From: Triglochin maritima
Lineage: Eukaryota; Streptophyta; Magnoliopsida; Alismatales; Juncaginaceae
DNA length: 64,000 nucleotides
Reading direction: 5' to 3'
Assembly: GCA_963682175.1 (NCBI GenBank)
Contig: OY821771.1
Span: 38,894,201 to 38,958,200 of the forward strand
Below, in pieces: positions 1 through 64,000 of this stretch; the stretch's first letter is position 1, and every line of letters begins with the position of its first letter. The translations under genes and the position numbers were made by a program. The notes under the pieces are model-generated. The model worked only from the letters and a program-made list of their open reading frames with translations. It had not been told where the DNA came from and did no database searches.

Positions 1-234
1 GTTTATCCAAGCAAGTAAAATGCATATAACGTTTATTAATTTATCTTAGAATGTATATCTCTCTTTTTTGAAAATTCTACCACATCTACAAATGATGCAT
101 CCAATTGCAAGCTTATGATTTTGAATCATTATATGAAATTTTGTAGTAGTGAAGCTAGTGGAAGTTGTTGAAATTTCTTGTGACAGGTGACTTGTACCCA
201 TAGTTTAATTATTTAAAACGTTGTTATCTTTCAG

Positions 235-3161
235 CTAGTACTGGTCATCGTTCCATGCATACGCTGGTTTCTGCCACTCATGCTCTGAGAAGTGATATAA
301 CTGATACAGACAACATGTACTCTGGGGAATGCCAGGATCCAAGTATTTTACACAAAGAAATAACTAAAGGAAATCTTCTTATCTGTAGTTACTCGATCCG
401 TTTTGTGCTGGGTATCTCCTCCATTAAGAAAGCTTTAGAAACAGCAAAGAATGTTAGTGCGATTGGGGTTATTTTTCTGATGGATCCTTTTGTTACTGGC
501 TACCAACTGAACCCGACTCCAATGAGTATGCCTGGAATAATAATTCCCACTCCCATAGATTCCAAGGTATGTACCTCTTTCCCGATCTTACCTTTTCATG
601 TTAAAGCATGCATACATAATCAGTCATATGCATGCATTCTGAGTAAATTATAAAAATAGCTAGGAGCAGTTTTATGTTTTTAACGTACCGTAGCGTTAGA
701 GACATCTGCTCCTTACCACCGTTTGTTATTTCCTTTATGCAAAAAAACATTTACATGCTCAATTTGTGCTTCCATTCCACAATGTCAGTGTAGCATAGGA
801 GTTCTGATGTGTTTATTGTATTATTATATTTAAATAAAAGGTTACTGTGATCATAATTACATGTTAAAAGGGAAATTCCATGGGAGTGACAATGTAGTCC
901 TTAGAAACTACACATATTATGATCTTGTATTGAATCTGTGATTTTAAGAAATTGAGATGATTTTCTGAAGAGTGCTTGTGAAATTGTTGGCATTTGTGAA
1001 CAAGCCGACCAAGTGGCATTCATGAAGTGCTCTTTCAATTGTCCTATGGAAACATGGTCGACAACTGCGCTTCGTGATTTTGGCTGCTAAGTTTGTAAAG
1101 TTATCTAGTCTGGGATTAAAAAATGTAATTGTGGTCAAGATTTCTTCTTTAGATGGGTGGTGGTTTTATTTATATATTTGTATTCACCCCTCAATTATTT
1201 TATGACAGAATTTTCTCAAGTACTACAATGATTCCTTGGTAAGAGATGATGACTCAAAGTCGATAAAGAAGTTTGGAGCAACTGCAAAAATATTAGGTGG
1301 TCAGAGAGCTAATTACAGCAGCGTAGCACCAAAAGTTGTGTATTATTCAGCTAGAGGACCTGATCCAGAGGATGATTCTTTCCATGATGCTGACATTATG
1401 AAGCCCAATCTAATAGCACCTGGAAACCTCATATGGGGAGCTTGGAGCCTTCTTGGTACTGATTCCACCGAATTTTTAGGTATGGTTTTTATAGTTGCTG
1501 TTATTATACTTTTCACATACAATTAGCATTTAATGTATTTGGGCCTTAATTTGTACATGCCAATTTCTTGAAAGAATATGCTATAATTACTAGGAAATCT
1601 TACTCTATTAGAAGAAAGATTGTATATGATATTACTCTGGCCTACCACTTCTTCACACCTAGTAGGGTTAGAGCTTGTGGATTTAATTGTTTTTATTTAG
1701 TGCTTCAGATTCTTTTCACAACAATAGTTATAAATATGGACATTACTAAATATACATGACATTCAATATTGAGAGTTTTTATTTGGCTAGAAACGGAGAT
1801 AACAGACGTAACGACGAAACATATGTAACTATTGTAACCATCGTAACAGTCGAACGTTGTAACTGTTAATCCTTATTTTATTTTTTCCATCTCCATTTAT
1901 ATAAAGAGGAGATTGTATTTGTTTTTTGTAGATCAAGAGAAATAAGAACTTCTAGTTTTTCTCCTTACATACTGGTTTCATGTTTGATTTGCTTTGAGTT
2001 GATTCCAAAGATTGTTGTTCACTTTACAACACCGTGGTATTTTTCGTTATCTTTGTTACCTTCGTTGGTGCATACAGGTGAAAGTTATGCATTAATATCT
2101 GGTACAAGTATGGCTGCTCCTCATGTTGCTGGATTAGCTGCGATGATTAAGCAGAAGTTTCCGAATTTCAGTCCTGCTGCTGTTGCTTCTGCACTCTCCA
2201 CAACTGCTACGCTCCACGACAAGAAAGGTGGCCCCATAATGGCCCAGCGAGCTCACACCAATCCTGATGCAACTCAGTCACCAGCGACACCCTTCGACAT
2301 GGGAAGTGGTTTCGTTAATGCAACAGCTGCATTAGATCCCGGTCTCATATTTGATTCCAGTAAGTCATATTATTATGATCTTATTGCATATTTTTATCAT
2401 GATTTTATTGTCAAGTAGAAATTGTCGAATCCTAGAATCGTTGGTACTCAATTTTGTAAAGGAAAAAAACATACAAGTCTGATGCGGGGAAATGAAGTAG
2501 AAGCTTACTGAAACAATAGGAGTAATTTATTCTTCACTGGCGTGGCCAGGTTAAGGCATTGTTGTTGTTAATTATCACTGCAGTGTGTTAAAACCTTATG
2601 AAAAATTGTTTGGGCAAGTGACTATTACTTCTGTAGTCTTCCTCGAGGCAATATGTATTTCCTATATTGATGATAAAACGTTTGCATCTTATTGCCTTTA
2701 TTGTGACTTTGATTTCTAAGAAAATATTCTGTGTATTTGCAGGTTTCGATGATTTTAAGGCATTCATATGTGGGATCAATGGGTCAGCTCCTGTCGTTCT
2801 AAACTACACTGGCCTCACCTGTGGGGACACTACTATAAACCCCGCCGACCTCAACCTACCTTCCATAACAATTTCGAAACTAAATCAGTCCAGAACTGTT
2901 TCAAGAACAGTTAGAAACGTTGCCAACAACGAGACTTACCGGATCAGTTGGAGTGCTCCTTACGGAGTTTCCATGTTCGTGACCCCTACACGGTTCTTCA
3001 TCACTTCCGGGCACCTCCAGAACTTGACAATTCTTCTGAATGCCACCATGAACAGCTCATATGCTAGCTTTGGAAGAATTGGGCTGTATGGTGACCAAGG
3101 ACATGTCTCCAACATTCCAATATCAGTGATTGCAAAAACAAAGTACAACACTACAAATTGA
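235..3161 (+). CDS. Subtilisin-like serine protease, SBT2-type, C-terminal part
   Basis: Plant subtilases are secreted serine proteases acting in the apoplast. Four coding exons are visible: 235-566, 1209-1479, 2078-2359 and 2743-3161, all with GT/AG borders and compatible phases, giving about 433 residues up to the stop. The catalytic serine motif GTSMAAPHVAGLAA is at the start of exon 3. PDPEDDSFHDADIMKPNLIAPG before it and DMGSGFVNATAALDPGLIFD after it are typical of the SBT2 branch. The last exon is the fibronectin-III-like C-terminal domain (SRTVRNVANNETYRISW) with several N-glycosylation sequons. The first exon is the protease-associated/substrate region. The signal peptide, prodomain and catalytic Asp and His must lie left of the window. 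The first visible exon is preceded by an acceptor (ctttcag), so the gene is cut by the window edge and not necessarily truncated. No frame breaks were seen. Confidence 0.93.
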
Positions 3162-5089
3162 TGAGTGATTGAGCCTTCTGTTGTTTTTACAAAATGTGGC
3201 CCAATTTGTTGTTTGGGTTTTGGGTGTAAATGTATAAAAGCACTTTGAGTTAATGTGCAGCATAATATAATGGTTTGAATTCTACCAAACTCTATTGGTG
3301 TTAGTGTTACCTTGTTTGTTTAGTTGTGTAGCTAAAATGTCCTTCAAGTTCTGAGTCCTTTGGGTGCAATGCAAAAAATTATTCCCCTCCTTATTTTTAG
3401 TTCCTTGGTTGTTTTGCATGAAGTTTTGTGGTACTTGTCTGATCACGACGAGGGTACATAATAAGTTAAAAAATGGGTAAATTTAATTATGATTAACACT
3501 TTGATCCCCTGAAATTTGAAATGTCGTCCCTTAGACATAATTGTGGGTGATGTATGATATGAGAACCAAAATTGAGGGACGTCACCAGATAAAGAATCAC
3601 AACATAATGCGATGTAAAAAGCATTACCAACCTTAAGGTATGTACACTCAATCATAGGGCATGTTATCTTATCGTTGTGTTCCTCCAAATTTGTATTCCC
3701 TAAACCTTAAATCTCGAGCACAAATTTTTGAGGTTTAACTGAACCCTAATCACGTAGCACGATAGCGGAACCATGAATACAACAACTAAAATACTTAGAA
3801 TTCAGTATGCGGGGGTTCATAACAGCAGGAATGACCCTAACCCTAATCACACCAAAACTAACAAAAATAAGGCCCTTCAACATAATTGTGGGTGATGTTG
3901 ATAAGAGGACCCAAATTGAGGGGTGCCTCCTTAAATTTGATTTGTGTAACATTGACTCCAACGGTATCAAAAATTGCTACGTCACACCTATGCTTAAAAT
4001 GTTACATAAATCAAAGTTTAAGGGATGTAAGTGTGACATTTTAAACTTCAAATGATCAAAATGTTATTTCATCATAGTTGAGGGGGTATGTTCTATTTTA
4101 CCCTAAAATTTTACATAATGATGAATGGGAAAAATAGAAACTCGTGAAAGATATATTGGAAAAATAAGCTACATAAAACTCTACAAGAACATATGTAAGT
4201 ACGACAGATATACAACAAATACAATGCATACTAAAAGTACATGAAGAAAAATCTTGGTATGAAAGGTCAAAAGGAAAACATCTTTTCACTCTTGTTACAT
4301 CGCAGAAGGCAGAAATCTCTTCGGTCTTAAGAAGTTTTGAACTAACTTGTCGAGCTTTAAGAAGTTTTATATAAATTGAAATGACTTAACTAATTACAAA
4401 CCAACAATTTTACATGTTCAAATCTCACTAGTTACAAATCAATAATTGAAGTCTAGGTAATTGGTTCCATTAAATATTTAAATACTCAAAAATTGCAAAA
4501 AATAATTTTTTTAAATATTTATATTTTTTTTAAAACTCTATATATTTTTAAAAACTATTTTTATAAAACATAATTAAATATTTTGTAATTTTAAAATATA
4601 AAAATTATCTGATTTCATTAGTTTAAATATAATGAAATTTATGAGTATTTTTTAAGTTCCAAAAACTGAGTATTTCATTAGTTCCAAAAACATATTCATT
4701 TTTTTGCAATTTTTTAGTATTTGTTTGCAATTTTTACAGCACATATAATGAAATGTATGGATTCTAGATTTATTCAGAGTGCTTCTGTAAATTTTCCATT
4801 AAATATTAATAAAACTAACATTATCAAATGGCTAACGGAAATGACATTGGAATTTTTTTAATAACATTAGAACAATTTGTTTGATTTTTCGGTGGTATTA
4901 GTGGAAATAGTGACTTTCAGATAACATAGGATCAATTTCATTGTTTCTTGATGACAATTGACACCAATCAAAATACCCAGGCGGGAGTAGTTATCCCCAG
5001 ATACACGACTTTAATGGACTACAATTGCAAACCTTCCAAACTTCGTGTACCTCCGGATGGCACATCCATCCTCGCCCTTTACTTCGCCG
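3162..5089. other. Intergenic region with an imperfectly repeated non-coding block
   Basis: No supportable gene. Two related segments, about 3515-3590 and 3870-3935, share the core cataattgtgggtgatgt followed by an aattgaggg motif, and the surrounding text (3490-4100) resembles degenerate non-coding plant dispersed repeat. From 4450 to 4900 the sequence is very AT-rich with poly-A and poly-T runs. The last 150 bases are presumably the promoter and 5' leader of the next gene. Confidence 0.45.
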
Positions 5090-6397
5090 ATGGACGGCGC
5101 TTCCACCTCCGACGACCCTCAACCGGAAGAAACCCGACAATACACTGTCGATAAAGAAGAGAAGAAGCCCGAATCATCGGACCTGGATTCCGGACCCGCA
5201 CCCGTCGAGCCCAACCCCGAGTCTCTCGAGGCGCTGGCGAGGGCCATCTCCTCGACCTTTGGGGGCGTCATTAAGGACTTCGACTCCAAGTCCGTGGCCG
5301 TGAGTGGAAGCCAGGATGAGCTCGGTCGGTCCTTGGATCGCCTCACTGCCGGTACTCCTAATTTATGACTTTTAAAATGCTAATTTCGATATCGGAATTA
5401 GGAGGAATTGGTTGTTTCGAAGTGTTAGATTTCGATTGTTGTGATCACTTACTTGTAAAGAGCTCAAAATTAGTGTACTTCCTCCGCTAATATTGAGTAG
5501 TCGTTTATTCCAGTTTAGTTGGTTAGTTTCACTTTTAAACCAGAGATTAGTGGAAATCATAAAAAATGTGGGATTAAACTTGAGTAGAAGCAGTGAGCAC
5601 CTTGTTATTGACTCAGACCATAGTTGTGAATGTGAATTATAAGTGAAGGTCTTCATCATTATGATCATTTGTGGCGATTTAAGCATAAACGCTAAAACCT
5701 CCAATTGCTTGCCGGAGTATGCCTCATGCTTAAACCATATTTGCCTTTCTTAGTGTTACTACCTCCTGCTAATAGCGAGTAGCTTTGTATGCCAATGCAT
5801 TAGGTTAGTTTTGCCCAAACTAGAGTTCAGTTGAAATCGTGAGCTATGTATTGAACTTAGGTAAAAGCATCTTTATTGTGGATACACCCTGATCCGAACC
5901 CGTCCTCAGATCCATGTCCATCATCAGCACTTGATGAGTTTTCTTCAATCAAGCCATAATTGTGAATGTAGAATCCCCTTATAAGCAGTGGAATACGATT
6001 TTTTCTTCATTTGTTGACGTTGCCTTTAGTAGTAGCTTGTGCACTAGTACGATGTATTTTTGTGAAAATTTCTAGTTTATTTATTGCTTTTATTTGAATG
6101 ACATAATTATAGAAGGAAATTTGATAAAGCTTACCAACTAACTTTCTAAACCCATTTGACATCGTTTCTGTGACTTTGAATTTTTAATTGTTTCAGTTAG
6201 CTTGTTTTCTTATTATTGCAGAGCTGGATAAATTATTGGAAGATGCACCCTTGCCGTTTATGATGCAGCATGCAGCCAAAATTGTAGCTCTTCGAAAGAG
6301 AGTTTCTGCACTTAACTCACTATTGACATCAATACAACGCCGCATTGACAAAATCAATCTCTTAATTTCAACAAGTGACCCTCATTGTAATACTTGA
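5090..6397 (+). CDS. SNAPIN-like / BLOC-1 subunit family protein
   Basis: Two exons, 5090-5351 and 6222-6397, join in phase (GCC G|AG) into a 145-residue protein, close to the length of animal SNAPIN (about 136). I chose the ATG at 5090 (MDGASTSDD); an upstream in-frame ATG at 5045 would add 15 residues. Residues 1-45 are acidic and probably disordered. From about residue 45 (LEALARAISSTFGGVIKD, QDELGRSLDRLTAELDKLL) to about 135 (IVALRKRVSALNSLLTSIQ, RRIDKINLL) the protein looks like a continuous amphipathic helix/coiled coil, as in SNAPIN. Family members are SNARE-associated subunits of BLOC-1 or related complexes that act in endosome-to-vacuole trafficking. Assignment rests on my recognition of the pattern, not on a search. 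Confidence 0.75.
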
Positions 6398-8139
6398 TCG
6401 TTAGCAATCACTACGAAAAGCATATATTCTCTAATTTATTTACCTGCTAGCATTTCTATTGTGTTTATTATGATTCCTGTACTTATGGTGCATAAAGGTG
6501 CATAGCTAAGAGAAGTACACCTATACTTTGTAACGACTTGAAAATGGGAAACATCATTTATCCTATCTTTGTATCCTTCTCAATGGATCTAGGGATCTAG
6601 GATAATACAATCAATACTTTATTCTTCTATTCTGATAGTTTCTAGCATCCCTTAAAAAATCCCATACACATAGAATGGATAATGATTTTTTTAAACATCC
6701 TTTTTTAAGTTTACTAACAATCTATTTCATATTGAAATTATTAAGCTTAAAATGTATAGTTGAGTATGATATATAATAGTAAGGCTTTACGATTAGCTGC
6801 TAAGGTGACTCACTGACTAGTGACTCCATATTGTTCTACAGGTACAGAAACAAATATATGTAGCTCATCTTGACAAATCCAGCCTATCAATTTGCATTGA
6901 AACTTTGTCATGGATTGAGTTATTGGCTTGTGCTAGATTTTTTCCCTTTATGACATCGTTCACATTCTTGCGAAAAAAGGTATGCATCTTTTAAAATTTT
7001 CAAAGAAATGATGCTGCCATTTGTTCATCAGGTAATTCTTTCTACGAGAGTCACAAAAGGCCGAAGCTTTTCATTTGAAATAAATTGTAATATTGAACAA
7101 TTTAATAAACCTTTGTTCTTATATTTTCAGTAGGATCATGTATGAGGCCCTTGTTTGTGAAGGAAATCCATGATGTGTTTGTAGTATGCAATATGAAGTG
7201 GGTAGCAGGAATCAAACCTGCATCGTTAAGACTGACATAGAAATATGCTACTGACGTGGGTAAAGTTAAAGCAAGAATAATATTTATTATCTATTTGATC
7301 GATCTATTCTATAGAATTAAAGTGGTTTTTAAAAATTCCTTCTACCTCACTCTAACCAACTAGGTAATCATGGATGTTCCACAAATACTCCTATTTTTTA
7401 GAGCATCACTTTTCTCCAGTACATTTTATGTCATATGAAGAATTTTCATTTTTATATTCCTTTCGTCATGTTGTTGTAGGCTTAGATGCTTGATACACCA
7501 TTTTCAAATGAAGCTATAGTTGAATTCAACATAAAATTTTGCTGGTACAATATAAAGTTAATGTGCATCACAGAATGATGTCTCAAGCTATTTGAGGATT
7601 TTGGTGGATCTATTTCAGGTTGAGATGCATCACTTTGTGATATCCTTTTATGTTCTGTGAACTAGGTTTTAGCTGTGATAATTGAGTTTGCTATCTCCAT
7701 CTTATAGATAAAGATAATCCTTTAACTTCCAACATGCTATCTTATGTTATCCAGTTCATGTTTTCAAGTTTTTTCACGATTGACTACACTTAGTACAGAA
7801 CGACAGATCAACCAAACATTGGGTTACTGTCTTACTTAAAAGAAGGCATTGGATTTTCCGAATAATTGTTTGCCAATTTAACATGTTATTTTTATTTGTT
7901 TATCTTGTAAAATTTGAAGTGAGGATCTCCAAATCTAAATTCTAAACCACACTGTTCTTAAAGCTGTCAATGTTTAGCAATGCAATGCTAGAAGACAATA
8001 TGTAGCATATTTCAACATACATCAGTCATCAGTGTTGAAAACTCGGCATGAAATTATTTCCCAGATTAAAAATATCATTACATCGCATATCTTTTATACA
8101 TGAGAGAAAAACATAAAGGCAGTAACACCATTGTTCTTT
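6398..8139. other. Intergenic region, no gene seen
   Basis: About 1.7 kb between the convergent SNAPIN-like gene and psbP. It is AT-rich with stops in all frames and no recognisable protein motif. It must hold the 3' ends of both flanking transcripts. I see no RNA gene or mobile-element termini here. Confidence 0.5.
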
Positions 8140-9578
8140 CTAAGCAACATTGAAGGAGCTGGAAGCTGTTTCCACAGACTTCCTGGCTCCCTTGAACCAC
8201 CTCTTATCTCCGGCTTGTGCCTTACATATGTAGAGCTTTCCATCCTTGACAGCAGCTGTGATAAGCTGGTGCTTCCCACCCTCATCTCCATCAGCTGTCC
8301 TTGTCAGCACCGACACGGTGTAGTACTGGGTTCCGCCAATCACCGGAGTAGATGTCTCCAATATGTTGGCTGATGCCACCGCAGATGGTTCAAACCCACC
8401 CTAGTTGATTTGAACTCAGATAAGTAAAATGTGTTTGGTATAACTTTGTAAGTTGCTGGAAAATTTAGACAGTAGATTACATGGATTTGAGGCATGAGAA
8501 TTCTAAAGATGGTTAATAACATACTCTTCTAACATAGGTATTGTATAGTGTGGTATTATATTCTAGAGATATTGTGATCTTATTTGTACGCGGATCTACT
8601 TATATGAGTTATTGTTGCTTTTAGATTGTTTGCAATTAAAAGATAGAGATGAGTAACATCAGTACAGAGGCCAAAAGTAATAATACCACTATTGTAACAA
8701 ACTACCATTGCTATGCCTTATTTCATTTCTAGTTATGATGATGGCATTGCATGCTTTGGGGAGCTCACCTCAGCTTCTGTTTTACCAAAGAAAGCTTGTT
8801 TCCCTAGCAAGTAGTCAAACTGCAGAAAACCAAAACCATCTTAAGTCAGAGATGTGTGTGTATGTCCAGAAATAAATTGATCTTATATCTAAAATCCAAG
8901 AGATTAGAGTGTGGAATATATTTATATTTGAAACCTGTCCAAGGAACTCCTCTGGAGTGCCATAGTCTGTGATCTTGCCCTTGTCCGTGGGAACTATCAT
9001 GACAGAGACATTGCTGATGGTGTCAAAGTTGTCCTCGTACCTCAGCACCTGCCCCGAGAATTCCCTCTCCTTGCTGGGGTTCCACTTGGATGGAATCAGC
9101 AGCTTGAATCCATTCCCATTGTACTCCGAGAACTCAGTGTTCTTCTTGGGCTTCCCAAACACATTTGCTTCACCACCAGGACAAAGACTTCAGCTCATCA
9201 AGACATGCTAGTATGTTCTAAAGTTGCTTGTTTTACTGAGTAAAGATCTCATGTTATTGCAATTTGATCTTTTATTATGGAAATGGTCTAAATGGAGTTT
9301 AATGTGTTATTAACTATGATGTTTCTTGATTATTTACCGGCTTCTCCATAAGCAGCATCAGCGGGGTTGACCTTAGAACCAACTGCAGCTGCTCCCACCA
9401 GGATGGTAAGCGTGAGGCGTCGAGAGACTGCTGAGTTGCCATCTTCAACTTCCACAGAGGTCGTCTGGGCCCGGCAGACAAGCTGAGTGGGCTTTGCGGC
9501 GACCACGGAGTGGCGGTGAGAGGCTGTTTTGGAAGTGGATGGGGTATAAGTGTGGAGGAAGCATGTAGTCGATGCCAT
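8140..9578 (-). CDS. psbP: Oxygen-evolving enhancer protein 2 (PsbP, 23 kDa), chloroplast precursor
   Basis: PsbP binds the lumenal face of photosystem II and stabilises the Mn4CaO5 cluster and its Ca2+ and Cl- requirement. Four exons on the minus strand, 9578-9338, 9167-8935, 8819-8769 and 8400-8140, give 261 codons plus stop, the usual precursor length. Residues 1 to about 76 are the bipartite transit peptide: a Ser/Thr-rich stromal part ([20 protein letters not shown]), then [23 protein letters not shown], a twin-arginine plus hydrophobic lumenal signal ending near the AXA cleavage site. The mature protein starts [18 protein letters not shown] and carries [51 protein letters not shown] and [10 protein letters not shown], all family hallmarks. 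The exon 2/3 junction reads [15 protein letters not shown]; most relatives I know have GQVDYLLG. No frame breaks, so probably functional. Confidence 0.97.
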
Positions 9579-9781
9579 ATTTCTCTAGTTAAGTTTGATT
9601 CCCACACTTACAAGTCCACCACTGAAGTCTCAGTTGTGGGCTTTGGTGGGAGTGTGTTTTCTTATCTTGGGGTGGTGGGGTGTCGGCGGATATGGGAGGG
9701 TGAGTGATGTGGTGGTGAATGAGTGGGAGATATTTGGATAGGATTTGGAAGAATTTGATTGGTCCATGTTGGCGCTAAATC

Positions 9782-9832
9782 TTCTGGGTTTGCTGAATGT
9801 GTATATTTGTGGAACATTCAGCAAACCCAGAA
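9782..9832. repeat. Perfect 19-bp inverted repeat upstream of psbP
   Basis: Arms at 9782-9800 (ttctgggtttgctgaatgt) and 9814-9832 are exact reverse complements separated by 13 nt. The hairpin lies about 205-255 bp upstream of the psbP start codon. It could be a regulatory palindrome, a transcribed hairpin or a tiny foldback remnant; the sequence does not decide. Confidence 0.75.
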
Positions 9833-11381
9833 ATATCGATGGTGTCGAGCTGATGGATTTTTTCGAGCAAAATCAGAGCAAAATCGGGCGAACATCGAGC
9901 GATCTATCGATCCCGAGCAGAACTTGACAGCCCTAGTTCTCTGGTGTAGGTTATTATTTATTTGCAATTGTGGATTGAAAGTCCTAAGTCAAGAGTGTGG
10001 AAGCCTTCGGCATGTGTTCTGCTCGTTGGTGTCGAGCTCGTACGGATCAATGATTTTTAGAAGAAAAATATGACCACCGTTCTTAGGGTTTTGAGTTCAA
10101 ATATTGACATATACTAGATGGTCAAGTAGTAAGCAAAATAGCTAATAATATGAGTGAGAAAACTTGAAGTTTCAATGTAAATGTATATTTGTATCAGTCA
10201 CTAGCGAATTAAAACTTTGGGAAATAATATCTTAGTAAACTTAATTGAAAAATTCTGTCTTGAGATAATCAAGATCAGAAATCAAATCTCACCAGTTTCA
10301 TTCTAATGTTTAGGAGGTTTAGATTTAAAATGGGGGTGGGTGGAATAGAATAAATAAAATATAAATAAATGATATTTGGTAATTAAGTTTTAAACTTAAA
10401 ACACTAGAAAAGTTTTAAATTTTAGTTGATTGATAATAAAGGAAATAAAATTGTTCATAATATACTGTCTCCAATGTCGTGTATCATGGACGACCTATTG
10501 CTTAACCAATATCACATGCATTGTGTTAATTGGTTCAATACTTCAATCTCATAAAAGATTCCCATCTCACCTGAGCCAGGAATGGGCTAGTTTGTAATAG
10601 GATTTTATGTTCTACAATTGGGAAGATAAAATTGAGACTTACTATCAGATGATTTGCGGTGCTTCACTTAATTTTTATTTATTATTTATGAAAGAGCTCC
10701 ACTTAATCATATAAAAGATTTGTATTATCATAATGATATTTCTTGTGTAAGGGAAGGGAGTGTGGTGTGAACAACAGTCAACAACATTTTATTCTTATGT
10801 GCCCTTGCCAACAGAAACACCAGGAAGTTGTTAACGCGTCTTCTTTTAAGAAGAAACGTATCTGATCGGCTAGGTGTTGATGTCTTTCCCTTTGGTGTTC
10901 GATACATCTTCATTTCAACAGACGTTGAAATGCATAAACGTCTACCAACCAATTTATCTTCTTTTTTATGGCAGTTTTTATGTGTCTTGTATATCGTTAT
11001 TACTCGCTTTTTATTTATTTGAGAAATAAGTGTTGCTAATTTTTTTTGCAATTTCCTAATTTTCTTGGGGGTGTACGTTTGTTCACATTTTTTTATTTAT
11101 GATGATATATTCCTATTTATTTAGTAATGATGGTGCAAATTACTTGTACATACATGTCCAAGATCAGACACACAAGTTATGATTTGAGAATATAAAAAAA
11201 AACCCAATTACTGCGGAGGTGCATGTTTATCTACCTTTTCAAAAAGGAAAACTATTATTGAACGCGGGCCTCCCCGGACGTGCAGCCATGTCAGTAACCA
11301 ACCACCTGAACACTATTGCATTGGGAGTGAGCGGTTTCCATATAAATGAGGATGACTATATTTATTTATAAAGAAATTGTG
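9833..11381. other. Intergenic region, no gene seen
   Basis: AT-rich DNA between the psbP promoter side and the Copia element. Several short ORFs exist but none has recognisable motifs or splice context. Nothing further could be supported. Confidence 0.45.
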
Positions 11382-11386
11382 ATTCC

Positions 11387-11612
11387 TGTTATGAAATCCA
11401 AAGGTCATTGGATGATTCACCTTCTCCTCCTATAACTTCATCAACCTATCACATTCTCATTTGTAAACTCTTGTAACATACACCATTTCATTTGTCTCCT
11501 ATAGCCTATAAATAGGAGATCATTGTAATACTTTTGGTGATGATGAAATACTACAAATATTCTTCCCCAAATCTTTTATCTTCTTTGTTCCATGTATATT
11601 TATTTTATAACA
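11387..11612 (+). repeat. 5' LTR of the Copia element
   Basis: Begins TG and ends CA. It contains the promoter-like string cctataaataggagat. It differs from the 3' LTR at a number of positions (for example cattcacc versus catttac, and agatcattg versus agaccattg), so the insertion is not recent. Confidence 0.9.
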
Positions 11613-13004
11613 CGTTATCAGCACGAAAGTTCTACTGCCGGCTAAAACCATTGGTGTCACTCAAATCTCAAGGTAACAAATCCATGTTTTGATTCCCAAG
11701 GTGACATACATAAGTTCTTCCGTTTATCTGTCAAAAAATTATTTGTTTTGATCATAAAAGATGTTAGAAAGGTGATTCCATCTTGCATGATTAATTAAGA
11801 TATCATTTGCAATCAATTGAGGGTTGTATATGTATACTCTAGCTAAAAATGAAATAAAAAAATATTTTTGGACGTGTGAATCTCGGACAATGGTATATCT
11901 TAGTGTTTTACAACAACAACAAAAATCAGAATTTATAAGATCTTTTGTGACGTGATTATATGATATTTCGAATATTTATTTTGTTATTTTGGTCAATATA
12001 TTAATGTGCTTATGTTGGAAGGGAACCATTATTTAGTTCTTAATTTAAATCTTGCACAACAAATACATTTTTAAACTCGTGATTTTTTATTGGTTATTCT
12101 GGCATGTGCTATAATACATTGATGCATCAGTTAATAATTGTTGTTTTTACCCAACAAATTATGTTCAAAAGACAAAATAAAATAAAATCTAATGTCATGG
12201 TTTAGCATTGGTTATTATATTAATTTTTTTGTGAGAAAATGTTTTATATTGGTTAGTATTTTCTTTAGTCCAATATATTTCCATACTTGTGATTTTTATT
12301 CAGTTACGATGAGATTCTTCTAGATATTAATAATTTACATGCTAATATGTTGATATGCATAATTTCTATCTAAAAGGCATATATGGATGTTTTACTTACA
12401 TCTTGAATGTGTATTTGTTCATCATGAGGTAATTAATTTACCCACATGGTGCATAGAATATATCATGACAATTTTGTATATATATAAAATAAATGAGACT
12501 ACATATATACAATCAATATATGTTGGTTTTGGAATTGCTAATATCAACTTTTGTTTATCATATGATTCAAGTACATTATAATATATTCCGTTTTGAGATG
12601 TTTAATTTAGTATGCATCGATAAAAAGAAGAAGAAGAAGGTAATAAGTTGCATGCATGTACCAATTATGCTTTGATGCTTGTAAGTTATGACTTTTAACT
12701 TTATACTTGACATCATGGATAAGAATGACGTCTTATCATGGATTATGGACATCGAACCTAACTCATTGCCTTTTAAATATCAATGACTAGAGAAAGAAAC
12801 ATCAAATCAAGATAAAATAGAGGTTGTGATTTTCTTTTGCTATCCTATTTGTTAAAATGATTTTAAAAGTTTTATGATTTAATCTCATGTCTGTTTTTGT
12901 GGTTGGACAAAACATCGAGTTATTGATCTAAATTTCATGAATTCTCGATCAAATGAAACATGAAAAGAAATAGTTACATATTTAGTAGTGCTTCTAAAAT
13001 TGAA

Positions 13005-13045
<41 letters not shown>

Positions 13046-13227
13046 ATGCAACTTTGTATTGATTCACTTGCTTAGTATAAGTTATATGAATTCTTAGCAT
13101 CATGTTGATTAAAAGAGTATTTGTAAAGTGGTTCAAGCATGTGATTATTACTTGTTAATTTTGATGCATCACATGTTCATTCACAACCAATACGAACATT
13201 CATCTCGTGAGTACATAATATCCATCT

Positions 13228-13276
<49 letters not shown>

Positions 13277-15685
13277 ATTGTGCTACAATATAGTGGAATT
13301 TGAATCACCATGTTACAAAGTGATCATTGTTATTAAAAATGATATGCATTTGCCCAAAAGGCGAATATCTTAATATTCATAAAATGTTACTATACAAAGA
13401 TTTAGAGATCATTCATTTAAAGAGGGTTATGAAATTTTATGATAATCCCTGAAGGATTCATAAGACCATCTAAACGACGTGCAAATAATAATTGAGTAAA
13501 AATGCACGTCGATCTCTAAATCAAACTCTATGACCAGAAGTTCGTAGATATATAGAGATTAGTAGTAAAAGAAAAATATATATTTTATTGATCACTTTAT
13601 AAATTAATGATTCAATACTCTTTTGGGTTATGCATCGCCGATTATTGAAGGTCATGAGAGTTGTTGGAAAATCACGATATCTTTCTTGTTTATTTTTTTG
13701 GTGTGCCGGAAGTACACACTACAAAGTATCGTGGAAACAAGAGCATAAATAGTTGACTAAATTTTGTGCAAATAAGAATATGAAATATAGATGACATAAA
13801 CGAGACGAAACATGCCCAGAAGTGCCTAAATAAAATCATATCTTATAATAATTATGGATGTCATCATTGATATTGTTTTTGTGAAGCTTTAGATAATTTT
13901 GCTGACTTATATTACGACCAAAATGAGGTCAAATTTGTCGACCAATTTGCACAATAAATTGAGAGTCCCTCTTTTTTTAAAATATCTCTCAATATTGATC
14001 ATTGTGGGATCTTAAAATTTATACATGATACATTAATGTGCATATATACCTGCTAATATTATTCATTAATTTTTATGGTATATATACACCATGTCATGAA
14101 TCTTCCCCTACTTTACTTGTACAATGATAAATAAATTGTTTCCCTCCTGCGATTTAAAGCTTTTGAAGGGCTAAGTTTTTTTGTCCAATTCAATAATCAT
14201 ATATATATATGATATACATTTTCTGGCATTAGGGGGAGAAGCTAGAAGCTTAAAGAATGTCAAGAAAATGTACTATATTGAACTTGAAGTTCATAAGAGA
14301 ATATACGTACAAGTATGATTGAACCTGAAGTTCATAAAATCATTATCTTGCAATATCTAGCAAGTAATTGTCATACATTTGTATTGATCACAAAAGAGTG
14401 ACTACGCTTTATATTACTAGACATAGACCATATAATATAAAGTGGATATCTGCACATGATAAAATATATTTAAGCTCAACCAACGCCAGAAGCGTGGACC
14501 ATAACATATATTATTTGTGGAAATAAAATAAAAGTTAGTCACTCTCATTGTACCTCCTGAAGAGGTTATTCATCAGGAAGAATATAAACCCGTAAAAATA
14601 AATGCAGCTGCTAAACAAAAGATTAAAGAAATTACATGGATACAAAACGGTCAAATCCTAAAGTTTTGGGAAATGATGGGGATTTGATTATTATTGACGT
14701 AAAACTCACAATCAACTATATATGTTGATACGAGAGATATTAAATAATTATTAAAATTATTGTCGACAATTCATTCGCATTCTTAATAGCATGCTATATA
14801 TCAAGAGAAAAATTGGATCCAAAACCTATGATATTATAAGAATGTCAGAAGCATTCGTATTTGATATAAACAAAATAATGCGAACAATATATAATAAACT
14901 CGCTGAATAAATATATTTTTTGGACATGTATTTCTGATTTCTGAAAATATATCCCTGAATGATAAAAATAGAAATCAGAAAAACATGTGATACATTATAA
15001 AGCGAGGAGTAATATAAGAGTATTTGCAAGACCCAACATCCATCGTGATGTTACTCATTCTCTCGTAATATTGATAATACGTTCTGTTACATGATCAATA
15101 TGATATGCATATAAGATATGTTGTGACTTTAAAATTTTATAAGTCACTTAATATTGGTACTTATATGAGAGTCCCTGAAGGACTAATATGACAAAATATA
15201 TTATATGATGACAAGAATCAAAAGAGGCACTATACAATTTTTGAAAAGATCACTATATGAAGAAACAAGTAAGAGTGTCCATATAACCTCTTTAATCAAA
15301 GTCATCATGAAGAATGATGTGAAGTTGATCTTAGTCGTCCATATGTTTCATCCAATAACAAAAGTTACTGTTATTTATTATATTTATAACATGCTTGATG
15401 TCATAGGACCTCCAGCAGAGTTTTTGAAAACTCATGAAATATTTAATGGACAATTTTTTGGAATAAATGACTAGAGAAAACTCAATTATTTTTCGACCTG
15501 AAGTTTGAACATTCTCTGGAATGACACTAAGAAATGACATCTATTGTATATCAACAAAGATCTAATTGTAATAGAACCTGAAGTTCCTTATGAAAATGTC
15601 ATGAACATTTTCTTATAACTTGAAACCTAATAAGGTTCACAGTAAGTGTTTTATCTAAGCATTATGTTCATCTGAAAACATTTAG

Positions 15686-15868
15686 ATGACGTTCAAGGAT
15701 CTATCAATTTCTAGTCATGCGATAAAGATTTACGTTAGCAATGTTTCTTATATGTCTGATCCACATCAATTACTATCACAAAAATTTGGTGTCATTACGT
15801 GGAGTCATTACAATTTTATGCAAGTTGATGAATCAGTTGTTGATTCTTACATTCTCGTATCGCTATGA
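15686..15868 (+). pseudogene. RNase H domain remnant of the Copia polyprotein
   Basis: The reading frame contains SYMSDPHQLLSQKFGVITW, which aligns by eye with the Copia RNase H segment (consensus type GYLSDPHKARSQTGYVF followed by SW). The catalytic surroundings are mutated and the frame is short, so this is a fossil. It fixes the orientation of the element as plus. Confidence 0.7.
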
Positions 15869-16214
15869 CATCAATATAATTATGAGACATCTTTAAATTG
15901 TCCATAAGTAATATCTTTTGAGATAACATATTCATATTTTGCAAAAGTTACCACAATTTGTGTTACTCCCAACATATTATTTGAGAAAAATTGCGCAAAC
16001 ATATTTCACAATCTTATTATCTAAGTGAAATTTAGTAAATATATATTAAATCCGTTAAACTATCATGTATTTGTTCCCCATGCAATTTTGTGTTTAAGGA
16101 CATCGTAAAATATATTCGTAAGTTTGGTAAACTACGAATAAAGGGAAGCGGATTTGTATTTATCGTCCCTGAAGGGCAGATATCCTTGAAGGATAAAGCC
16201 CAGAAGGCTTGTAG

Positions 16215-16780
16215 TTGCACTCTTTTTCCCTTTTTTCTATTTTTTGTCCTAAAAGGTTTTATTGGTTAAAAGTTTTTAATGAGGCAACTTGTGCAATTTT
16301 GTTAGCGTATGTTATGCACTTTTTTCCTTAGCTATTTTTTCCCACAGGGTTTTGTAGCAAGGTTTTTAACGAGACATAAACATAACGCATATTATCTAAG
16401 GGAGTGTTATAAATGTATGTTGAATGGGGGGGAGAATTATACGATGCACTCTTTTTTTCCTTCACCAAGTTTTGTCCCACAGGGTTTTACTTGGCAAAGT
16501 TTTTGATGAGGCAGACCAATCAAGTGACAATTGATCAGATCCAATCAAGCGAGAATATGGCAAACTTGTGTACATAGTTATTGCCCACCAAAGTCTTTAA
16601 GAAGTTTGTCTTCAAAATTGGTGTTCATTGTTTGAAGAATGTATGCTGAAGTAAGGGGGAGCATCATAGGCGTTGCACTCTTTTTTCCTTCACCAAGTTT
16701 TTATCCCATCGGGTTTTTCTTGGTAAGGTTTTTAACGAGGCAGCATCCCTAGTGTGTAAAGGTGATCCTCCAAGGGAGAG
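16215..16780 (+). repeat. Tandem 3' UTR motif and multiple polypurine tracts of the Copia element
   Basis: Four related copies of the string gcactctttttt-ccttcaccaagtttt-tcccacagggttttacttgg-taaggtttttaacgaggca occur at about 16218, 16314, 16446 and 16676. Polypurine tracts follow: ggggggagaa at 16425-16436, aagggggagca at about 16655, and aagggagag directly before the 3' LTR (16772-16780). Only the last is in the normal second-strand priming position. The repeated motif is a recognised non-coding signature of plant Copia elements. Confidence 0.75.
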
Positions 16781-17006
16781 TGTTATGAAATCCAAAGGTC
16801 ATTGGATGATTTACATTCTCCTCCCATAACTCCATTAACCTATCACATTCTCATTTGTAAACTCTTGTAATATACACCCTTTTATTTGCCTCCTATAACC
16901 TATAAATAGGAGACCATTGTAATACTTTGTGGATGGAAAAAATACAAACAATTATTCTCCCTCAAATCATCATCTTCTTTGTTCTTTGTTCTATTATTTT
17001 ATAACA
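16781..17006 (+). repeat. 3' LTR of the Copia element
   Basis: Same length and ends as the 5' LTR, directly preceded by the polypurine tract and followed by the ATTCC target duplication. Confidence 0.9.
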
Positions 17007-17007
17007 A

Positions 17008-17409
17008 TTCCCAAAATTTTGGGTTTTCCTTCCGAAAAAGGACACGACTGTTCACATTCTAGACGGAATTTGGACTGAATTTGGACAATCATGTCCAGGA
17101 TTGTATCCATTTTGGACAGAGTATGGATAAAATTTGGACAATTGTGTTCAGAACGTGTTCATTCTGGATTGAGTATGGACAAAGTATGGACAAAGTGTTC
17201 GTTCTAGACAAAGTATGGACAATCGTGTCTAGAATCGTGTTCATTTTGGATTGAGTCTGGACAGAGTGTCCTTTCTAGATTGAGTCTGGACGGAGTCTAG
17301 ACAGAGTTTGAACAATCGTGTCCAGAACCGTGTCCATTCTGGATTGAGTTTGGACAAAATGTGAACAATCATGTTCTTTTTTGGAAAGAAAAATTCCAAA
17401 GTTTGGGAA
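17008..17409. repeat. Inverted-repeat element filled with GTCCA-type short repeats
   Basis: The left end (ttcccaaaattttgggttt) and right end (ttccaaagtttgggaa) are imperfect inverted repeats of about 40 bp. Between them, 17040-17370 is built from degenerate copies of a unit containing tggacaatcgtgtccagaa and attctggattgagt, with about six recurrences. It looks like a non-autonomous DNA transposon with an internal minisatellite. The Copia target site ATTCC overlaps its left terminus, so the Copia probably inserted at the edge of this element. Confidence 0.6.
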
Positions 17410-18019
17410 AAATAAATTGTTTGGAAACAAATAAAGTCATCATCATTTATCAGGAAACTTCACCCCTAATGTGATGGCTAATATGGCTGATCGTCCGAAA
17501 TGTATCATGTTTCCTTCAAGATTGATTACTTTGAGAATAAACTTAAACAAGGTATATCCGAACGCTATTGGCTCAGAACCTAAAAAAAATCGAAAATTTG
17601 AAAGAAAAAAAAATCAACCAACAAAAATAGAAAATTTACAAAATTGTCCCGTATACTGTTCAAACATACAATCTTTTTATTGAATATGAGGGAAGTTCAG
17701 GAAACCCACCCCCACGAGAATATTTTTATTGAAGACGTCAGGATGATCGGAAGTTGATCTTGGGTCCGTCCAGCAGCAACACATTGAGAGCCCTAAAAAA
17801 AACTCTACTGGACAAATAAAAAGAGATTAAATAAATGGATTTATAAAAAGCCGAATTCATAAGGTCACGCAGCTCAAGACCCATCGGTTTTAAATAAATG
17901 CATTAAAAAGGCAAAAGTTGAGTCCACCTTTGGAGGGACCAACAAAACGCCGCCCAAAACGCGTGCATTCTTCTTCCAAAATCCGAAACCCCTACTTTCC
18001 CTTCTCCCACTCTCCACCG
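17410..18019 (+). promoter_or_regulatory. Upstream region and 5' leader of the reticulon gene
   Basis: No gene recognised from 17410 to about 17930. From about 17930 the sequence becomes less AT-rich (caacaaaacgccgcccaaaacgcg) and pyrimidine-rich (cttcttccaaaatccg, tttcccttctcccactctcc), typical of a plant 5' untranslated exon. It ends at a splice donor at 18020 (ccaccg|gtaagtaag). Confidence 0.5.
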
Positions 18020-19023
18020 GTAAGTAAGTACTCTCCCAATTTCATCTTCCTTTGATCACACTTCTCGTCCCTATTACAGAACAAACATCGTGATTTGGGA
18101 TTTTGCTTTTAGGATTTGGCTGCATTTTTGGTTTTCCACAGCTTAGGTTTGTTTTTGAATTGTGGATTGCTTTCCTTTTGTTTTAAATCGTGCTGTGATG
18201 GTCTGTTGATTTTATCTAATTAATTGTTGTCGTTGTAATAGCTGACTACAAGGGAATGAGTATTACTTTAGTTCCGAAGCATGTTTACGGATGTTGTCTA
18301 GTTTTAAGGGGGGTTGGCGAAGTTGTCTAGTAAATTAAGTGCACTTTCTATTTACAGTTAGAAGAGATAGACTTCAGTTCTGGCCCAAATTAGTGTTGTG
18401 CCAAACGTTTTAGATCACATGCTTTCCGTTTCGCATTATATTCGCTGTTATGTGGAAATTTAGTACACTTGGACCCTTTAATCTCTATCTTCTTTATTCC
18501 TATTTAAATTTGTGCTGCATGTGATTTCCGATGGAATTTTTCGTACATCTCGCATACTCATTCATATATGCGTGTTCTTGGTTGGTTCTATATCTTTGTC
18601 AGGACCGCAAATGTATTGAATGTTGTCTCGGATGCATGGAACCACATTGGCTTCATCTTGATGAATATGAACATTGACATTGTCTTAAAAGTTATATTGG
18701 ACTACTTAACCTGATTTGCATTCCTCTCCTTTTCCCTTGCACATTTATGTTATCATTCATACTTTTCTTAAGCAATCATTATATCATATATTTGCTTTGT
18801 TGGAGTGTTCTTCTTTAGAAATTATTTTCAGGTCAATAGGAATGGATTCATGTAAACTGTGTTTTATGACATGTTTCAAAGAAATGTTGGATCTAAGTTT
18901 CCCACACAAACTTAATGACATTATTTCCTATTAAATTGCTTCAGCAGTCTCATTCTCAATTCATGGTAAAGAATGCAATTGTTTAGAATCATGAAAATGT
19001 ATGCCAATTGTTGTGTCCTCCAG
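18020..19023 (+). other. Intron in the 5' UTR of the reticulon gene
   Basis: Donor gtaagt at 18020 and acceptor gtcctccag ending at 19023, six bases before the start codon. Leader introns like this are common in constitutively expressed plant genes. The join is inferred from splice signals only. Confidence 0.55.
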
Positions 19024-19029
19024 GGAAAG

Positions 19030-20920
19030 ATGTCTGAAAATAAAGCCGAGAAAGTTTTCGACAATATAATGGAAAAGATCAATGACAATCTACCAAAGCA
19101 GAAGTCTGTTAGATTTTTCGAAGAACAGAATCCAGTCTCAGCTCAGATGAATAAACTGTTTGGACGGCAGAAATCTATCCACAAAATCTTTGGTGGTGGC
19201 AAGTGTAAGTTGCATATAATGATATAAATGTTTTGAGCATATATTCACGAAGATACTTAACTTGATCACTTCCGAATCGACTCAATAATTGCAGCCGCCG
19301 ATGTGCTTCTGTGGAGGAATAAAAAAAAATTCTTCTAGCATCTTACTCGGTGCAACAGCAGTATGGGTGCACTTTGAGTTGCTTAACTACCACTTTCTTA
19401 CCATATTCTGCAGTGCTCTTGGCATTGGCATGATTATACAGTTTGTGTGGTGTAATGCTTCGGGCCTGCTAAACAGGTAGTTGAACCACTGAAATGAAAT
19501 ATTTACAACATGGTCTTTGGAGCTTTTTAATGGCCTAAAAAAGAATAGTAAGATGATCTTCTCTGACAGGTCACCGTCAAACATACCTCATCTTGTTTTG
19601 ACTGATGAGTTCTTTGTCAATGCGGGTAAATCTATTGGTTCCGAGATCAACAGTTTTTTGGGATTTCTTAAAGATGTTGCGTCTGGAAGAGACCTGAAGC
19701 TGTTTCTCCTTGTAAGTTTTCTTCTGTCTTGACCAATGGTGTTCATGTAAACCGAAACTTTAGTCTGCATGTTGTCTTTCCATCTTGTTTAGTTGAATAC
19801 ATGTCCACGACATCATGTTCACATTATGCTGGATCATTTCTTGGAATTGTCACAGAAGAGCTGATTAACTTTTTGAACAAAGCTACAAGATGAGAAACAT
19901 TTACATGTGATATTGTATCTTATGTATTGGTGAGCTCCAGATAGGTCTCTAGCAATTATGATGAAGTAATTGACATTACTTTAAATTTCTATTGAACTCG
20001 AAAAAGTGAAAAACCAAGCAACAGGATTGGCTTTTAACCAAGTAAATGGATGATCTCTTTTTTCTACCTTACCAATAATTTTATATGATTTAATTCCTCT
20101 CAGATTGAATGAATTTAATTACCAAATTTTTACAGTTTTACACCCTAATCAAGTGGTTTTCTGGTTACTTTTTCTTGCAAGCAAATCTGATTATTATTAT
20201 TTTTTTGTAAAATATCCTACAAGGGAGTCATCGAATTGAACAATCAAATAATCTCTTTTAGCATCTATAGTAAGAAGAAGATGACATTAGTAAAATAGTA
20301 CCCCTTGGTGTGACCATTAGATTGAGCAACATTAATTTCTCGCAACTTTATATCTACCATTGACCATTGTATACTGAGATCCCTTGTGCATGAAACTTTA
20401 AGTTTGGGTCTTCTTATGTGCATCTTCCTTGTATTTACAATTATTATATCCTGAATTTGTCAGGTTTTGGCTGGTTTATGGGCTTCTGCTGTTATAGGGA
20501 GCTACTGCAATTTCTTAACAGTGTTATATATAGGTGAGAGAGTTGCAATTTAAAATCTTCTCTTCATTTTTCTAGTTTTGTACATTGGCATTTCGAATGC
20601 ACTATCATTTTTTATTTAACCAGTCCGCCTTCTCATGTCTGGTAATTTCGTAAGAACACGAACTCGTACATCTTACATTTTCTTGGCATATATGAGAAAT
20701 ATTTTTGCTTAAAGTCTATAATGTGTGCTCCGAAAATTATGATGTTGCAGGGTTTGTGGTGGCTCATACTCTGCCAGTTCTCTATGAAAAACATGAAGAT
20801 AAAGTGGACAACTTTTCATCTAATCTTGTTGGACAGCTTAAGCAGCAATTTCGCAAAATCGACGAGGGTGTGCTAAGCAAAATCCCGAAGGGGAACCTGA
20901 AGTACAAGAAAATGGAATAG
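19030..20920 (+). CDS. Reticulon-like protein (RTNLB), with a one-base frameshift in exon 2
   Basis: Reticulons insert hairpins into the endoplasmic reticulum membrane and shape its tubules. Coding exons are 19030-19204, 19295-19476, 19570-19711, 20464-20533 and 20751-20920. They encode an N-terminal segment, then the reticulon homology domain: ADVLLWRNKK, GATAVWVHFELLNYHFLTIF (first membrane hairpin), SEINSFLGFLKDVASGRDLK, FLLVLAGLWASAVIGSYCNF (second hairpin), IGFVVAHTLPVLYEKHEDKVD, and a basic C-terminus ending KYKKME. Exon lengths sum to 739, one more than a multiple of three. The excess lies in the run of nine A's at 19321-19329: read straight through, a stop follows at ttctag within a few codons, whereas eight A's keep the frame. 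This is either a sequencing/assembly error in a homopolymer or a real disabling indel. All splice sites are intact, which favours an error or a young mutation. Confidence 0.9.
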
Positions 20921-21936
20921 GTATTTGTTCCTAATCCTTCAAGAATGTTTTGCATAAAGGAATGTGATTTAGGACATAAAGGGCAAAGTTTGAGTTTCAG
21001 TCGATTTATATTGTTGTTTCCCCTTCTAAAAGGAAACAAATTGGCTTGCAAAGATGAGGAACGGTACAAGTTGGCCACCATGTCATTTAGGAGCGACCAT
21101 GACTACCTGTGCCAATTGTAGTTCTTTCTATAGTTGGGTTTTATTTTACAGGAGTAATAATGCTTAGTATGTATAGTTTTGTATTTTGAACTCGTATTGG
21201 AACAAGGTTTGCCTTATTACTGTTTTAAAAACTTATATTCCTTTACGCCTTGATTCTTATAAAATGTGTGAAGATTCTTATAATATCGAGAAATGGATTT
21301 TTTTTTTACTTTTATCACAAAATACATTTTTCTACAGTGTATCTTAACTCCCCTGAAGTTCAGAAAAAGAGTTAGGAAAACTGAAGTTCTAGATTTTCCT
21401 TTACTTCAAACTAATTGTACCTTAACATGACATGACGTGAATCCTTCTCAACCCTGAATCAACTCTCTGACACTTGTTTGATAATTAATTCTTGAATCTC
21501 TCAACGTAAATTATGATTAAGTTCTTTCAATTCGAAAGAAACCCATACTTACAAGAGGTTGAACCCATGAAAACTGCAAATCAGATTCATCTTTATCAGA
21601 GAGGTAGAGCACACGACAATGTAGAATGAATCTTGAAAAGCACCTTACTGGTGTGGTAATGTGATTCCTTGAAAAAAAAATGCCTAAGGTAAAGTACAAT
21701 CTGATTGTAGTTGGACTTGAAAAAGAGGATCAAATCAGCAATAATACTGCAACGTCCTCTACAACTGCAGTACCCTTCTTCAGCTTCGGTCAGACGGAAT
21801 AAAAAATAACTCAAATGGAATGGAAAAATGAGAGATTTCCGCACAGGAAATAAGATCCACTTTTTTATTATTATTTCCCAGTTCTATGTCCTACCAATTA
21901 CTGGAATTGTTCTTTTGGAGAAACAAAACTGAACAG
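20921..21936. other. 3' flank of the reticulon gene, no further gene seen
   Basis: The 3' UTR of the reticulon gene probably occupies about 20921-21230. The remainder is AT-rich with no supported coding sequence. Confidence 0.4.
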
Positions 21937-22024
21937 TTACATCCACTCGGGTAACATCACAATTGCACCACCACTTCCTTTCTTTAGTTTTTCCCCTTTC
22001 AGCATTCTGCCATCGTTCAAGTAC
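21937..22024 (-). CDS. Candidate terminal exon of an unidentified gene
   Basis: On the minus strand an acceptor (tatcttgggcag) is followed by a phase-1 frame reading YLNDGRMLKGEKLKKGSGG and then AIVMLPEWM before TAA at 21937-21939. The composition is protein-like: charged, non-repetitive, uninterrupted to a natural stop. I do not recognise the family. It could be the last exon of a gene whose other exons lie at larger coordinates, or a captured gene fragment. Confidence 0.35.
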
Positions 22025-22127
22025 CTGCCCAAGATACAATGAAACGCAAGTTAATGTCTTTGATTAAGAAATAATGTTTAAAGAAAAAAAGATGTTAATA
22101 AACACAGAGGCACAAACAAAATCAACC

Positions 22128-22226
22128 TCAACAACAATGTAAAGGTTTGTTTTCAGAATTCTTCAAAACATCAAGTATAGCTGCTCTCAACTCTTGGGTG
22201 TTTATTCCATAGCAACCAAAGGATTG
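22128..22226 (-). CDS. Second candidate exon of an unidentified gene
   Basis: After an acceptor (gtgcttctag) the minus strand reads QSFGCYGINTQELRAAIL then DVLKNSENKPLHCC and stops at 22128-22130. This is 32 protein-like residues without low complexity. It lies about 100 bp upstream (in transcript sense) of the candidate exon at 21937-22024, but I found no donor that joins the two in frame. They may be alternative 3' exons or pseudogene pieces. Confidence 0.25.
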   Translation of the reverse strand, partial: QSFGCYGINTQELRAAILDVLKNSENKPLHCC

Positions 22227-24510
22227 CTAGAAGCACATAATTGGAAAATGAGAAGTGAGCCAACTAGAACTCTATGCAACCGCAGTAGCCAAAAATCACA
22301 GTAACTACCTTCACTACACCAACAAGCTCCACTTTTCTTTTGATTAATCTTCAACCTCCCACTGGTTAACATGGCTCTCATTCTTGGGTATAGTGATAAG
22401 GCTTTCCAATTTAAATATTTAATTTTAATTACTATAAGGTGAAAACCAGTTACAACTTTAATCTTCAAAGTTCATATACAATCATCTGTAATCTATAACT
22501 ACAAAGAGAAAGGGAAGGTCAAAAGTGTTGTTCATGGTTGTGGAGTGAATAGAGAACGGGGCATCAAGAAGAGGGCTTGATGGGGATCAGGGCCTCCAGT
22601 GTCTTGCTTTTTCTTGGAGGAGAAAAAGACATGCTTTTTAGGTGTTTTATATGTAGATTTATCATAAGGATAACCATTTAAGTTTTTAATGATCCATTTA
22701 TATGGGCCTTTAATGAAACATTGGAGACCAACATATATTTACAAGGAAGAGTTTTATTTATTTTTGTATCAATATATTTACAAGGAAAATCTGAAAGGCA
22801 TTAAGTGACGACTTCATCAAAGGAAATGTGAGGATGAAGCACTATGAATGTATTATATAATATCAAGTATTATAAACCCAAATTTACAGTGAATGGAGAT
22901 TCAGTAGTAACATCACCAGGGTATAAGCAGGTGTGATGGAATTCTTAGACAAGGACATTAGAATGAGCAAACTAAAGATCAAACCAAGCATGGTTTGTGG
23001 ATGCGAGCATGATTCTGAGTAAGATAAACATGAGTATTGAGTTGGTAAGGCTGTGTTTAAATGAATGTGGTGTAAAGACTGACGCATTATGGGACTTGGT
23101 GAACTACGCAAACTCAAGGTGTGGAAGAATGCAAATGGCTATCGAGAAATTGAAAATATGACCGACTAATGAGTGAGGACATAAAATTGAGTGAGTGGTT
23201 GAGAAAATTAAGTCGAGATCAAACGTGCTTCAAAACTTTTTTTGAGTGACGGGTGTTTGGCTAGCGTAGGAAGGCACAACTAAAAGAAAATGACAATGAG
23301 AAAGTTCTAACATGGACCTAGTCATGGAAACTTCGTGAGAGAAAGGTTAGCACCCCAAAATGAAAACATTACCCAATATCAAATAGATCGTAGGATCATT
23401 TATTGCTCAAGGTTTGGTCTTTCATCTTTGTATTTTGTGGAAATAGGATATCCCTCAAATTTATTTCGTAACAAGAAAGTGTGTGACTTTCCTCATCTAT
23501 AGTGGATTACAAGAACAAAGTCTAAGTCTTCAATCCCAAACTAGTTGGGGTTATAAAGAAAATTAGTTGGGGTTTCAGAGCAAAAAATGTGCGTGCATGC
23601 ATGTGTGTTTTTTGGCCCAAATGCAACTTTGTGATAGCCTTAGTCGGATAAGAGGGGCTCGCTCAATTCACCCTATAACAAGCAATATATTGGTACTTAT
23701 TCGGTGTTGTTACTTTAGACTTTGGAGTCTTTGGACTGACCACATAGGCTCATATACCTACAGATTGTGTACCAACTACCAAGTGACCATACCAAAGACA
23801 ACATCTTTGTGCTACTGTTTAAGTGGGTTTTTTTTATAAAAAATCATAGTGTTACAAAACATGATTACATGTCACTGATATGTAACTAGTTTCAAATATA
23901 ACATGCCCACAACAAAAATTATGCATATCATACAAATATTAAGTGTATGATATAACCATAATGCATATAGTACAAGATCAGTATACTGATGACGAGGTGC
24001 AGCCGCACCTAAATGTATCCAGCCCGTGGTTTAACCGAGTTAATATAGCTAGGAATAACAAAATGGCCAACTGATATTCTTTCTAAAGTTTTTACTACTT
24101 TGCAGGAAGTGGTGTTTAAGTAACAAATATGTTCCCAAACGAGAAAAAAAAGTAAGTTCAGTTCCCGTAATCTCAAATCCACTTTCTAGTTTATAGTACA
24201 AACACATAGACAACTTAAAGTAAAGATAGTCATCTCTCATCCCAAAACGGCAGAAAAACTCTAGTCCTCTTGATTTCAAGGTGAAAATAGGAAAACCTTT
24301 TCCGACGAAACTTGAGTTCTAAATTGCCAACAAACCAATCACACCCTCAACCCCAATTGATAACCACATCATTAGCAAACGGAAAAATTGAAAACGCAAA
24401 ACTCACAAACGAGAAACTGTACTTCTAGAATTTCAAGGTCTCCCACAAAACCCTAACCGACAATCGGGTAATCAGAAAACGCAAAACTCACGAATGAGAA
24501 GCAAGATAAG
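22227..24510. other. Region without a supportable gene
   Basis: Mostly AT-rich sequence with short unconvincing ORFs on both strands. If the candidate exons at 21.9-22.2 kb belong to the gene starting at 24.8 kb, this would be an intron; nothing in the sequence proves it. Confidence 0.35.
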
Positions 24511-24804
24511 CTAGCGATCCGGACAAATGCGGCGGAAGGTACCCTGGGACAGCTCGCAGAAGGTCCTGGCGTTACCGGAGAGGCGAGGACCGACGGCGGG
24601 GAGGAGGAGGGAGGGGACGCAGCCGAGGCCGCGGACGAGTCTGTTGGGAGCGGAAAGGGAAGGCCAGTTAATTAAGGAGGGAGAGGAGGGGTTTGGGAGT
24701 GAGTGGTGGGACCTGGGAGGGGTGCGGAGCCGGTTGAGAGGGGCGGTTCGGAGGACGGTTGGGGCCGGACGGGCGGCGGCCAGGAGGGGTCGGGCGAGGG
24801 ACAC
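24511..24804 (-). CDS. Small mitochondrion-targeted protein, NFD6-like
   Basis: A 97-residue ORF in a GC-rich island. The N-terminus (MSLARPLLAAARPAPTVLR) is Arg- and Ala-rich, free of acidic residues and followed by a Ser/Pro-rich stretch, a classic plant mitochondrial presequence. The C-terminal half (NRLVRGLGCVPSLLLPAVG, NARTFCELSQGTFRRICPDR) resembles the short family named after Arabidopsis NUCLEAR FUSION DEFECTIVE 6, which has a conserved LLP core and variable spliced C-termini. The family call is from memory of the pattern and is tentative; mitochondrial targeting is the safer inference. A splice donor further on (ttcgtgag) could give other C-termini. Confidence 0.5.
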   Translation of the reverse strand: MSLARPLLAAARPAPTVLRTAPLNRLRTPPRSHHSLPNPSSPSLINWPSLSAPNRLVRGLGCVPSLLLPAVGPRLSGNARTFCELSQGTFRRICPDR

Positions 24805-24884
24805 GCGAAGGGCCCTTTTGTTTCGGGGTTTAGGAGAGGGTTCTGCTTCTGCCCTTTTTGGTTGGAACTGGGTCGGAGGTACAG

Positions 24885-25070
24885 GTGAGCTTCCGTCGGA
24901 AGATCGAACCGGTCCGGTCTAGTTCGGTCCAAAATTCGAATTTAATCATTTAAATTTTGGTCTTTGACCGAATTCTCGTGGTCTTCTGGACCGAAAAAGT
25001 TCGGTCCGAACTGAAAAATTCGGTTCGGTCCATACACCTTGACCGAACCAAATTTTGCTCACCCCTAGTT
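24885..25070. mobile_element. hAT-like MITE rich in GGTTCGGTCC motifs
   Basis: A non-coding block with repeated ttcggtcc/gaccgaa strings in both orientations, ending ttttgctcacccctag. The matching left end is reduced to gtgagc. It is flanked by direct copies of GGAGGTACAG at 24875-24884 and 25071-25080. The CTAGGGGTGAGC-type terminus is typical of a widespread plant MITE group. It sits just upstream of the NFD6-like ORF, so it may be in that gene's promoter or leader. Confidence 0.65.
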
Positions 25071-25481
25071 GGAGGTACAGTTTCTATTTCTTATCAAACC
25101 TAAACTTTTATTTTGAAGTTGTTTTAGTTAATTATATATACGATGCTTCTGGAGAAATAACATGATACAATTAGACACAGAAGAAAAAGAAAAAAACCCA
25201 CATGTTTCGCCTCGTCGGTCTAGAATACCAGACCTATCAATTAGTTTGACAAACTACTTCGGCCCCACGAAGTCCATGCCGGATGAATTATGTTGTGAAT
25301 AACAAAATTCAAATTGAAATGAAATCTTTTGGAAGAATCAATGAAACGACATCTTCAAATTCAGAGAGAACCTAATATGTCCATTGTGTTGAGACCTCAC
25401 CTTTTTTTATTTTACTTGGAATTATTAAATTAATCCAATATAGATTACCATATTGAATATAATTCTTTAAGACATCTCAGG

Positions 25482-26042
25482 TAGGGGTGAAACTTTGTAT
25501 CCGAAATTCGTCAATCCGACCGACTCCGTATTCGAAATCAAAAAAATTATCCGAGAAAAAAAAATCCGCAACCGAATTTGTATTCGGATATAAACATCCG
25601 TAAAAAAACAAAGTGAATATGGATATTGGTACATCCGATTCGAATAATATCCGGTTCGTATTTTATATGCACATATAAATAAAAATAAAATATATATACA
25701 ATATATATGAATTAAATTATGTTATTTATATTATATTTAATATTTTTTCATGTAGGCAAAAAATAAAGGCTGAAATTTATTCTTGTTTAGATCAATCAAA
25801 AAATGTTTTTAAGTCTATTCGGATTTTTTAACGAATTCGGATATCCTAATTCGGAATGGATTTTAAACTTAATTCGGATGCGAATTTATTCGAATTCGGA
25901 TCCGAATTCGACGGATACGAATTCGGATCTCTTTCTCATACATTCGATCGGATTCGAATTCGGATTCGGATTCGAGAAAAAAAACGGATACGAATTCGGA
26001 TACAGGCACATCCGCTTCGTATCCGCTCCGTTTTCACCCCTA
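25482..26042. mobile_element. hAT-like MITE with ATTCGGAT internal repeats
   Basis: Terminal inverted repeats TAGGGGTGAAACTTTGTATCC (left) and, on the complement of the right end, TAGGGGTGAAAACGGAG. Flanks are tctcagg (25475-25481) and tctcaagg (26043-26050), a near-perfect 8-bp target duplication. The interior has many alternating ttcggat and atccgaa strings. ORFs predicted inside are shadows of this repeat. Confidence 0.75.
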
Positions 26043-26050
26043 TCTCAAGG

Positions 26051-26899
26051 TAGGAAACATTACTATGCCATAACATATATGAGCAATCTCAATTTCAATA
26101 AGGTGTATGTTTTTCAAAATATTGTAAATATAACATACACGGAAATACATGATCGTTTGACATGAAATAGACATTACAAAATACGATGAACAAACCTAAC
26201 TATAAGAGCGGTTCGGTTGTTTGTTTTTGTTATTTCAGAGTTTTTGGGATGAGGATTTAAGGTTATTTTGTAGTTTTCTTTTATGGGTCAAATAGTAGGT
26301 TTGGGAGTCGTATTATCTATCATCATTGGAATTTTGCAATTGTGTAAATTAATGCAATGTCGGTGTGTTAGGAATTGTTTTATTGTCAGACATGACTTGT
26401 GGCTCATTCTACGGAGGGTTTTTTGCTTGGTGCACATCGCAGGTGATGAAATTGACCATATGCACCTCTGTCGTTAGTAGAATTCACTCGGTCACCGTTT
26501 CCGTCCAACAACGTTAAATATTTTGCAAATTAAGCATCATAAAATTACAAACCTCCTTAATATTAAAAACATTAAAAAAATAAAAAAAACATTAAAAAAT
26601 ATATGAACATATGAGCACATTACAATGTCTAACAGTATTTCAGTGACGTATCTAACGACAAAAATACATATGAACAAATATGTTCGACATACAGATATAT
26701 CACAAATAATAGTGAAAATCTGAATGCATATCAGAAATTACGCCCACTTGCGAGACACCCAAGCAAATAACCCTTCTACGCAAATCAATCTTGCACGGGC
26801 ACAAATTAATGAAAAGTGAGTCCGGAATTAATGTAGTTTTTTAAATAGACATCAACTCTTAATTAAGACGTGGCGAGGCCAAAAGGGAAGTTGGAAGTA
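26051..26899. other. Intergenic region, no gene seen
   Basis: AT-rich, no protein motif, RNA gene or transposon terminus recognised. Confidence 0.4.
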
Positions 26900-27030
26900 G
26901 AAGTGTGCACACTCTACCAAGTCCACGAGAGGAATGTGCAGTACATGTTTCCACCATGGTCCGACCCATGCAAGCCACGTCACCAAAAATGGGCGAACGA
27001 ATTCTCCCAACATCTCGCTTTCTAAGCAAT
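26900..27030 (+). promoter_or_regulatory. Conserved promoter block of the first IMA-like gene
   Basis: This block is strongly similar to 57826-57952 upstream of the third IMA-like gene. Shared strings include aagtgtgca, aagtccac, ggaatg, acatgttt, caccatggtc, gacccatgcaagccac, atgggcgaac, cccaacatctc and ttctaagc. It contains CATGC elements and lies about 220 bp before the start codon. A TATA-like tatatatatg is at about 27131-27140. Conservation between otherwise diverged flanks suggests function. Confidence 0.7.
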
Positions 27031-27234
27031 CCATGCGTGGACCATCAAATCCCAGCATCTTTGCTCTTCAACTATCCTCTAATGCATATGCTTTTCAAAA
27101 AAAAACAAAAAACTGAGCACTGTATATTACTATATATATGCCACGAGTATTGTAGGTCATCAACAAGTCCAATTGGTGTAGTCTTCTCCAATCTAGCTTC
27201 CTTGCTCAAATATCACTCGTAGACTACAAACACT

Positions 27235-27336
27235 ATGGTGATTGGCGACATGGTGTTCTCAAAGATCAATTTGGAAGCCAACCAAAGATGCAGCGACGAT
27301 GATGACGACGGTCCAGATGTGGCTCCTGCAGCATAA
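27235..27336 (+). CDS. IRON MAN/FEP-like acidic peptide, copy 1
   Basis: Arabidopsis IRON MAN (IMA/FEP) peptides are tiny, phloem-mobile signals of iron deficiency. Their acidic tail ending in APAA binds the BTS/BTSL E3 ligases and so spares bHLH transcription factors. This ORF has two in-frame starts, at 27235 (33 residues) and 27250 (28 residues). The second gives MVFSKINLEANQRC followed by SDDDDDGPDVAPAA and TAA. The run of five Asp, one Gly and the terminal APAA match the IMA tail, but the usual GYDYAPAA is GPDVAPAA here. The N-terminus MVFSK is shared with copy 2 (MIFSK). It has an upstream TATA-like element, a conserved promoter block, and no introns in the coding part. Confidence 0.78.
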   Translation: MVIGDMVFSKINLEANQRCSDDDDDGPDVAPAA

Positions 27337-28600
27337 ATCAAGATATTTATTTTAGTAGAATATTGTAGTGTAGTGTTCTGGTAACTACAAGTATGAGATG
27401 TTTTTGTAGCAGTTCTGAGCTACACTGTTGCAGCTGTAGTGATGTAAGGAGATTGTCCTTTTGAGACATTTTTTTTCTTCAACGGACGGATGTTTAGTAA
27501 GACAAAGTATAATTAAGAACAAAGTAAGACAAAGTATAATCTACTAGTAGAACTTGCTCACGAAGTGCTTAATGTAATACTTGTTAATTGAGTTTTAATG
27601 ATTACGTTGTCGTTCAATTTGCATCATTTTCTCAGTTTGCAGTTTGAAAATGTTCAATGCATCAACTTGTATGTCATGACTCATGGCATTTTATTTTGAT
27701 TTTCATGAAAGGTATATCGCTTGGATTGGCGGTAATGGAAGGAAAATTAAGGGAGACCCTTAATTTTTACTCTCTCTCTCTCTCTCTCAACCGTAATTCA
27801 AGGTCGACGCCTACAAGAAAATACTTGTCATAGAATTGCGTGTTAACCTTGTGGACTCTCCTATACGAAGCTTGTTATTATCAACAGATGTTCAATTTGT
27901 TTCCAAGACTATGGGAATGAACCTTATTTTATTGATAACATGTAAATAGATACGAACTGTGAGGTGAACCAACTGCGACAATTTGCTACTCACTTAGACC
28001 ACCATTTGATTGGCTGATATAAATATTTATATGGTGTTATGGTATTCTTGGATGTGCTTTACTAATGATTGGCCTAACAACATCTGCGTCACTGCGTGCA
28101 ACAAGTTTTATATATAGTGGAATATAAACAGCAGTTGGCTGAAGTGTAGATCGAGACCAATCGTACTTGTCAATAATGCATACCAACTACCAAGAGTTAC
28201 GTAGAATGTCAATGAATGAACTTGTTTTTTAAATTTAATTTGTCCATTTCTTTAAAATCCAAGTATTTAGGTAAGGAGACACCAAGACAGTAACTTCAAC
28301 TTTCCAACGCATTGTTTAAGATTTTTGTCTCCAATATATATATAGGATATCTTTTTCAATACTCGCTCACAAACCTATGGACAAGGTAATTAAGATGACT
28401 TTTTCGATCTTCAGTTTTGCCAAGGTATATTAAAACAAGGTGTTCATAGTTAAGAAAATTGCCAAGAATTAATTAAGTTTATTTCACAAAGATCTGAACA
28501 AACTTCCTGAATTGCACAATAACTTAATGGAAGCTGAACTAACAAAGACCATCATTCAAAAAGAACCATTCTCTTTCTTTTTCTTCCTAACTACAATGAG
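27337..28600. other. 3' flank of IMA-like copy 1 and upstream region of the proline-rich gene
   Basis: No further gene. A (CT)n tract lies at about 27771-27789. The 3' UTR of the peptide gene probably ends in the first few hundred bases. Confidence 0.4.
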
Positions 28601-28782
28601 AAGAATTCCTCAACCAAGCCAACAACCAACCATCATTTCCTTAGCTATAATCACCAAATCCAAACCTCAAACTCCATAAATACCCAACAAACATCATCTC
28701 CTATCACACAACCAAAAGTACTCCCACCATTCTTAGTAAGTAGTCAATCAACAATCAAGTCACTCCCACTGTACCATTAACC

Positions 28783-29187
28783 ATGTTGTCCTTTAAAACA
28801 TGTTTAGTCATAGGCATGATTGTGACCATTATCCTTTCAACAAACAACGTCTGCCAATCCTCCGCTCGCCGTCTTCTGGACACTCCAACACCACCTCCGG
28901 TTCCAGTCATTCCCATCCCAACCCTTCCAAAGCCAACATTGCCTCCGCTACCGGTGCCTCCCACATTGCCAAAACCGACACTTCCGCCACCAACGGTGGT
29001 GGTTACCACCCCTAACCCAGTGGTCCTGCCAATTCCGGTGGTGCCCGGAATGCCGACTGTGACATTACCACCATTCCCCACAACTATTAACATGCCCAAG
29101 GTCACATTCACACCAGTGCCTATCCCAAACATAAACATCCCCTTGCCTGTATTTCCTTCACCACCTCCAGCTGCAACAAAGCCTTGA
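28783..29187 (+). CDS. Secreted proline-rich cell-wall protein (PELPK-like), copy 1
   Basis: A 134-residue intronless protein. Residues 1 to about 25 are a signal peptide (MLSFKTCLVIGMIVTIILS) followed by TNNVCQSSARRLLDTPTPPP. The ARRLL motif after the signal peptide is shared with PELPK-type and related plant proline-rich wall proteins. The rest is about one third proline, built on TLPKPTLPP-like units (TLPKPTLPPLP, TLPKPTLPPPT, MPTVTLPPFP) and ending PSPPPAATKP. It has no membrane segment after the signal peptide, so it is presumably exported to the wall. A TATA-like ccataaataccc occurs near 28675, about 110 bp before the start, matching the same motif in copy 2. Expected role: structural or stress-responsive wall protein; no enzyme motif. 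Confidence 0.85.
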   Translation: MLSFKTCLVIGMIVTIILSTNNVCQSSARRLLDTPTPPPVPVIPIPTLPKPTLPPLPVPPTLPKPTLPPPTVVVTTPNPVVLPIPVVPGMPTVTLPPFPTTINMPKVTFTPVPIPNINIPLPVFPSPPPAATKP

Positions 29188-29985
29188 TTGCTCACTTGCA
29201 TGGATAATGTTTGTGTAGCCTATCTATCTGCCATTGAGTTGACCCCTTATATATACATGTTTGCTTGTAGTAGGGTCAGATAATTATGTTGTAGTTGGTG
29301 TTGTACTTTTGTGGTCTTCTTGTAGTCTACGATCTTGTTATCTCTTGTTGAGATATTGTGTATGTAGTTTGTGACTATATATGGGATTGGTACTTATTGT
29401 TGGTATTGAATTTGCGTATTTCGTAATTTCTTAAAATTAGATTAATGTAGGGATGTAAAGGGGTGGTGGCGCCGGGATCGATATGACTAAATCTATTACT
29501 TTTACCCGTTTATCCACTTACACTTTTCTCTGTAGGGTCTGGAGAATCTACTAAAAAAATTATACAGGTTGTATGCAAACCTAGCTACTCCTTAATTTCG
29601 AGGCCTGCGGGTGCGAATTTTCCCTACTCATTATTAATCTGTTAATTTTTTCAATAAACACACAATATATTACATGTATACTATATTAAATACCTACTAA
29701 ATACATTGTAATTGCATGCAATAACCCTTTGTAAACCTCTAGCTAACAAGAGATTACATTTTTTATTTTATATGCAATTAAATTCAGGTATACATGTTTC
29801 ATGTTCAAGCAATATCGTGCATATGGAGTTGAGAAGACCATTCAGCTCATTTGTCCGTTTACCAACCAAATTAATTACGTATTATGTATTGCAGTACAAC
29901 AAAGCACAACCTGTTCACACCATACTGAGATAATAAATTAATGCAAAATACATAAAGCCATTCGAAGAATGATCAACCGCACTAT
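29188..29985. other. 3' flank of proline-rich copy 1
   Basis: Contains the probable 3' UTR (to about 29450) and AT-rich sequence. No gene seen. Confidence 0.4.
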
Positions 29986-30649
29986 CTCATTGTAGGATCC
30001 TAATCCTAATTGGGTTTTATTGTTGATTTAGGAGGAGTTTAGGGGAGATAGAGTTGGACGGCTGGGATTGGAAGGAGATGGATGAGGGGCTTGGATGATT
30101 TGGATGAGATGAGTGGTGGAGATGGTTGGATGGAATGGATGGTTGAGATGAGAGGAAGAAGAGATATTTAGAGGTGAGTCTCTCCCTCTCTTCTCTCACG
30201 TCTCTCCCCCTCTTCTCTCACGTCTCTCTCTCTCTCCCTCCCCTCAGTTGGTGATCGCCGGCGTGGAGGCGCGGGGTTTCGGCGAGATTAAGGGCGTTGG
30301 TGGTTTGAGGTGAGTGTTACTCTCTCGGTTCGTTTCCGGCTCATTTTGGTTTCTCTCTCTTGACCTCACTCGGGTTTCGGTGGTTGTGGTTGGCTTGTGG
30401 AGGTTGCCGGAGGTAGTGTGGTGTTGTGGATCGTCGAGGAGACGATTGATCGTCGTTTGGACGCGAGGTTCGTCGACGGATCGTGATTTGGGGAGACGTG
30501 CTCGTGGAGGCGTCGTCGTGGTTCTTCAAAGGTCTCTTCAGACCTTCCGGTATGTCAAGCTCGCTAACTTAATTACCGTGAGTATTTGGAAGTCGACGGT
30601 AGGCCGTTCGGCTCGTCGCAAGTAAATGTGCAGCAGATTTCACTGCCTG

Positions 30650-31260
30650 ATCGGTCGACCGGTTGGTGCAAATGGTCGACCGTTCGTGAAGAAAATACGG
30701 GTTCTGCCTGAAATCGGTCGAACGATGTCTTGTGGCGGTCGACCGATTGTGCATAAAAGGCAAACCTGGTGAGTTTCGGTCGACCGGGTCCCCTTTGCCG
30801 GTCGACCGTGTGCACTGTCTTAAGTCGGTTGGGAGCGTTGACCATCTAAACGGTCGACCGCTCTTTGACTTTGTTCGACCGTGACTTAAGTGAGTTTGGG
30901 GGTCGGTTCGACCGAATGTGGGTTCGGTCGACCGGACCTGCATGTTGAGCGTGAGGAACGCTCTGGATGAAATCGGTCGACCGAGGAGGTCTCGGCGTTC
31001 GACCGGTTTCGGGACGCGAGAGAGGGATTATTCCCTGTGGGATCGGTCGACCGAAGGATACTCGGAGTTCGACCGATCGGACGTTTTGTTCGTTGAACCT
31101 GGGAGTTGACAATCTAAACGGTCGACCGTCCCGTGATTTTGGTTCGACCGAACGAGTGTGGTTTTGGGAATCGGTCGACCGATGGAGTGCCGGTCGAGGT
31201 GGATTGCCCTGTATTTGCTTGATTCGGTCGACCATGACTTTTGGTTCGGTCGACCATTTG
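30650..31260 (+). repeat. Array of paired CGGTCGACCG palindromes in LTR A
   Basis: About 20 copies of GGTCGACC or one-base variants (GTTCGACC, GGTCGAAC). Most form pairs whose site starts are 21-22 bp apart (13-14 nt between 8-mers); counted examples near 30652, 30715, 30778, 30850, 30974, 31045, 31118 and 31225. The sequence between paired sites is not conserved. Confidence 0.85.
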
Positions 31261-31369
31261 TGTCCAGTTTTGCACTATGAAGGTGTTGTTGTCGTGGTCG
31301 TCCGTGTGGGGCGAGTTGTGGTGCCGATGTTCTTCCGACAGGTGTGCTAGGGTGCACGAGTGTTGCGGT

Positions 31370-31860
31370 GGTTGGTTGAAATAGACCTGAAGCCCCGTAA
31401 CGGTGTGAGAGCTTGGGATTGGCTGAAAAAGGCCTGAGGCCCAGCTTAGAATTGTGGTGTTGCGGCGGTTGGTTGAAAGAGACCTGGAGCCCCGTGACTG
31501 TGTGAGAGCTGCGGTTGGTTGAAAATAGACCTGGAGCTCAGTTAGTCTGTGCGGGTTGGTTGAAAAAGACCTGGAGCTCCGTAGTGCGTTCGGGTTGGCT
31601 GAAAAAGGCCTGGAGCCTGAGCAGGGACCACGTGTAGGGGTTGGTTGAAAAAGACCTGGAGCCCTTAGACGTTTGGGTTGGTTGAAAATAGACCTGGAGC
31701 CCTTGGTCGTGTCGTGGTAGCTGCGGTTGGTTGAAAAAGACCTGGAGCCCAGCTTGGCGACGAGTGTGCGGTACGGTGGTTGGTTGAGATTAGACCTGGA
31801 GCCCCGTGACCGTGGTGCGTGATGTGGTTGGGTGAAAGAGCCCTGGAGCCCAGCCGTTTA
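31370..31860 (+). repeat. Minisatellite in LTR A
   Basis: About eleven copies of GGTTGGTTGAAAAAGACC followed by TGGAGCCC, separated by variable spacers, giving a period of roughly 37-53 bp. It occupies the same relative place as unrelated minisatellites in LTR B and LTR C. Confidence 0.85.
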
Positions 31861-32125
31861 TTTGAGATGCTTTTCTTGTTTACTAGAATTGCATGCTAGG
31901 GCGTCTTTCAGTTCATGTATTTAGAGTTTGGCATACGGGGTTTCCTTCTGGAAACTCAGGCATTGTTGCATGTTTACTTTCAGGCCGTGGTCGGCGATAG
32001 GGGGTGGTGACCGAGGAGAGGAGCACCGCTACCGGATCCAGCTTTCTCTCTGTTGAGGTTGAGTGATTACTGTTTCCATTTGTATAGTCTTTTGATGTAA
32101 TCACAACTTTTGAAATACTCTGATG

Positions 32126-32167
<42 letters not shown>

Positions 32168-32279
32168 GTTGGTGCACCTGTGTTCAGTATTTGCGTAATA
32201 TCCTCTGTTGATTGTGTGTTATTAAAATTTTAAATTTTCCACTGTGTTGAGGATGTTACACTCATGTTTTTCTTCTATC

Positions 32280-33395
32280 TTACTTATAAAAAACGCTCCA
32301 TCATCTCCTTTTATACCTTCCAAATAATTCAACTTTCTTGAAACCATATAATTTCCTTCCTGACTTCAACAAATGTCGTATACTCCGCTTCCGTCGTAGA
32401 CGACAATGTAGTATTTTGAAGAACAAATCTCTAACTTACTGGTCATCCACCTAGAGTACTGAACACATATCCTATTGTGGACATTTGTTTATCCAGATCA
32501 TCAACACTATTCGAATCCATGTAACCCTTCACCTGCCTTTGTGCTCCATCTCTGGTGTATTCAAGCTAACATCAATGGTTCCTTTCAGGTACATCAACAA
32601 CCACTTCAACGCTTCACAATGCTCATTTCCTGGATTTTCCATATAATGACTCACCATGCTAACTACATGTGAAATGTCTGACATAGTGCAGATCAAAGCA
32701 TACATAATGGACTCGACTGCACTAGCATATGAAACTCTATCCATATCTCTCATTTCTTTTTCAGTAGAGGGGTTGTACTTCATGGAGAACTTGAAGTGAG
32801 CACTTATAGGTGTGGCAACCTGCTTAGCATTCTCGAGATTGTATCTTTCGAGAATGCTCCGGATATAACTCCTTTGAGTGAGCAAAATTTCACCTCTTTC
32901 GGTATCCCTCGTGAACTCCATAGCGAGAATTTTCTTCGCACTCCCGAGGTATTTCATCTCAAACTCGCCACGAAATTTCAATTTGAGATCATCTATACGC
33001 TTCATCTCATTTGCCGCGATCAACATATCATCCACATACAAGAGCAAGAATACATATGACCCATCTTTGAGACTCCGCAAGTAAACACAACTATCATAGT
33101 CGCAACGTACAATATCATTCTCTAACATAAATGTATCAAACTTTTTGTACCATTGCCTCGGCGACTGCTTCAACCCGTAGAGAGACTACTTTAGCTTGCA
33201 TACTTGACTTTCTTTGTCTTGTGTAATGAACTCATCCGGCTGCTTCATATAGATCTCCCCCTCTATGTGCTCGCGAAGAAATGTCGTTTTTACGTCCATT
33301 TGCTCCAGCTCTATGTCATCAATTTCCACCATGGAAAACAATAGTCTAACGGAGGTATGCTTTACAATGGGTGAGAAGATCTCGTTGTAATCCAC
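32280..33395 (-). pseudogene. Copia reverse transcriptase / RNase H fragment
   Basis: Contains the RT catalytic box in LLLYVDDMLIAA, the core YGLKQSPRQWYKKF, and a downstream connection domain (YLKGTIDVSL). An in-frame stop (TAG) at about 33187-33189 interrupts the CKLK-SLYGLKQ junction, and the RNase H part (STIGYVFSTLGG) is out of frame, so the gene is broken. Confidence 0.85.
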
Positions 33396-33531
33396 CCCTT
33401 CCTTTTGAGCATATCATTTTACCACCAATCTCGTCTTGTATTTTCACTCCTCATTTGGAGTTGACCATTTTTTTCTTTCTTTCTGGAGATCCACTTGCAC
33501 CCAATTGCGCGCTTTCCTCTTGGAAGCTCTG

Positions 33532-34051
33532 TTAACTCCAAGTATCATGCTTATGAAGAGACTTCATCTCTTCGGTCATGGTCATCAGCCACTTATTGTT
33601 GTCCTCCTGCTCAACAGTGTCCTTGAATGTGGAAGGGTCCCTATATTCAGTTACAAGTGCAAACGCAATGCTAGCTTCATAATGATCATACCTCTGTGGT
33701 GCCCCAGTGATCATCCTTTGTCTCCCGTAAGCCATACTCTCTTGTTCAGGCTTTTCCTCTACACGTGAGTCATTTTTTTCCTGTTGAACTTCCTTATTTG
33801 ATTCATCATCTGAAGTTGTGACCCTTACTTCAGTTTCGTCCCCTTGCACGGGACCATATTGCTGCTCTTTCTCCTCATAGTCTTTGAGTAAACTCGTCTC
33901 ATCAAATACTACATTACTCTTCAACAATACTTTTTTGTCCATTGGATACCAAATCTTATATCTTTTAATTGATCTATCGTAACCAAGGAAAATACATTCT
34001 TTCAATTTCGAATTCAGTTTCGAACGTTGTGTCTCATCAACCAATGCATAA
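33532..34051 (-). pseudogene. Copia integrase C-terminus and RT N-terminus
   Basis: Reads ECIFLGYDRSIKRYKIWYP, then a charged linker, then a YDHYEASIAFALVTEYRDPSTF region leading to NKWLMTMTEEMKSLHKHDTW, the usual start of Copia RT. Its upstream continuation (FGCKAYALVDETQ) is interrupted exactly by the CACTA element. Confidence 0.8.
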
Positions 34052-34069
34052 GCTCACTACAGGAGAACG

Positions 34070-34505
34070 AGTCTTCACCGATGGATCCTAACCTTCGGTG
34101 TATAGTGGTGTCCGTCGGTGACACATTACATTGATAGATATTTCTCCGTCGGTGTTATGTCGGTCGGTGTACATATACACCGACGGATGCACCGACGGAG
34201 AGTTCCCGTCGAACTTGTTTTTGGTGCCAATTTTCCTGCCCATTTTTGTGTGTGATTTCCTCGAAAGGGAGACCACCAACGGATATACACCGACGGATTC
34301 ATCTGTCGGTCTTAAACACCGATGGATGAATCCGTCAGTGTACATACACCGACCCATAAGTAATAGTAATTTTATTCGACAAAAGTTAATATACACCGAC
34401 GGATAGGAACCGTCGATGTATATCACATCGACAAACACCGACGGATATCCATCAGTGAATTAAAAATAAACTTTAATTACACCGACGGTTATCCGTCGGT
34501 GTAAA
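34070..34505. repeat. Left subterminal repeats of the CACTA element
   Basis: At least a dozen copies of the 10-bp core TCCGTCGGTG or its complement with small variations (for example near 34148, 34178, 34192, 34287 and 34470). Such arrays bind the smaller transposon-encoded protein in En/Spm elements. Confidence 0.85.
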
Positions 34506-34979
34506 CTCTTTCCAGAATTTGAAAAGAGCCCATTGGCTCTTCCTGAATTCCAATTTTCCATGTTCAAAGAAAATGAAATGTGTTCCATTCATTCACAATA
34601 ACACAACCATTCATTCATTCATTCATTAAGTCGAAACCGTTCATCCATTCATTAAGTCGATACCAAATAATCCATGTTAGAAAATATTCATTCATTCAAA
34701 AAATAGTTTGATTTACAGATGAGTTTGATTAAGTCATTCATTATATAGATGATAAAAGTAACAAAATAAATATGACTAAACCGTCAAACCTCCCGTCCCG
34801 GCTCTGCCTACAGGCACGTGATCGTCATCTTATCTTGGTGGTGACAGCGGTGTGCAAAGAGGGGTCACATCATAATCCTGCACATTACAAAAATTATGTA
34901 TTGATGAAGTATTGCATATAAACCACTAAATACGACAATTTAACTAAAGAACATGTATATTACCTCGCTCGTGAAACCT

Positions 34980-36205
34980 GCCTTCTCGAGGAGAAAGTTC
35001 ATTTGGATCTGCATCTTGCTGAGTACGGATTGTGTTGTCTTCAACGTATCTTGCGTTGTCTACAGTGTATCTTGCGTCATCGCGAGCTCACTGCTAACGC
35101 GCTTCAACTCTACAGCTGCCTCGTCATTCCGATCCACATCCGCTTTGGCATTGCGTTCCGCTCTGCTTGGTATCCCACGAGGCATGTACATATCAGCAGG
35201 TGTGACGTAGCTGGAATACATACGAACTCGTTCATGTCTGTCACCCAACACTGTGTCAACTGGATCATCAATAGCGACAGAGGTGATAGAGGCTTGAGAT
35301 ATTAGATTTTAACCAATCAAATAAAATAGGTATTAGATTTTATAAAAAAATAAATCAAATGAATCATATTTACACTAAAAAATTAACCAATTACCATCTT
35401 CTCCTTATGTCGCACAACAGACTTTGTACCATACATATGTGGTATAATGAGATTCGCCCGGTTTTTCCTATTGATCTCACTCTTTTTCTGCATTCAAAAT
35501 TAAACCACAAGGTTAGATTTCAAATAATTTGCATAACATTAAAATTAAAATAAATAAAATATACCTGAAAAACGTCGTTGGCCCAATAATCTAAAAGAGT
35601 GGAGCAATCCTGAACAGATATGCTTTGTGGTTGTCGGGCCATCCGCTCCTCTCAAGTATGTGCCAGCTCCACCTACTTTTTGTAGATGTCAAATTTGTAT
35701 TCCTTCCACTTCTTGTTTAGAGACCTCATGACCTTGTCTATAAATCCCTCAAGAACCGTCCAATGTGCCCGTAAAACAACATTAGTACATAATTAAATGA
35801 AATAGATAATTAATAAAAAAGTTACGATGAGATGAAATGTTACCAAAATTTGTTCACATGCCACGTCCTTGTCCTTCTTTGGCACCAGTCTACATAACGC
35901 GGGGGAAGTATTTGTGACCTCCTCGCAAGTGACCCAATGAAGTTCTGGAAATTCTCGACCACGGGTCCTCTTGGTACCCCCTCTGGTGGGAAATCAATCG
36001 GAGATTGGTCTTTCTTCAACCATTCTTCCAAACACTAAGCGGGACCGCGTCCCCTACTCCTACTAGTGTTGGTTTCACCTGCAGAAGGTGAAGGCTGAAT
36101 CTCATCTACGAGAGCCTCTTCATCAGACTCCTGCGATTCTGTACTTCGACGATGTACAAATGTGTCATCTTTGTCATCCTCACGAGTGCTACGTCGTCAA
36201 GCCAT
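34980..36205 (-). pseudogene. Ptta/En/Spm-type (Transposase_24-like) protein remnant
   Basis: Minus-strand fragments read GETNTSRSRGRGP and EEWLKKDQSPIDFPPEGVPR near the N-terminus, then a Trp-rich stretch (LLDYWANDVFQ), then KSEINRKNRANLIIPHMYG-TKS, the signature of this family (consensus KKNKxNRxKxxxxHTxGSKS). The end has MPRGIPSRAERNAKADVD. In-frame stops and probable introns break it. In CACTA elements this is the partner of the TNP2 transposase. Confidence 0.65.
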
Positions 36206-36273
36206 ATCTGAATTAAAGAACATAACAATTTATAAGCTCACTGTCGTTATTGTTCAAGAGAACACAAGTTTTC

Positions 36274-38932
36274 CTACTCGCTAAATAATGAACTACTCCA
36301 CCACAAGTGACTTAGATCATGTCTCACAAACTCCACCAAACTAACATCGTCAATCTGAACTTTATCTTGCACAAGATTTCCTCGACCGTACTTTGAATCT
36401 TCAGATTCTCCATCCTCCATGTTATATAAATCTCTGGGAAACATTCTCACAACCACTAACCATTGATCGTCGCTTTCTCTCTCTTTTGTCTCAGCAACAT
36501 AAAAAACTTGCTCTACTTGAGAAGCAAGTACAAAATGTTCTTCTGGTTTTGGAAATCGATTCACATTCACCAATCTGAACCTGTATTCATCACTTCTAGT
36601 AGTGTTGTCTCAACCCAAAACGTCGTACCACTTGCACTTGTACAAAACAAACTTCAAATCACCATAGGATTGAAGTGCGATTATGTCTTGCAATAAACCA
36701 AAGTAGTCGACATGTGCAATGACATGATTCCTATCTCGTGCAGAGCATTAACTTTATGTTATTGCATTTACAAATACTCCATTATTCTGTGTTTTGGCTT
36801 TCGACTCACATTTCTGTGTGTGAAACCTAAACCCATTGATGAAATATCCTGAATACCTCCTCCCCACATTGTCTAGACCTCTAGCAAGTGTTTCAATATT
36901 GATATTTCCGTAGTTTTACTTGCAAACTGTCTCTCTAAACCAGTCACTAAATGTCTTATGTCGAACATTTAATTGTTGTCGTCGATTGCGACGTACTCCT
37001 ACTCCAAGGAAAGCGATGTAACAGTTAAAACGCATGAAACAGTCGAATGTGTAATTGTGTGTTAACAATGAGTTAAAGGCATTGCTAATTAAATAACACA
37101 AGTGTAACACTGACTTACTCTTGATATTCATCAACAATGGTAGTAATATTTAACACCGAATTGTGAGCCTTTTCAAGGTCAATAGGGTCCAAAACAAACA
37201 TTTTGCTGGTGCCTAACGGTCTTTCACCTCCATCATTTCTCAAAGGCTTATTAAAAAATGTCTCTACACTTTTCAAGTATCTTGAGCAAAAGGTAGTGCA
37301 CTCTTCTGCGAGAACACCTTCGGTAATGGACCCTTCCGGTTTATTTCTGTTTCGAGCATACCCTTTACACCTATTCGTATATATCTCAAACGGATACATC
37401 CAACGATATTCAACCGGTCCTGCCAATCACGCCTCCCAAGCAAGATGAACATGTAAATGAAACATTACATCAAAAAATCGGTTCAAATATCATTTCCAGC
37501 CAGCAGAGAATGAGACCAATGTTCATCTCTTGTCGTTGAAAATCTTCAACGATGTTTACTTTAGAACACAAACTGCAAAAGAACTGACTCAGGTTGATAA
37601 CTACTTCATGCACCTCTTTAACTCCATGACTCCTTCTAATGGCCAGAGGTAATAATTGTTGCATCAATATGTGATGATCATGACTTTTTAGTGAGCTAAT
37701 CTTGCACCTTTTCTCGTTAACACATCGAGATATGTTGGATAAATACCCATCTAGCACCTTCACTGACTGAAGAACGCTACAAAAAATTTACATCTCAGTA
37801 GCCCTTATCCAGAAAGGAGCTGGTGGATAAGACGTCTCTTTGCCGTCTTCATCATGCGTTACATACATATCTCGTCTTATACCCATTTCTTTCAAGACTT
37901 TCCTTGATTTTGTGTTATCTTTGGTTGATTTTGGGGTTAATATTGTCTTCAAGAAACTATCACAAACATCCCGCTTCGTGTGCATCACATCAATATTGTG
38001 CCGCACTAAAAAATATTTCCAATAAGGCAGTTGGAAAAAATACTTCTTTTCATCCAGTTATTCCCGTCGCCTATATAACAGTTTTGCAAGTTTTCAAGAA
38101 CTTTTTCCCCAGATTTGTATACCAGTGGAGTTCTATGTTCCTCTTCACCATCAAATGCTCTCTTGTTTCTCCTCCAACGGTGATCTGATTCAAGCCATCG
38201 ACGACGTCCCAACCACACATTTTTCCCACTGTGCTTTAGATAAATGGAATGAGTATCTTCCATACAATAGGGACACACCATATATCCTATAGTCATCCAC
38301 CCACTCAGATCGACATAAGCATGGAAGTTGTTGATAGTCCACATCAAGGCATCCTTTAACGTGAAACCCGACTTAGTGTAAGCGTCATAAGTATCCCAAC
38401 CTTCTTCCCAAACCTCTTTCAGCTATTTGATTAAAGGTTGCAAGAAAACATATATCTTGTTGCCAGGGTACCAGGTATGATCAGCGACATCATAAAAACT
38501 GATGCTTCATACTCATCCACTGTGGGAAATTATATGGCACGAGAATTACGGGCCATATGTTGTGCTGAGCTTGGCTGAATGGATGAAAGTCATCGGCGGC
38601 CAACCCTAGCCTCACATTTCTTATCTCTTAAGGGAAACTTGGATGTTTGTTGTCCAACTCATCCCAACACGCAGAATCAGCTGGATGACACAATTTCCAA
38701 TCTTTTTGACATTCTTACGAATGTCATTTCATCAACTTTGCAATATCAGCAGAGAGATACAACCTGCGAAGCCTTGGCTTCAATGGGAAGTGTCGTAAAA
38801 CGGGCACGAGATCCTTCCATCTTGAATGTACTCGTTCTTGGAACTAAATGCTAATTTCAGGAAAGCCTCAAAATTATCGGCAAATGTTTGACTAACTCTT
38901 TGTTCATACATCCAACTTCTGTCTAAAGCCAT
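36274..38932 (-). pseudogene. TNP2-like CACTA transposase, broken
   Basis: In order on the minus strand: transposase-associated N-terminal domain (start at 38932, MALDRSWMYEQRVSQTFADN with a degenerate GRISCPFYDTS); Transposase_21 core (38347-37788) with FHAYVDLSGWMTIGYMVCPY, RRNKRAFDGEEEHRTP and RHNIDVMHTKRDVCDSFL; DUF4218-like region (37763-37115) with GPVEYRWMYPFEIYT and EGVLAEECTTFCSRYL; DUF4216-like C-terminus (36573-36274) with VVVRMFPRDLYNM. Frameshifts and stops separate these blocks, and the zinc-binding CPCxxC of the N-terminal domain is CPFYDTS here, so the enzyme should be inactive. Confidence 0.88.
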
Positions 38933-38955
38933 GATTCTAATAATATAACACAAAA

Positions 38956-40045
38956 AATTGTTATCCAAAATCGATTCCAAAATCCAAATCGAATCCAAAC
39001 TAAAATCCAAAATCCAAACTTCAATCAAAATTTATTTGAAATTCTAACTAAATTTTGGCAGAACCCCCTTATCTTTTCGATACCAATTTTTTTCATAAAA
39101 CTTGTATTGACAAGAAAATATGTTCACTTTTGACAAGCATCACAACATCGTTAATTCATCAAACTTAAATCATACAATCCAATCCTAAATCCTAAAGTCA
39201 ATCACAAATCCTAAATCAAATCCTAAATCCTCAAAAGGATCTACTTCAAATCACAAATTTCCAACCAACTTCCTCACGGTCAAAATGGTCTTCACCGGTG
39301 TCTACTCAGAATATCACATTTAATCACTTCATTAACAAAGCCCAAATTTAGCTCCAATAAAATTCCTTTCCACTACCGAACCACAAAACCTAATCACTCC
39401 AAACCAGAAAGCAAGCACTAACCTTTACAAATAATCAATCCAACTAAAGTAAAAGCCAATCCATGTCAATAAAAGTCAAGCAATCTAACACAATCAACAA
39501 CAAAATTGTTATCCAAATCGATTACAAAATCTAAATCAAATCCAAACTTGAATCCAAAATCCATACTTCAATCAAAATTTATTTGAAATTTTAACTAAAT
39601 TTTTGCAGAACACCTCTTATATTTTTTATACCAATTTTTTCATAAAACCTGTATTAAAAAGAAAATATGTTCACTTTTCAAAGACAAACATCACTACATC
39701 GTTAATTCATCAAACTTAAACCATACAATCCAATCTTAAATCCTAAAGTCAATCGCAAATCCTAAATCAAATCCTAATTCCTCAAAAGGATCTACTTCGA
39801 ATCACAAATTTGCAACCTTCCTTACGGTCAAAATGGTCTTCACCGGTGTCTACTTAGAATATCACATTTAATCACTTCATTAACAAAGCCCAAATTTAGT
39901 TCCAATTAAATTCCTTTCCACTACCGACCACAAAACCTAATCACTCCAAACCAAAAAGCAAGCACTAACCTTTATAAATAACCAATCCAACTAAAGTAAA
40001 AGTCAATCCATGTCAATAAAATTCAACGCAATCTAACACAATCAA
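38956..40045. repeat. Tandem duplication of about 545 bp inside the CACTA element
   Basis: Two copies, 38956-39497 and 39502-40045 approximately, both starting attgttatccaaa and sharing ccaatttttt-cataaaac, cggtcaaaatggtcttcacc and tccatgtcaataaa. They are close to 95 percent alike by eye. A run of AT-rich catacaa/taatca short repeats follows to 40550. Confidence 0.85.
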
Positions 40046-40566
40046 CTAACCGATCCAACATAATCCAACTGAATCTATCAAACTACCACATGTGACACAA
40101 TCCAACTAATCACATTTTTACCCTAATTTATTTAATCATACAACATAAGGACATGTTTCTTCTTCAAGTTCTTCTATTAATGGTCTAAGTTTCAACTTTG
40201 ACTACTAAAATTGAATGTATAAACAAGACGAGATAGAAAACAACATATAACCATACAAGTTCACTAATTCAAACAATACTAATCAAACATTAATCATTCA
40301 AACAAGATTAATCATATAAATAAGATGAGATAGAAAATAACATATAATAGTATCAAGACTAATCAAACATTAATCATACAATTTCACTAATTCAATGTAC
40401 TTTAATCATACAAAATAACATATATATTCTAATTAAACATATTTTAATCATACAAAATCACAAAATTAATCTAATTAATCACAACTTCAATCAAATTAAT
40501 CAAACAAAATTACAATTTAATCCTAAATCTAAAAAAAATAATCTACAAAATAGTAAAAAATCAAAG

Positions 40567-40960
40567 GGTAGGGGCAGGGGGGTCATGTTCGGTCTGGTGG
40601 GGGTTGGGTGGGGGTGGGTGGGGGTTGGGTGGGTGTGGGGGTTGGGTGGGGGTGGGGGTGGGGGTGGGTGGGGGTTGGTTGGGGGTGGGTCAGGGCAGGT
40701 ACGGAGGAGGAGCAGTTGACAGGAGGGGGTCAGGGAGGGTCCGGTAATGGTCTGGAGGTGGCGGATGGTCGGAGGATGAGCGGGGGACGGGAGGAGATGT
40801 TCGGAAGAGGGAGGGACAGGAGGTTGTGTTCGGAGGGGCGAGAGGAGGCTACCTGCGGAGGCGATGGCGAGGTGCAGCGACGGCGGGCGGTCCGACGGCG
40901 ACGAGATTCGGCGGCGGAGGCGATGAGGTGCGGCAGTGGATTAGGGATTTGTGTGGAGAG
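40567..40960. repeat. G-rich low-complexity tract
   Basis: From 40587 to 40690 the plus strand is almost entirely ggggttgggtgggggtggg-type repeats; a GC-rich ggaggcg region follows to 40960. It contrasts sharply with the AT-rich neighbours and has strong G-quadruplex potential. It lies just upstream, in transposon sense, of the right subterminal region, where a CACTA promoter and first exon are expected. Confidence 0.8.
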
Positions 40961-41004
40961 GAAGTGAAATGGAAGAGTCGTCTAGGTCGGGTTCCTAATA
41001 AAGA

Positions 41005-41360
41005 CTACACCGACAGACTATATCCGTCGGTGTTATATTATGATCCGTCGGTGTAGTAGCCCGATAAATGGTTGATTTTCAAATTTATCTCCGACATATA
41101 GGTAACCGGCGGTGATGGGAAGGACAGGTGCACCGACTATTTCTATCCGGTAGTGTTATGTTATATATCTGTCAGTGCTTTGAAGAACTACTAGACCGGC
41201 AGCCCGATGGTAAACTTTATCCGGCCGAGTATATCCGTCGGTGTTATTAATATACTCCGTTGGAGGTATAAATGTCTGACGGATATATCTATCCGTTGGT
41301 GTTATATGCGTAACATCGTCGGATAGTACACCAACGGATACTTATCCGTCAGTGATGCCC
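41005..41360. repeat. Right subterminal repeats of the CACTA element
   Basis: Repeated atccgtcggtgt and complements (for example 41025-41036, 41045-41056, 41239-41250 and 41338-41353), more diverged than those at the left end. Confidence 0.8.
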
Positions 41361-41378
41361 ATATTTGTAGTAGTGGCT

Positions 41379-41720
41379 TTGCATCCAAATATTCTCGGCC
41401 TTGAATAATCACATGGCTCACCCATCTACACTTCCTAAGGAGTCTTTAATTTAAGTGCTGATGATGGTGAGGTATTTACCAGATAGCAAGTCAGATCAAT
41501 TGCCTCAGTCCAGAAATCCTTAGACATATTCGCATGTAGCATCATGCTTCTAGTCCATTCACACAGAGTCATGTTCATCGTTTCAGCTACCAGTTCTGCT
41601 CTGGACTTTGCAGTGTAGTGAATAATGTCTCGTGATGTCTTCTTCCTCACAGAAACTAGTGAACTCCTATGAGGTGTATTCACCTCCATTACCCGTCCTC
41701 AAGTAAACGGGTTTTTCCGT
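41379..41720 (-). pseudogene. Copia integrase fragment
   Basis: Minus-strand text AELVAETMNMTLCEWTRSML-type followed by DFWTEAIDLTCYLVNTSPSS, the C-terminal part of a Copia integrase core. Stops and frameshifts occur on both sides, and 41720-42240 is degraded integrase/GAG-pre-integrase sequence. Confidence 0.8.
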
Positions 41721-42241
41721 ACTTTTCACTACCTGAGCCTTCCATGCTTTAAACTTCTCAAACACATCAGATTTATTTTTCAGAAAATAAACTTATACCT
41801 TCCTTGAGAAATCATCGATGAATGTGACGAAATATTCGGCTGCACCTTTTGACTGAACTGATGCCGTCTCCAGACGTCTGAGTGCACATACTCTAATATG
41901 CTTCTCGTCTTGTGGATAGCCGTCTTGAACTAAATCTTATGATGTTTCCCAAAGACAATATTTGAAAAAAAAAATCCAATTTTCAACTCTTAACACCCTT
42001 TAGCAGGCCTTGTTTGTGTAACTCACACACACTTTTCTTACATATGACCAAGCCTTATCTTCGTCGGGTTGTGCAACGCTTGCTGCACCCTTTCTTGTTA
42101 TTGCATTCCCCTGCATCCAGTACAAATTGCCCACTTTGGTTCGTTTTATTACTGTCATCAATCCATGAGTGACCTTCACATTTTCGTCCCCACCGGACCA
42201 TCTTCACCCGAGAGTCTCAACTCTCTTAGAGATATCAGGTT

Positions 42242-42481
42242 CTACTTCAACTCCAGAACATGATGCACTCCCGTAAATGTTCGAATGCACCCATTGAACA
42301 TCTTAAACTGTATAGAACCGATTCCGACAGTAGTGCATGGTGCATCGTTGTCCATAACAACGATTCCTCCTTTTAGTGGTTTATAAGAGGTAAACCACTT
42401 TCTAATTGGGCACATGTGATATGATGCTCCTCTATCCAAAATCCATCCATTCGATGATTTGTCAATATCTATAGCGTACAT
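42242..42481 (-). pseudogene. Copia protease domain with altered active site
   Basis: Reads WILDRGASYHMCPIRKWFTS, where functional elements have D-S-G or D-T-G. The catalytic triplet is DRG here, which should abolish protease activity even apart from the frame breaks. Confidence 0.8.
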
Positions 42482-42502
42482 TGTTAAGACGTCAACTTTG
42501 TC

Positions 42503-43290
42503 CTATTCCTCCACCACGCTGGCAGAATCAAACCCAACGGGTTTGCCTTTCCCCTTCTGTGGTGCCTCCTTGAAGGCTCTACAGTCACGCTTCATGTGAC
42601 TCGTCTTCTTGCAGAAGAAACATTCAAAGGATCTCCCCTTTGATTTAGACCTGCCCCCTGTTGTTTCCACTTTGTTACCCATCTTGCCCCTTCCATTCGG
42701 TGAGACGATCAATCCTTCACCCTTATCAGAAGATATACTACCCAAATTCTTCCTTGCATCAAAAAAGATCATCGTGCCCTTGACCTCTTCTAACACCAGC
42801 GAATCATTCTCATATATGATCGTGTTCACCAAATTCTCAAACGAGTCGGGTAGGAACGTTAACAACAACATTGCTAGGTGAGTCAAATCTACGATAAGCT
42901 TGTTGAACACCGATAGGTGATCAACAAATGATGTGTTCTCCTTCATCCAAAGTGTGTACAACTGACGCTTCAGATTCAATTTGTCTCAAGCTTTTCTTCA
43001 TAAACTTGTCATCCAGAAGTTTCTAATATTCAATCATTGTCATCGCTGATTCCTCGAATAGAAGATCATCAGAAAGACACAATTCGATGATCCCAAATGC
43101 CTGATGATTCATCATCTCTCACTTTTCATCAGTCATCTTCGATCCTATTGCTTTGTCCTCACCACCCAAAGTGTTGAGCGGTCCGTCCGTTTGAGACAAC
43201 AACGCACGTACCCTCCATTGCCAGGTGAAAAAGTTGTCTTTTCGGTGAATTTCTGCACACGAAAATTTCTTGCATCCTCCGCCATGTCTA
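42503..43290 (-). pseudogene. Copia gag remnant with zinc knuckle
   Basis: The N-terminus starts at about 43286 (MAEDARNFRVQKF) and breaks frame before WQWRVRALLSQTD. The C-terminal half (42979-42503) is a longer open segment with the CCHC knuckle CFFCKKTSHMKRDC and a Lys/Gly-rich tail. Together they cover the gag region directly downstream of the primer site. Confidence 0.82.
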
Positions 43291-43442
43291 GCAACAAACC
43301 TGGCTCTAATACCAGCTGTTGGAAGAGATTCTAACAATGTTACTACTACACGACAGGTTACATGCACCAGTAGAATATACAAATATTGAATTTGCGGAAT
43401 ATAAACAAAACTTTTATCTCCCCCAAAATTAATAGCAACAAA

Positions 43443-44660
43443 CAGTGGCGGATCCAAGGGTGGGCACGCATAGGCACGTACCCACACGTGGATTCTATGT
43501 TTACTTTAAACAATATACTTGGTGCCTTGTGCTTATTGGAAAAAAATATACTTATATATTAATACTTCTGGTATTTATTAAGTTTATTTTTTTAAAATGA
43601 AAATGTCACCATAATATTATTTACTAGGCACTACATTCATTTAAATTTTTTAAAGAAACAGAAAAACAAGCTCAATAATAAGACAATCCAAATTGAAGTT
43701 CAATTTTTATTTGTTTGTAATTCTAAGTCCACTTTTTGTTTAACTTTCCCATTCCTAAAATATTCATATTTGTCATTTCTTATTCCCGACAACACAAGAT
43801 GAATCTTCTCTTACAACTTTCCAAATTCAACAACAAAATATATTAAATTGGAAAAAAACACTTATCTCTCCCACTCCGCAAAACCTTCATCAAGGATCCA
43901 CTTCGCAACTCCAAAGTCACAACTGCACAACACATACAAATCTCCCACTTTGCCTTTTGGACGATTGCAAAAGTAGCAGGTTAGTAGGAAACATGTAGAA
44001 CAAGGATCGATCAACCACATCACTAGTCACTAGCTAGCCACTAGGTGATCATTTTTTGTGATTTTTCTTTACTTTAGAGTTTAGTATATAAGATAAATAA
44101 GTAACCAATATTGAATTAGTAAATTTCAGATAAATATTTCATGGAACTTATGGTTTGTTTACTTTTCTGTGTTAGTTCAAGTTCGATTTACAAAGTTATA
44201 ATAATCTCCAAATGTAGGTCATGAATAAGTTTCTAACAAAAAAATCAAATGTCGAGAGAGTTAACAGAACTTGCAGAAAAGATGGTTCAAAGGAAAAAAT
44301 ATCAAATTTCCATTGGTTTTATTGCTTATTACATTAACTTTGGTGTTACCTATTGTAACGACTAGTGTCAAGCTAGCATTTTCAGCTATGAATATCGTAA
44401 AGAACAAATTGCGCAATTGGATGAGAGATGATTGGATCAATGATGTTTTGGTTACGTATATTGAAAAGGAGATGTTTGACAATATTTAAAATGTAATTAT
44501 AACCAAAAGATTTCAAAGTATGAAAAGTCGTCGAGGAAAATTGTAACAAAAAGTAAGAAATAAAAAGTATTTTTATATTTCAAATATTTATATGCTTGTT
44601 TTTATGAAGAATGTATTTTTATTGTGCCCACCCATAGTTTCTCTCTTGGATCCGCCACTG
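43443..44660 (+). mobile_element. hAT-family DNA transposon remnant
   Basis: Terminal inverted repeats CAGTGGCGGATCCAAG at the left and its complement (cttggatccgccactg) at the right, typical of Ac-like hAT elements. Flanks gcaacaaa and acaacaca are a degraded 8-bp target duplication (6 of 8 match). It carries the transposase C-terminus at 44271-44489. Most of the coding region has been lost. Confidence 0.85.
44271..44489 (+). pseudogene. hAT transposase C-terminal dimerisation domain
   Basis: FPLVLLLITLTLVLPIVTTS followed by VKLAFSAMNIVKNKLRN and DDWINDVLVTYIEKEMFDNI then stop. This is the hAT dimerisation region found in plant TTF-type zinc-finger/hAT proteins. The upstream catalytic region is missing. 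Confidence 0.85.
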
Positions 44661-45458
44661 ACAACACACACACACAAGATGAAAGACACATAATAGACAA
44701 ACGCACACACCTGAAATAACCACGACACACACGATTTACAAGGTTCGGCAATGTACCTACGTCATTGTGGGAGTCTTCTACGGGTTTCCCTTCCTTTTTC
44801 CACTTCTCCAATAAGAGAAGAAACCAAAATTACAAGGGTTTGGAGGCAATGTGTCCTTTAAAACTCTCAAGAACTTTCTAACTCTTATCTCTCAAAAGGA
44901 AATAATAATGATGTGTTTTGTACAAGAAAATGGTGAAAAAACCTTTAAATACTAGACTCAAAACCGTACAGAAAAACATGCAAAACGTGAGCGAAAGTCA
45001 ACTGGTACCGTTACTAGGAACGTTTCATGATAATTTCGGTTGAACGATGTCCAACATTGTTTGACCACTCCACAGTTATCTTCAGCTCTCCGCAACTTTC
45101 CGGTTGACAGTTCCTGAACTCCAAAAAAACCCTGAAAAAATCGATTGCACGCTGTCCAACACCCTCGACCGTTTTTCACTTTTGAAAGTGTCTTCGGTCG
45201 AACGATATCCAACACCGGTCGACAGTTTTTCACATCTGAAAGCTCCTGAACAAATCGGTTTTAACAGTGTCCACCGGTCGACTGTTTTCCCCTGCTTTTC
45301 TTGCATTAACAAATTTAAACCAATTCCAACAATAGCAGACTTCAATTTGACTAAAACTTATAATTATACCATTAGTTGTTAACGACTGTAGCCTCAATAT
45401 CACCTAACTGGGATCAAACTTCATTTGATTTTGTCTTTATATAAGAAGCATCAAAACA

Positions 45459-45596
45459 GTCCAAGGGTGTAGCAGAGTTGGTCCTGGGGCATCTAATGTT
45501 GGACCCAAGATTGACTCTCTATCCTGATTTTCCAGATGGGAGGTTCGCAAAACGGTTGGATTGAGACGAGAGGTTTCCTCCTATCCAAAAAAAAAC
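45459..45596 (+). mobile_element. tRNA-derived SINE
   Basis: A pol III box A TAGCAGAGTTGG is at 45470-45481 and a box B-like GGTTCGCAAAA at 45542-45552. The element ends in a poly-A tail (45587-45595). Length about 138 bp and layout fit plant SINEs. I could not identify a convincing target duplication. Confidence 0.6.
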
Positions 45597-45884
45597 AACA
45601 TGAATTCATCCCCTCAACATTAATATGATTAAGAGAAATGCCCAACTCAAAAAACCATCTAACCTACACTTACAAGACCATTTACATACCAAATTACCAA
45701 TCGCCTATGTGGATGCCAAGTGGGAATGGAGCGTGCATGTCTCCTACATCCACAACCCTAATGTGTGCATTACGTGTAATCCCTCATGTTTGACACATTG
45801 CTTACGACCAACTCACTTTCTCTCCAACGAATGGGGGACCAGACGCACCGCACTACGTTTTGTCCTTCCAACGATTCTTCCACC

Positions 45885-45979
45885 CTCACTATATAACACA
45901 CACAAGTCTTCTAGGTTTCTTGCAAGTCTAACTGTTTTCAGTATTCACTACTTACTAGTCTTAGCTTCACTAGGGAAGT
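45885..45979 (+). promoter_or_regulatory. Core promoter and leader of IMA-like copy 2
   Basis: TATA-like cactatataacac at 45888-45900 lies about 85 bp before the start codon. Only scattered similarity to the promoter blocks of copies 1 and 3 is visible further upstream (gcgtgcatg at about 45731, attacgtg at about 45769). Confidence 0.5.
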
Positions 45980-46069
45980 ATGATCTTCTCAAAGGTCAAT
46001 CTTGTAGCCATTCGAAGCAACGGTGGTGACGACGACGACGACGGTCCTGATGTGGCTCCTGCGGCATGA
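45980..46069 (+). CDS. IRON MAN/FEP-like acidic peptide, copy 2
   Basis: A 29-residue ORF: MIFSKVNLVAIRSNGG then DDDDDGPDVAPAA and TGA. The 13-residue tail is identical to copy 1 and the start MIFSK parallels MVFSK. Five consecutive GAC codons encode the Asp run. By family knowledge such peptides signal iron shortage by occupying BTS-type ubiquitin ligases. The last eight residues differ from the common Arabidopsis GYDYAPAA in having P and V for the two Tyr. Preceded by a TATA box at a normal distance and not interrupted, so likely expressed. Confidence 0.78.
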   Translation: MIFSKVNLVAIRSNGGDDDDDGPDVAPAA

Positions 46070-46972
46070 ACATAAATATAGCATATTGCTTATTAAGCAA
46101 TATTTGGTGTAGTTTTCTTCTTCTTCCAAGTGTAGAAGTGAGGTTTGGAATAAGAATAAGTTAATGTCGCCAAGAATTTAGTTATATATATCTTCAAGTC
46201 TGAGCTTCCAATATGTACTTATGTACGGAAGTCAAGTTTTGGTCAATGAAATCCCAATAAATAACTATATTGTACGTCTTCTGTTCCTAGGTATACGTTA
46301 ATTGTACCCGGCCTTCTTTCCTATGGTTAAATAATAAAGAGATTGCTTAGACCCTGTTTCAAATTCCAAGAGTCAGCTGCATCAGAAGCTAGCACTGTCA
46401 CAGTGCTGACTACACATTCAAACACCCTGGAGCTCCTTAGAATTTCAGCTCCGGCCCGTTAACAATGCAGGAATTATAATCGAAAGGAGAAACTTAAGTG
46501 GGAACTTCTTAATTCCTTCGAAATTGTAATTTTGTTTGAACCAATTTACTCCTACATCATTTGGAGAGAAAAATTGAATTTTTTTTAAAATATAAACAAA
46601 TAAAAACATTTTTTCATTTTAAAAATTTGAAAAAAAACATTTAAAGCAAATTTTAAATAATTCTTTATTTAATCAAAGTCTCGGGACAATTTAGGAATTT
46701 CTTGTGACAAGAGATCATCTACTATCAAAAGTCTTCTGACTATCCAAACAACTCTCAACTTTCAAGAAAAAACTACTTCTGGATTCACATTCCCAAAAGC
46801 TAACTTCCCATCAGAAGCTGACATTTGAGAGTTACGTCCAATTAAGTCTCTTGGTAAATGTTATGTATAAGATATTAGAAGTCATAACTATAGATTCCGT
46901 TTGTGGACTAGCATTGGCATGGATTCATTCAATTAAGTTATTATAAATCAACAATTCAAGTATATATTCAAT
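46070..46972. other. 3' flank of IMA-like copy 2
   Basis: Probable 3' UTR to about 46270, then AT-rich sequence without a gene. Confidence 0.4.
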
Positions 46973-47213
46973 TAGGGCTGAGCAACCAGTGTGACCTGGA
47001 CCGGACCGGAACCGGAACCGGATCAGCTTTGGACCGAAGACCGGATCGGTTGGGTCCAGACCAAAACCTATTTTTTACCTTAAAATTTTAAAAAAATCAG
47101 ACCGGACCGGAACCGAATATGCTCCGGATCCCGGACCGAAGACCGAACCGGTTGGGTTCGGACCGACTGGTCCGATCCGATCCAAAAAACCGGACCGATT
47201 GTTTCTCACCCTA
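46973..47213. mobile_element. hAT-like MITE with perfect 8-bp target duplication
   Basis: 241 bp, starting TAGGGCTGAGCAAC and ending (complement) TAGGGTGAGAAACAATC. TATTCAAT is directly repeated at 46965-46972 and 47214-47221. The interior consists of ggaccggaccggaaccgg-type repeats, the same motif class as the MITE at 24885. Confidence 0.88.
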
Positions 47214-50200
47214 TATTCAATGATAACTGTTGATACGTTCCAATTGTTTGATAACGTGCCTTTTGGTAAGAGTTCGTCAGATATCTTATCAACAAAACAG
47301 TACTACAGATAATAATGTTTCTGTCAACAAAGAGTGACAAAGTATTATAATTTTGACCCCCAACGGTTGATTAATATAATTTAAGTAATTCCTGAACCTA
47401 GATGGACTAACACAAACCAATCTTCTGAAAATCCCTAAAAAAGAGGGAGAACAAATGCCAATTGACCTTGTTTTCTTCAGAAATCGATTTAGAATGAAAG
47501 CATAAAATGAATGGCTTTGAGTACGAGGAATGTGGCTTAATTTGAAATGAAAAAAAAGACGTAAGAGTACCAGGAAATTGATTTAAATGTTGCAAAATTA
47601 GTATGTATTAGAGATCCAGAATTACATCTTATATATTTTTATCTAGTAAAAGAGATAAAAGAAATGATTATTTAGCACCCAAAAAAAAATATAGCAGTAA
47701 AAGCACAATAAGTGGCAATGAACTTTGCTAGGGTGAAAGGGCGACCGTCAGTGTAATAACGTCATTAGATTAGTCCAGCAAATTCTGAAAAACAGTCCAA
47801 TTCTTATACATATGTTTTGCGCCTAAATTAGTCTACACACCTACAGTCACAAAACCGTTAATAGTCGGGTTTCAATGGTTAGAGGAGTTCTTTTTAAAAA
47901 TCTTTTCAATCATAGTATAGCACATTTTCTAGCAATATCTACTCATCAACATTAATAGCTAGGGGTTAAAGTAGTCACAAGATATGCATTTGCTTAGATG
48001 TATATATAGTAACAAATATGATATTCGTGGGGCCAAGGGCATGTATGATAATATTCGATGCACATTTGCATCTAATTTATGGATTTAAAGCTTTTTTCAC
48101 ACATTCTACTCACCATGTGTATCACATTTCACATGAAACTTGATACACCATATGAATATATACAAAATCAAACTTCTTGTTTCTCAGTTTTGTGGTGTGA
48201 CCTATAGGATGATCTAAGCTATATTGACAGTAGTATTAAACACTTAATATCACAAACTATAAACGATATCTAGCTACACATTATAGTTACCCAATTAGCA
48301 TAGATGTCTCATTCACTCGAACTAAACACGATCCATTTAGTGATGTGAAGACATCATTTGTGTCTATTCCTTTCCTCATTATATTAAGAATATATTCAAA
48401 GTAGAAATGTCACATTTGTATTATATATTCATTTCTTGATCTCTTAAGCTAATTATAAATATGTAACTTAACTCAAGTCACATTATGCACATTATAATTT
48501 TGCTTTATCAATGAGCTCACTAATATCATAACTCAAATTAAGATAGACAATGATAATCTTTTGACTAGCTATATTTTCCAGCACAAGTCGAGTTCAACCA
48601 ACTATTGCTTTTATCACTATGCTCATTGATAAATTTTGACAATAATCAAATTGAACACTTCTTATGTGAAAATACATAAGTCTCATATCTTAGGATTCAA
48701 GACACAGTGAAAACATTAATGACACATAACACAAATCTATAATGTTCACTTGCTATGTCTATTCAATATATAAAAATAACAATTTTCCTCTTTTATATAC
48801 TCATGTCGTCAATTTTTATAGAACTATAATAATCGATAACCAACACGATAATCTTATCTCGGTAATTAATTTTCCATGTTAATTACCATGATTGTGAATA
48901 ACTTTTGATTTATGTAAATCATTATCTTTTAGAGCTTTACAGTTAAGGACCAAGAGTCTCTTCTTCAACACTTCCGAAATGCGAATACATTAATCAAGGA
49001 ACAAAATATTTGCACATCTAATTCATAATAATTGACATATAAAAGTAAAACTTTTATAACACATTCCTTTCAATATTGGCATGCATATCTTTTCCTTTTT
49101 GATGTCACCTACAAAGACCAAATAAATATTAGTATGAGAGCACCAAAATTTGATTGGGTTGCTTGTGCATTGCTTTAAAACATTGTGATTTACTATTTTA
49201 GGGTTCTTTTAGTTGCTGAGAACTTTCCGAGCTTCTTTTCTTTTCCTTTTTTTAACTTCCTTAACGAAAGAATTGGGTGAATTTCTCATCTTCCCTTTGT
49301 TTTTCTCTCTTTCTGCATATAGACTATAAATGCATGAACTAACTTTAAGGTTGAATTAACTAACACTGAAAATACATGAACAATCAATACAAATACACTA
49401 TAAAAGCATGAACTAACTTTAAAGTTAAATAAACAGTCAATAAAAATACATTATAAAAGGATAAACTTGCAATAAAAATAGTCATTATGAAGTGAAGGTC
49501 ATGAATTGTGAGCATTAGTATGTGGTGAAGGACCAATTTCTTGTGAAACACCTAACATAAATTAGAAATTGAAATAAAAACAAGATTTCTAAAAAAATCA
49601 ACACAAGAATGACCGAAATACATAGAAATACAAGGCTTTCATTTTATTTCTCTTTTTGTTTCTATTTCCTTGACTTTAGTTTCATTTACTTTCTCTTTTC
49701 CATTTACTTCCGTTCCTTTACTTTAATCCCCTCCACATTGGCTGACGTTGTAGATGATTTTTTTTCCTTGGACTTGGAGTTCTCTGAGATTCGATCTGAC
49801 TCAATCCTAAACTAAATGATGGCATAGGCACTGCAAGAGAAATAGTCTTTCATTAGAAGATCAAATTTAACTGTTAACTGAATCTATATCTTATTAAAAA
49901 ATATGTACAATATCAAAGGTACAACAAAATAAGCTAAAATTTTGTCAAATAATTTGAAAGATGTGGATTACATACAACGAGTTCTCATTGTATGTGGATT
50001 ACATACAACGGTAATTAAACTATAATTAAAATACATTGTTTGAAGCTTAAAATACACAAATAAGTATTTAAATTACAATACTTAGAATACACTTAGATAT
50101 ACTCAAACTTCGCCTTTTCCTTCTGCAATTCCCAAAACAACCAAATTTCAACCCGAACTTTCAAAAAAAGGAAAGTAAATAGAGCCCCTAAAACAAAAAC

Positions 50201-51250
50201 CCTAAACCAAATTTCAACCCTAAAATTCTCAACAATAAAAAACTAAATCAACTAACATTATTCTGAAAGAGAAACATCTAAATCACACAAAAATACTAAA
50301 CATACAAATGGAATCTTACTTTGATGATGCAATCTAGGAGAAGTTCTACTCTTCATCGTTGGATGCAATCTAGGAGAAGATCTAGTCTCCATCGCCAAAA
50401 ACGGATGAATATCTCATCCTAAATGGTGTTGTCGACGTACATTCGAAGGGAAGATCTAGGGCTTGAATGTTTTGGAGTGGAAGAGAAGGTTTTGGGTTGG
50501 GTTTCGTGGGTTTAGAGTTGGGGATTTGAGAGTGGTGTTTGAGAGTTGGGGTTTGGAGTGCATCTTATGGTAAAAAAATAAAATATCTTAATCTCACGGT
50601 CACAAAAATTTGTACATCATATTTACTTAAATAATTTATACCTCATAGGAAAACTACTATATATGTATACATATTTATATATGTATACATATTTATATAT
50701 GTATGTATATATGTGTGTGTATATATATATGTATGTATATATATGTATTCATCCTGCAAATATGATATTAATATAGAATTGTCATATGCTCTATTTCCGG
50801 TTCTAGTCACTTAATTAGAAGTCAGTATAATAAATTTGTCATGTTTGAAGTCTCAGTTTAACCAAATAGGAGGAAGGAATATCTACTATCAATAGTTCAG
50901 TGATGACTCCCACTTTCTTTCGTTTCCAATTACTTAGAAGAGAAATGCTTTTCTGGGTAGCCAACAACTAACCTTCTTTTCCGATCTATATCCACCAAGC
51001 CACACTTCGAACTCCAGCTAAATACGTCAATCAATTATTGCATCAACAACTATCTTGAATAATTCAAGACTAGTATCTATGAGAAAGACGAACTAACAAA
51101 GAAATTCTTAACTCGTCTCTATTTTTCCATTGCCTTAATTAGGTAAGAAAATTTATTTCCTTAACCCTCTACTAACCAACCTACTCACCTCAACTTTAAC
51201 TACCGAACCTGCAACCTACTCACCTCAACTCCAACCACCGAATTTAAACA
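47214..51250. other. 4-kb AT-rich gene-free region
   Basis: No gene, RNA or transposon ends recognised. Minor features: a 19-bp direct repeat atgtggattacatacaacg at 49961-49979 and 49992-50010; two copies of gatgcaatctaggagaag at about 50326 and 50362; a TATATATGTATACA-type microsatellite at 50655-50750. Single short ORFs here lack any supporting motif. The last 250 bases are the upstream region of the next gene. Confidence 0.45.
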
Positions 51251-51364
51251 TCTAAACTTTATAAATACCCGATTAAATCCTCCAATATTCTCATCACACA
51301 CAATCAAAACCCACACAAGCAAAACTTCCCATTTACATATTGTTCTTAGTGTCTTAACTGCAAC

Positions 51365-51760
51365 ATGGTGTCCTACAAAACAAGTTTGGTCATATGCATG
51401 CTTGTGACCACCATGCTATCGACCAACAATATTTGCCAATCCACTGCTCGTCGCCTCCTCGACAGTCCGGCACCACCTCCGGTCCCGGTCATTCCCATCC
51501 CAACCCTTCCACAGCCCACATTGCCCAAACCTACTCTTCCACCCATGTCGGTGGTGCCCACTCTCCCAAAACCAACATTGTCACCAATACCGGTGGTGAC
51601 CGGAGCAGTGCCAAAGGTGACAATTCCACCATTGCCCACAATCCCCTACATGCCCAAGGTTACTCTCCCACCAATGCCTTTCAATATTCCTTTCAATATC
51701 CCAAACATTCCTATGCCTTTCTTCTTCCCTCCACCATCTCCAGCTACTACAACTCCTTGA
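51365..51760 (+). CDS. Secreted proline-rich cell-wall protein (PELPK-like), copy 2
   Basis: A 131-residue intronless paralogue of the protein at 28783-29187. The signal peptide (MVSYKTSLVICMLVTTMLS) and the following TNNICQSTARRLLDSPAPPP align residue by residue with copy 1. The body has TLPQPTLPKPTLPP, TLPKPTLSPIP and MPKVTLPPMP units and a C-terminal FNIPFNIPNIPMPFFFPPPS. TATA-like tttataaatacccg is near 51258, as in copy 1. Divergence is concentrated in the repeat body, which suggests constraint on the signal peptide and ARRLLD segment. Likely wall-located; function not predicted further. Confidence 0.85.
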   Translation: MVSYKTSLVICMLVTTMLSTNNICQSTARRLLDSPAPPPVPVIPIPTLPQPTLPKPTLPPMSVVPTLPKPTLSPIPVVTGAVPKVTIPPLPTIPYMPKVTLPPMPFNIPFNIPNIPMPFFFPPPSPATTTP

Positions 51761-51849
51761 TTGATTACTTGTTGGTACTCTCTGTGTTAGTCTGTTGTGT
51801 ACTTGTAGTAGGATTAAATAACACTATTGTTTAGGGGAATCCATGGTTG

Positions 51850-51891
51850 TGTTGGACTATATATATATATATATATATATATAGTCCAACA
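51850..51891. repeat. Perfect 42-bp palindrome with AT core
   Basis: TGTTGGACTAT, an (AT)n core, then ATAGTCCAACA: the whole string is its own reverse complement. It lies about 90 bp after the stop codon of proline-rich copy 2, probably in the 3' UTR, where it could form a stem. Confidence 0.8.
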
Positions 51892-52494
51892 TTGTCTAGC
51901 AACTCTACGGTCAGATATATTGTGTGTTTGCATATGATCATTGTTGTTTGATTTGTTATCATTTATGGAGATGTGAGGATTAATATTAGTGGTATTATGT
52001 ATTATCGACTATGGTTATACATTTCAGTTTGTACTAGCCAGCTACTCTTTTGTTATATTAATTTATTCGGATTTGTTTTTGAAGCTGTTTCAAATTGTCT
52101 ACTTTTTATGTGAGCCGTGCTATTCGTACCTTATCATTTCTCGTGTGCATATAAATAATAAAGTGGAACATAACTGGTCTAAATTAAATTTTAACTAAGT
52201 GTAGGTTCAAATTCATAAGTTTATTTTCATTGTGTCAAAATATTATGTTATTTTTTGGCATTTGGAGCATCACGGATTATACCAAATGACTATCTAAACG
52301 ATCTACATTTCTTATTAATTGTGAAATCACAGATGGTCAGTTGCATTTCGCATCATTGTGTCAATTAGAAACAACCTTATTATTTTACAGTAGTAGAGTT
52401 ACGTACACCCGACACACCCTCTCAGGCGGAAGTAGAGCACTAGGGTAATGTCAATGTAGGTTCAAATTCATAATTTGATATAATTATAACATAA
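51892..52494. other. Intergenic region, no gene seen
   Basis: AT-rich, no recognisable feature. Confidence 0.4.
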
Positions 52495-52502
52495 TTAATC
52501 AA

Positions 52503-53104
52503 GGGAATTAATATGCATCGTCTGCAAATTACTTAAATCGACCGCGCCAATTACCATTTTGTCCTTCATATTCCATTTAATACCCATTATGTCTCGTAAA
52601 AAATAAAAAAATTCGGGGCATCTGCAAAAAAATGCCCCCCCCCCTCATGGGGGCGCAAACAAAAACACATTCCAGCCCAGACACCTCCCCCATGGGGGGC
52701 GCTTTTTGCAGACGCTCCATTTTCTTTTTTGAAATCTTAAACTTATACGATGTGTTATTTCAAATTATTTCAGGTTCCGTTGCAAGATTCAGTGGTGACG
52801 GGTGGAAAAAACACAAATGTAAATAAACGGGTAAATAGATCACTATTTGGCGTACAATAATAGGGTGTCGAAACAAACAAAAAAGTCCGTAAAGCGCGCT
52901 CCCTCTGCTCGTTCGCCCTACAAGGGCTGCCGCCCCTGCCACTCTCGCATTCTTATTCCGATTTTATTTTTCATGGTTATTTTTGTTGTAGTATGAAAAG
53001 ATGAGAGTCTATTGGGAGTAGAAATAAGTAAAAATGAGAGAATGACAAAATGATAGTTGACGCGGACGATTTAAATAATTTGCGGGCGACGTTTAGCAGT
53101 TCAG
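52503..53104. mobile_element. Foldback/MULE-like non-autonomous element
   Basis: Imperfect terminal inverted repeats of about 55 bp (left: cgtctgcaaattacttaaat; right: atttaaataatttgcgggcg) with direct flanks TTAATCAA at 52495-52502 and 53105-53112. An 8-9 bp duplication with long terminal repeats fits a Mutator-like or foldback element. No transposase. It encloses the hairpin at 52614-52724. Confidence 0.65.
52614..52724. repeat. GC-rich hairpin with poly-C/poly-G arms
   Basis: Left arm gggcatctgcaaaaaaatg then a run of ten C and tcatggggg; right arm cccccatggggggcgctttt then tgcagacgct. The arms pair over about 30 bp and enclose a 40-nt loop. Confidence 0.7.
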
Positions 53105-53732
53105 TTAATCAATGATCCTAACTCTTAAATTGTCTTCCTCTCAAAGGCAATCGATGTATACTCCAATGGGAACCTTTTAGTAATGTTTGGGCCTAGGGTT
53201 GAATCAACACAAACGAAAACACATTTCACGATAACACAAACATTTAACAAGGTTCTTGCAAAGATTAACAATATTGATGGGTTCTGGATCTGCGCCGGCT
53301 GGGGGAGGATGGGGAGTGGTCTTCCGACGTTCGTAAACCACCACAAGCTTGCGCAAAAAACCTTCTCCAGGTTGCTGGGGTGATTGGGGAAACGATAATT
53401 AGGATTTTAGAGTAACCCTCGAACTCCAATTGCTTAAACCTCGAATTGAGGCTGCGTGATGTATTTAATTATAGCCACATTGGGGGTTGGGTCGAGTTTA
53501 TTACAACTACACAAACGACTCTCAACTAACAAGTTGAATGGAAATCAACTAATTGGGGTTTTCCCCGAATTACAACAGAAAACAAACACTAACGACAAAA
53601 TTATACCAAAAGAACATTCAAACTAAACTTCATCTCCGCCTAGATCCAGACCGTCCATCGTGATCCATCCTGGCCCTCCATTTCAACGACCACTTCCTTC
53701 ATCTCTAGCTTTAAACCCCACTCCATCTCTAA

Positions 53733-54097
53733 TTCTTGTCTACCCTTTGCTAGGGACCTTATCCCAATAAAAGTTGTTTGATAGGAACTAAGGTTTATAC
53801 CGTAGGTTAAACGGATCCTCCAACGCCCGAACCGATTAAATCCTCTCGGGAATCCAATGACATTTGAAGCATGACTTAAAACCCGTTGGAAATGATGGGG
53901 TTGAAGTCTACTTCAGGGCTCGTCTGATCCACCCGTTGGATGAGTTTTAAGTCATGCTTCATATGCCTTTGGATTCCCCTGAGCGGATTTAACTGGTTCA
54001 AGCGTTGGAGGATCAGTTTAACATAGGGTTTAAACCCGAGTTCCTATCAAACAACTTTTTTATTGGGATAAGGTCCCTAGCAAAGGGTAGACAAGAA
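53733..54097. repeat. Long inverted repeat (365 bp) with about 150-bp arms
   Basis: Arms at about 53733-53880 and 53945-54097. The outer 55 bp are nearly perfect (ttcttgtctaccctttgc, tagggaccttatcccaat, gttgtttgataggaac); similarity drops toward the loop. A transcript would fold into a long double-stranded hairpin. It could be a MITE or a young hairpin small-RNA locus. Confidence 0.85.
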
Positions 54098-54689
54098 ACA
54101 AAGAGGGGAAAGAGAGGAAGAGTGTAAGAATGAAGAGTTGAATACCCTATTACAATAGAATGACTGAAATAATTACCGGTTGCATATATATATTTACAGG
54201 GTACGCACTCAAAAACTCTAAACCGGTTGAATTATTAGGAGCTCAAACATCTGTTGCATACAACTAGGTTGCTAGGCACCATTCCATATCTCATTTGCTT
54301 CTATATTTGTAACATCCTCGAACAACGGACAAATTTAAACTTTTATAATCAAATGGACATACAGATTAAAACCATTAAGAGTGGGGACATTACTCATAAA
54401 AATTCCCAAATATCACTGGTGCACCATATTACATAAGAGTTGTCAAAAGTATGATTACATCTGGGAACAGAAAGATACAAAGATAAGGAAACATGTAATC
54501 ATAACGACCTAAAGCAGACTTGACGATCCAGTCCCAAAGTGCAATCTCCCTCGGTCACCACCCGTCGGAACCTACCGCGGTCCTGAAAATAAACATAACA
54601 ACAATGCCTGAGTTTCCATAAGGAAACCCGTATGACAAGCTCACATATATGCCTTATCATACTAGTATAGCATGGCATGATACAAAGCA

Positions 54690-55260
54690 ATAAAACAACA
54701 CTGGCCTCACGGTGTAAAACCAAACATCAGTCCCGCAATCGTTACCGCTGTCACACCGGCCTCACGGTCTACAATCGTCACCGCTGTCACACAGGCCACA
54801 CGGTCCACAACATCGTCGCCGCCACACAGGCCGCACGGTCCACAAACATTGGGTCTCCGTGGACACCTACCGTAGGCACATACGGTCTAGCAGACAGTAC
54901 GCAACACATCCCCACAAACAACTACACAAGCGAATGGGATCAGTGAGGAGGCGTTCGCACTTCCGTGCAAGTAGAATCAGATCTGAAAACATCATGGTCC
55001 ACCACCACACCAACGGAGTCGTCGCTCAGGTCGGTCCATCACCGCCGCCACACAGACCGCACAATACCTCACTCAATAGGTGCACAATCGAGCTACCTGC
55101 CGGAAATCATCATTGGCAGTCCATTGTCGTACCACACAGGTCACGCACGATCCTCCCTATCGCCGCACAGGGGCCCTCCCGTTGCCACACAGGCTGCACG
55201 GTCTCGTGCAATCACTGTTTATCAAGGCCAGTCAAACTTATCCGCCACACAGAGGGCTAG
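54690..55260. repeat. Minisatellite in LTR B
   Basis: About nine degenerate copies of a unit containing gccacacaggccgcacggtc, best preserved at 54735-54850 and weaker to 55255. Unrelated in sequence to the minisatellites of LTR A and C. Confidence 0.75.
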
Positions 55261-55649
55261 ACAATTGACAGAACCGAACCAAAGTCTGCGAGGTCATCGA
55301 GCTCCACGTGCAGACACCAACTCCGTCGCTATAAAAGCAGGGCAGCAGCCTCTGTAGCCATCCAGGTCGGTAGTCACTTCACCCAACGGCAGTTGCGTTC
55401 CCACTAAAAGCAATGGGATCCGCAATCCCTCAGGCTGCTACTCTAATGTGAGAGTCAAGGCATAAACTACGTCACCCTCTTTAATACAGAGGTGACACGT
55501 CCCAAGTATACACACTCTTCCACACAGCGGTCCCTAAGCAGACACGAACAACGTACCCACCGTCACCTCCCGGCTCACGCTCTATGCAAGGACACGGGTT
55601 TTCGTGGACAGAGTTGACAATTCACTAGGACCAGGATTCAGTTCTGGGC

Positions 55650-56215
55650 TCAAACGGTCGACCGGAAAAGGTATACCGGTCGACCGCTCCCCCAAGGGAA
55701 TCGGTCGACCAAACGCCTACAACTGTTGAACTCTATGCTCAAAACCTAATTCCTAACGGTCGAACGAAAGTCTAAAACCGGTCATCCAAACGTGGTCAAA
55801 ATCCGAAGTCTGGTCAAAATCATACAAATCTATTCGGTCGACCGACTCAGGGGTCCCGGTCGACCGAAAGCTACCAGGGGTAACCTAGTAGTCTAGGTCA
55901 TCTACCGGTCGAACAAGATACAACAATCGATCGAACAACATACTAAACAATTAAGTTCACTTAAGTTTCGGTCGTACCAAAGGTCAGGAGCGGTCGACCG
56001 TTTGGATGGTCAACGTCTGGTCCAAGCGAAACACGAAGCAACGGTCGAACGGCTCAGGGGTCCCGGTCGACCGAAAACTCACAGACAATCCTCCGACCCA
56101 CCAGCACATGCACAATCGGTCGACCGCCACAAGGCGTCGTTCGACCGGTGTTGGTTAAAGTCGAGCAAAACACTAACCGGTAGACCGCCTGAAGGCACCG
56201 GTCGACCATTGGTCG
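55650..56215. repeat. Array of paired CGGTCGACCG palindromes in LTR B
   Basis: Pairs with 21-22 bp between site starts near 55655, 55758, 55836, 56042, 56116 and 56179, plus single or decayed sites. The strings aggggtcccggtcgaccg at 55848 and 56056 show that some pairs arose by local duplication. Confidence 0.85.
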
Positions 56216-57080
56216 ACAGCCAAGGATTTTATGTCGTTTCTTGCCGCTGGTGAGGTCTCCGACCTCCCGCGACCGACCACAACTCCACCCAACCTGGGTG
56301 AGTAACAAAGGCATCTAATGCAAGAACTTGGCATACCTCTACTCGCGAAGAACGACGAACTTCACCAGAACTCACCGCCCTTCTTTGCCTCTGATAGCCA
56401 CCTCCTCGCACCGAGCTCCCTATCGGCCGCAACTCCTCACACACAATCACCACCGGTACTCCTTATCGCAACTCTTCTTGCTTGCGTCCACCACCACCGA
56501 AGATGAGAGGAGAAAGGAGTGGAAATGAGAGAGGATGAAGAAGAGAAAGATGGAAACGTGAGAAGTGAGGAAGAGATGAAGATGTTGCTTCCTCCAACAA
56601 AACCCCACCAACTGCAGCCCATACCTCCCTCACCTCAACCCATGCCTCCACCATCACATCAAACACCACCACCATGCACCTACACCACCCTACCACCCCA
56701 CCATCACGTCTTCTCCTTTCCCGTGCAAACCTTCTCCAATTAGCACCCTAAACACCCACTAAACACCATTAGTCTCTAAGCAAAGTTAGGGTCTTTACAA
56801 TATTTGTTTTGGTCGATGCGTTATCAATTTCTAATACGACATAATTACATGATACGAAAAAACACAGTGTTAGGGGATATAGATTAGAAAATTGTAACAT
56901 GAAAAAAAAATAGTTTGGAGTTTAATTATAACACATTTAATAACGAAGGAGTTCAGAGTTAATTAAGGGGTAGACATTAGCACAATGGAGACACGACAAC
57001 TAATCATGTACTTGGGACTTGGGTACAAAGCTAAGAGCGATGCACGACTACCATGCAGAAATACATGAGTATCATTTACG

Positions 57081-57082
<2 letters not shown>

Positions 57083-57141
<59 letters not shown>
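57083..57141. repeat. (TA)n microsatellite
   Basis: About 59 bp of uninterrupted TA dinucleotides. Similar tracts occur at 13007-13042, 13230-13272 and 32130-32168. Confidence 0.95.
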
Positions 57142-57143
<2 letters not shown>

Positions 57144-57825
57144 CGTGTTATTTACCAACAATTAAGTTACAATATTTAGAAACTAAAATTACATTCAATT
57201 TCATAAACAAAAAATTCCGACCAAACTTGAACTTTCGAGAAATGTATAGATGTGAGAAAGGTACATATATAATCTAACTTTTGAATTTGATGTGTAGGAA
57301 TTAGAAGCTTCAATGATTTGAAAACATTTTATGAAAATGGGTGATCAAACTTAAATGGATTGGTGGGATTGAGTAAGGATCCACCAATACGAGTTAGAAA
57401 TGAGTAAGCATATATTTACACAGCACGATATACGACACGTTGGCCCTAACTTGTAAAACATTCCTCACATCCCACATGTTGGATGGAGAATCAACATGCA
57501 TTCTTTTGGATTTATGACAATTCACAACTGTTGAAAAAATCATATCTTCTTTCATCATATATAACATTTTCCGTGGAAAGCATTCTTAAAAGAAGAAGAA
57601 GAAAAATCATTATATTCCCTCTAACAAGTCAAATTCTTTATCTAGAAAATACTTTAGTGGACATTATATAAGGCGTATATCTTCTTTTCACGGCTTGGGA
57701 CCATCCCACATTGATTTAGCAAGTATCTTACTTTGTTGATGGTGCAATGGCCAAACCCACGTGGATGTGTAAGACCAAATCACAATCCAATATATATCCA
57801 ACGTGGATTTCCGAAAGAGAACAAG

Positions 57826-57952
57826 AAGTGTGCATGGCCATGCTAAGTCCACACTTGGAATGCGCACGACATGTTTTCACCATGGTCTGACCCATGCAAG
57901 CCACATTACCACTATGGGCGAACCATTTTCCCCAACATCTCACATTCTAAGC
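57826..57952 (+). promoter_or_regulatory. Conserved promoter block of IMA-like copy 3
   Basis: Homologous to 26900-27030 over about 127 bp, including caccatggtctgacccatg, caagccac, atgggcgaacca and cccaacatctcacattctaa. A G-box CCACGTGG is at about 57758-57765. The block ends about 214 bp before the start codon, nearly the same distance as in copy 1. TATA-like tataaatag is at about 58049. Confidence 0.75.
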
Positions 57953-58165
57953 CATATCTGTGGAATATGACCCTTATAAAGCTAAAGCATATATGTTTGT
58001 TCTGCATAATGATTCTCTCAGCACTAAGCTTCGCTCATGGATTTTGTTGTATAAATAGCATATAGTTTTGGTGACCCATTTAATTAATTAGGTCTCTGGA
58101 GCAAGTCTTAACTTTTCCTTTGTTTTTTTTCTTGCTAGAGTAACTCCTCTCTCGTAGTAGATCGA

Positions 58166-58255
58166 ATGGCGTTCCCAAATGCTAATCTTATGGTGTTTAG
58201 GAGTAATGGCGACGACGACGATGACGATTGTGGGGATGTGGCTGTTGCAGCATGA
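58166..58255 (+). CDS. IRON MAN/FEP-like acidic peptide, copy 3 (diverged)
   Basis: A 29-residue ORF: MAFPNANLMVFRSNG, then DDDDDDCGDVAVAA and TGA. It shares FRSNG/IRSNG plus the Asp run with copy 2, and the GDVA-AA frame of the tail. Key tail residues have changed: GPDVAPAA has become CGDVAVAA, with the conserved Pro of APAA replaced by Val and a Cys gained. Its promoter block is well conserved with copy 1, so it is probably expressed, but binding to BTS-type ligases (which depends on the C-terminus in known IMA peptides) may be altered. Six Asp codons (mostly GAC) form the acidic core. Confidence 0.72.
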   Translation: MAFPNANLMVFRSNGDDDDDDCGDVAVAA

Positions 58256-58770
58256 GAGTTAGACGTACGTAGTTATGCTAATAAGTTTATTGTTGTTGCG
58301 AGGATGTAAACTCGACTGATGTTAAAAGAGATACGTCTAAAATGTTGTTTTGGTAATGTTGCAATACAGGTATAATCTTAGCTTGATTTTGATCCGAAAT
58401 ATTCATTATGATGTAACAATTATTAAATATATAACACAACATGATTAGTAAAACCAACTTAGAACAAAAGTCTCAGGTAAAAGCTGCAAACAATAAATAT
58501 CTAACCAAAAAAAATCGCTTGCCTGCCAATGAAAACCACTTATTATATCTTTATATGCATATCCTTCCTTTAGTATTTGTACGCATGCCACTACAGATCT
58601 CATACTTGTGTTCATGCGTCATTACATTTACATTAACCACTTTTTCAGAGTATCAAATCGTAATTTTCATCATCAATGTTAAACTAAGACCTTAAAGTCG
58701 ATCGTCTCAATATACACGAATTTAATCTATTTAAAATAAATAATAGAATAAATAACTCATGATATAAGAT
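58256..58770. other. 3' flank of IMA-like copy 3
   Basis: Probable 3' UTR, then AT-rich sequence. No third proline-rich gene was found here. Confidence 0.4.
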
Positions 58771-59506
58771 CAGGGGCAGACCTACGTTGAGGGCAAGTGG
58801 GACAATTGCCCCACCCAGATTTGTCTCAATCATTGAAAAAAATTAACCAAAACTCTAGCCCAAACATGTTGAAATATGTTGATTAAGGCATTTTACTGAA
58901 ATATGTTGATATCTATTTGAGTCTAGTGATTGTATTTATTTTTTGATGGTTTTTTTGGTTTAAGAAAGAAGGAATTAGTGCTCCATTACATATTTTGTTT
59001 ATTGTTAGTTGAAAATTAGTGTTGATTACATTTTTTGTTTCTTGGATCTTATATCTTAGAATACGTGATTTTTATGAGGTTGTCTTGCTCTTGGAGGTAG
59101 ATTGCTTAATTGTTAGATTTATGATCGAGAATCAAGATTTATTCTTGTTTGGATGAATTTGTTGTTAGTAAATCATTGAAATTGAGAAACCTTGTGTTAT
59201 GTTGTTGGTGATGGTGACTTTAATTTTATTAAAATGGAGTTGATGTTGTTGTTGGTGGTGATTTTATATTTAGAAAAGTTCGGAATTGAAGCGAGTTATG
59301 TGTTTGGGTATTGGAATTTGAAATTTGCGAATGTTTTGTTGTTTTGATATTGAAATTCAGAAATACGTGATTTTATGAGGCGGTATTGGTTTTAGGTGTG
59401 GATTGTTTAATTGTGAGATTTGTGAAGCTTAAAAAAATCCAACATGTGCAAAAATAATTTGTATGTTGTATGTCCCACCCACGAAATCATCCTAGATCCA
59501 CCCCGG
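58771..59506. mobile_element. Probable hAT-type non-autonomous element
   Basis: Starts CAGGGGCAGACCTACGTTGAGGG and ends catcctagatccaccccgg, an imperfect inverted pair of the CAGGGGCGGATCTAGG type known from hAT elements. Flanks tataagat and tataaagg match only partly (first five bases). The interior is T-rich, with no transposase domain. Confidence 0.55.
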
Positions 59507-60702
59507 TATAAAGGGATTTACTATATATTATAAATTAAGCGCAAATCGTTGATAATATTAAAGTCAAATTATAATGTAACAACAAGTTGCTTTAACACAA
59601 TATGGAATTCTATCATCAACAAGAACAAATCCAAAGTAACAGAATATTATAGGCATAAATATGTAGGTTTAGTAATTGGGTGAGAATAAATATCAGAGTT
59701 TTGCAATGACACAAGGACAAATACGAAAATAATAATGACATAGAAATTAAATTGATGTTTCCAGGTGAGATGCAAGAAAGAGATTGTAAGTTAAATATAA
59801 ATTCGTAAGTGGCAATTGAGGATAAAAATTCAATTTATATTTTCAAATTTATGACCTATAGCTTTTAGGGTATTAAGAAGGACTTGATTATTGCAATCTT
59901 TTAATAAGACTTTAGTGGTTTGTCCAAAAAACAAAATTTAGTGTATTCTTCTGTTGTGATAACAAGAAGTTAAAATTTCAATTACTAGTAAATTAAATTG
60001 CGATAACACTCTAAAATCAAATCGAACTGATATCAATTCCAATAAATTAGTTTTATTACAATAAGCAACCCGAAATTATACCTCATTTATTTGCATACAT
60101 TCAACTATTCAAGTCTCAGATTTGTCTACCCAAGAGAGGTACGTGCTTTACGTACAAGTACTGTTGCTAAAACTCCACTAATATGGGGATAAAAATCATG
60201 AAATATAAAGACACGACTCATCTCTAATTCCAGTTTTCTCGGATCTTTATCACCCACCAAACCCCTCTGCCAACGATGTCAAACATAATATGTTATACTG
60301 TAGATTATCTAAAACTTTGGAAGTATGAATGATAAATTAATGTACCATAAGTCCATATGGGCACATCAACTATATATTTTTAGCTGAACAAGGCTAACTG
60401 GTCCATATATGGACGGCCATCTGGATGCACACATGTAAGAGTCAACCTCTAACATGACAGCATATGGACAAACGTCAATAAGCCATACCGTTACGTAACA
60501 TTTCGCTTTCCGTTTTGCACAGATGTACCTAGCTAATTAAGTTGGGTTGGCTATCTACCAATGTAAACGAAAATTTAACAAAAAGCTAGCTTTGACTATC
60601 CAATTAAAAAGTGGTTTTATCTATATATCATCAATTTTCCAATTAATGATCTGATAGACTAATATTAACACTAACTACGTTTCCGAATTTACTAGATATA
60701 AT
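59507..60702. other. Intergenic region, no gene seen
   Basis: AT-rich; nothing recognisable on either strand. Confidence 0.4.
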
Positions 60703-61261
60703 TGTTAAATCCCAAACCCTAATTAGGAGGTTAAGTGGGTTTAGTGGGTAGGATTAGGTGGGGTTTGACCTTGGAAGGTATGGAGTGGTTGGGGGATGGA
60801 AGGTATGGAGGAGGTATGGCCCGCCTTGATGGGTTAAGATGGATTTTGGTTTAATTAGAGGATGCACTCTTCTTTCTCTTCTATTCACTCAAACCTTTCT
60901 CTCCCTCACCACAGCTCTTTCTCTCCCTCGGCGGTCGACGATCGGAGGAAGTGTGACCCGAGACGCAAGGAGGCACGGTGGAGTAAGTGATACACGACGT
61001 GTCGGAGGATCGTGCGCGACTGGAGGCTGGACGGCATTGAGACGGATCACAAAAGGAATGTCAAGTTCTTTAGTTTTGTCACACAAGACGTGTGAGGGGT
61101 TGCGCTTGTCGCCGGAGGTCGGATACCTCGTCGGTGGCAAGGTGCAGCAAGGTTGCTGCAGAGTAATGATCGACCGAGGTGGTGGTTTGGTCGACCAGTG
61201 GTAGTGTAAATGCTAGATTCTGTCCCACACCGGTCGAACGATGCCTTTGGACGGTCGACCG

Positions 61262-62705
61262 TGTTGACTTTTTGTCTTAATCTATGTTTTGATGATTTAA
61301 TCAACTTAATCTTAATTATAATCAATGTAAAGTAGCACACATTATGCATGACATATACATTGTATTGTGCTAACTTCTACAGGTGACCAAGACACAATGA
61401 AGAAAGGAATTAAAGTCAAGACATGTAATCAAGATATTGAAGACATGTAATTTGTATTTCTTTTGAGTCTTAAGAACTTTGTGTATTTGAGCATACAAGA
61501 GTTAAAAATAACTTAAACACACATTAGGTTCCTTATAGAAGTCACACACAAAATCTCATAACATTTAGACTTCAATAGGTCACCCAAACTTAGACCGGAA
61601 AACACTAAAACCCAAACCTGGACTGTTTGAGCCAAATCGGTCGACCGAACCAGTTCTCAGTTCGACTGATTGGATCAGTTAATCAGTTAGCCTTTAATGT
61701 CAAACCGATCGACCGTTGCGTACATTTTGTTCGACCGTTTACACGTGTCTTGTTACCATTAAACTTATCGTATTATACCAACGGTCGTATTTGTATAAAC
61801 CTAACAAAACCCCAAAATACTTTGGCCACACGTCGACCTTTACCAAGACCCCGGTCGACCGTAACGTTTTCTTGAACCCCAGAGTTCCTGATATTTTCGG
61901 TCGACCAGTCCAACTTTTTGTTCAATCGAACGTAAAACCCCATAGTGACTGTTAGATTTCGGTCGACCGTTCCACCCTTTAGTTTGACCGTTAACTTAAG
62001 TTATAGCCTATTTGGTTCGACCGTTCTTGTTTCGGTACGAACGTTTTCACAGTTTTATGGAAACGATCGACCGTTGATCCCGAGTCGGTCGACCGTTTGT
62101 GTCCCAAACTATGACCTGCACTTACCTATTTTTGTGTTTCTTACCTATACTTATCACAACGGCTATAACCATTTTATAGCTTATAAATAAAGGTTCCCCA
62201 ACCTAATTTACACAACTCTCCTACTACTATTTGCCTCCTACATTAGAGAGATAAATCCAAACACTCCAAACCTTTAAATCCACATTTTAGTCATCAACTC
62301 TTTTGTTTGTCAAGTGTGCTCAAGTTTAGAGAGTGTGTTCCACTCATTTGTGGTGTAAATAAGCAAGGATTTCGGTGAAAGCCCGAAGTGTTCCCTCTCG
62401 ATTTGTGGGAGGAAGAAATCAATCTAGTGAGGGTTGTTCGTAAAGTTTGTGGTGTAAAAGGCTTAATCTCGGCCCAGAACGAGATTGATAGTGAAGACGT
62501 AGGCGGAGCTCGAGGGAGATCGAGTGGAGCTTGCAAAAGAGGAAGTAGGCGGGAGGTCGAACCCTATAAAAATCACCAGGACATTTTTGTGGTTTGCGAT
62601 ATTTTCTTTACTTACTTTTGTTTGATTATTTCGCTGCATCTATGATTAAGCAAGTAGGGAATTCGTTTAAAAGTGATTAGAATTAGAGGTCATTACAATC
62701 CTACA
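61262..62705 (+). mobile_element. Solo LTR D, a different family nested in LTR C
   Basis: Starts TGTTGACTTTTTGTCTTAAT and ends GGTCATTACAATCCTACA; flanks GACCG (61257-61261) and GACTG (62706-62710) are a target duplication with one mismatch. Removing it restores the LTR C array, where LTR A reads gaccgattgtgca. A TATA-like cttataaataaagg is at about 62179. Its ends are unlike the A-B-C family, yet it carries its own GGTCGACC pairs at 61638-62100. Confidence 0.75.
61638..62100 (+). repeat. Array of paired GGTCGACC motifs in LTR D
   Basis: Pairs at about 61639/61660, 61707/61729, 61959/61980 and 62065/62087 have starts 21-22 bp apart, plus decayed or single sites near 61853, 61901 and 62015. 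The paired spacing matches that of the unrelated LTR family around it. Confidence 0.82.
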
Positions 62706-62744
62706 GACTGGTTGTGCACGTTCAGCAGGAGGAAGAAATCTCTA

Positions 62745-63055
62745 TTATTTTCGGTCGGATGGGACCCATTTGTCGTTCGACCATTGCCTTGTTCTTTAAG
62801 TATGTTCGGGCCTAGACCATCTAAACGATCGACCGCCTTTGACATTTTGTTCGACCAATAACTTAAGTGTACAACCTTAGTGGTCGACCGACTCATATGC
62901 TTGTTCGACTAGTGGAGGATTTGTGAAACAAATGCAGGCTCTGTTATTTTTGGTCGGACGGAACCTTTTTTCCGTTCGACCGTTGTCTCGATTATTTAAA
63001 GGTTTTTCCTAGCCTGCAAATGGTCGACCACTTTGTCATTTTTGGCCGACCGTTG
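62745..63055 (+). repeat. Array of paired GGTCGACC motifs in LTR C
   Basis: Five pairs near 62752, 62826, 62882, 62953 and 63022, each with 21-22 bp between site starts. The first sites often drift (ggtcggat, gatcgacc) while the spacing stays. Confidence 0.83.
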
Positions 63056-63374
63056 GTGCCCAGTATTAGTTTTTCAAGTTTTCTTTGTGGTGTCACCTTT
63101 GTCCATGGAAACCAGTGTCCTCGCTTCGTGCGTGTGTCGGGAGGTGACGGTGGGTGCGGTAATCGTGCATGCCCAGGGACCGCAAGGTGGAAAGGTGTGG
63201 ATACTTGATATACGTGCATGTGGTTAATTTTAGGCAGTTGATGGCTTTTTTGCATTTGCATTGACCCACCCTATGTAGTAGAACTGTGGGATCGCGGATC
63301 CCTGTGTATTTGCATTGCATGGTACCTAGCTCCATGGAGTGGGATGTCCGCCCAGGCTCCGACTGGCGGGAAGG

Positions 63375-63545
63375 GTGGTACAGGTTGTGTGAGCAACCAC
63401 TGGGGTAGTACAACTTGTGTGAGCAACCCCTATTTTCAGCTTGTGAGAGAAACCAGACATGTTTTCGTGAGTGGAACAACTTTTGTGAGCAAACCCACGG
63501 ACTACTTGTGTGAGCAAAGCATGTCTTCAGCTTGTGTGAGCACTT
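63375..63545 (+). repeat. Minisatellite in LTR C
   Basis: Six to seven copies of cttgtgtgagcaa with spacers of about 20-30 bp. No similarity to the minisatellites of A and B although it lies in the same relative position. Confidence 0.75.
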
Positions 63546-64000
63546 TGAGATCAGATATGTATCTATGACGCGGGAAGTGCATGCGACCCTCACCAAACCC
63601 TCATGATTAGTATAGTTGCGAGTGAGGTGTGTCGCACACTCTCCGTAAGACCGTGTGTGCCTGCGGTAGGTCCCCGTGGGGGACCTAATGTTGTTGTTAG
63701 GACAGATGTCATCTTTTACCCTTGGAGGGGGAAGGTGTACTTACTGCATTTATTATGTCATGTTATATTAGTATGATAGGTTCATTGCACTGTACATTTA
63801 TGCATATAGGTGGACTTGGTATACTGGGTTTACTTATGGAAACTCAAACATTGTTTCATTTTTGCATTTCAGGACCGCAGTGGTGCTAGTCGGGTGGCGA
63901 CGAAGACGAGCGCACTCTGGAATTTGATCATTCGGTCTATTTTAGGTGGCTATGATTACTTGTATTTCTCTTTTTTTGTATGTTGATGTAATCATACTTT

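Follow-up and report, generated by a model that had tools for sequence, protein, structure and literature searches.

The 64,000-nt stretch of Triglochin maritima DNA analysed here (contig OY821771.1, positions 38,894,201 to 38,958,200; hereafter the window) raises the question of why several families of long terminal repeats (LTRs) carry arrays of the same palindrome, GGTCGACC, set in pairs with a nearly constant spacing. The window contains 31 exact copies of GGTCGACC, 22 of which read CGGTCGACCG, and 68 sites with at most one mismatch, as against a mean of 9.0 and a maximum of 14 in 30 first-order Markov sequences. Near-palindromes form 21 pairs at 21-22 bp in the window and none in any of these 30 null sequences, which agrees with the roughly 20 pairs counted by hand in the preliminary description; spacings of 20, 25 and 11 bp are represented by one further pair each. 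The locations first reported were also recovered, as clusters at 30653-31303, 45196-45283 (degenerate), 55656-56218, 61168-62094 and 62775-63051. The repeats and arrays of the window are listed below, with the strand given where one is assigned.

29997..31850, LTR-like repeat of group V that bears array 1, 79-86% identical to L015:8246-10000
30653..31255, array 1, 13 exact GGTCGACC and half-damaged sites, R=0.54 at 10.45 bp
30653..30681, array 1 pair, 21 bp
30716..30744, array 1 pair, 21 bp, one member inward-damaged
30778..30807, array 1 pair, 22 bp
30852..30880, array 1 pair, 21 bp, one member inward-damaged
30906..30933, array 1 pair, 20 bp, one member outward-damaged (the exception in the window)
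30975..31004, array 1 pair, 22 bp, one member inward-damaged
31045..31074, array 1 pair, 22 bp, one member inward-damaged
31120..31149, array 1 pair, 22 bp, one member inward-damaged
31226..31255, array 1 pair, 22 bp
45196..45283, array 2, degenerate, three one-mismatch sites with a 21-bp pair at 45196-45224
54308..56360, minus strand, LTR sequence akin by homology to gypsy group X (L010, L008+L009, L022-L024)
55656..56207, array 3, 9 exact and half-damaged sites, R=0.59
55656..55685, array 3 pair, 22 bp
55836..55865, array 3 pair, 22 bp
56043..56072, array 3 pair, 22 bp, one member inward-damaged
56118..56146, array 3 pair, 21 bp, one member inward-damaged
56179..56207, array 3 pair, 21 bp, one member degenerate
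61168..62094, array 4, sparser, with 21-22 bp pairs at 61168, 61232, 61707, 61831 and 62065
61248..62700, minus strand, repeat of group U (L012) by homology
62775..63051, array 5, mostly degenerate, with 22-bp pairs at 62827-62856 and 63022-63051

With half-damaged sites included, successive gaps in array 1 are 21, 42, 21, 41, 22, 52, 21, 33, 20, 49, 22, 48, 22, 53, 22, 31, 53 and 22 bp. The main cluster of array 4 (61639-62094) is not significantly phased (R=0.46, p 0.15). Array 2 lies next to a stretch of LTR homology at 44668-44989, which belongs to a broken Ty1/copia element whose homologous stretches are at 32342-34054 and 41375-43400, and homology to gypsy group X begins at 63015, within array 5.

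Across the whole genome (1.063 Gb), GGTCGACC occurs 439,179 times and the reversed control word 5,558 times, these and the other genome-wide counts given below being mostly copies from abundant families. Within the window and 20 fetched loci, 18 of 38 clusters hold at least eight exact sites, and exact sites are preceded by C at position -1 in 92% of cases. Variants with gapped half-sites were discarded, as enrichment is confined to the ungapped palindrome: CGGTC-GACCG occurs 248 times in 264 kb, and its half-sites separated by 1-8 bases occur 0-7 times for each gap.

The spacing of 21-22 bp put forward in the preliminary description stands as a peak at 22 bp; as a fixed length it does not, because local exact pairs range over 18-25 bp (n=101; 49 at 22 bp and 16 at 21 bp), with 18-20 bp preferred in some groups, and whole helical turns are favoured at longer distances too. 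Pairs at 12-17 bp are nearly absent genome-wide (170, as against 19,314 at 21 bp alone). Up to 300 bp, sites tend to lie at multiples of 10.46 bp from one another (bootstrap range 10.41-10.47), and the register is also kept at 31, 42, 64, 85 and 105 bp. With one array taken per family, R is 0.486 at 10.46 bp, a value reached by none of 2000 jittered nulls. Genome-wide, 8 turns are represented 3.3-fold more often than 8.5 turns (23,210 vs 7,065), and 14 turns 4.4-fold more often than 14.5 turns (27,178 vs 6,242). Phasing of exact sites is weak in two of eight family representatives (R 0.11 and 0.13), and when half-damaged sites are counted it is non-significant in 3 of 29 arrays. The period of the arrays matches free B-DNA and not nucleosomal DNA, for which it is roughly 10.2 bp. 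Because the peaks recur at further whole turns, the length of plant small RNAs, which had been mentioned as another reading of 21-22, is rejected as the cause of the spacing; it would also leave the polarity of half-site damage unexplained.

This polarity is seen in G to T, the change found most often in half-sites. In pairs with one damaged member, the change lies in the inward half-site in 62,914 cases and in the outward half-site in 3,693 (17-fold), and in pairs with both members damaged the corresponding numbers are 5,007 and 21 (238-fold), all genome-wide. Because the damage faces the partner, the pair is taken to be the unit. Site columns are conserved at 97.7% and spacers at 82.9%.

The claim that the arrays lie in otherwise unrelated LTRs, as a common module, is borne out: once the motifs are masked, the 38 clusters sort into 12 groups (threshold of at least 80 bits), and the carriers include both Ty3/gypsy elements (L010, L019) and a short Ty1/copia element (L006/L007, 5.7 kb), superfamily assignments leaving out groups V, U and Z (the last comprising L016-L018, L019-L020 and L022-L024).

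Taken together, the arrays are probably cis-regulatory elements (we would put this at about 0.6), that is, candidate LTR sites at which a sequence-specific protein would bind cooperatively, a protein most likely encoded by the host and most likely activating transcription. The protein would bind CGGTCGACCG as a dimer and keep a second dimer out within about 18 bp, so that the functional unit would consist of a pair of dimers separated by about two turns of the helix, within which the partner-facing half-sites would matter least. Pairs and single sites alike would be kept to a single helical face, at multiples of 10.46 bp, and a larger complex could therefore assemble along one side of the LTR. 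Ty3/gypsy and short Ty1/copia lineages may use the same protein, most likely for activation of transcription. The preliminary description, whose interpretation as a whole is partly supported, had likewise compared the spacing with that of a cooperatively bound dimeric protein, and the phasing to 300 bp, the exclusion below 18 bp and the inward half-site damage all point this way. Stereospecific cooperative binding to two sites is well known from lambda repressor and from MADS quartets, which resemble the proposed unit in having two dimers on whole turns that are stabilized by each other; the likeness is one of mechanism, not of family membership.

LOB/LBD or AP2/DREB proteins might be candidate readers. 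In the portion of the openly licensed literature covered, nothing relevant was found on the LOB domain with CGG palindromes, and no named reader protein was found for palindromes of this type. Tentatively, the reader may be a conserved plant DNA-binding protein, one not so far linked to transposons, which would form a helically phased multimer, built of dimers paired at a distance of two turns and continuing along one face for hundreds of bp, and which might also read the CGG-CCG motifs of grass and grape Sireviruses. The gypsy and copia arrays would in that case have evolved independently, and one eight-base word would therefore have become hundreds of thousands of sites in one genome. The geometry, with its exclusion below 18 bp, pairs at about two turns, 10.46-bp register and dispensable inner half-sites, amounts to a precise probe for the reader protein, in the form of a 30-bp pair and a control shifted by half a turn. 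Its presence in gypsy as well as copia elements would turn the module into a control point common to plant retrotransposons, and a helical pitch can here be read from raw genome sequence.

The same geometry could be that of a host protein that recognizes retrotransposons in order to repress or silence them, since the geometry is silent on the sign of the effect, and small RNAs are attracted to the palindrome regions of maize Sireviruses, where clusters of CACCGGACNNNGTCCGGTG are small-RNA hotspots (the relevant passages of PMC10760457, on Bousios 2016). This is nevertheless unlikely, because successful elements would be expected to shed their own silencing sites; the sites are conserved instead, and the array is retained in L010, a copy whose LTRs are identical over the 1266 bp compared. 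Action of the palindromes in the transcript, as hairpins, in packaging or dimerization, or as small-RNA precursors, is very improbable, although a secondary structure of Sirevirus palindromes has been put forward (PMC10760457, in the same passages). Two 301-nt array stretches do give more stable folds than their dinucleotide-shuffled versions (z -4.26 and -2.67), but any palindrome folds well, whatever the reason, and pairing predicts neither a 10.46-bp register, one turn of A-form RNA being about 11 bp, nor inward-only damage. Hairpin formation by the spacers of paired sites was discarded, as they show no complementarity (49 vs 47.6 in the null, p 0.44, 32 spacer clusters).

Ranked below even this is a DNA-binding or anti-silencing protein encoded by the retrotransposons themselves. 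There is precedent for arrays of short motifs read by an element-encoded protein, in VANDAL elements and their VANC proteins, but no extra gene common to gypsy and copia was found in the elements examined, and the two autonomous-looking copies examined leave no room for one: the internal region of L010 is a single gag-pol frame and that of L006/L007 is 4.0 kb of copia coding sequence, both without an extra frame. The anti-silencing motif arrays of VANDAL/VANC and the tandem U3 enhancer boxes of Tnt1/Tto1 are, like the present arrays, clustered short sites in a mobile element with one reader protein, which would be the case here by inference; they differ in motif, and VANC is element-encoded. 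We know of no sharing of the VANDAL/VANC or Tnt1/Tto1 motifs between gypsy and copia.

Least probable is a purely mutational origin, in which a whole-turn unit of about 73 bp (a pair plus 51) was tandemly duplicated and copied without any binding protein. Repeats of 22+51 are common in copia groups, and a faint signal of old duplication persists, in that spacers of units 72-74 bp apart have a median identity of 33%, as against 25% in the control, and reach at least 50% in 3 of 61 units. Depletion of indels as a sign of present selection on spacer length is also absent from the arrays overall (0.166 indels per substitution inside and 0.184 outside), the ratio being lower inside arrays in groups X and V and higher inside in groups Z and U. 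However, the spacer comparison leads us to reject tandem duplication as a sufficient cause, and the spacers largely do not align as copies of one 70-bp unit, the outcome that the preliminary description had named as refuting it; furthermore, duplication does not account for the register at 31, 42, 64, 85 and 105 bp, for sites conserved far above their spacers or for the 238-fold polarity of half-site damage.

The preliminary description knew of no described element of this kind; this does not hold for the word itself. Palindromes of such a kind have been known from Sireviruses since 2010. In the relevant passages of PMC2829016, the repeated motif (RM) of Sirevirus LTRs is a palindrome with a CGG-CCG signature, its Vitis consensus being CGGTCGACCG, identical to the sequence found here; it is present in at least eight copies per element, in an LTR cluster that forms a CpG island upstream of the TATA box, and is termed specific to Sireviruses, Ty1/copia elements that average 10.55 kb. 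The arrays described here share the CGG-CCG ends, the consensus and, in many clusters, the copy number, but their carriers include Ty3/gypsy elements and a 5.7-kb Ty1/copia element. By superfamily (L010 and L019) and by length (L006/L007) these carriers do not match Sireviruses, and other carriers may include Sireviruses. Section 9 and further passages of PMC2829016 mention neither gypsy carriers nor the spacing geometry (exclusion zone, two-turn pairs, register and half-site polarity), and no precedent for helical phasing in LTRs was found in the covered portion of the openly licensed literature. The palindrome is therefore already known; the non-Sirevirus lineages and the geometry are new. 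The maize hotspots are similar in having clustered palindromes of CGG-CCG type in LTRs, and differ in their longer motif, their interpretation as RNA structure and the absence of helical geometry from the passages of PMC10760457 concerned; maize Helitrons carry the same palindrome as maize Sireviruses (PMC10760457, same passages), which is therefore a precedent for spread beyond Sireviruses.

As in the Sirevirus RM, both copia LTRs that were measured (L006/L007 and L021) have the array upstream of their TATA box, and in each it stops just before this box. No TATAWA was found in L010 over the 1266 bp searched, and the LTR of gypsy element L019 has TATA-like words before, inside and after its array, at 141, 897-908 and 1833-1846.

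The window, 64 kb at C3:38,894,201–38,958,200, contains 31 exact copies of the eight-base palindrome GGTCGACC (a site; distances run from start to start). Allowing up to one mismatch raises the count to 68 sites, against a mean of 9.0 in 30 first-order Markov sequences. The preliminary description had counted about 20 pairs at 21–22 bp, which is borne out by 21 such pairs (at most one mismatch) in the window and none in all 30 Markov sequences. In the genome scanned (1.063 Gb, 167 contigs), whose retrotransposons and gene content point to a plant, GGTCGACC occurs 439,179 times versus 5,558 for GGTCGACC reversed, a control word that is likewise a palindrome of the same composition; pairs 12–42 bp apart number 136,583 versus 1, and pairs at exactly 21 bp 19,314 versus 0, counts that are not independent events because they take in all copies of abundant families. 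The regularity is real, strong and quantifiable. Together with twenty 10-kb stretches from C1:40,001–481,000, which were picked for their listed GGTCGACC sites and therefore say nothing on density, the window forms a local sample of 264 kb. Its 287 exact sites form 38 clusters, and 29 clusters have three or more sites.

Exact pairs in this sample number 0 at 8–17 bp, 101 at 18–25 bp (49 at 22 bp, 16 at 21 bp, 10 at 19 bp and 9 at 20 bp) and 4 at 26–39 bp, each of these at 31–33 bp. Genome-wide, 170 pairs lie 12–17 bp apart, and one window pair appears at 11 bp once one mismatch is permitted. Because close pairs are scarce both locally and genome-wide, a second site is shut out within 17 bp of a site, as expected of a bound protein.

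Local exact pairs show more distance peaks near 42, 52, 64, 73, 85, 95, 105, 115, 125, 136 and 147 bp. When periods of 5–30 were scanned over distances of 18–300 bp, the best period for all arrays was 10.45 (R 0.49), and with one array per family it was 10.46 (R 0.486; 294 distances, 26–300 bp). This R was reached in 0 of 2000 runs of a null in which adjacent gaps were shifted by up to 5 bp (mean R 0.053, maximum 0.163), and a bootstrap over families, scanned within 9.5–11.5, placed the period at 10.41–10.47. With exact sites, R is at least 0.48 in six of eight family representatives, the weakly phased ones being one of gypsy group X (0.13) and one of gypsy group Y (0.11). When half-damaged sites, with one base changed in one half, are counted, 26 of 29 arrays give p<0.05 (Rayleigh, uncorrected, period from the same data), a level that arrays 4, 21 and 36 do not reach. 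In equal 4-bp bins genome-wide, 8 turns (82–85 bp) hold 23,210 pairs versus 7,065 at 8.5 turns (87–90 bp), and 14 turns (145–148 bp) hold 27,178 versus 6,242 at 14.5 turns (150–153 bp). The array period matches that of free B-DNA; nucleosomal DNA has a period near 10.2.

The commonest one-base variants in the local sample are GTTCGACC (41) and GGTCGAAC (35), all others occurring at most 15 times each. The damaged half faces an exact partner at 20–22 bp in 34 local cases and faces away in 2; in the window, eight damaged halves point inward and one, at 30906, outward. Among genome-wide pairs at 21–22 bp, inward damage is found in 31,547 + 31,367 and outward damage in 1,818 + 1,875, and both members are damaged inward in 5,007 pairs versus outward in 21. 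Among the 100 outward cases listed, many repeat a few spacers, and thus few families contribute them. The pair is the unit: outer half-sites are retained whereas inner half-sites can be lost, as would follow if neighbouring sites held one another on the DNA. At L010:2620–2735, a run of half-damaged GTTCGACC about 20–22 bp apart keeps one orientation throughout, as if each site leaned on its left neighbour.

The arrays are carried by repeats, which were sorted into motif-masked sequence groups. Those in the window are:

29,997–31,850, group V repeat
about 32,342 to 45,283, broken copia element
54,308–56,360, and from 63,015, gypsy group X LTR sequence
61,248–62,700, group U repeat

Within the group V repeat, a tandem repeat of GGTTGGTTGAAAAAGACCTGGAGC (31370–31750, period 39–47) adjoins array 1 and recurs in the corresponding stretch of L015. 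Among the C1 loci, L010 has LTRs identical across the 1266 bp compared, the locus stopping within the second, and a single gag-pol frame encoding RVT_1, RNase H and integrase H2C2, its chromodomain match lying slightly under Pfam's cut-off. L019 has 1.94-kb LTRs (identity 98.4%), the target-site duplication GTTTA and a gypsy-type integrase end; its LTR carries the array at 440–1067 and TATA-like words at 141, 897–908 and 1833–1846. Three elements are Ty1/copia by RVT_2 (L006/L007, L013/L014 and L021), of which L006/L007 is 5.7 kb long with primer site TGGTATCAGAG. In L006/L007 and L021, the last site begins 85 and 62 bp, respectively, before the first base of a TATA box. A pair-42/43-pair layout (0/21–22/64/85) occurs in gypsy L010 and again, with differing spacers, in L011, an array that falls in a group with copia arrays. 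A dispersed repeat, group Z (window 48110–49075; L016–L018, L019–L020, L022–L024, L008–L009; right end ...ACATTCCCTTCAA), bears arrays of 7–9 sites, 18–25 bp apart, in its longer copies, and through this repeat the motif may have carriers other than the classified elements.

Twenty-five arrays in seven groups were aligned pairwise inside each group, omitting from the 38 clusters nine with fewer than three sites, arrays 6 and 27, and arrays 15 and 25, each of which is the second LTR of an element already included. Conservation, over aligned pairs not independent of one another, is 97.7% (5018/5138) in site columns, 82.9% (18,980/22,899) in spacers and 84.8% (1699/2003) at CpGs outside sites. 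Indels per substitution hardly differ (0.166 inside arrays versus 0.184 outside) and therefore do not establish that spacer length is under selection now. For sites 72–74 bp apart, the spacers have a median identity of 33% versus 25% at control offsets.

A role in RNA structure must be taken seriously as an alternative, because z-scores of −4.3 and −2.7 were obtained for the folding of two stretches of array, but it leaves both the register and the half-site polarity unexplained, and paired spacers show no complementarity. As for a DNA-bound reader, the array is common to gypsy and copia carriers, the copies seen share no extra gene, and L010 and L006/L007 have no space for one; a host protein would therefore be the simplest reader. 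Sites before the TATA box in two copia LTRs, together with conservation and a young copy, favour the view that the arrays would activate the element.

The palindrome and part of its spread are already known: PMC2829016 describes CGG-CCG palindromic repeats, termed Sirevirus-specific, in Sirevirus LTRs, the consensus in a Vitis element being CGGTCGACCG, and PMC10760457 places the maize Sirevirus palindrome in Helitrons as well. In the main text of PMC2829016, 'helical' and 'spacing' are confined to the reference list, and no report of the array geometry, gypsy carriage or short-copia carriage was found in the open-licence literature searched.

Other repeats are also present. Those at L006+L007 15150–17850 (C1:135150–137850) and L005:4244–5265 resemble a minisatellite, repeating in tandem with a period close to 22 bp; they include words like TGTCTGTTCGGAATAAG and have no relation to GGTCGACC. 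In L022+L023+L024 12165–19430 (C1:52165–59430), tandem duplications are nested within one another; the units, of about 890 bp or less, are 75–97% identical. At window 11387–17006, two direct repeats of 226–230 bp (TGTTAT...ATAACA, 87% identity, 5.4 kb apart), each flanked on its outer side by ATTCC and free of GGTCGACC arrays, look like another LTR element. Open frames at window 1870–3161 appear to resemble fragments of a subtilisin-like protease gene and include GTSMAAPHVAG, which we take to be a motif of such proteases.
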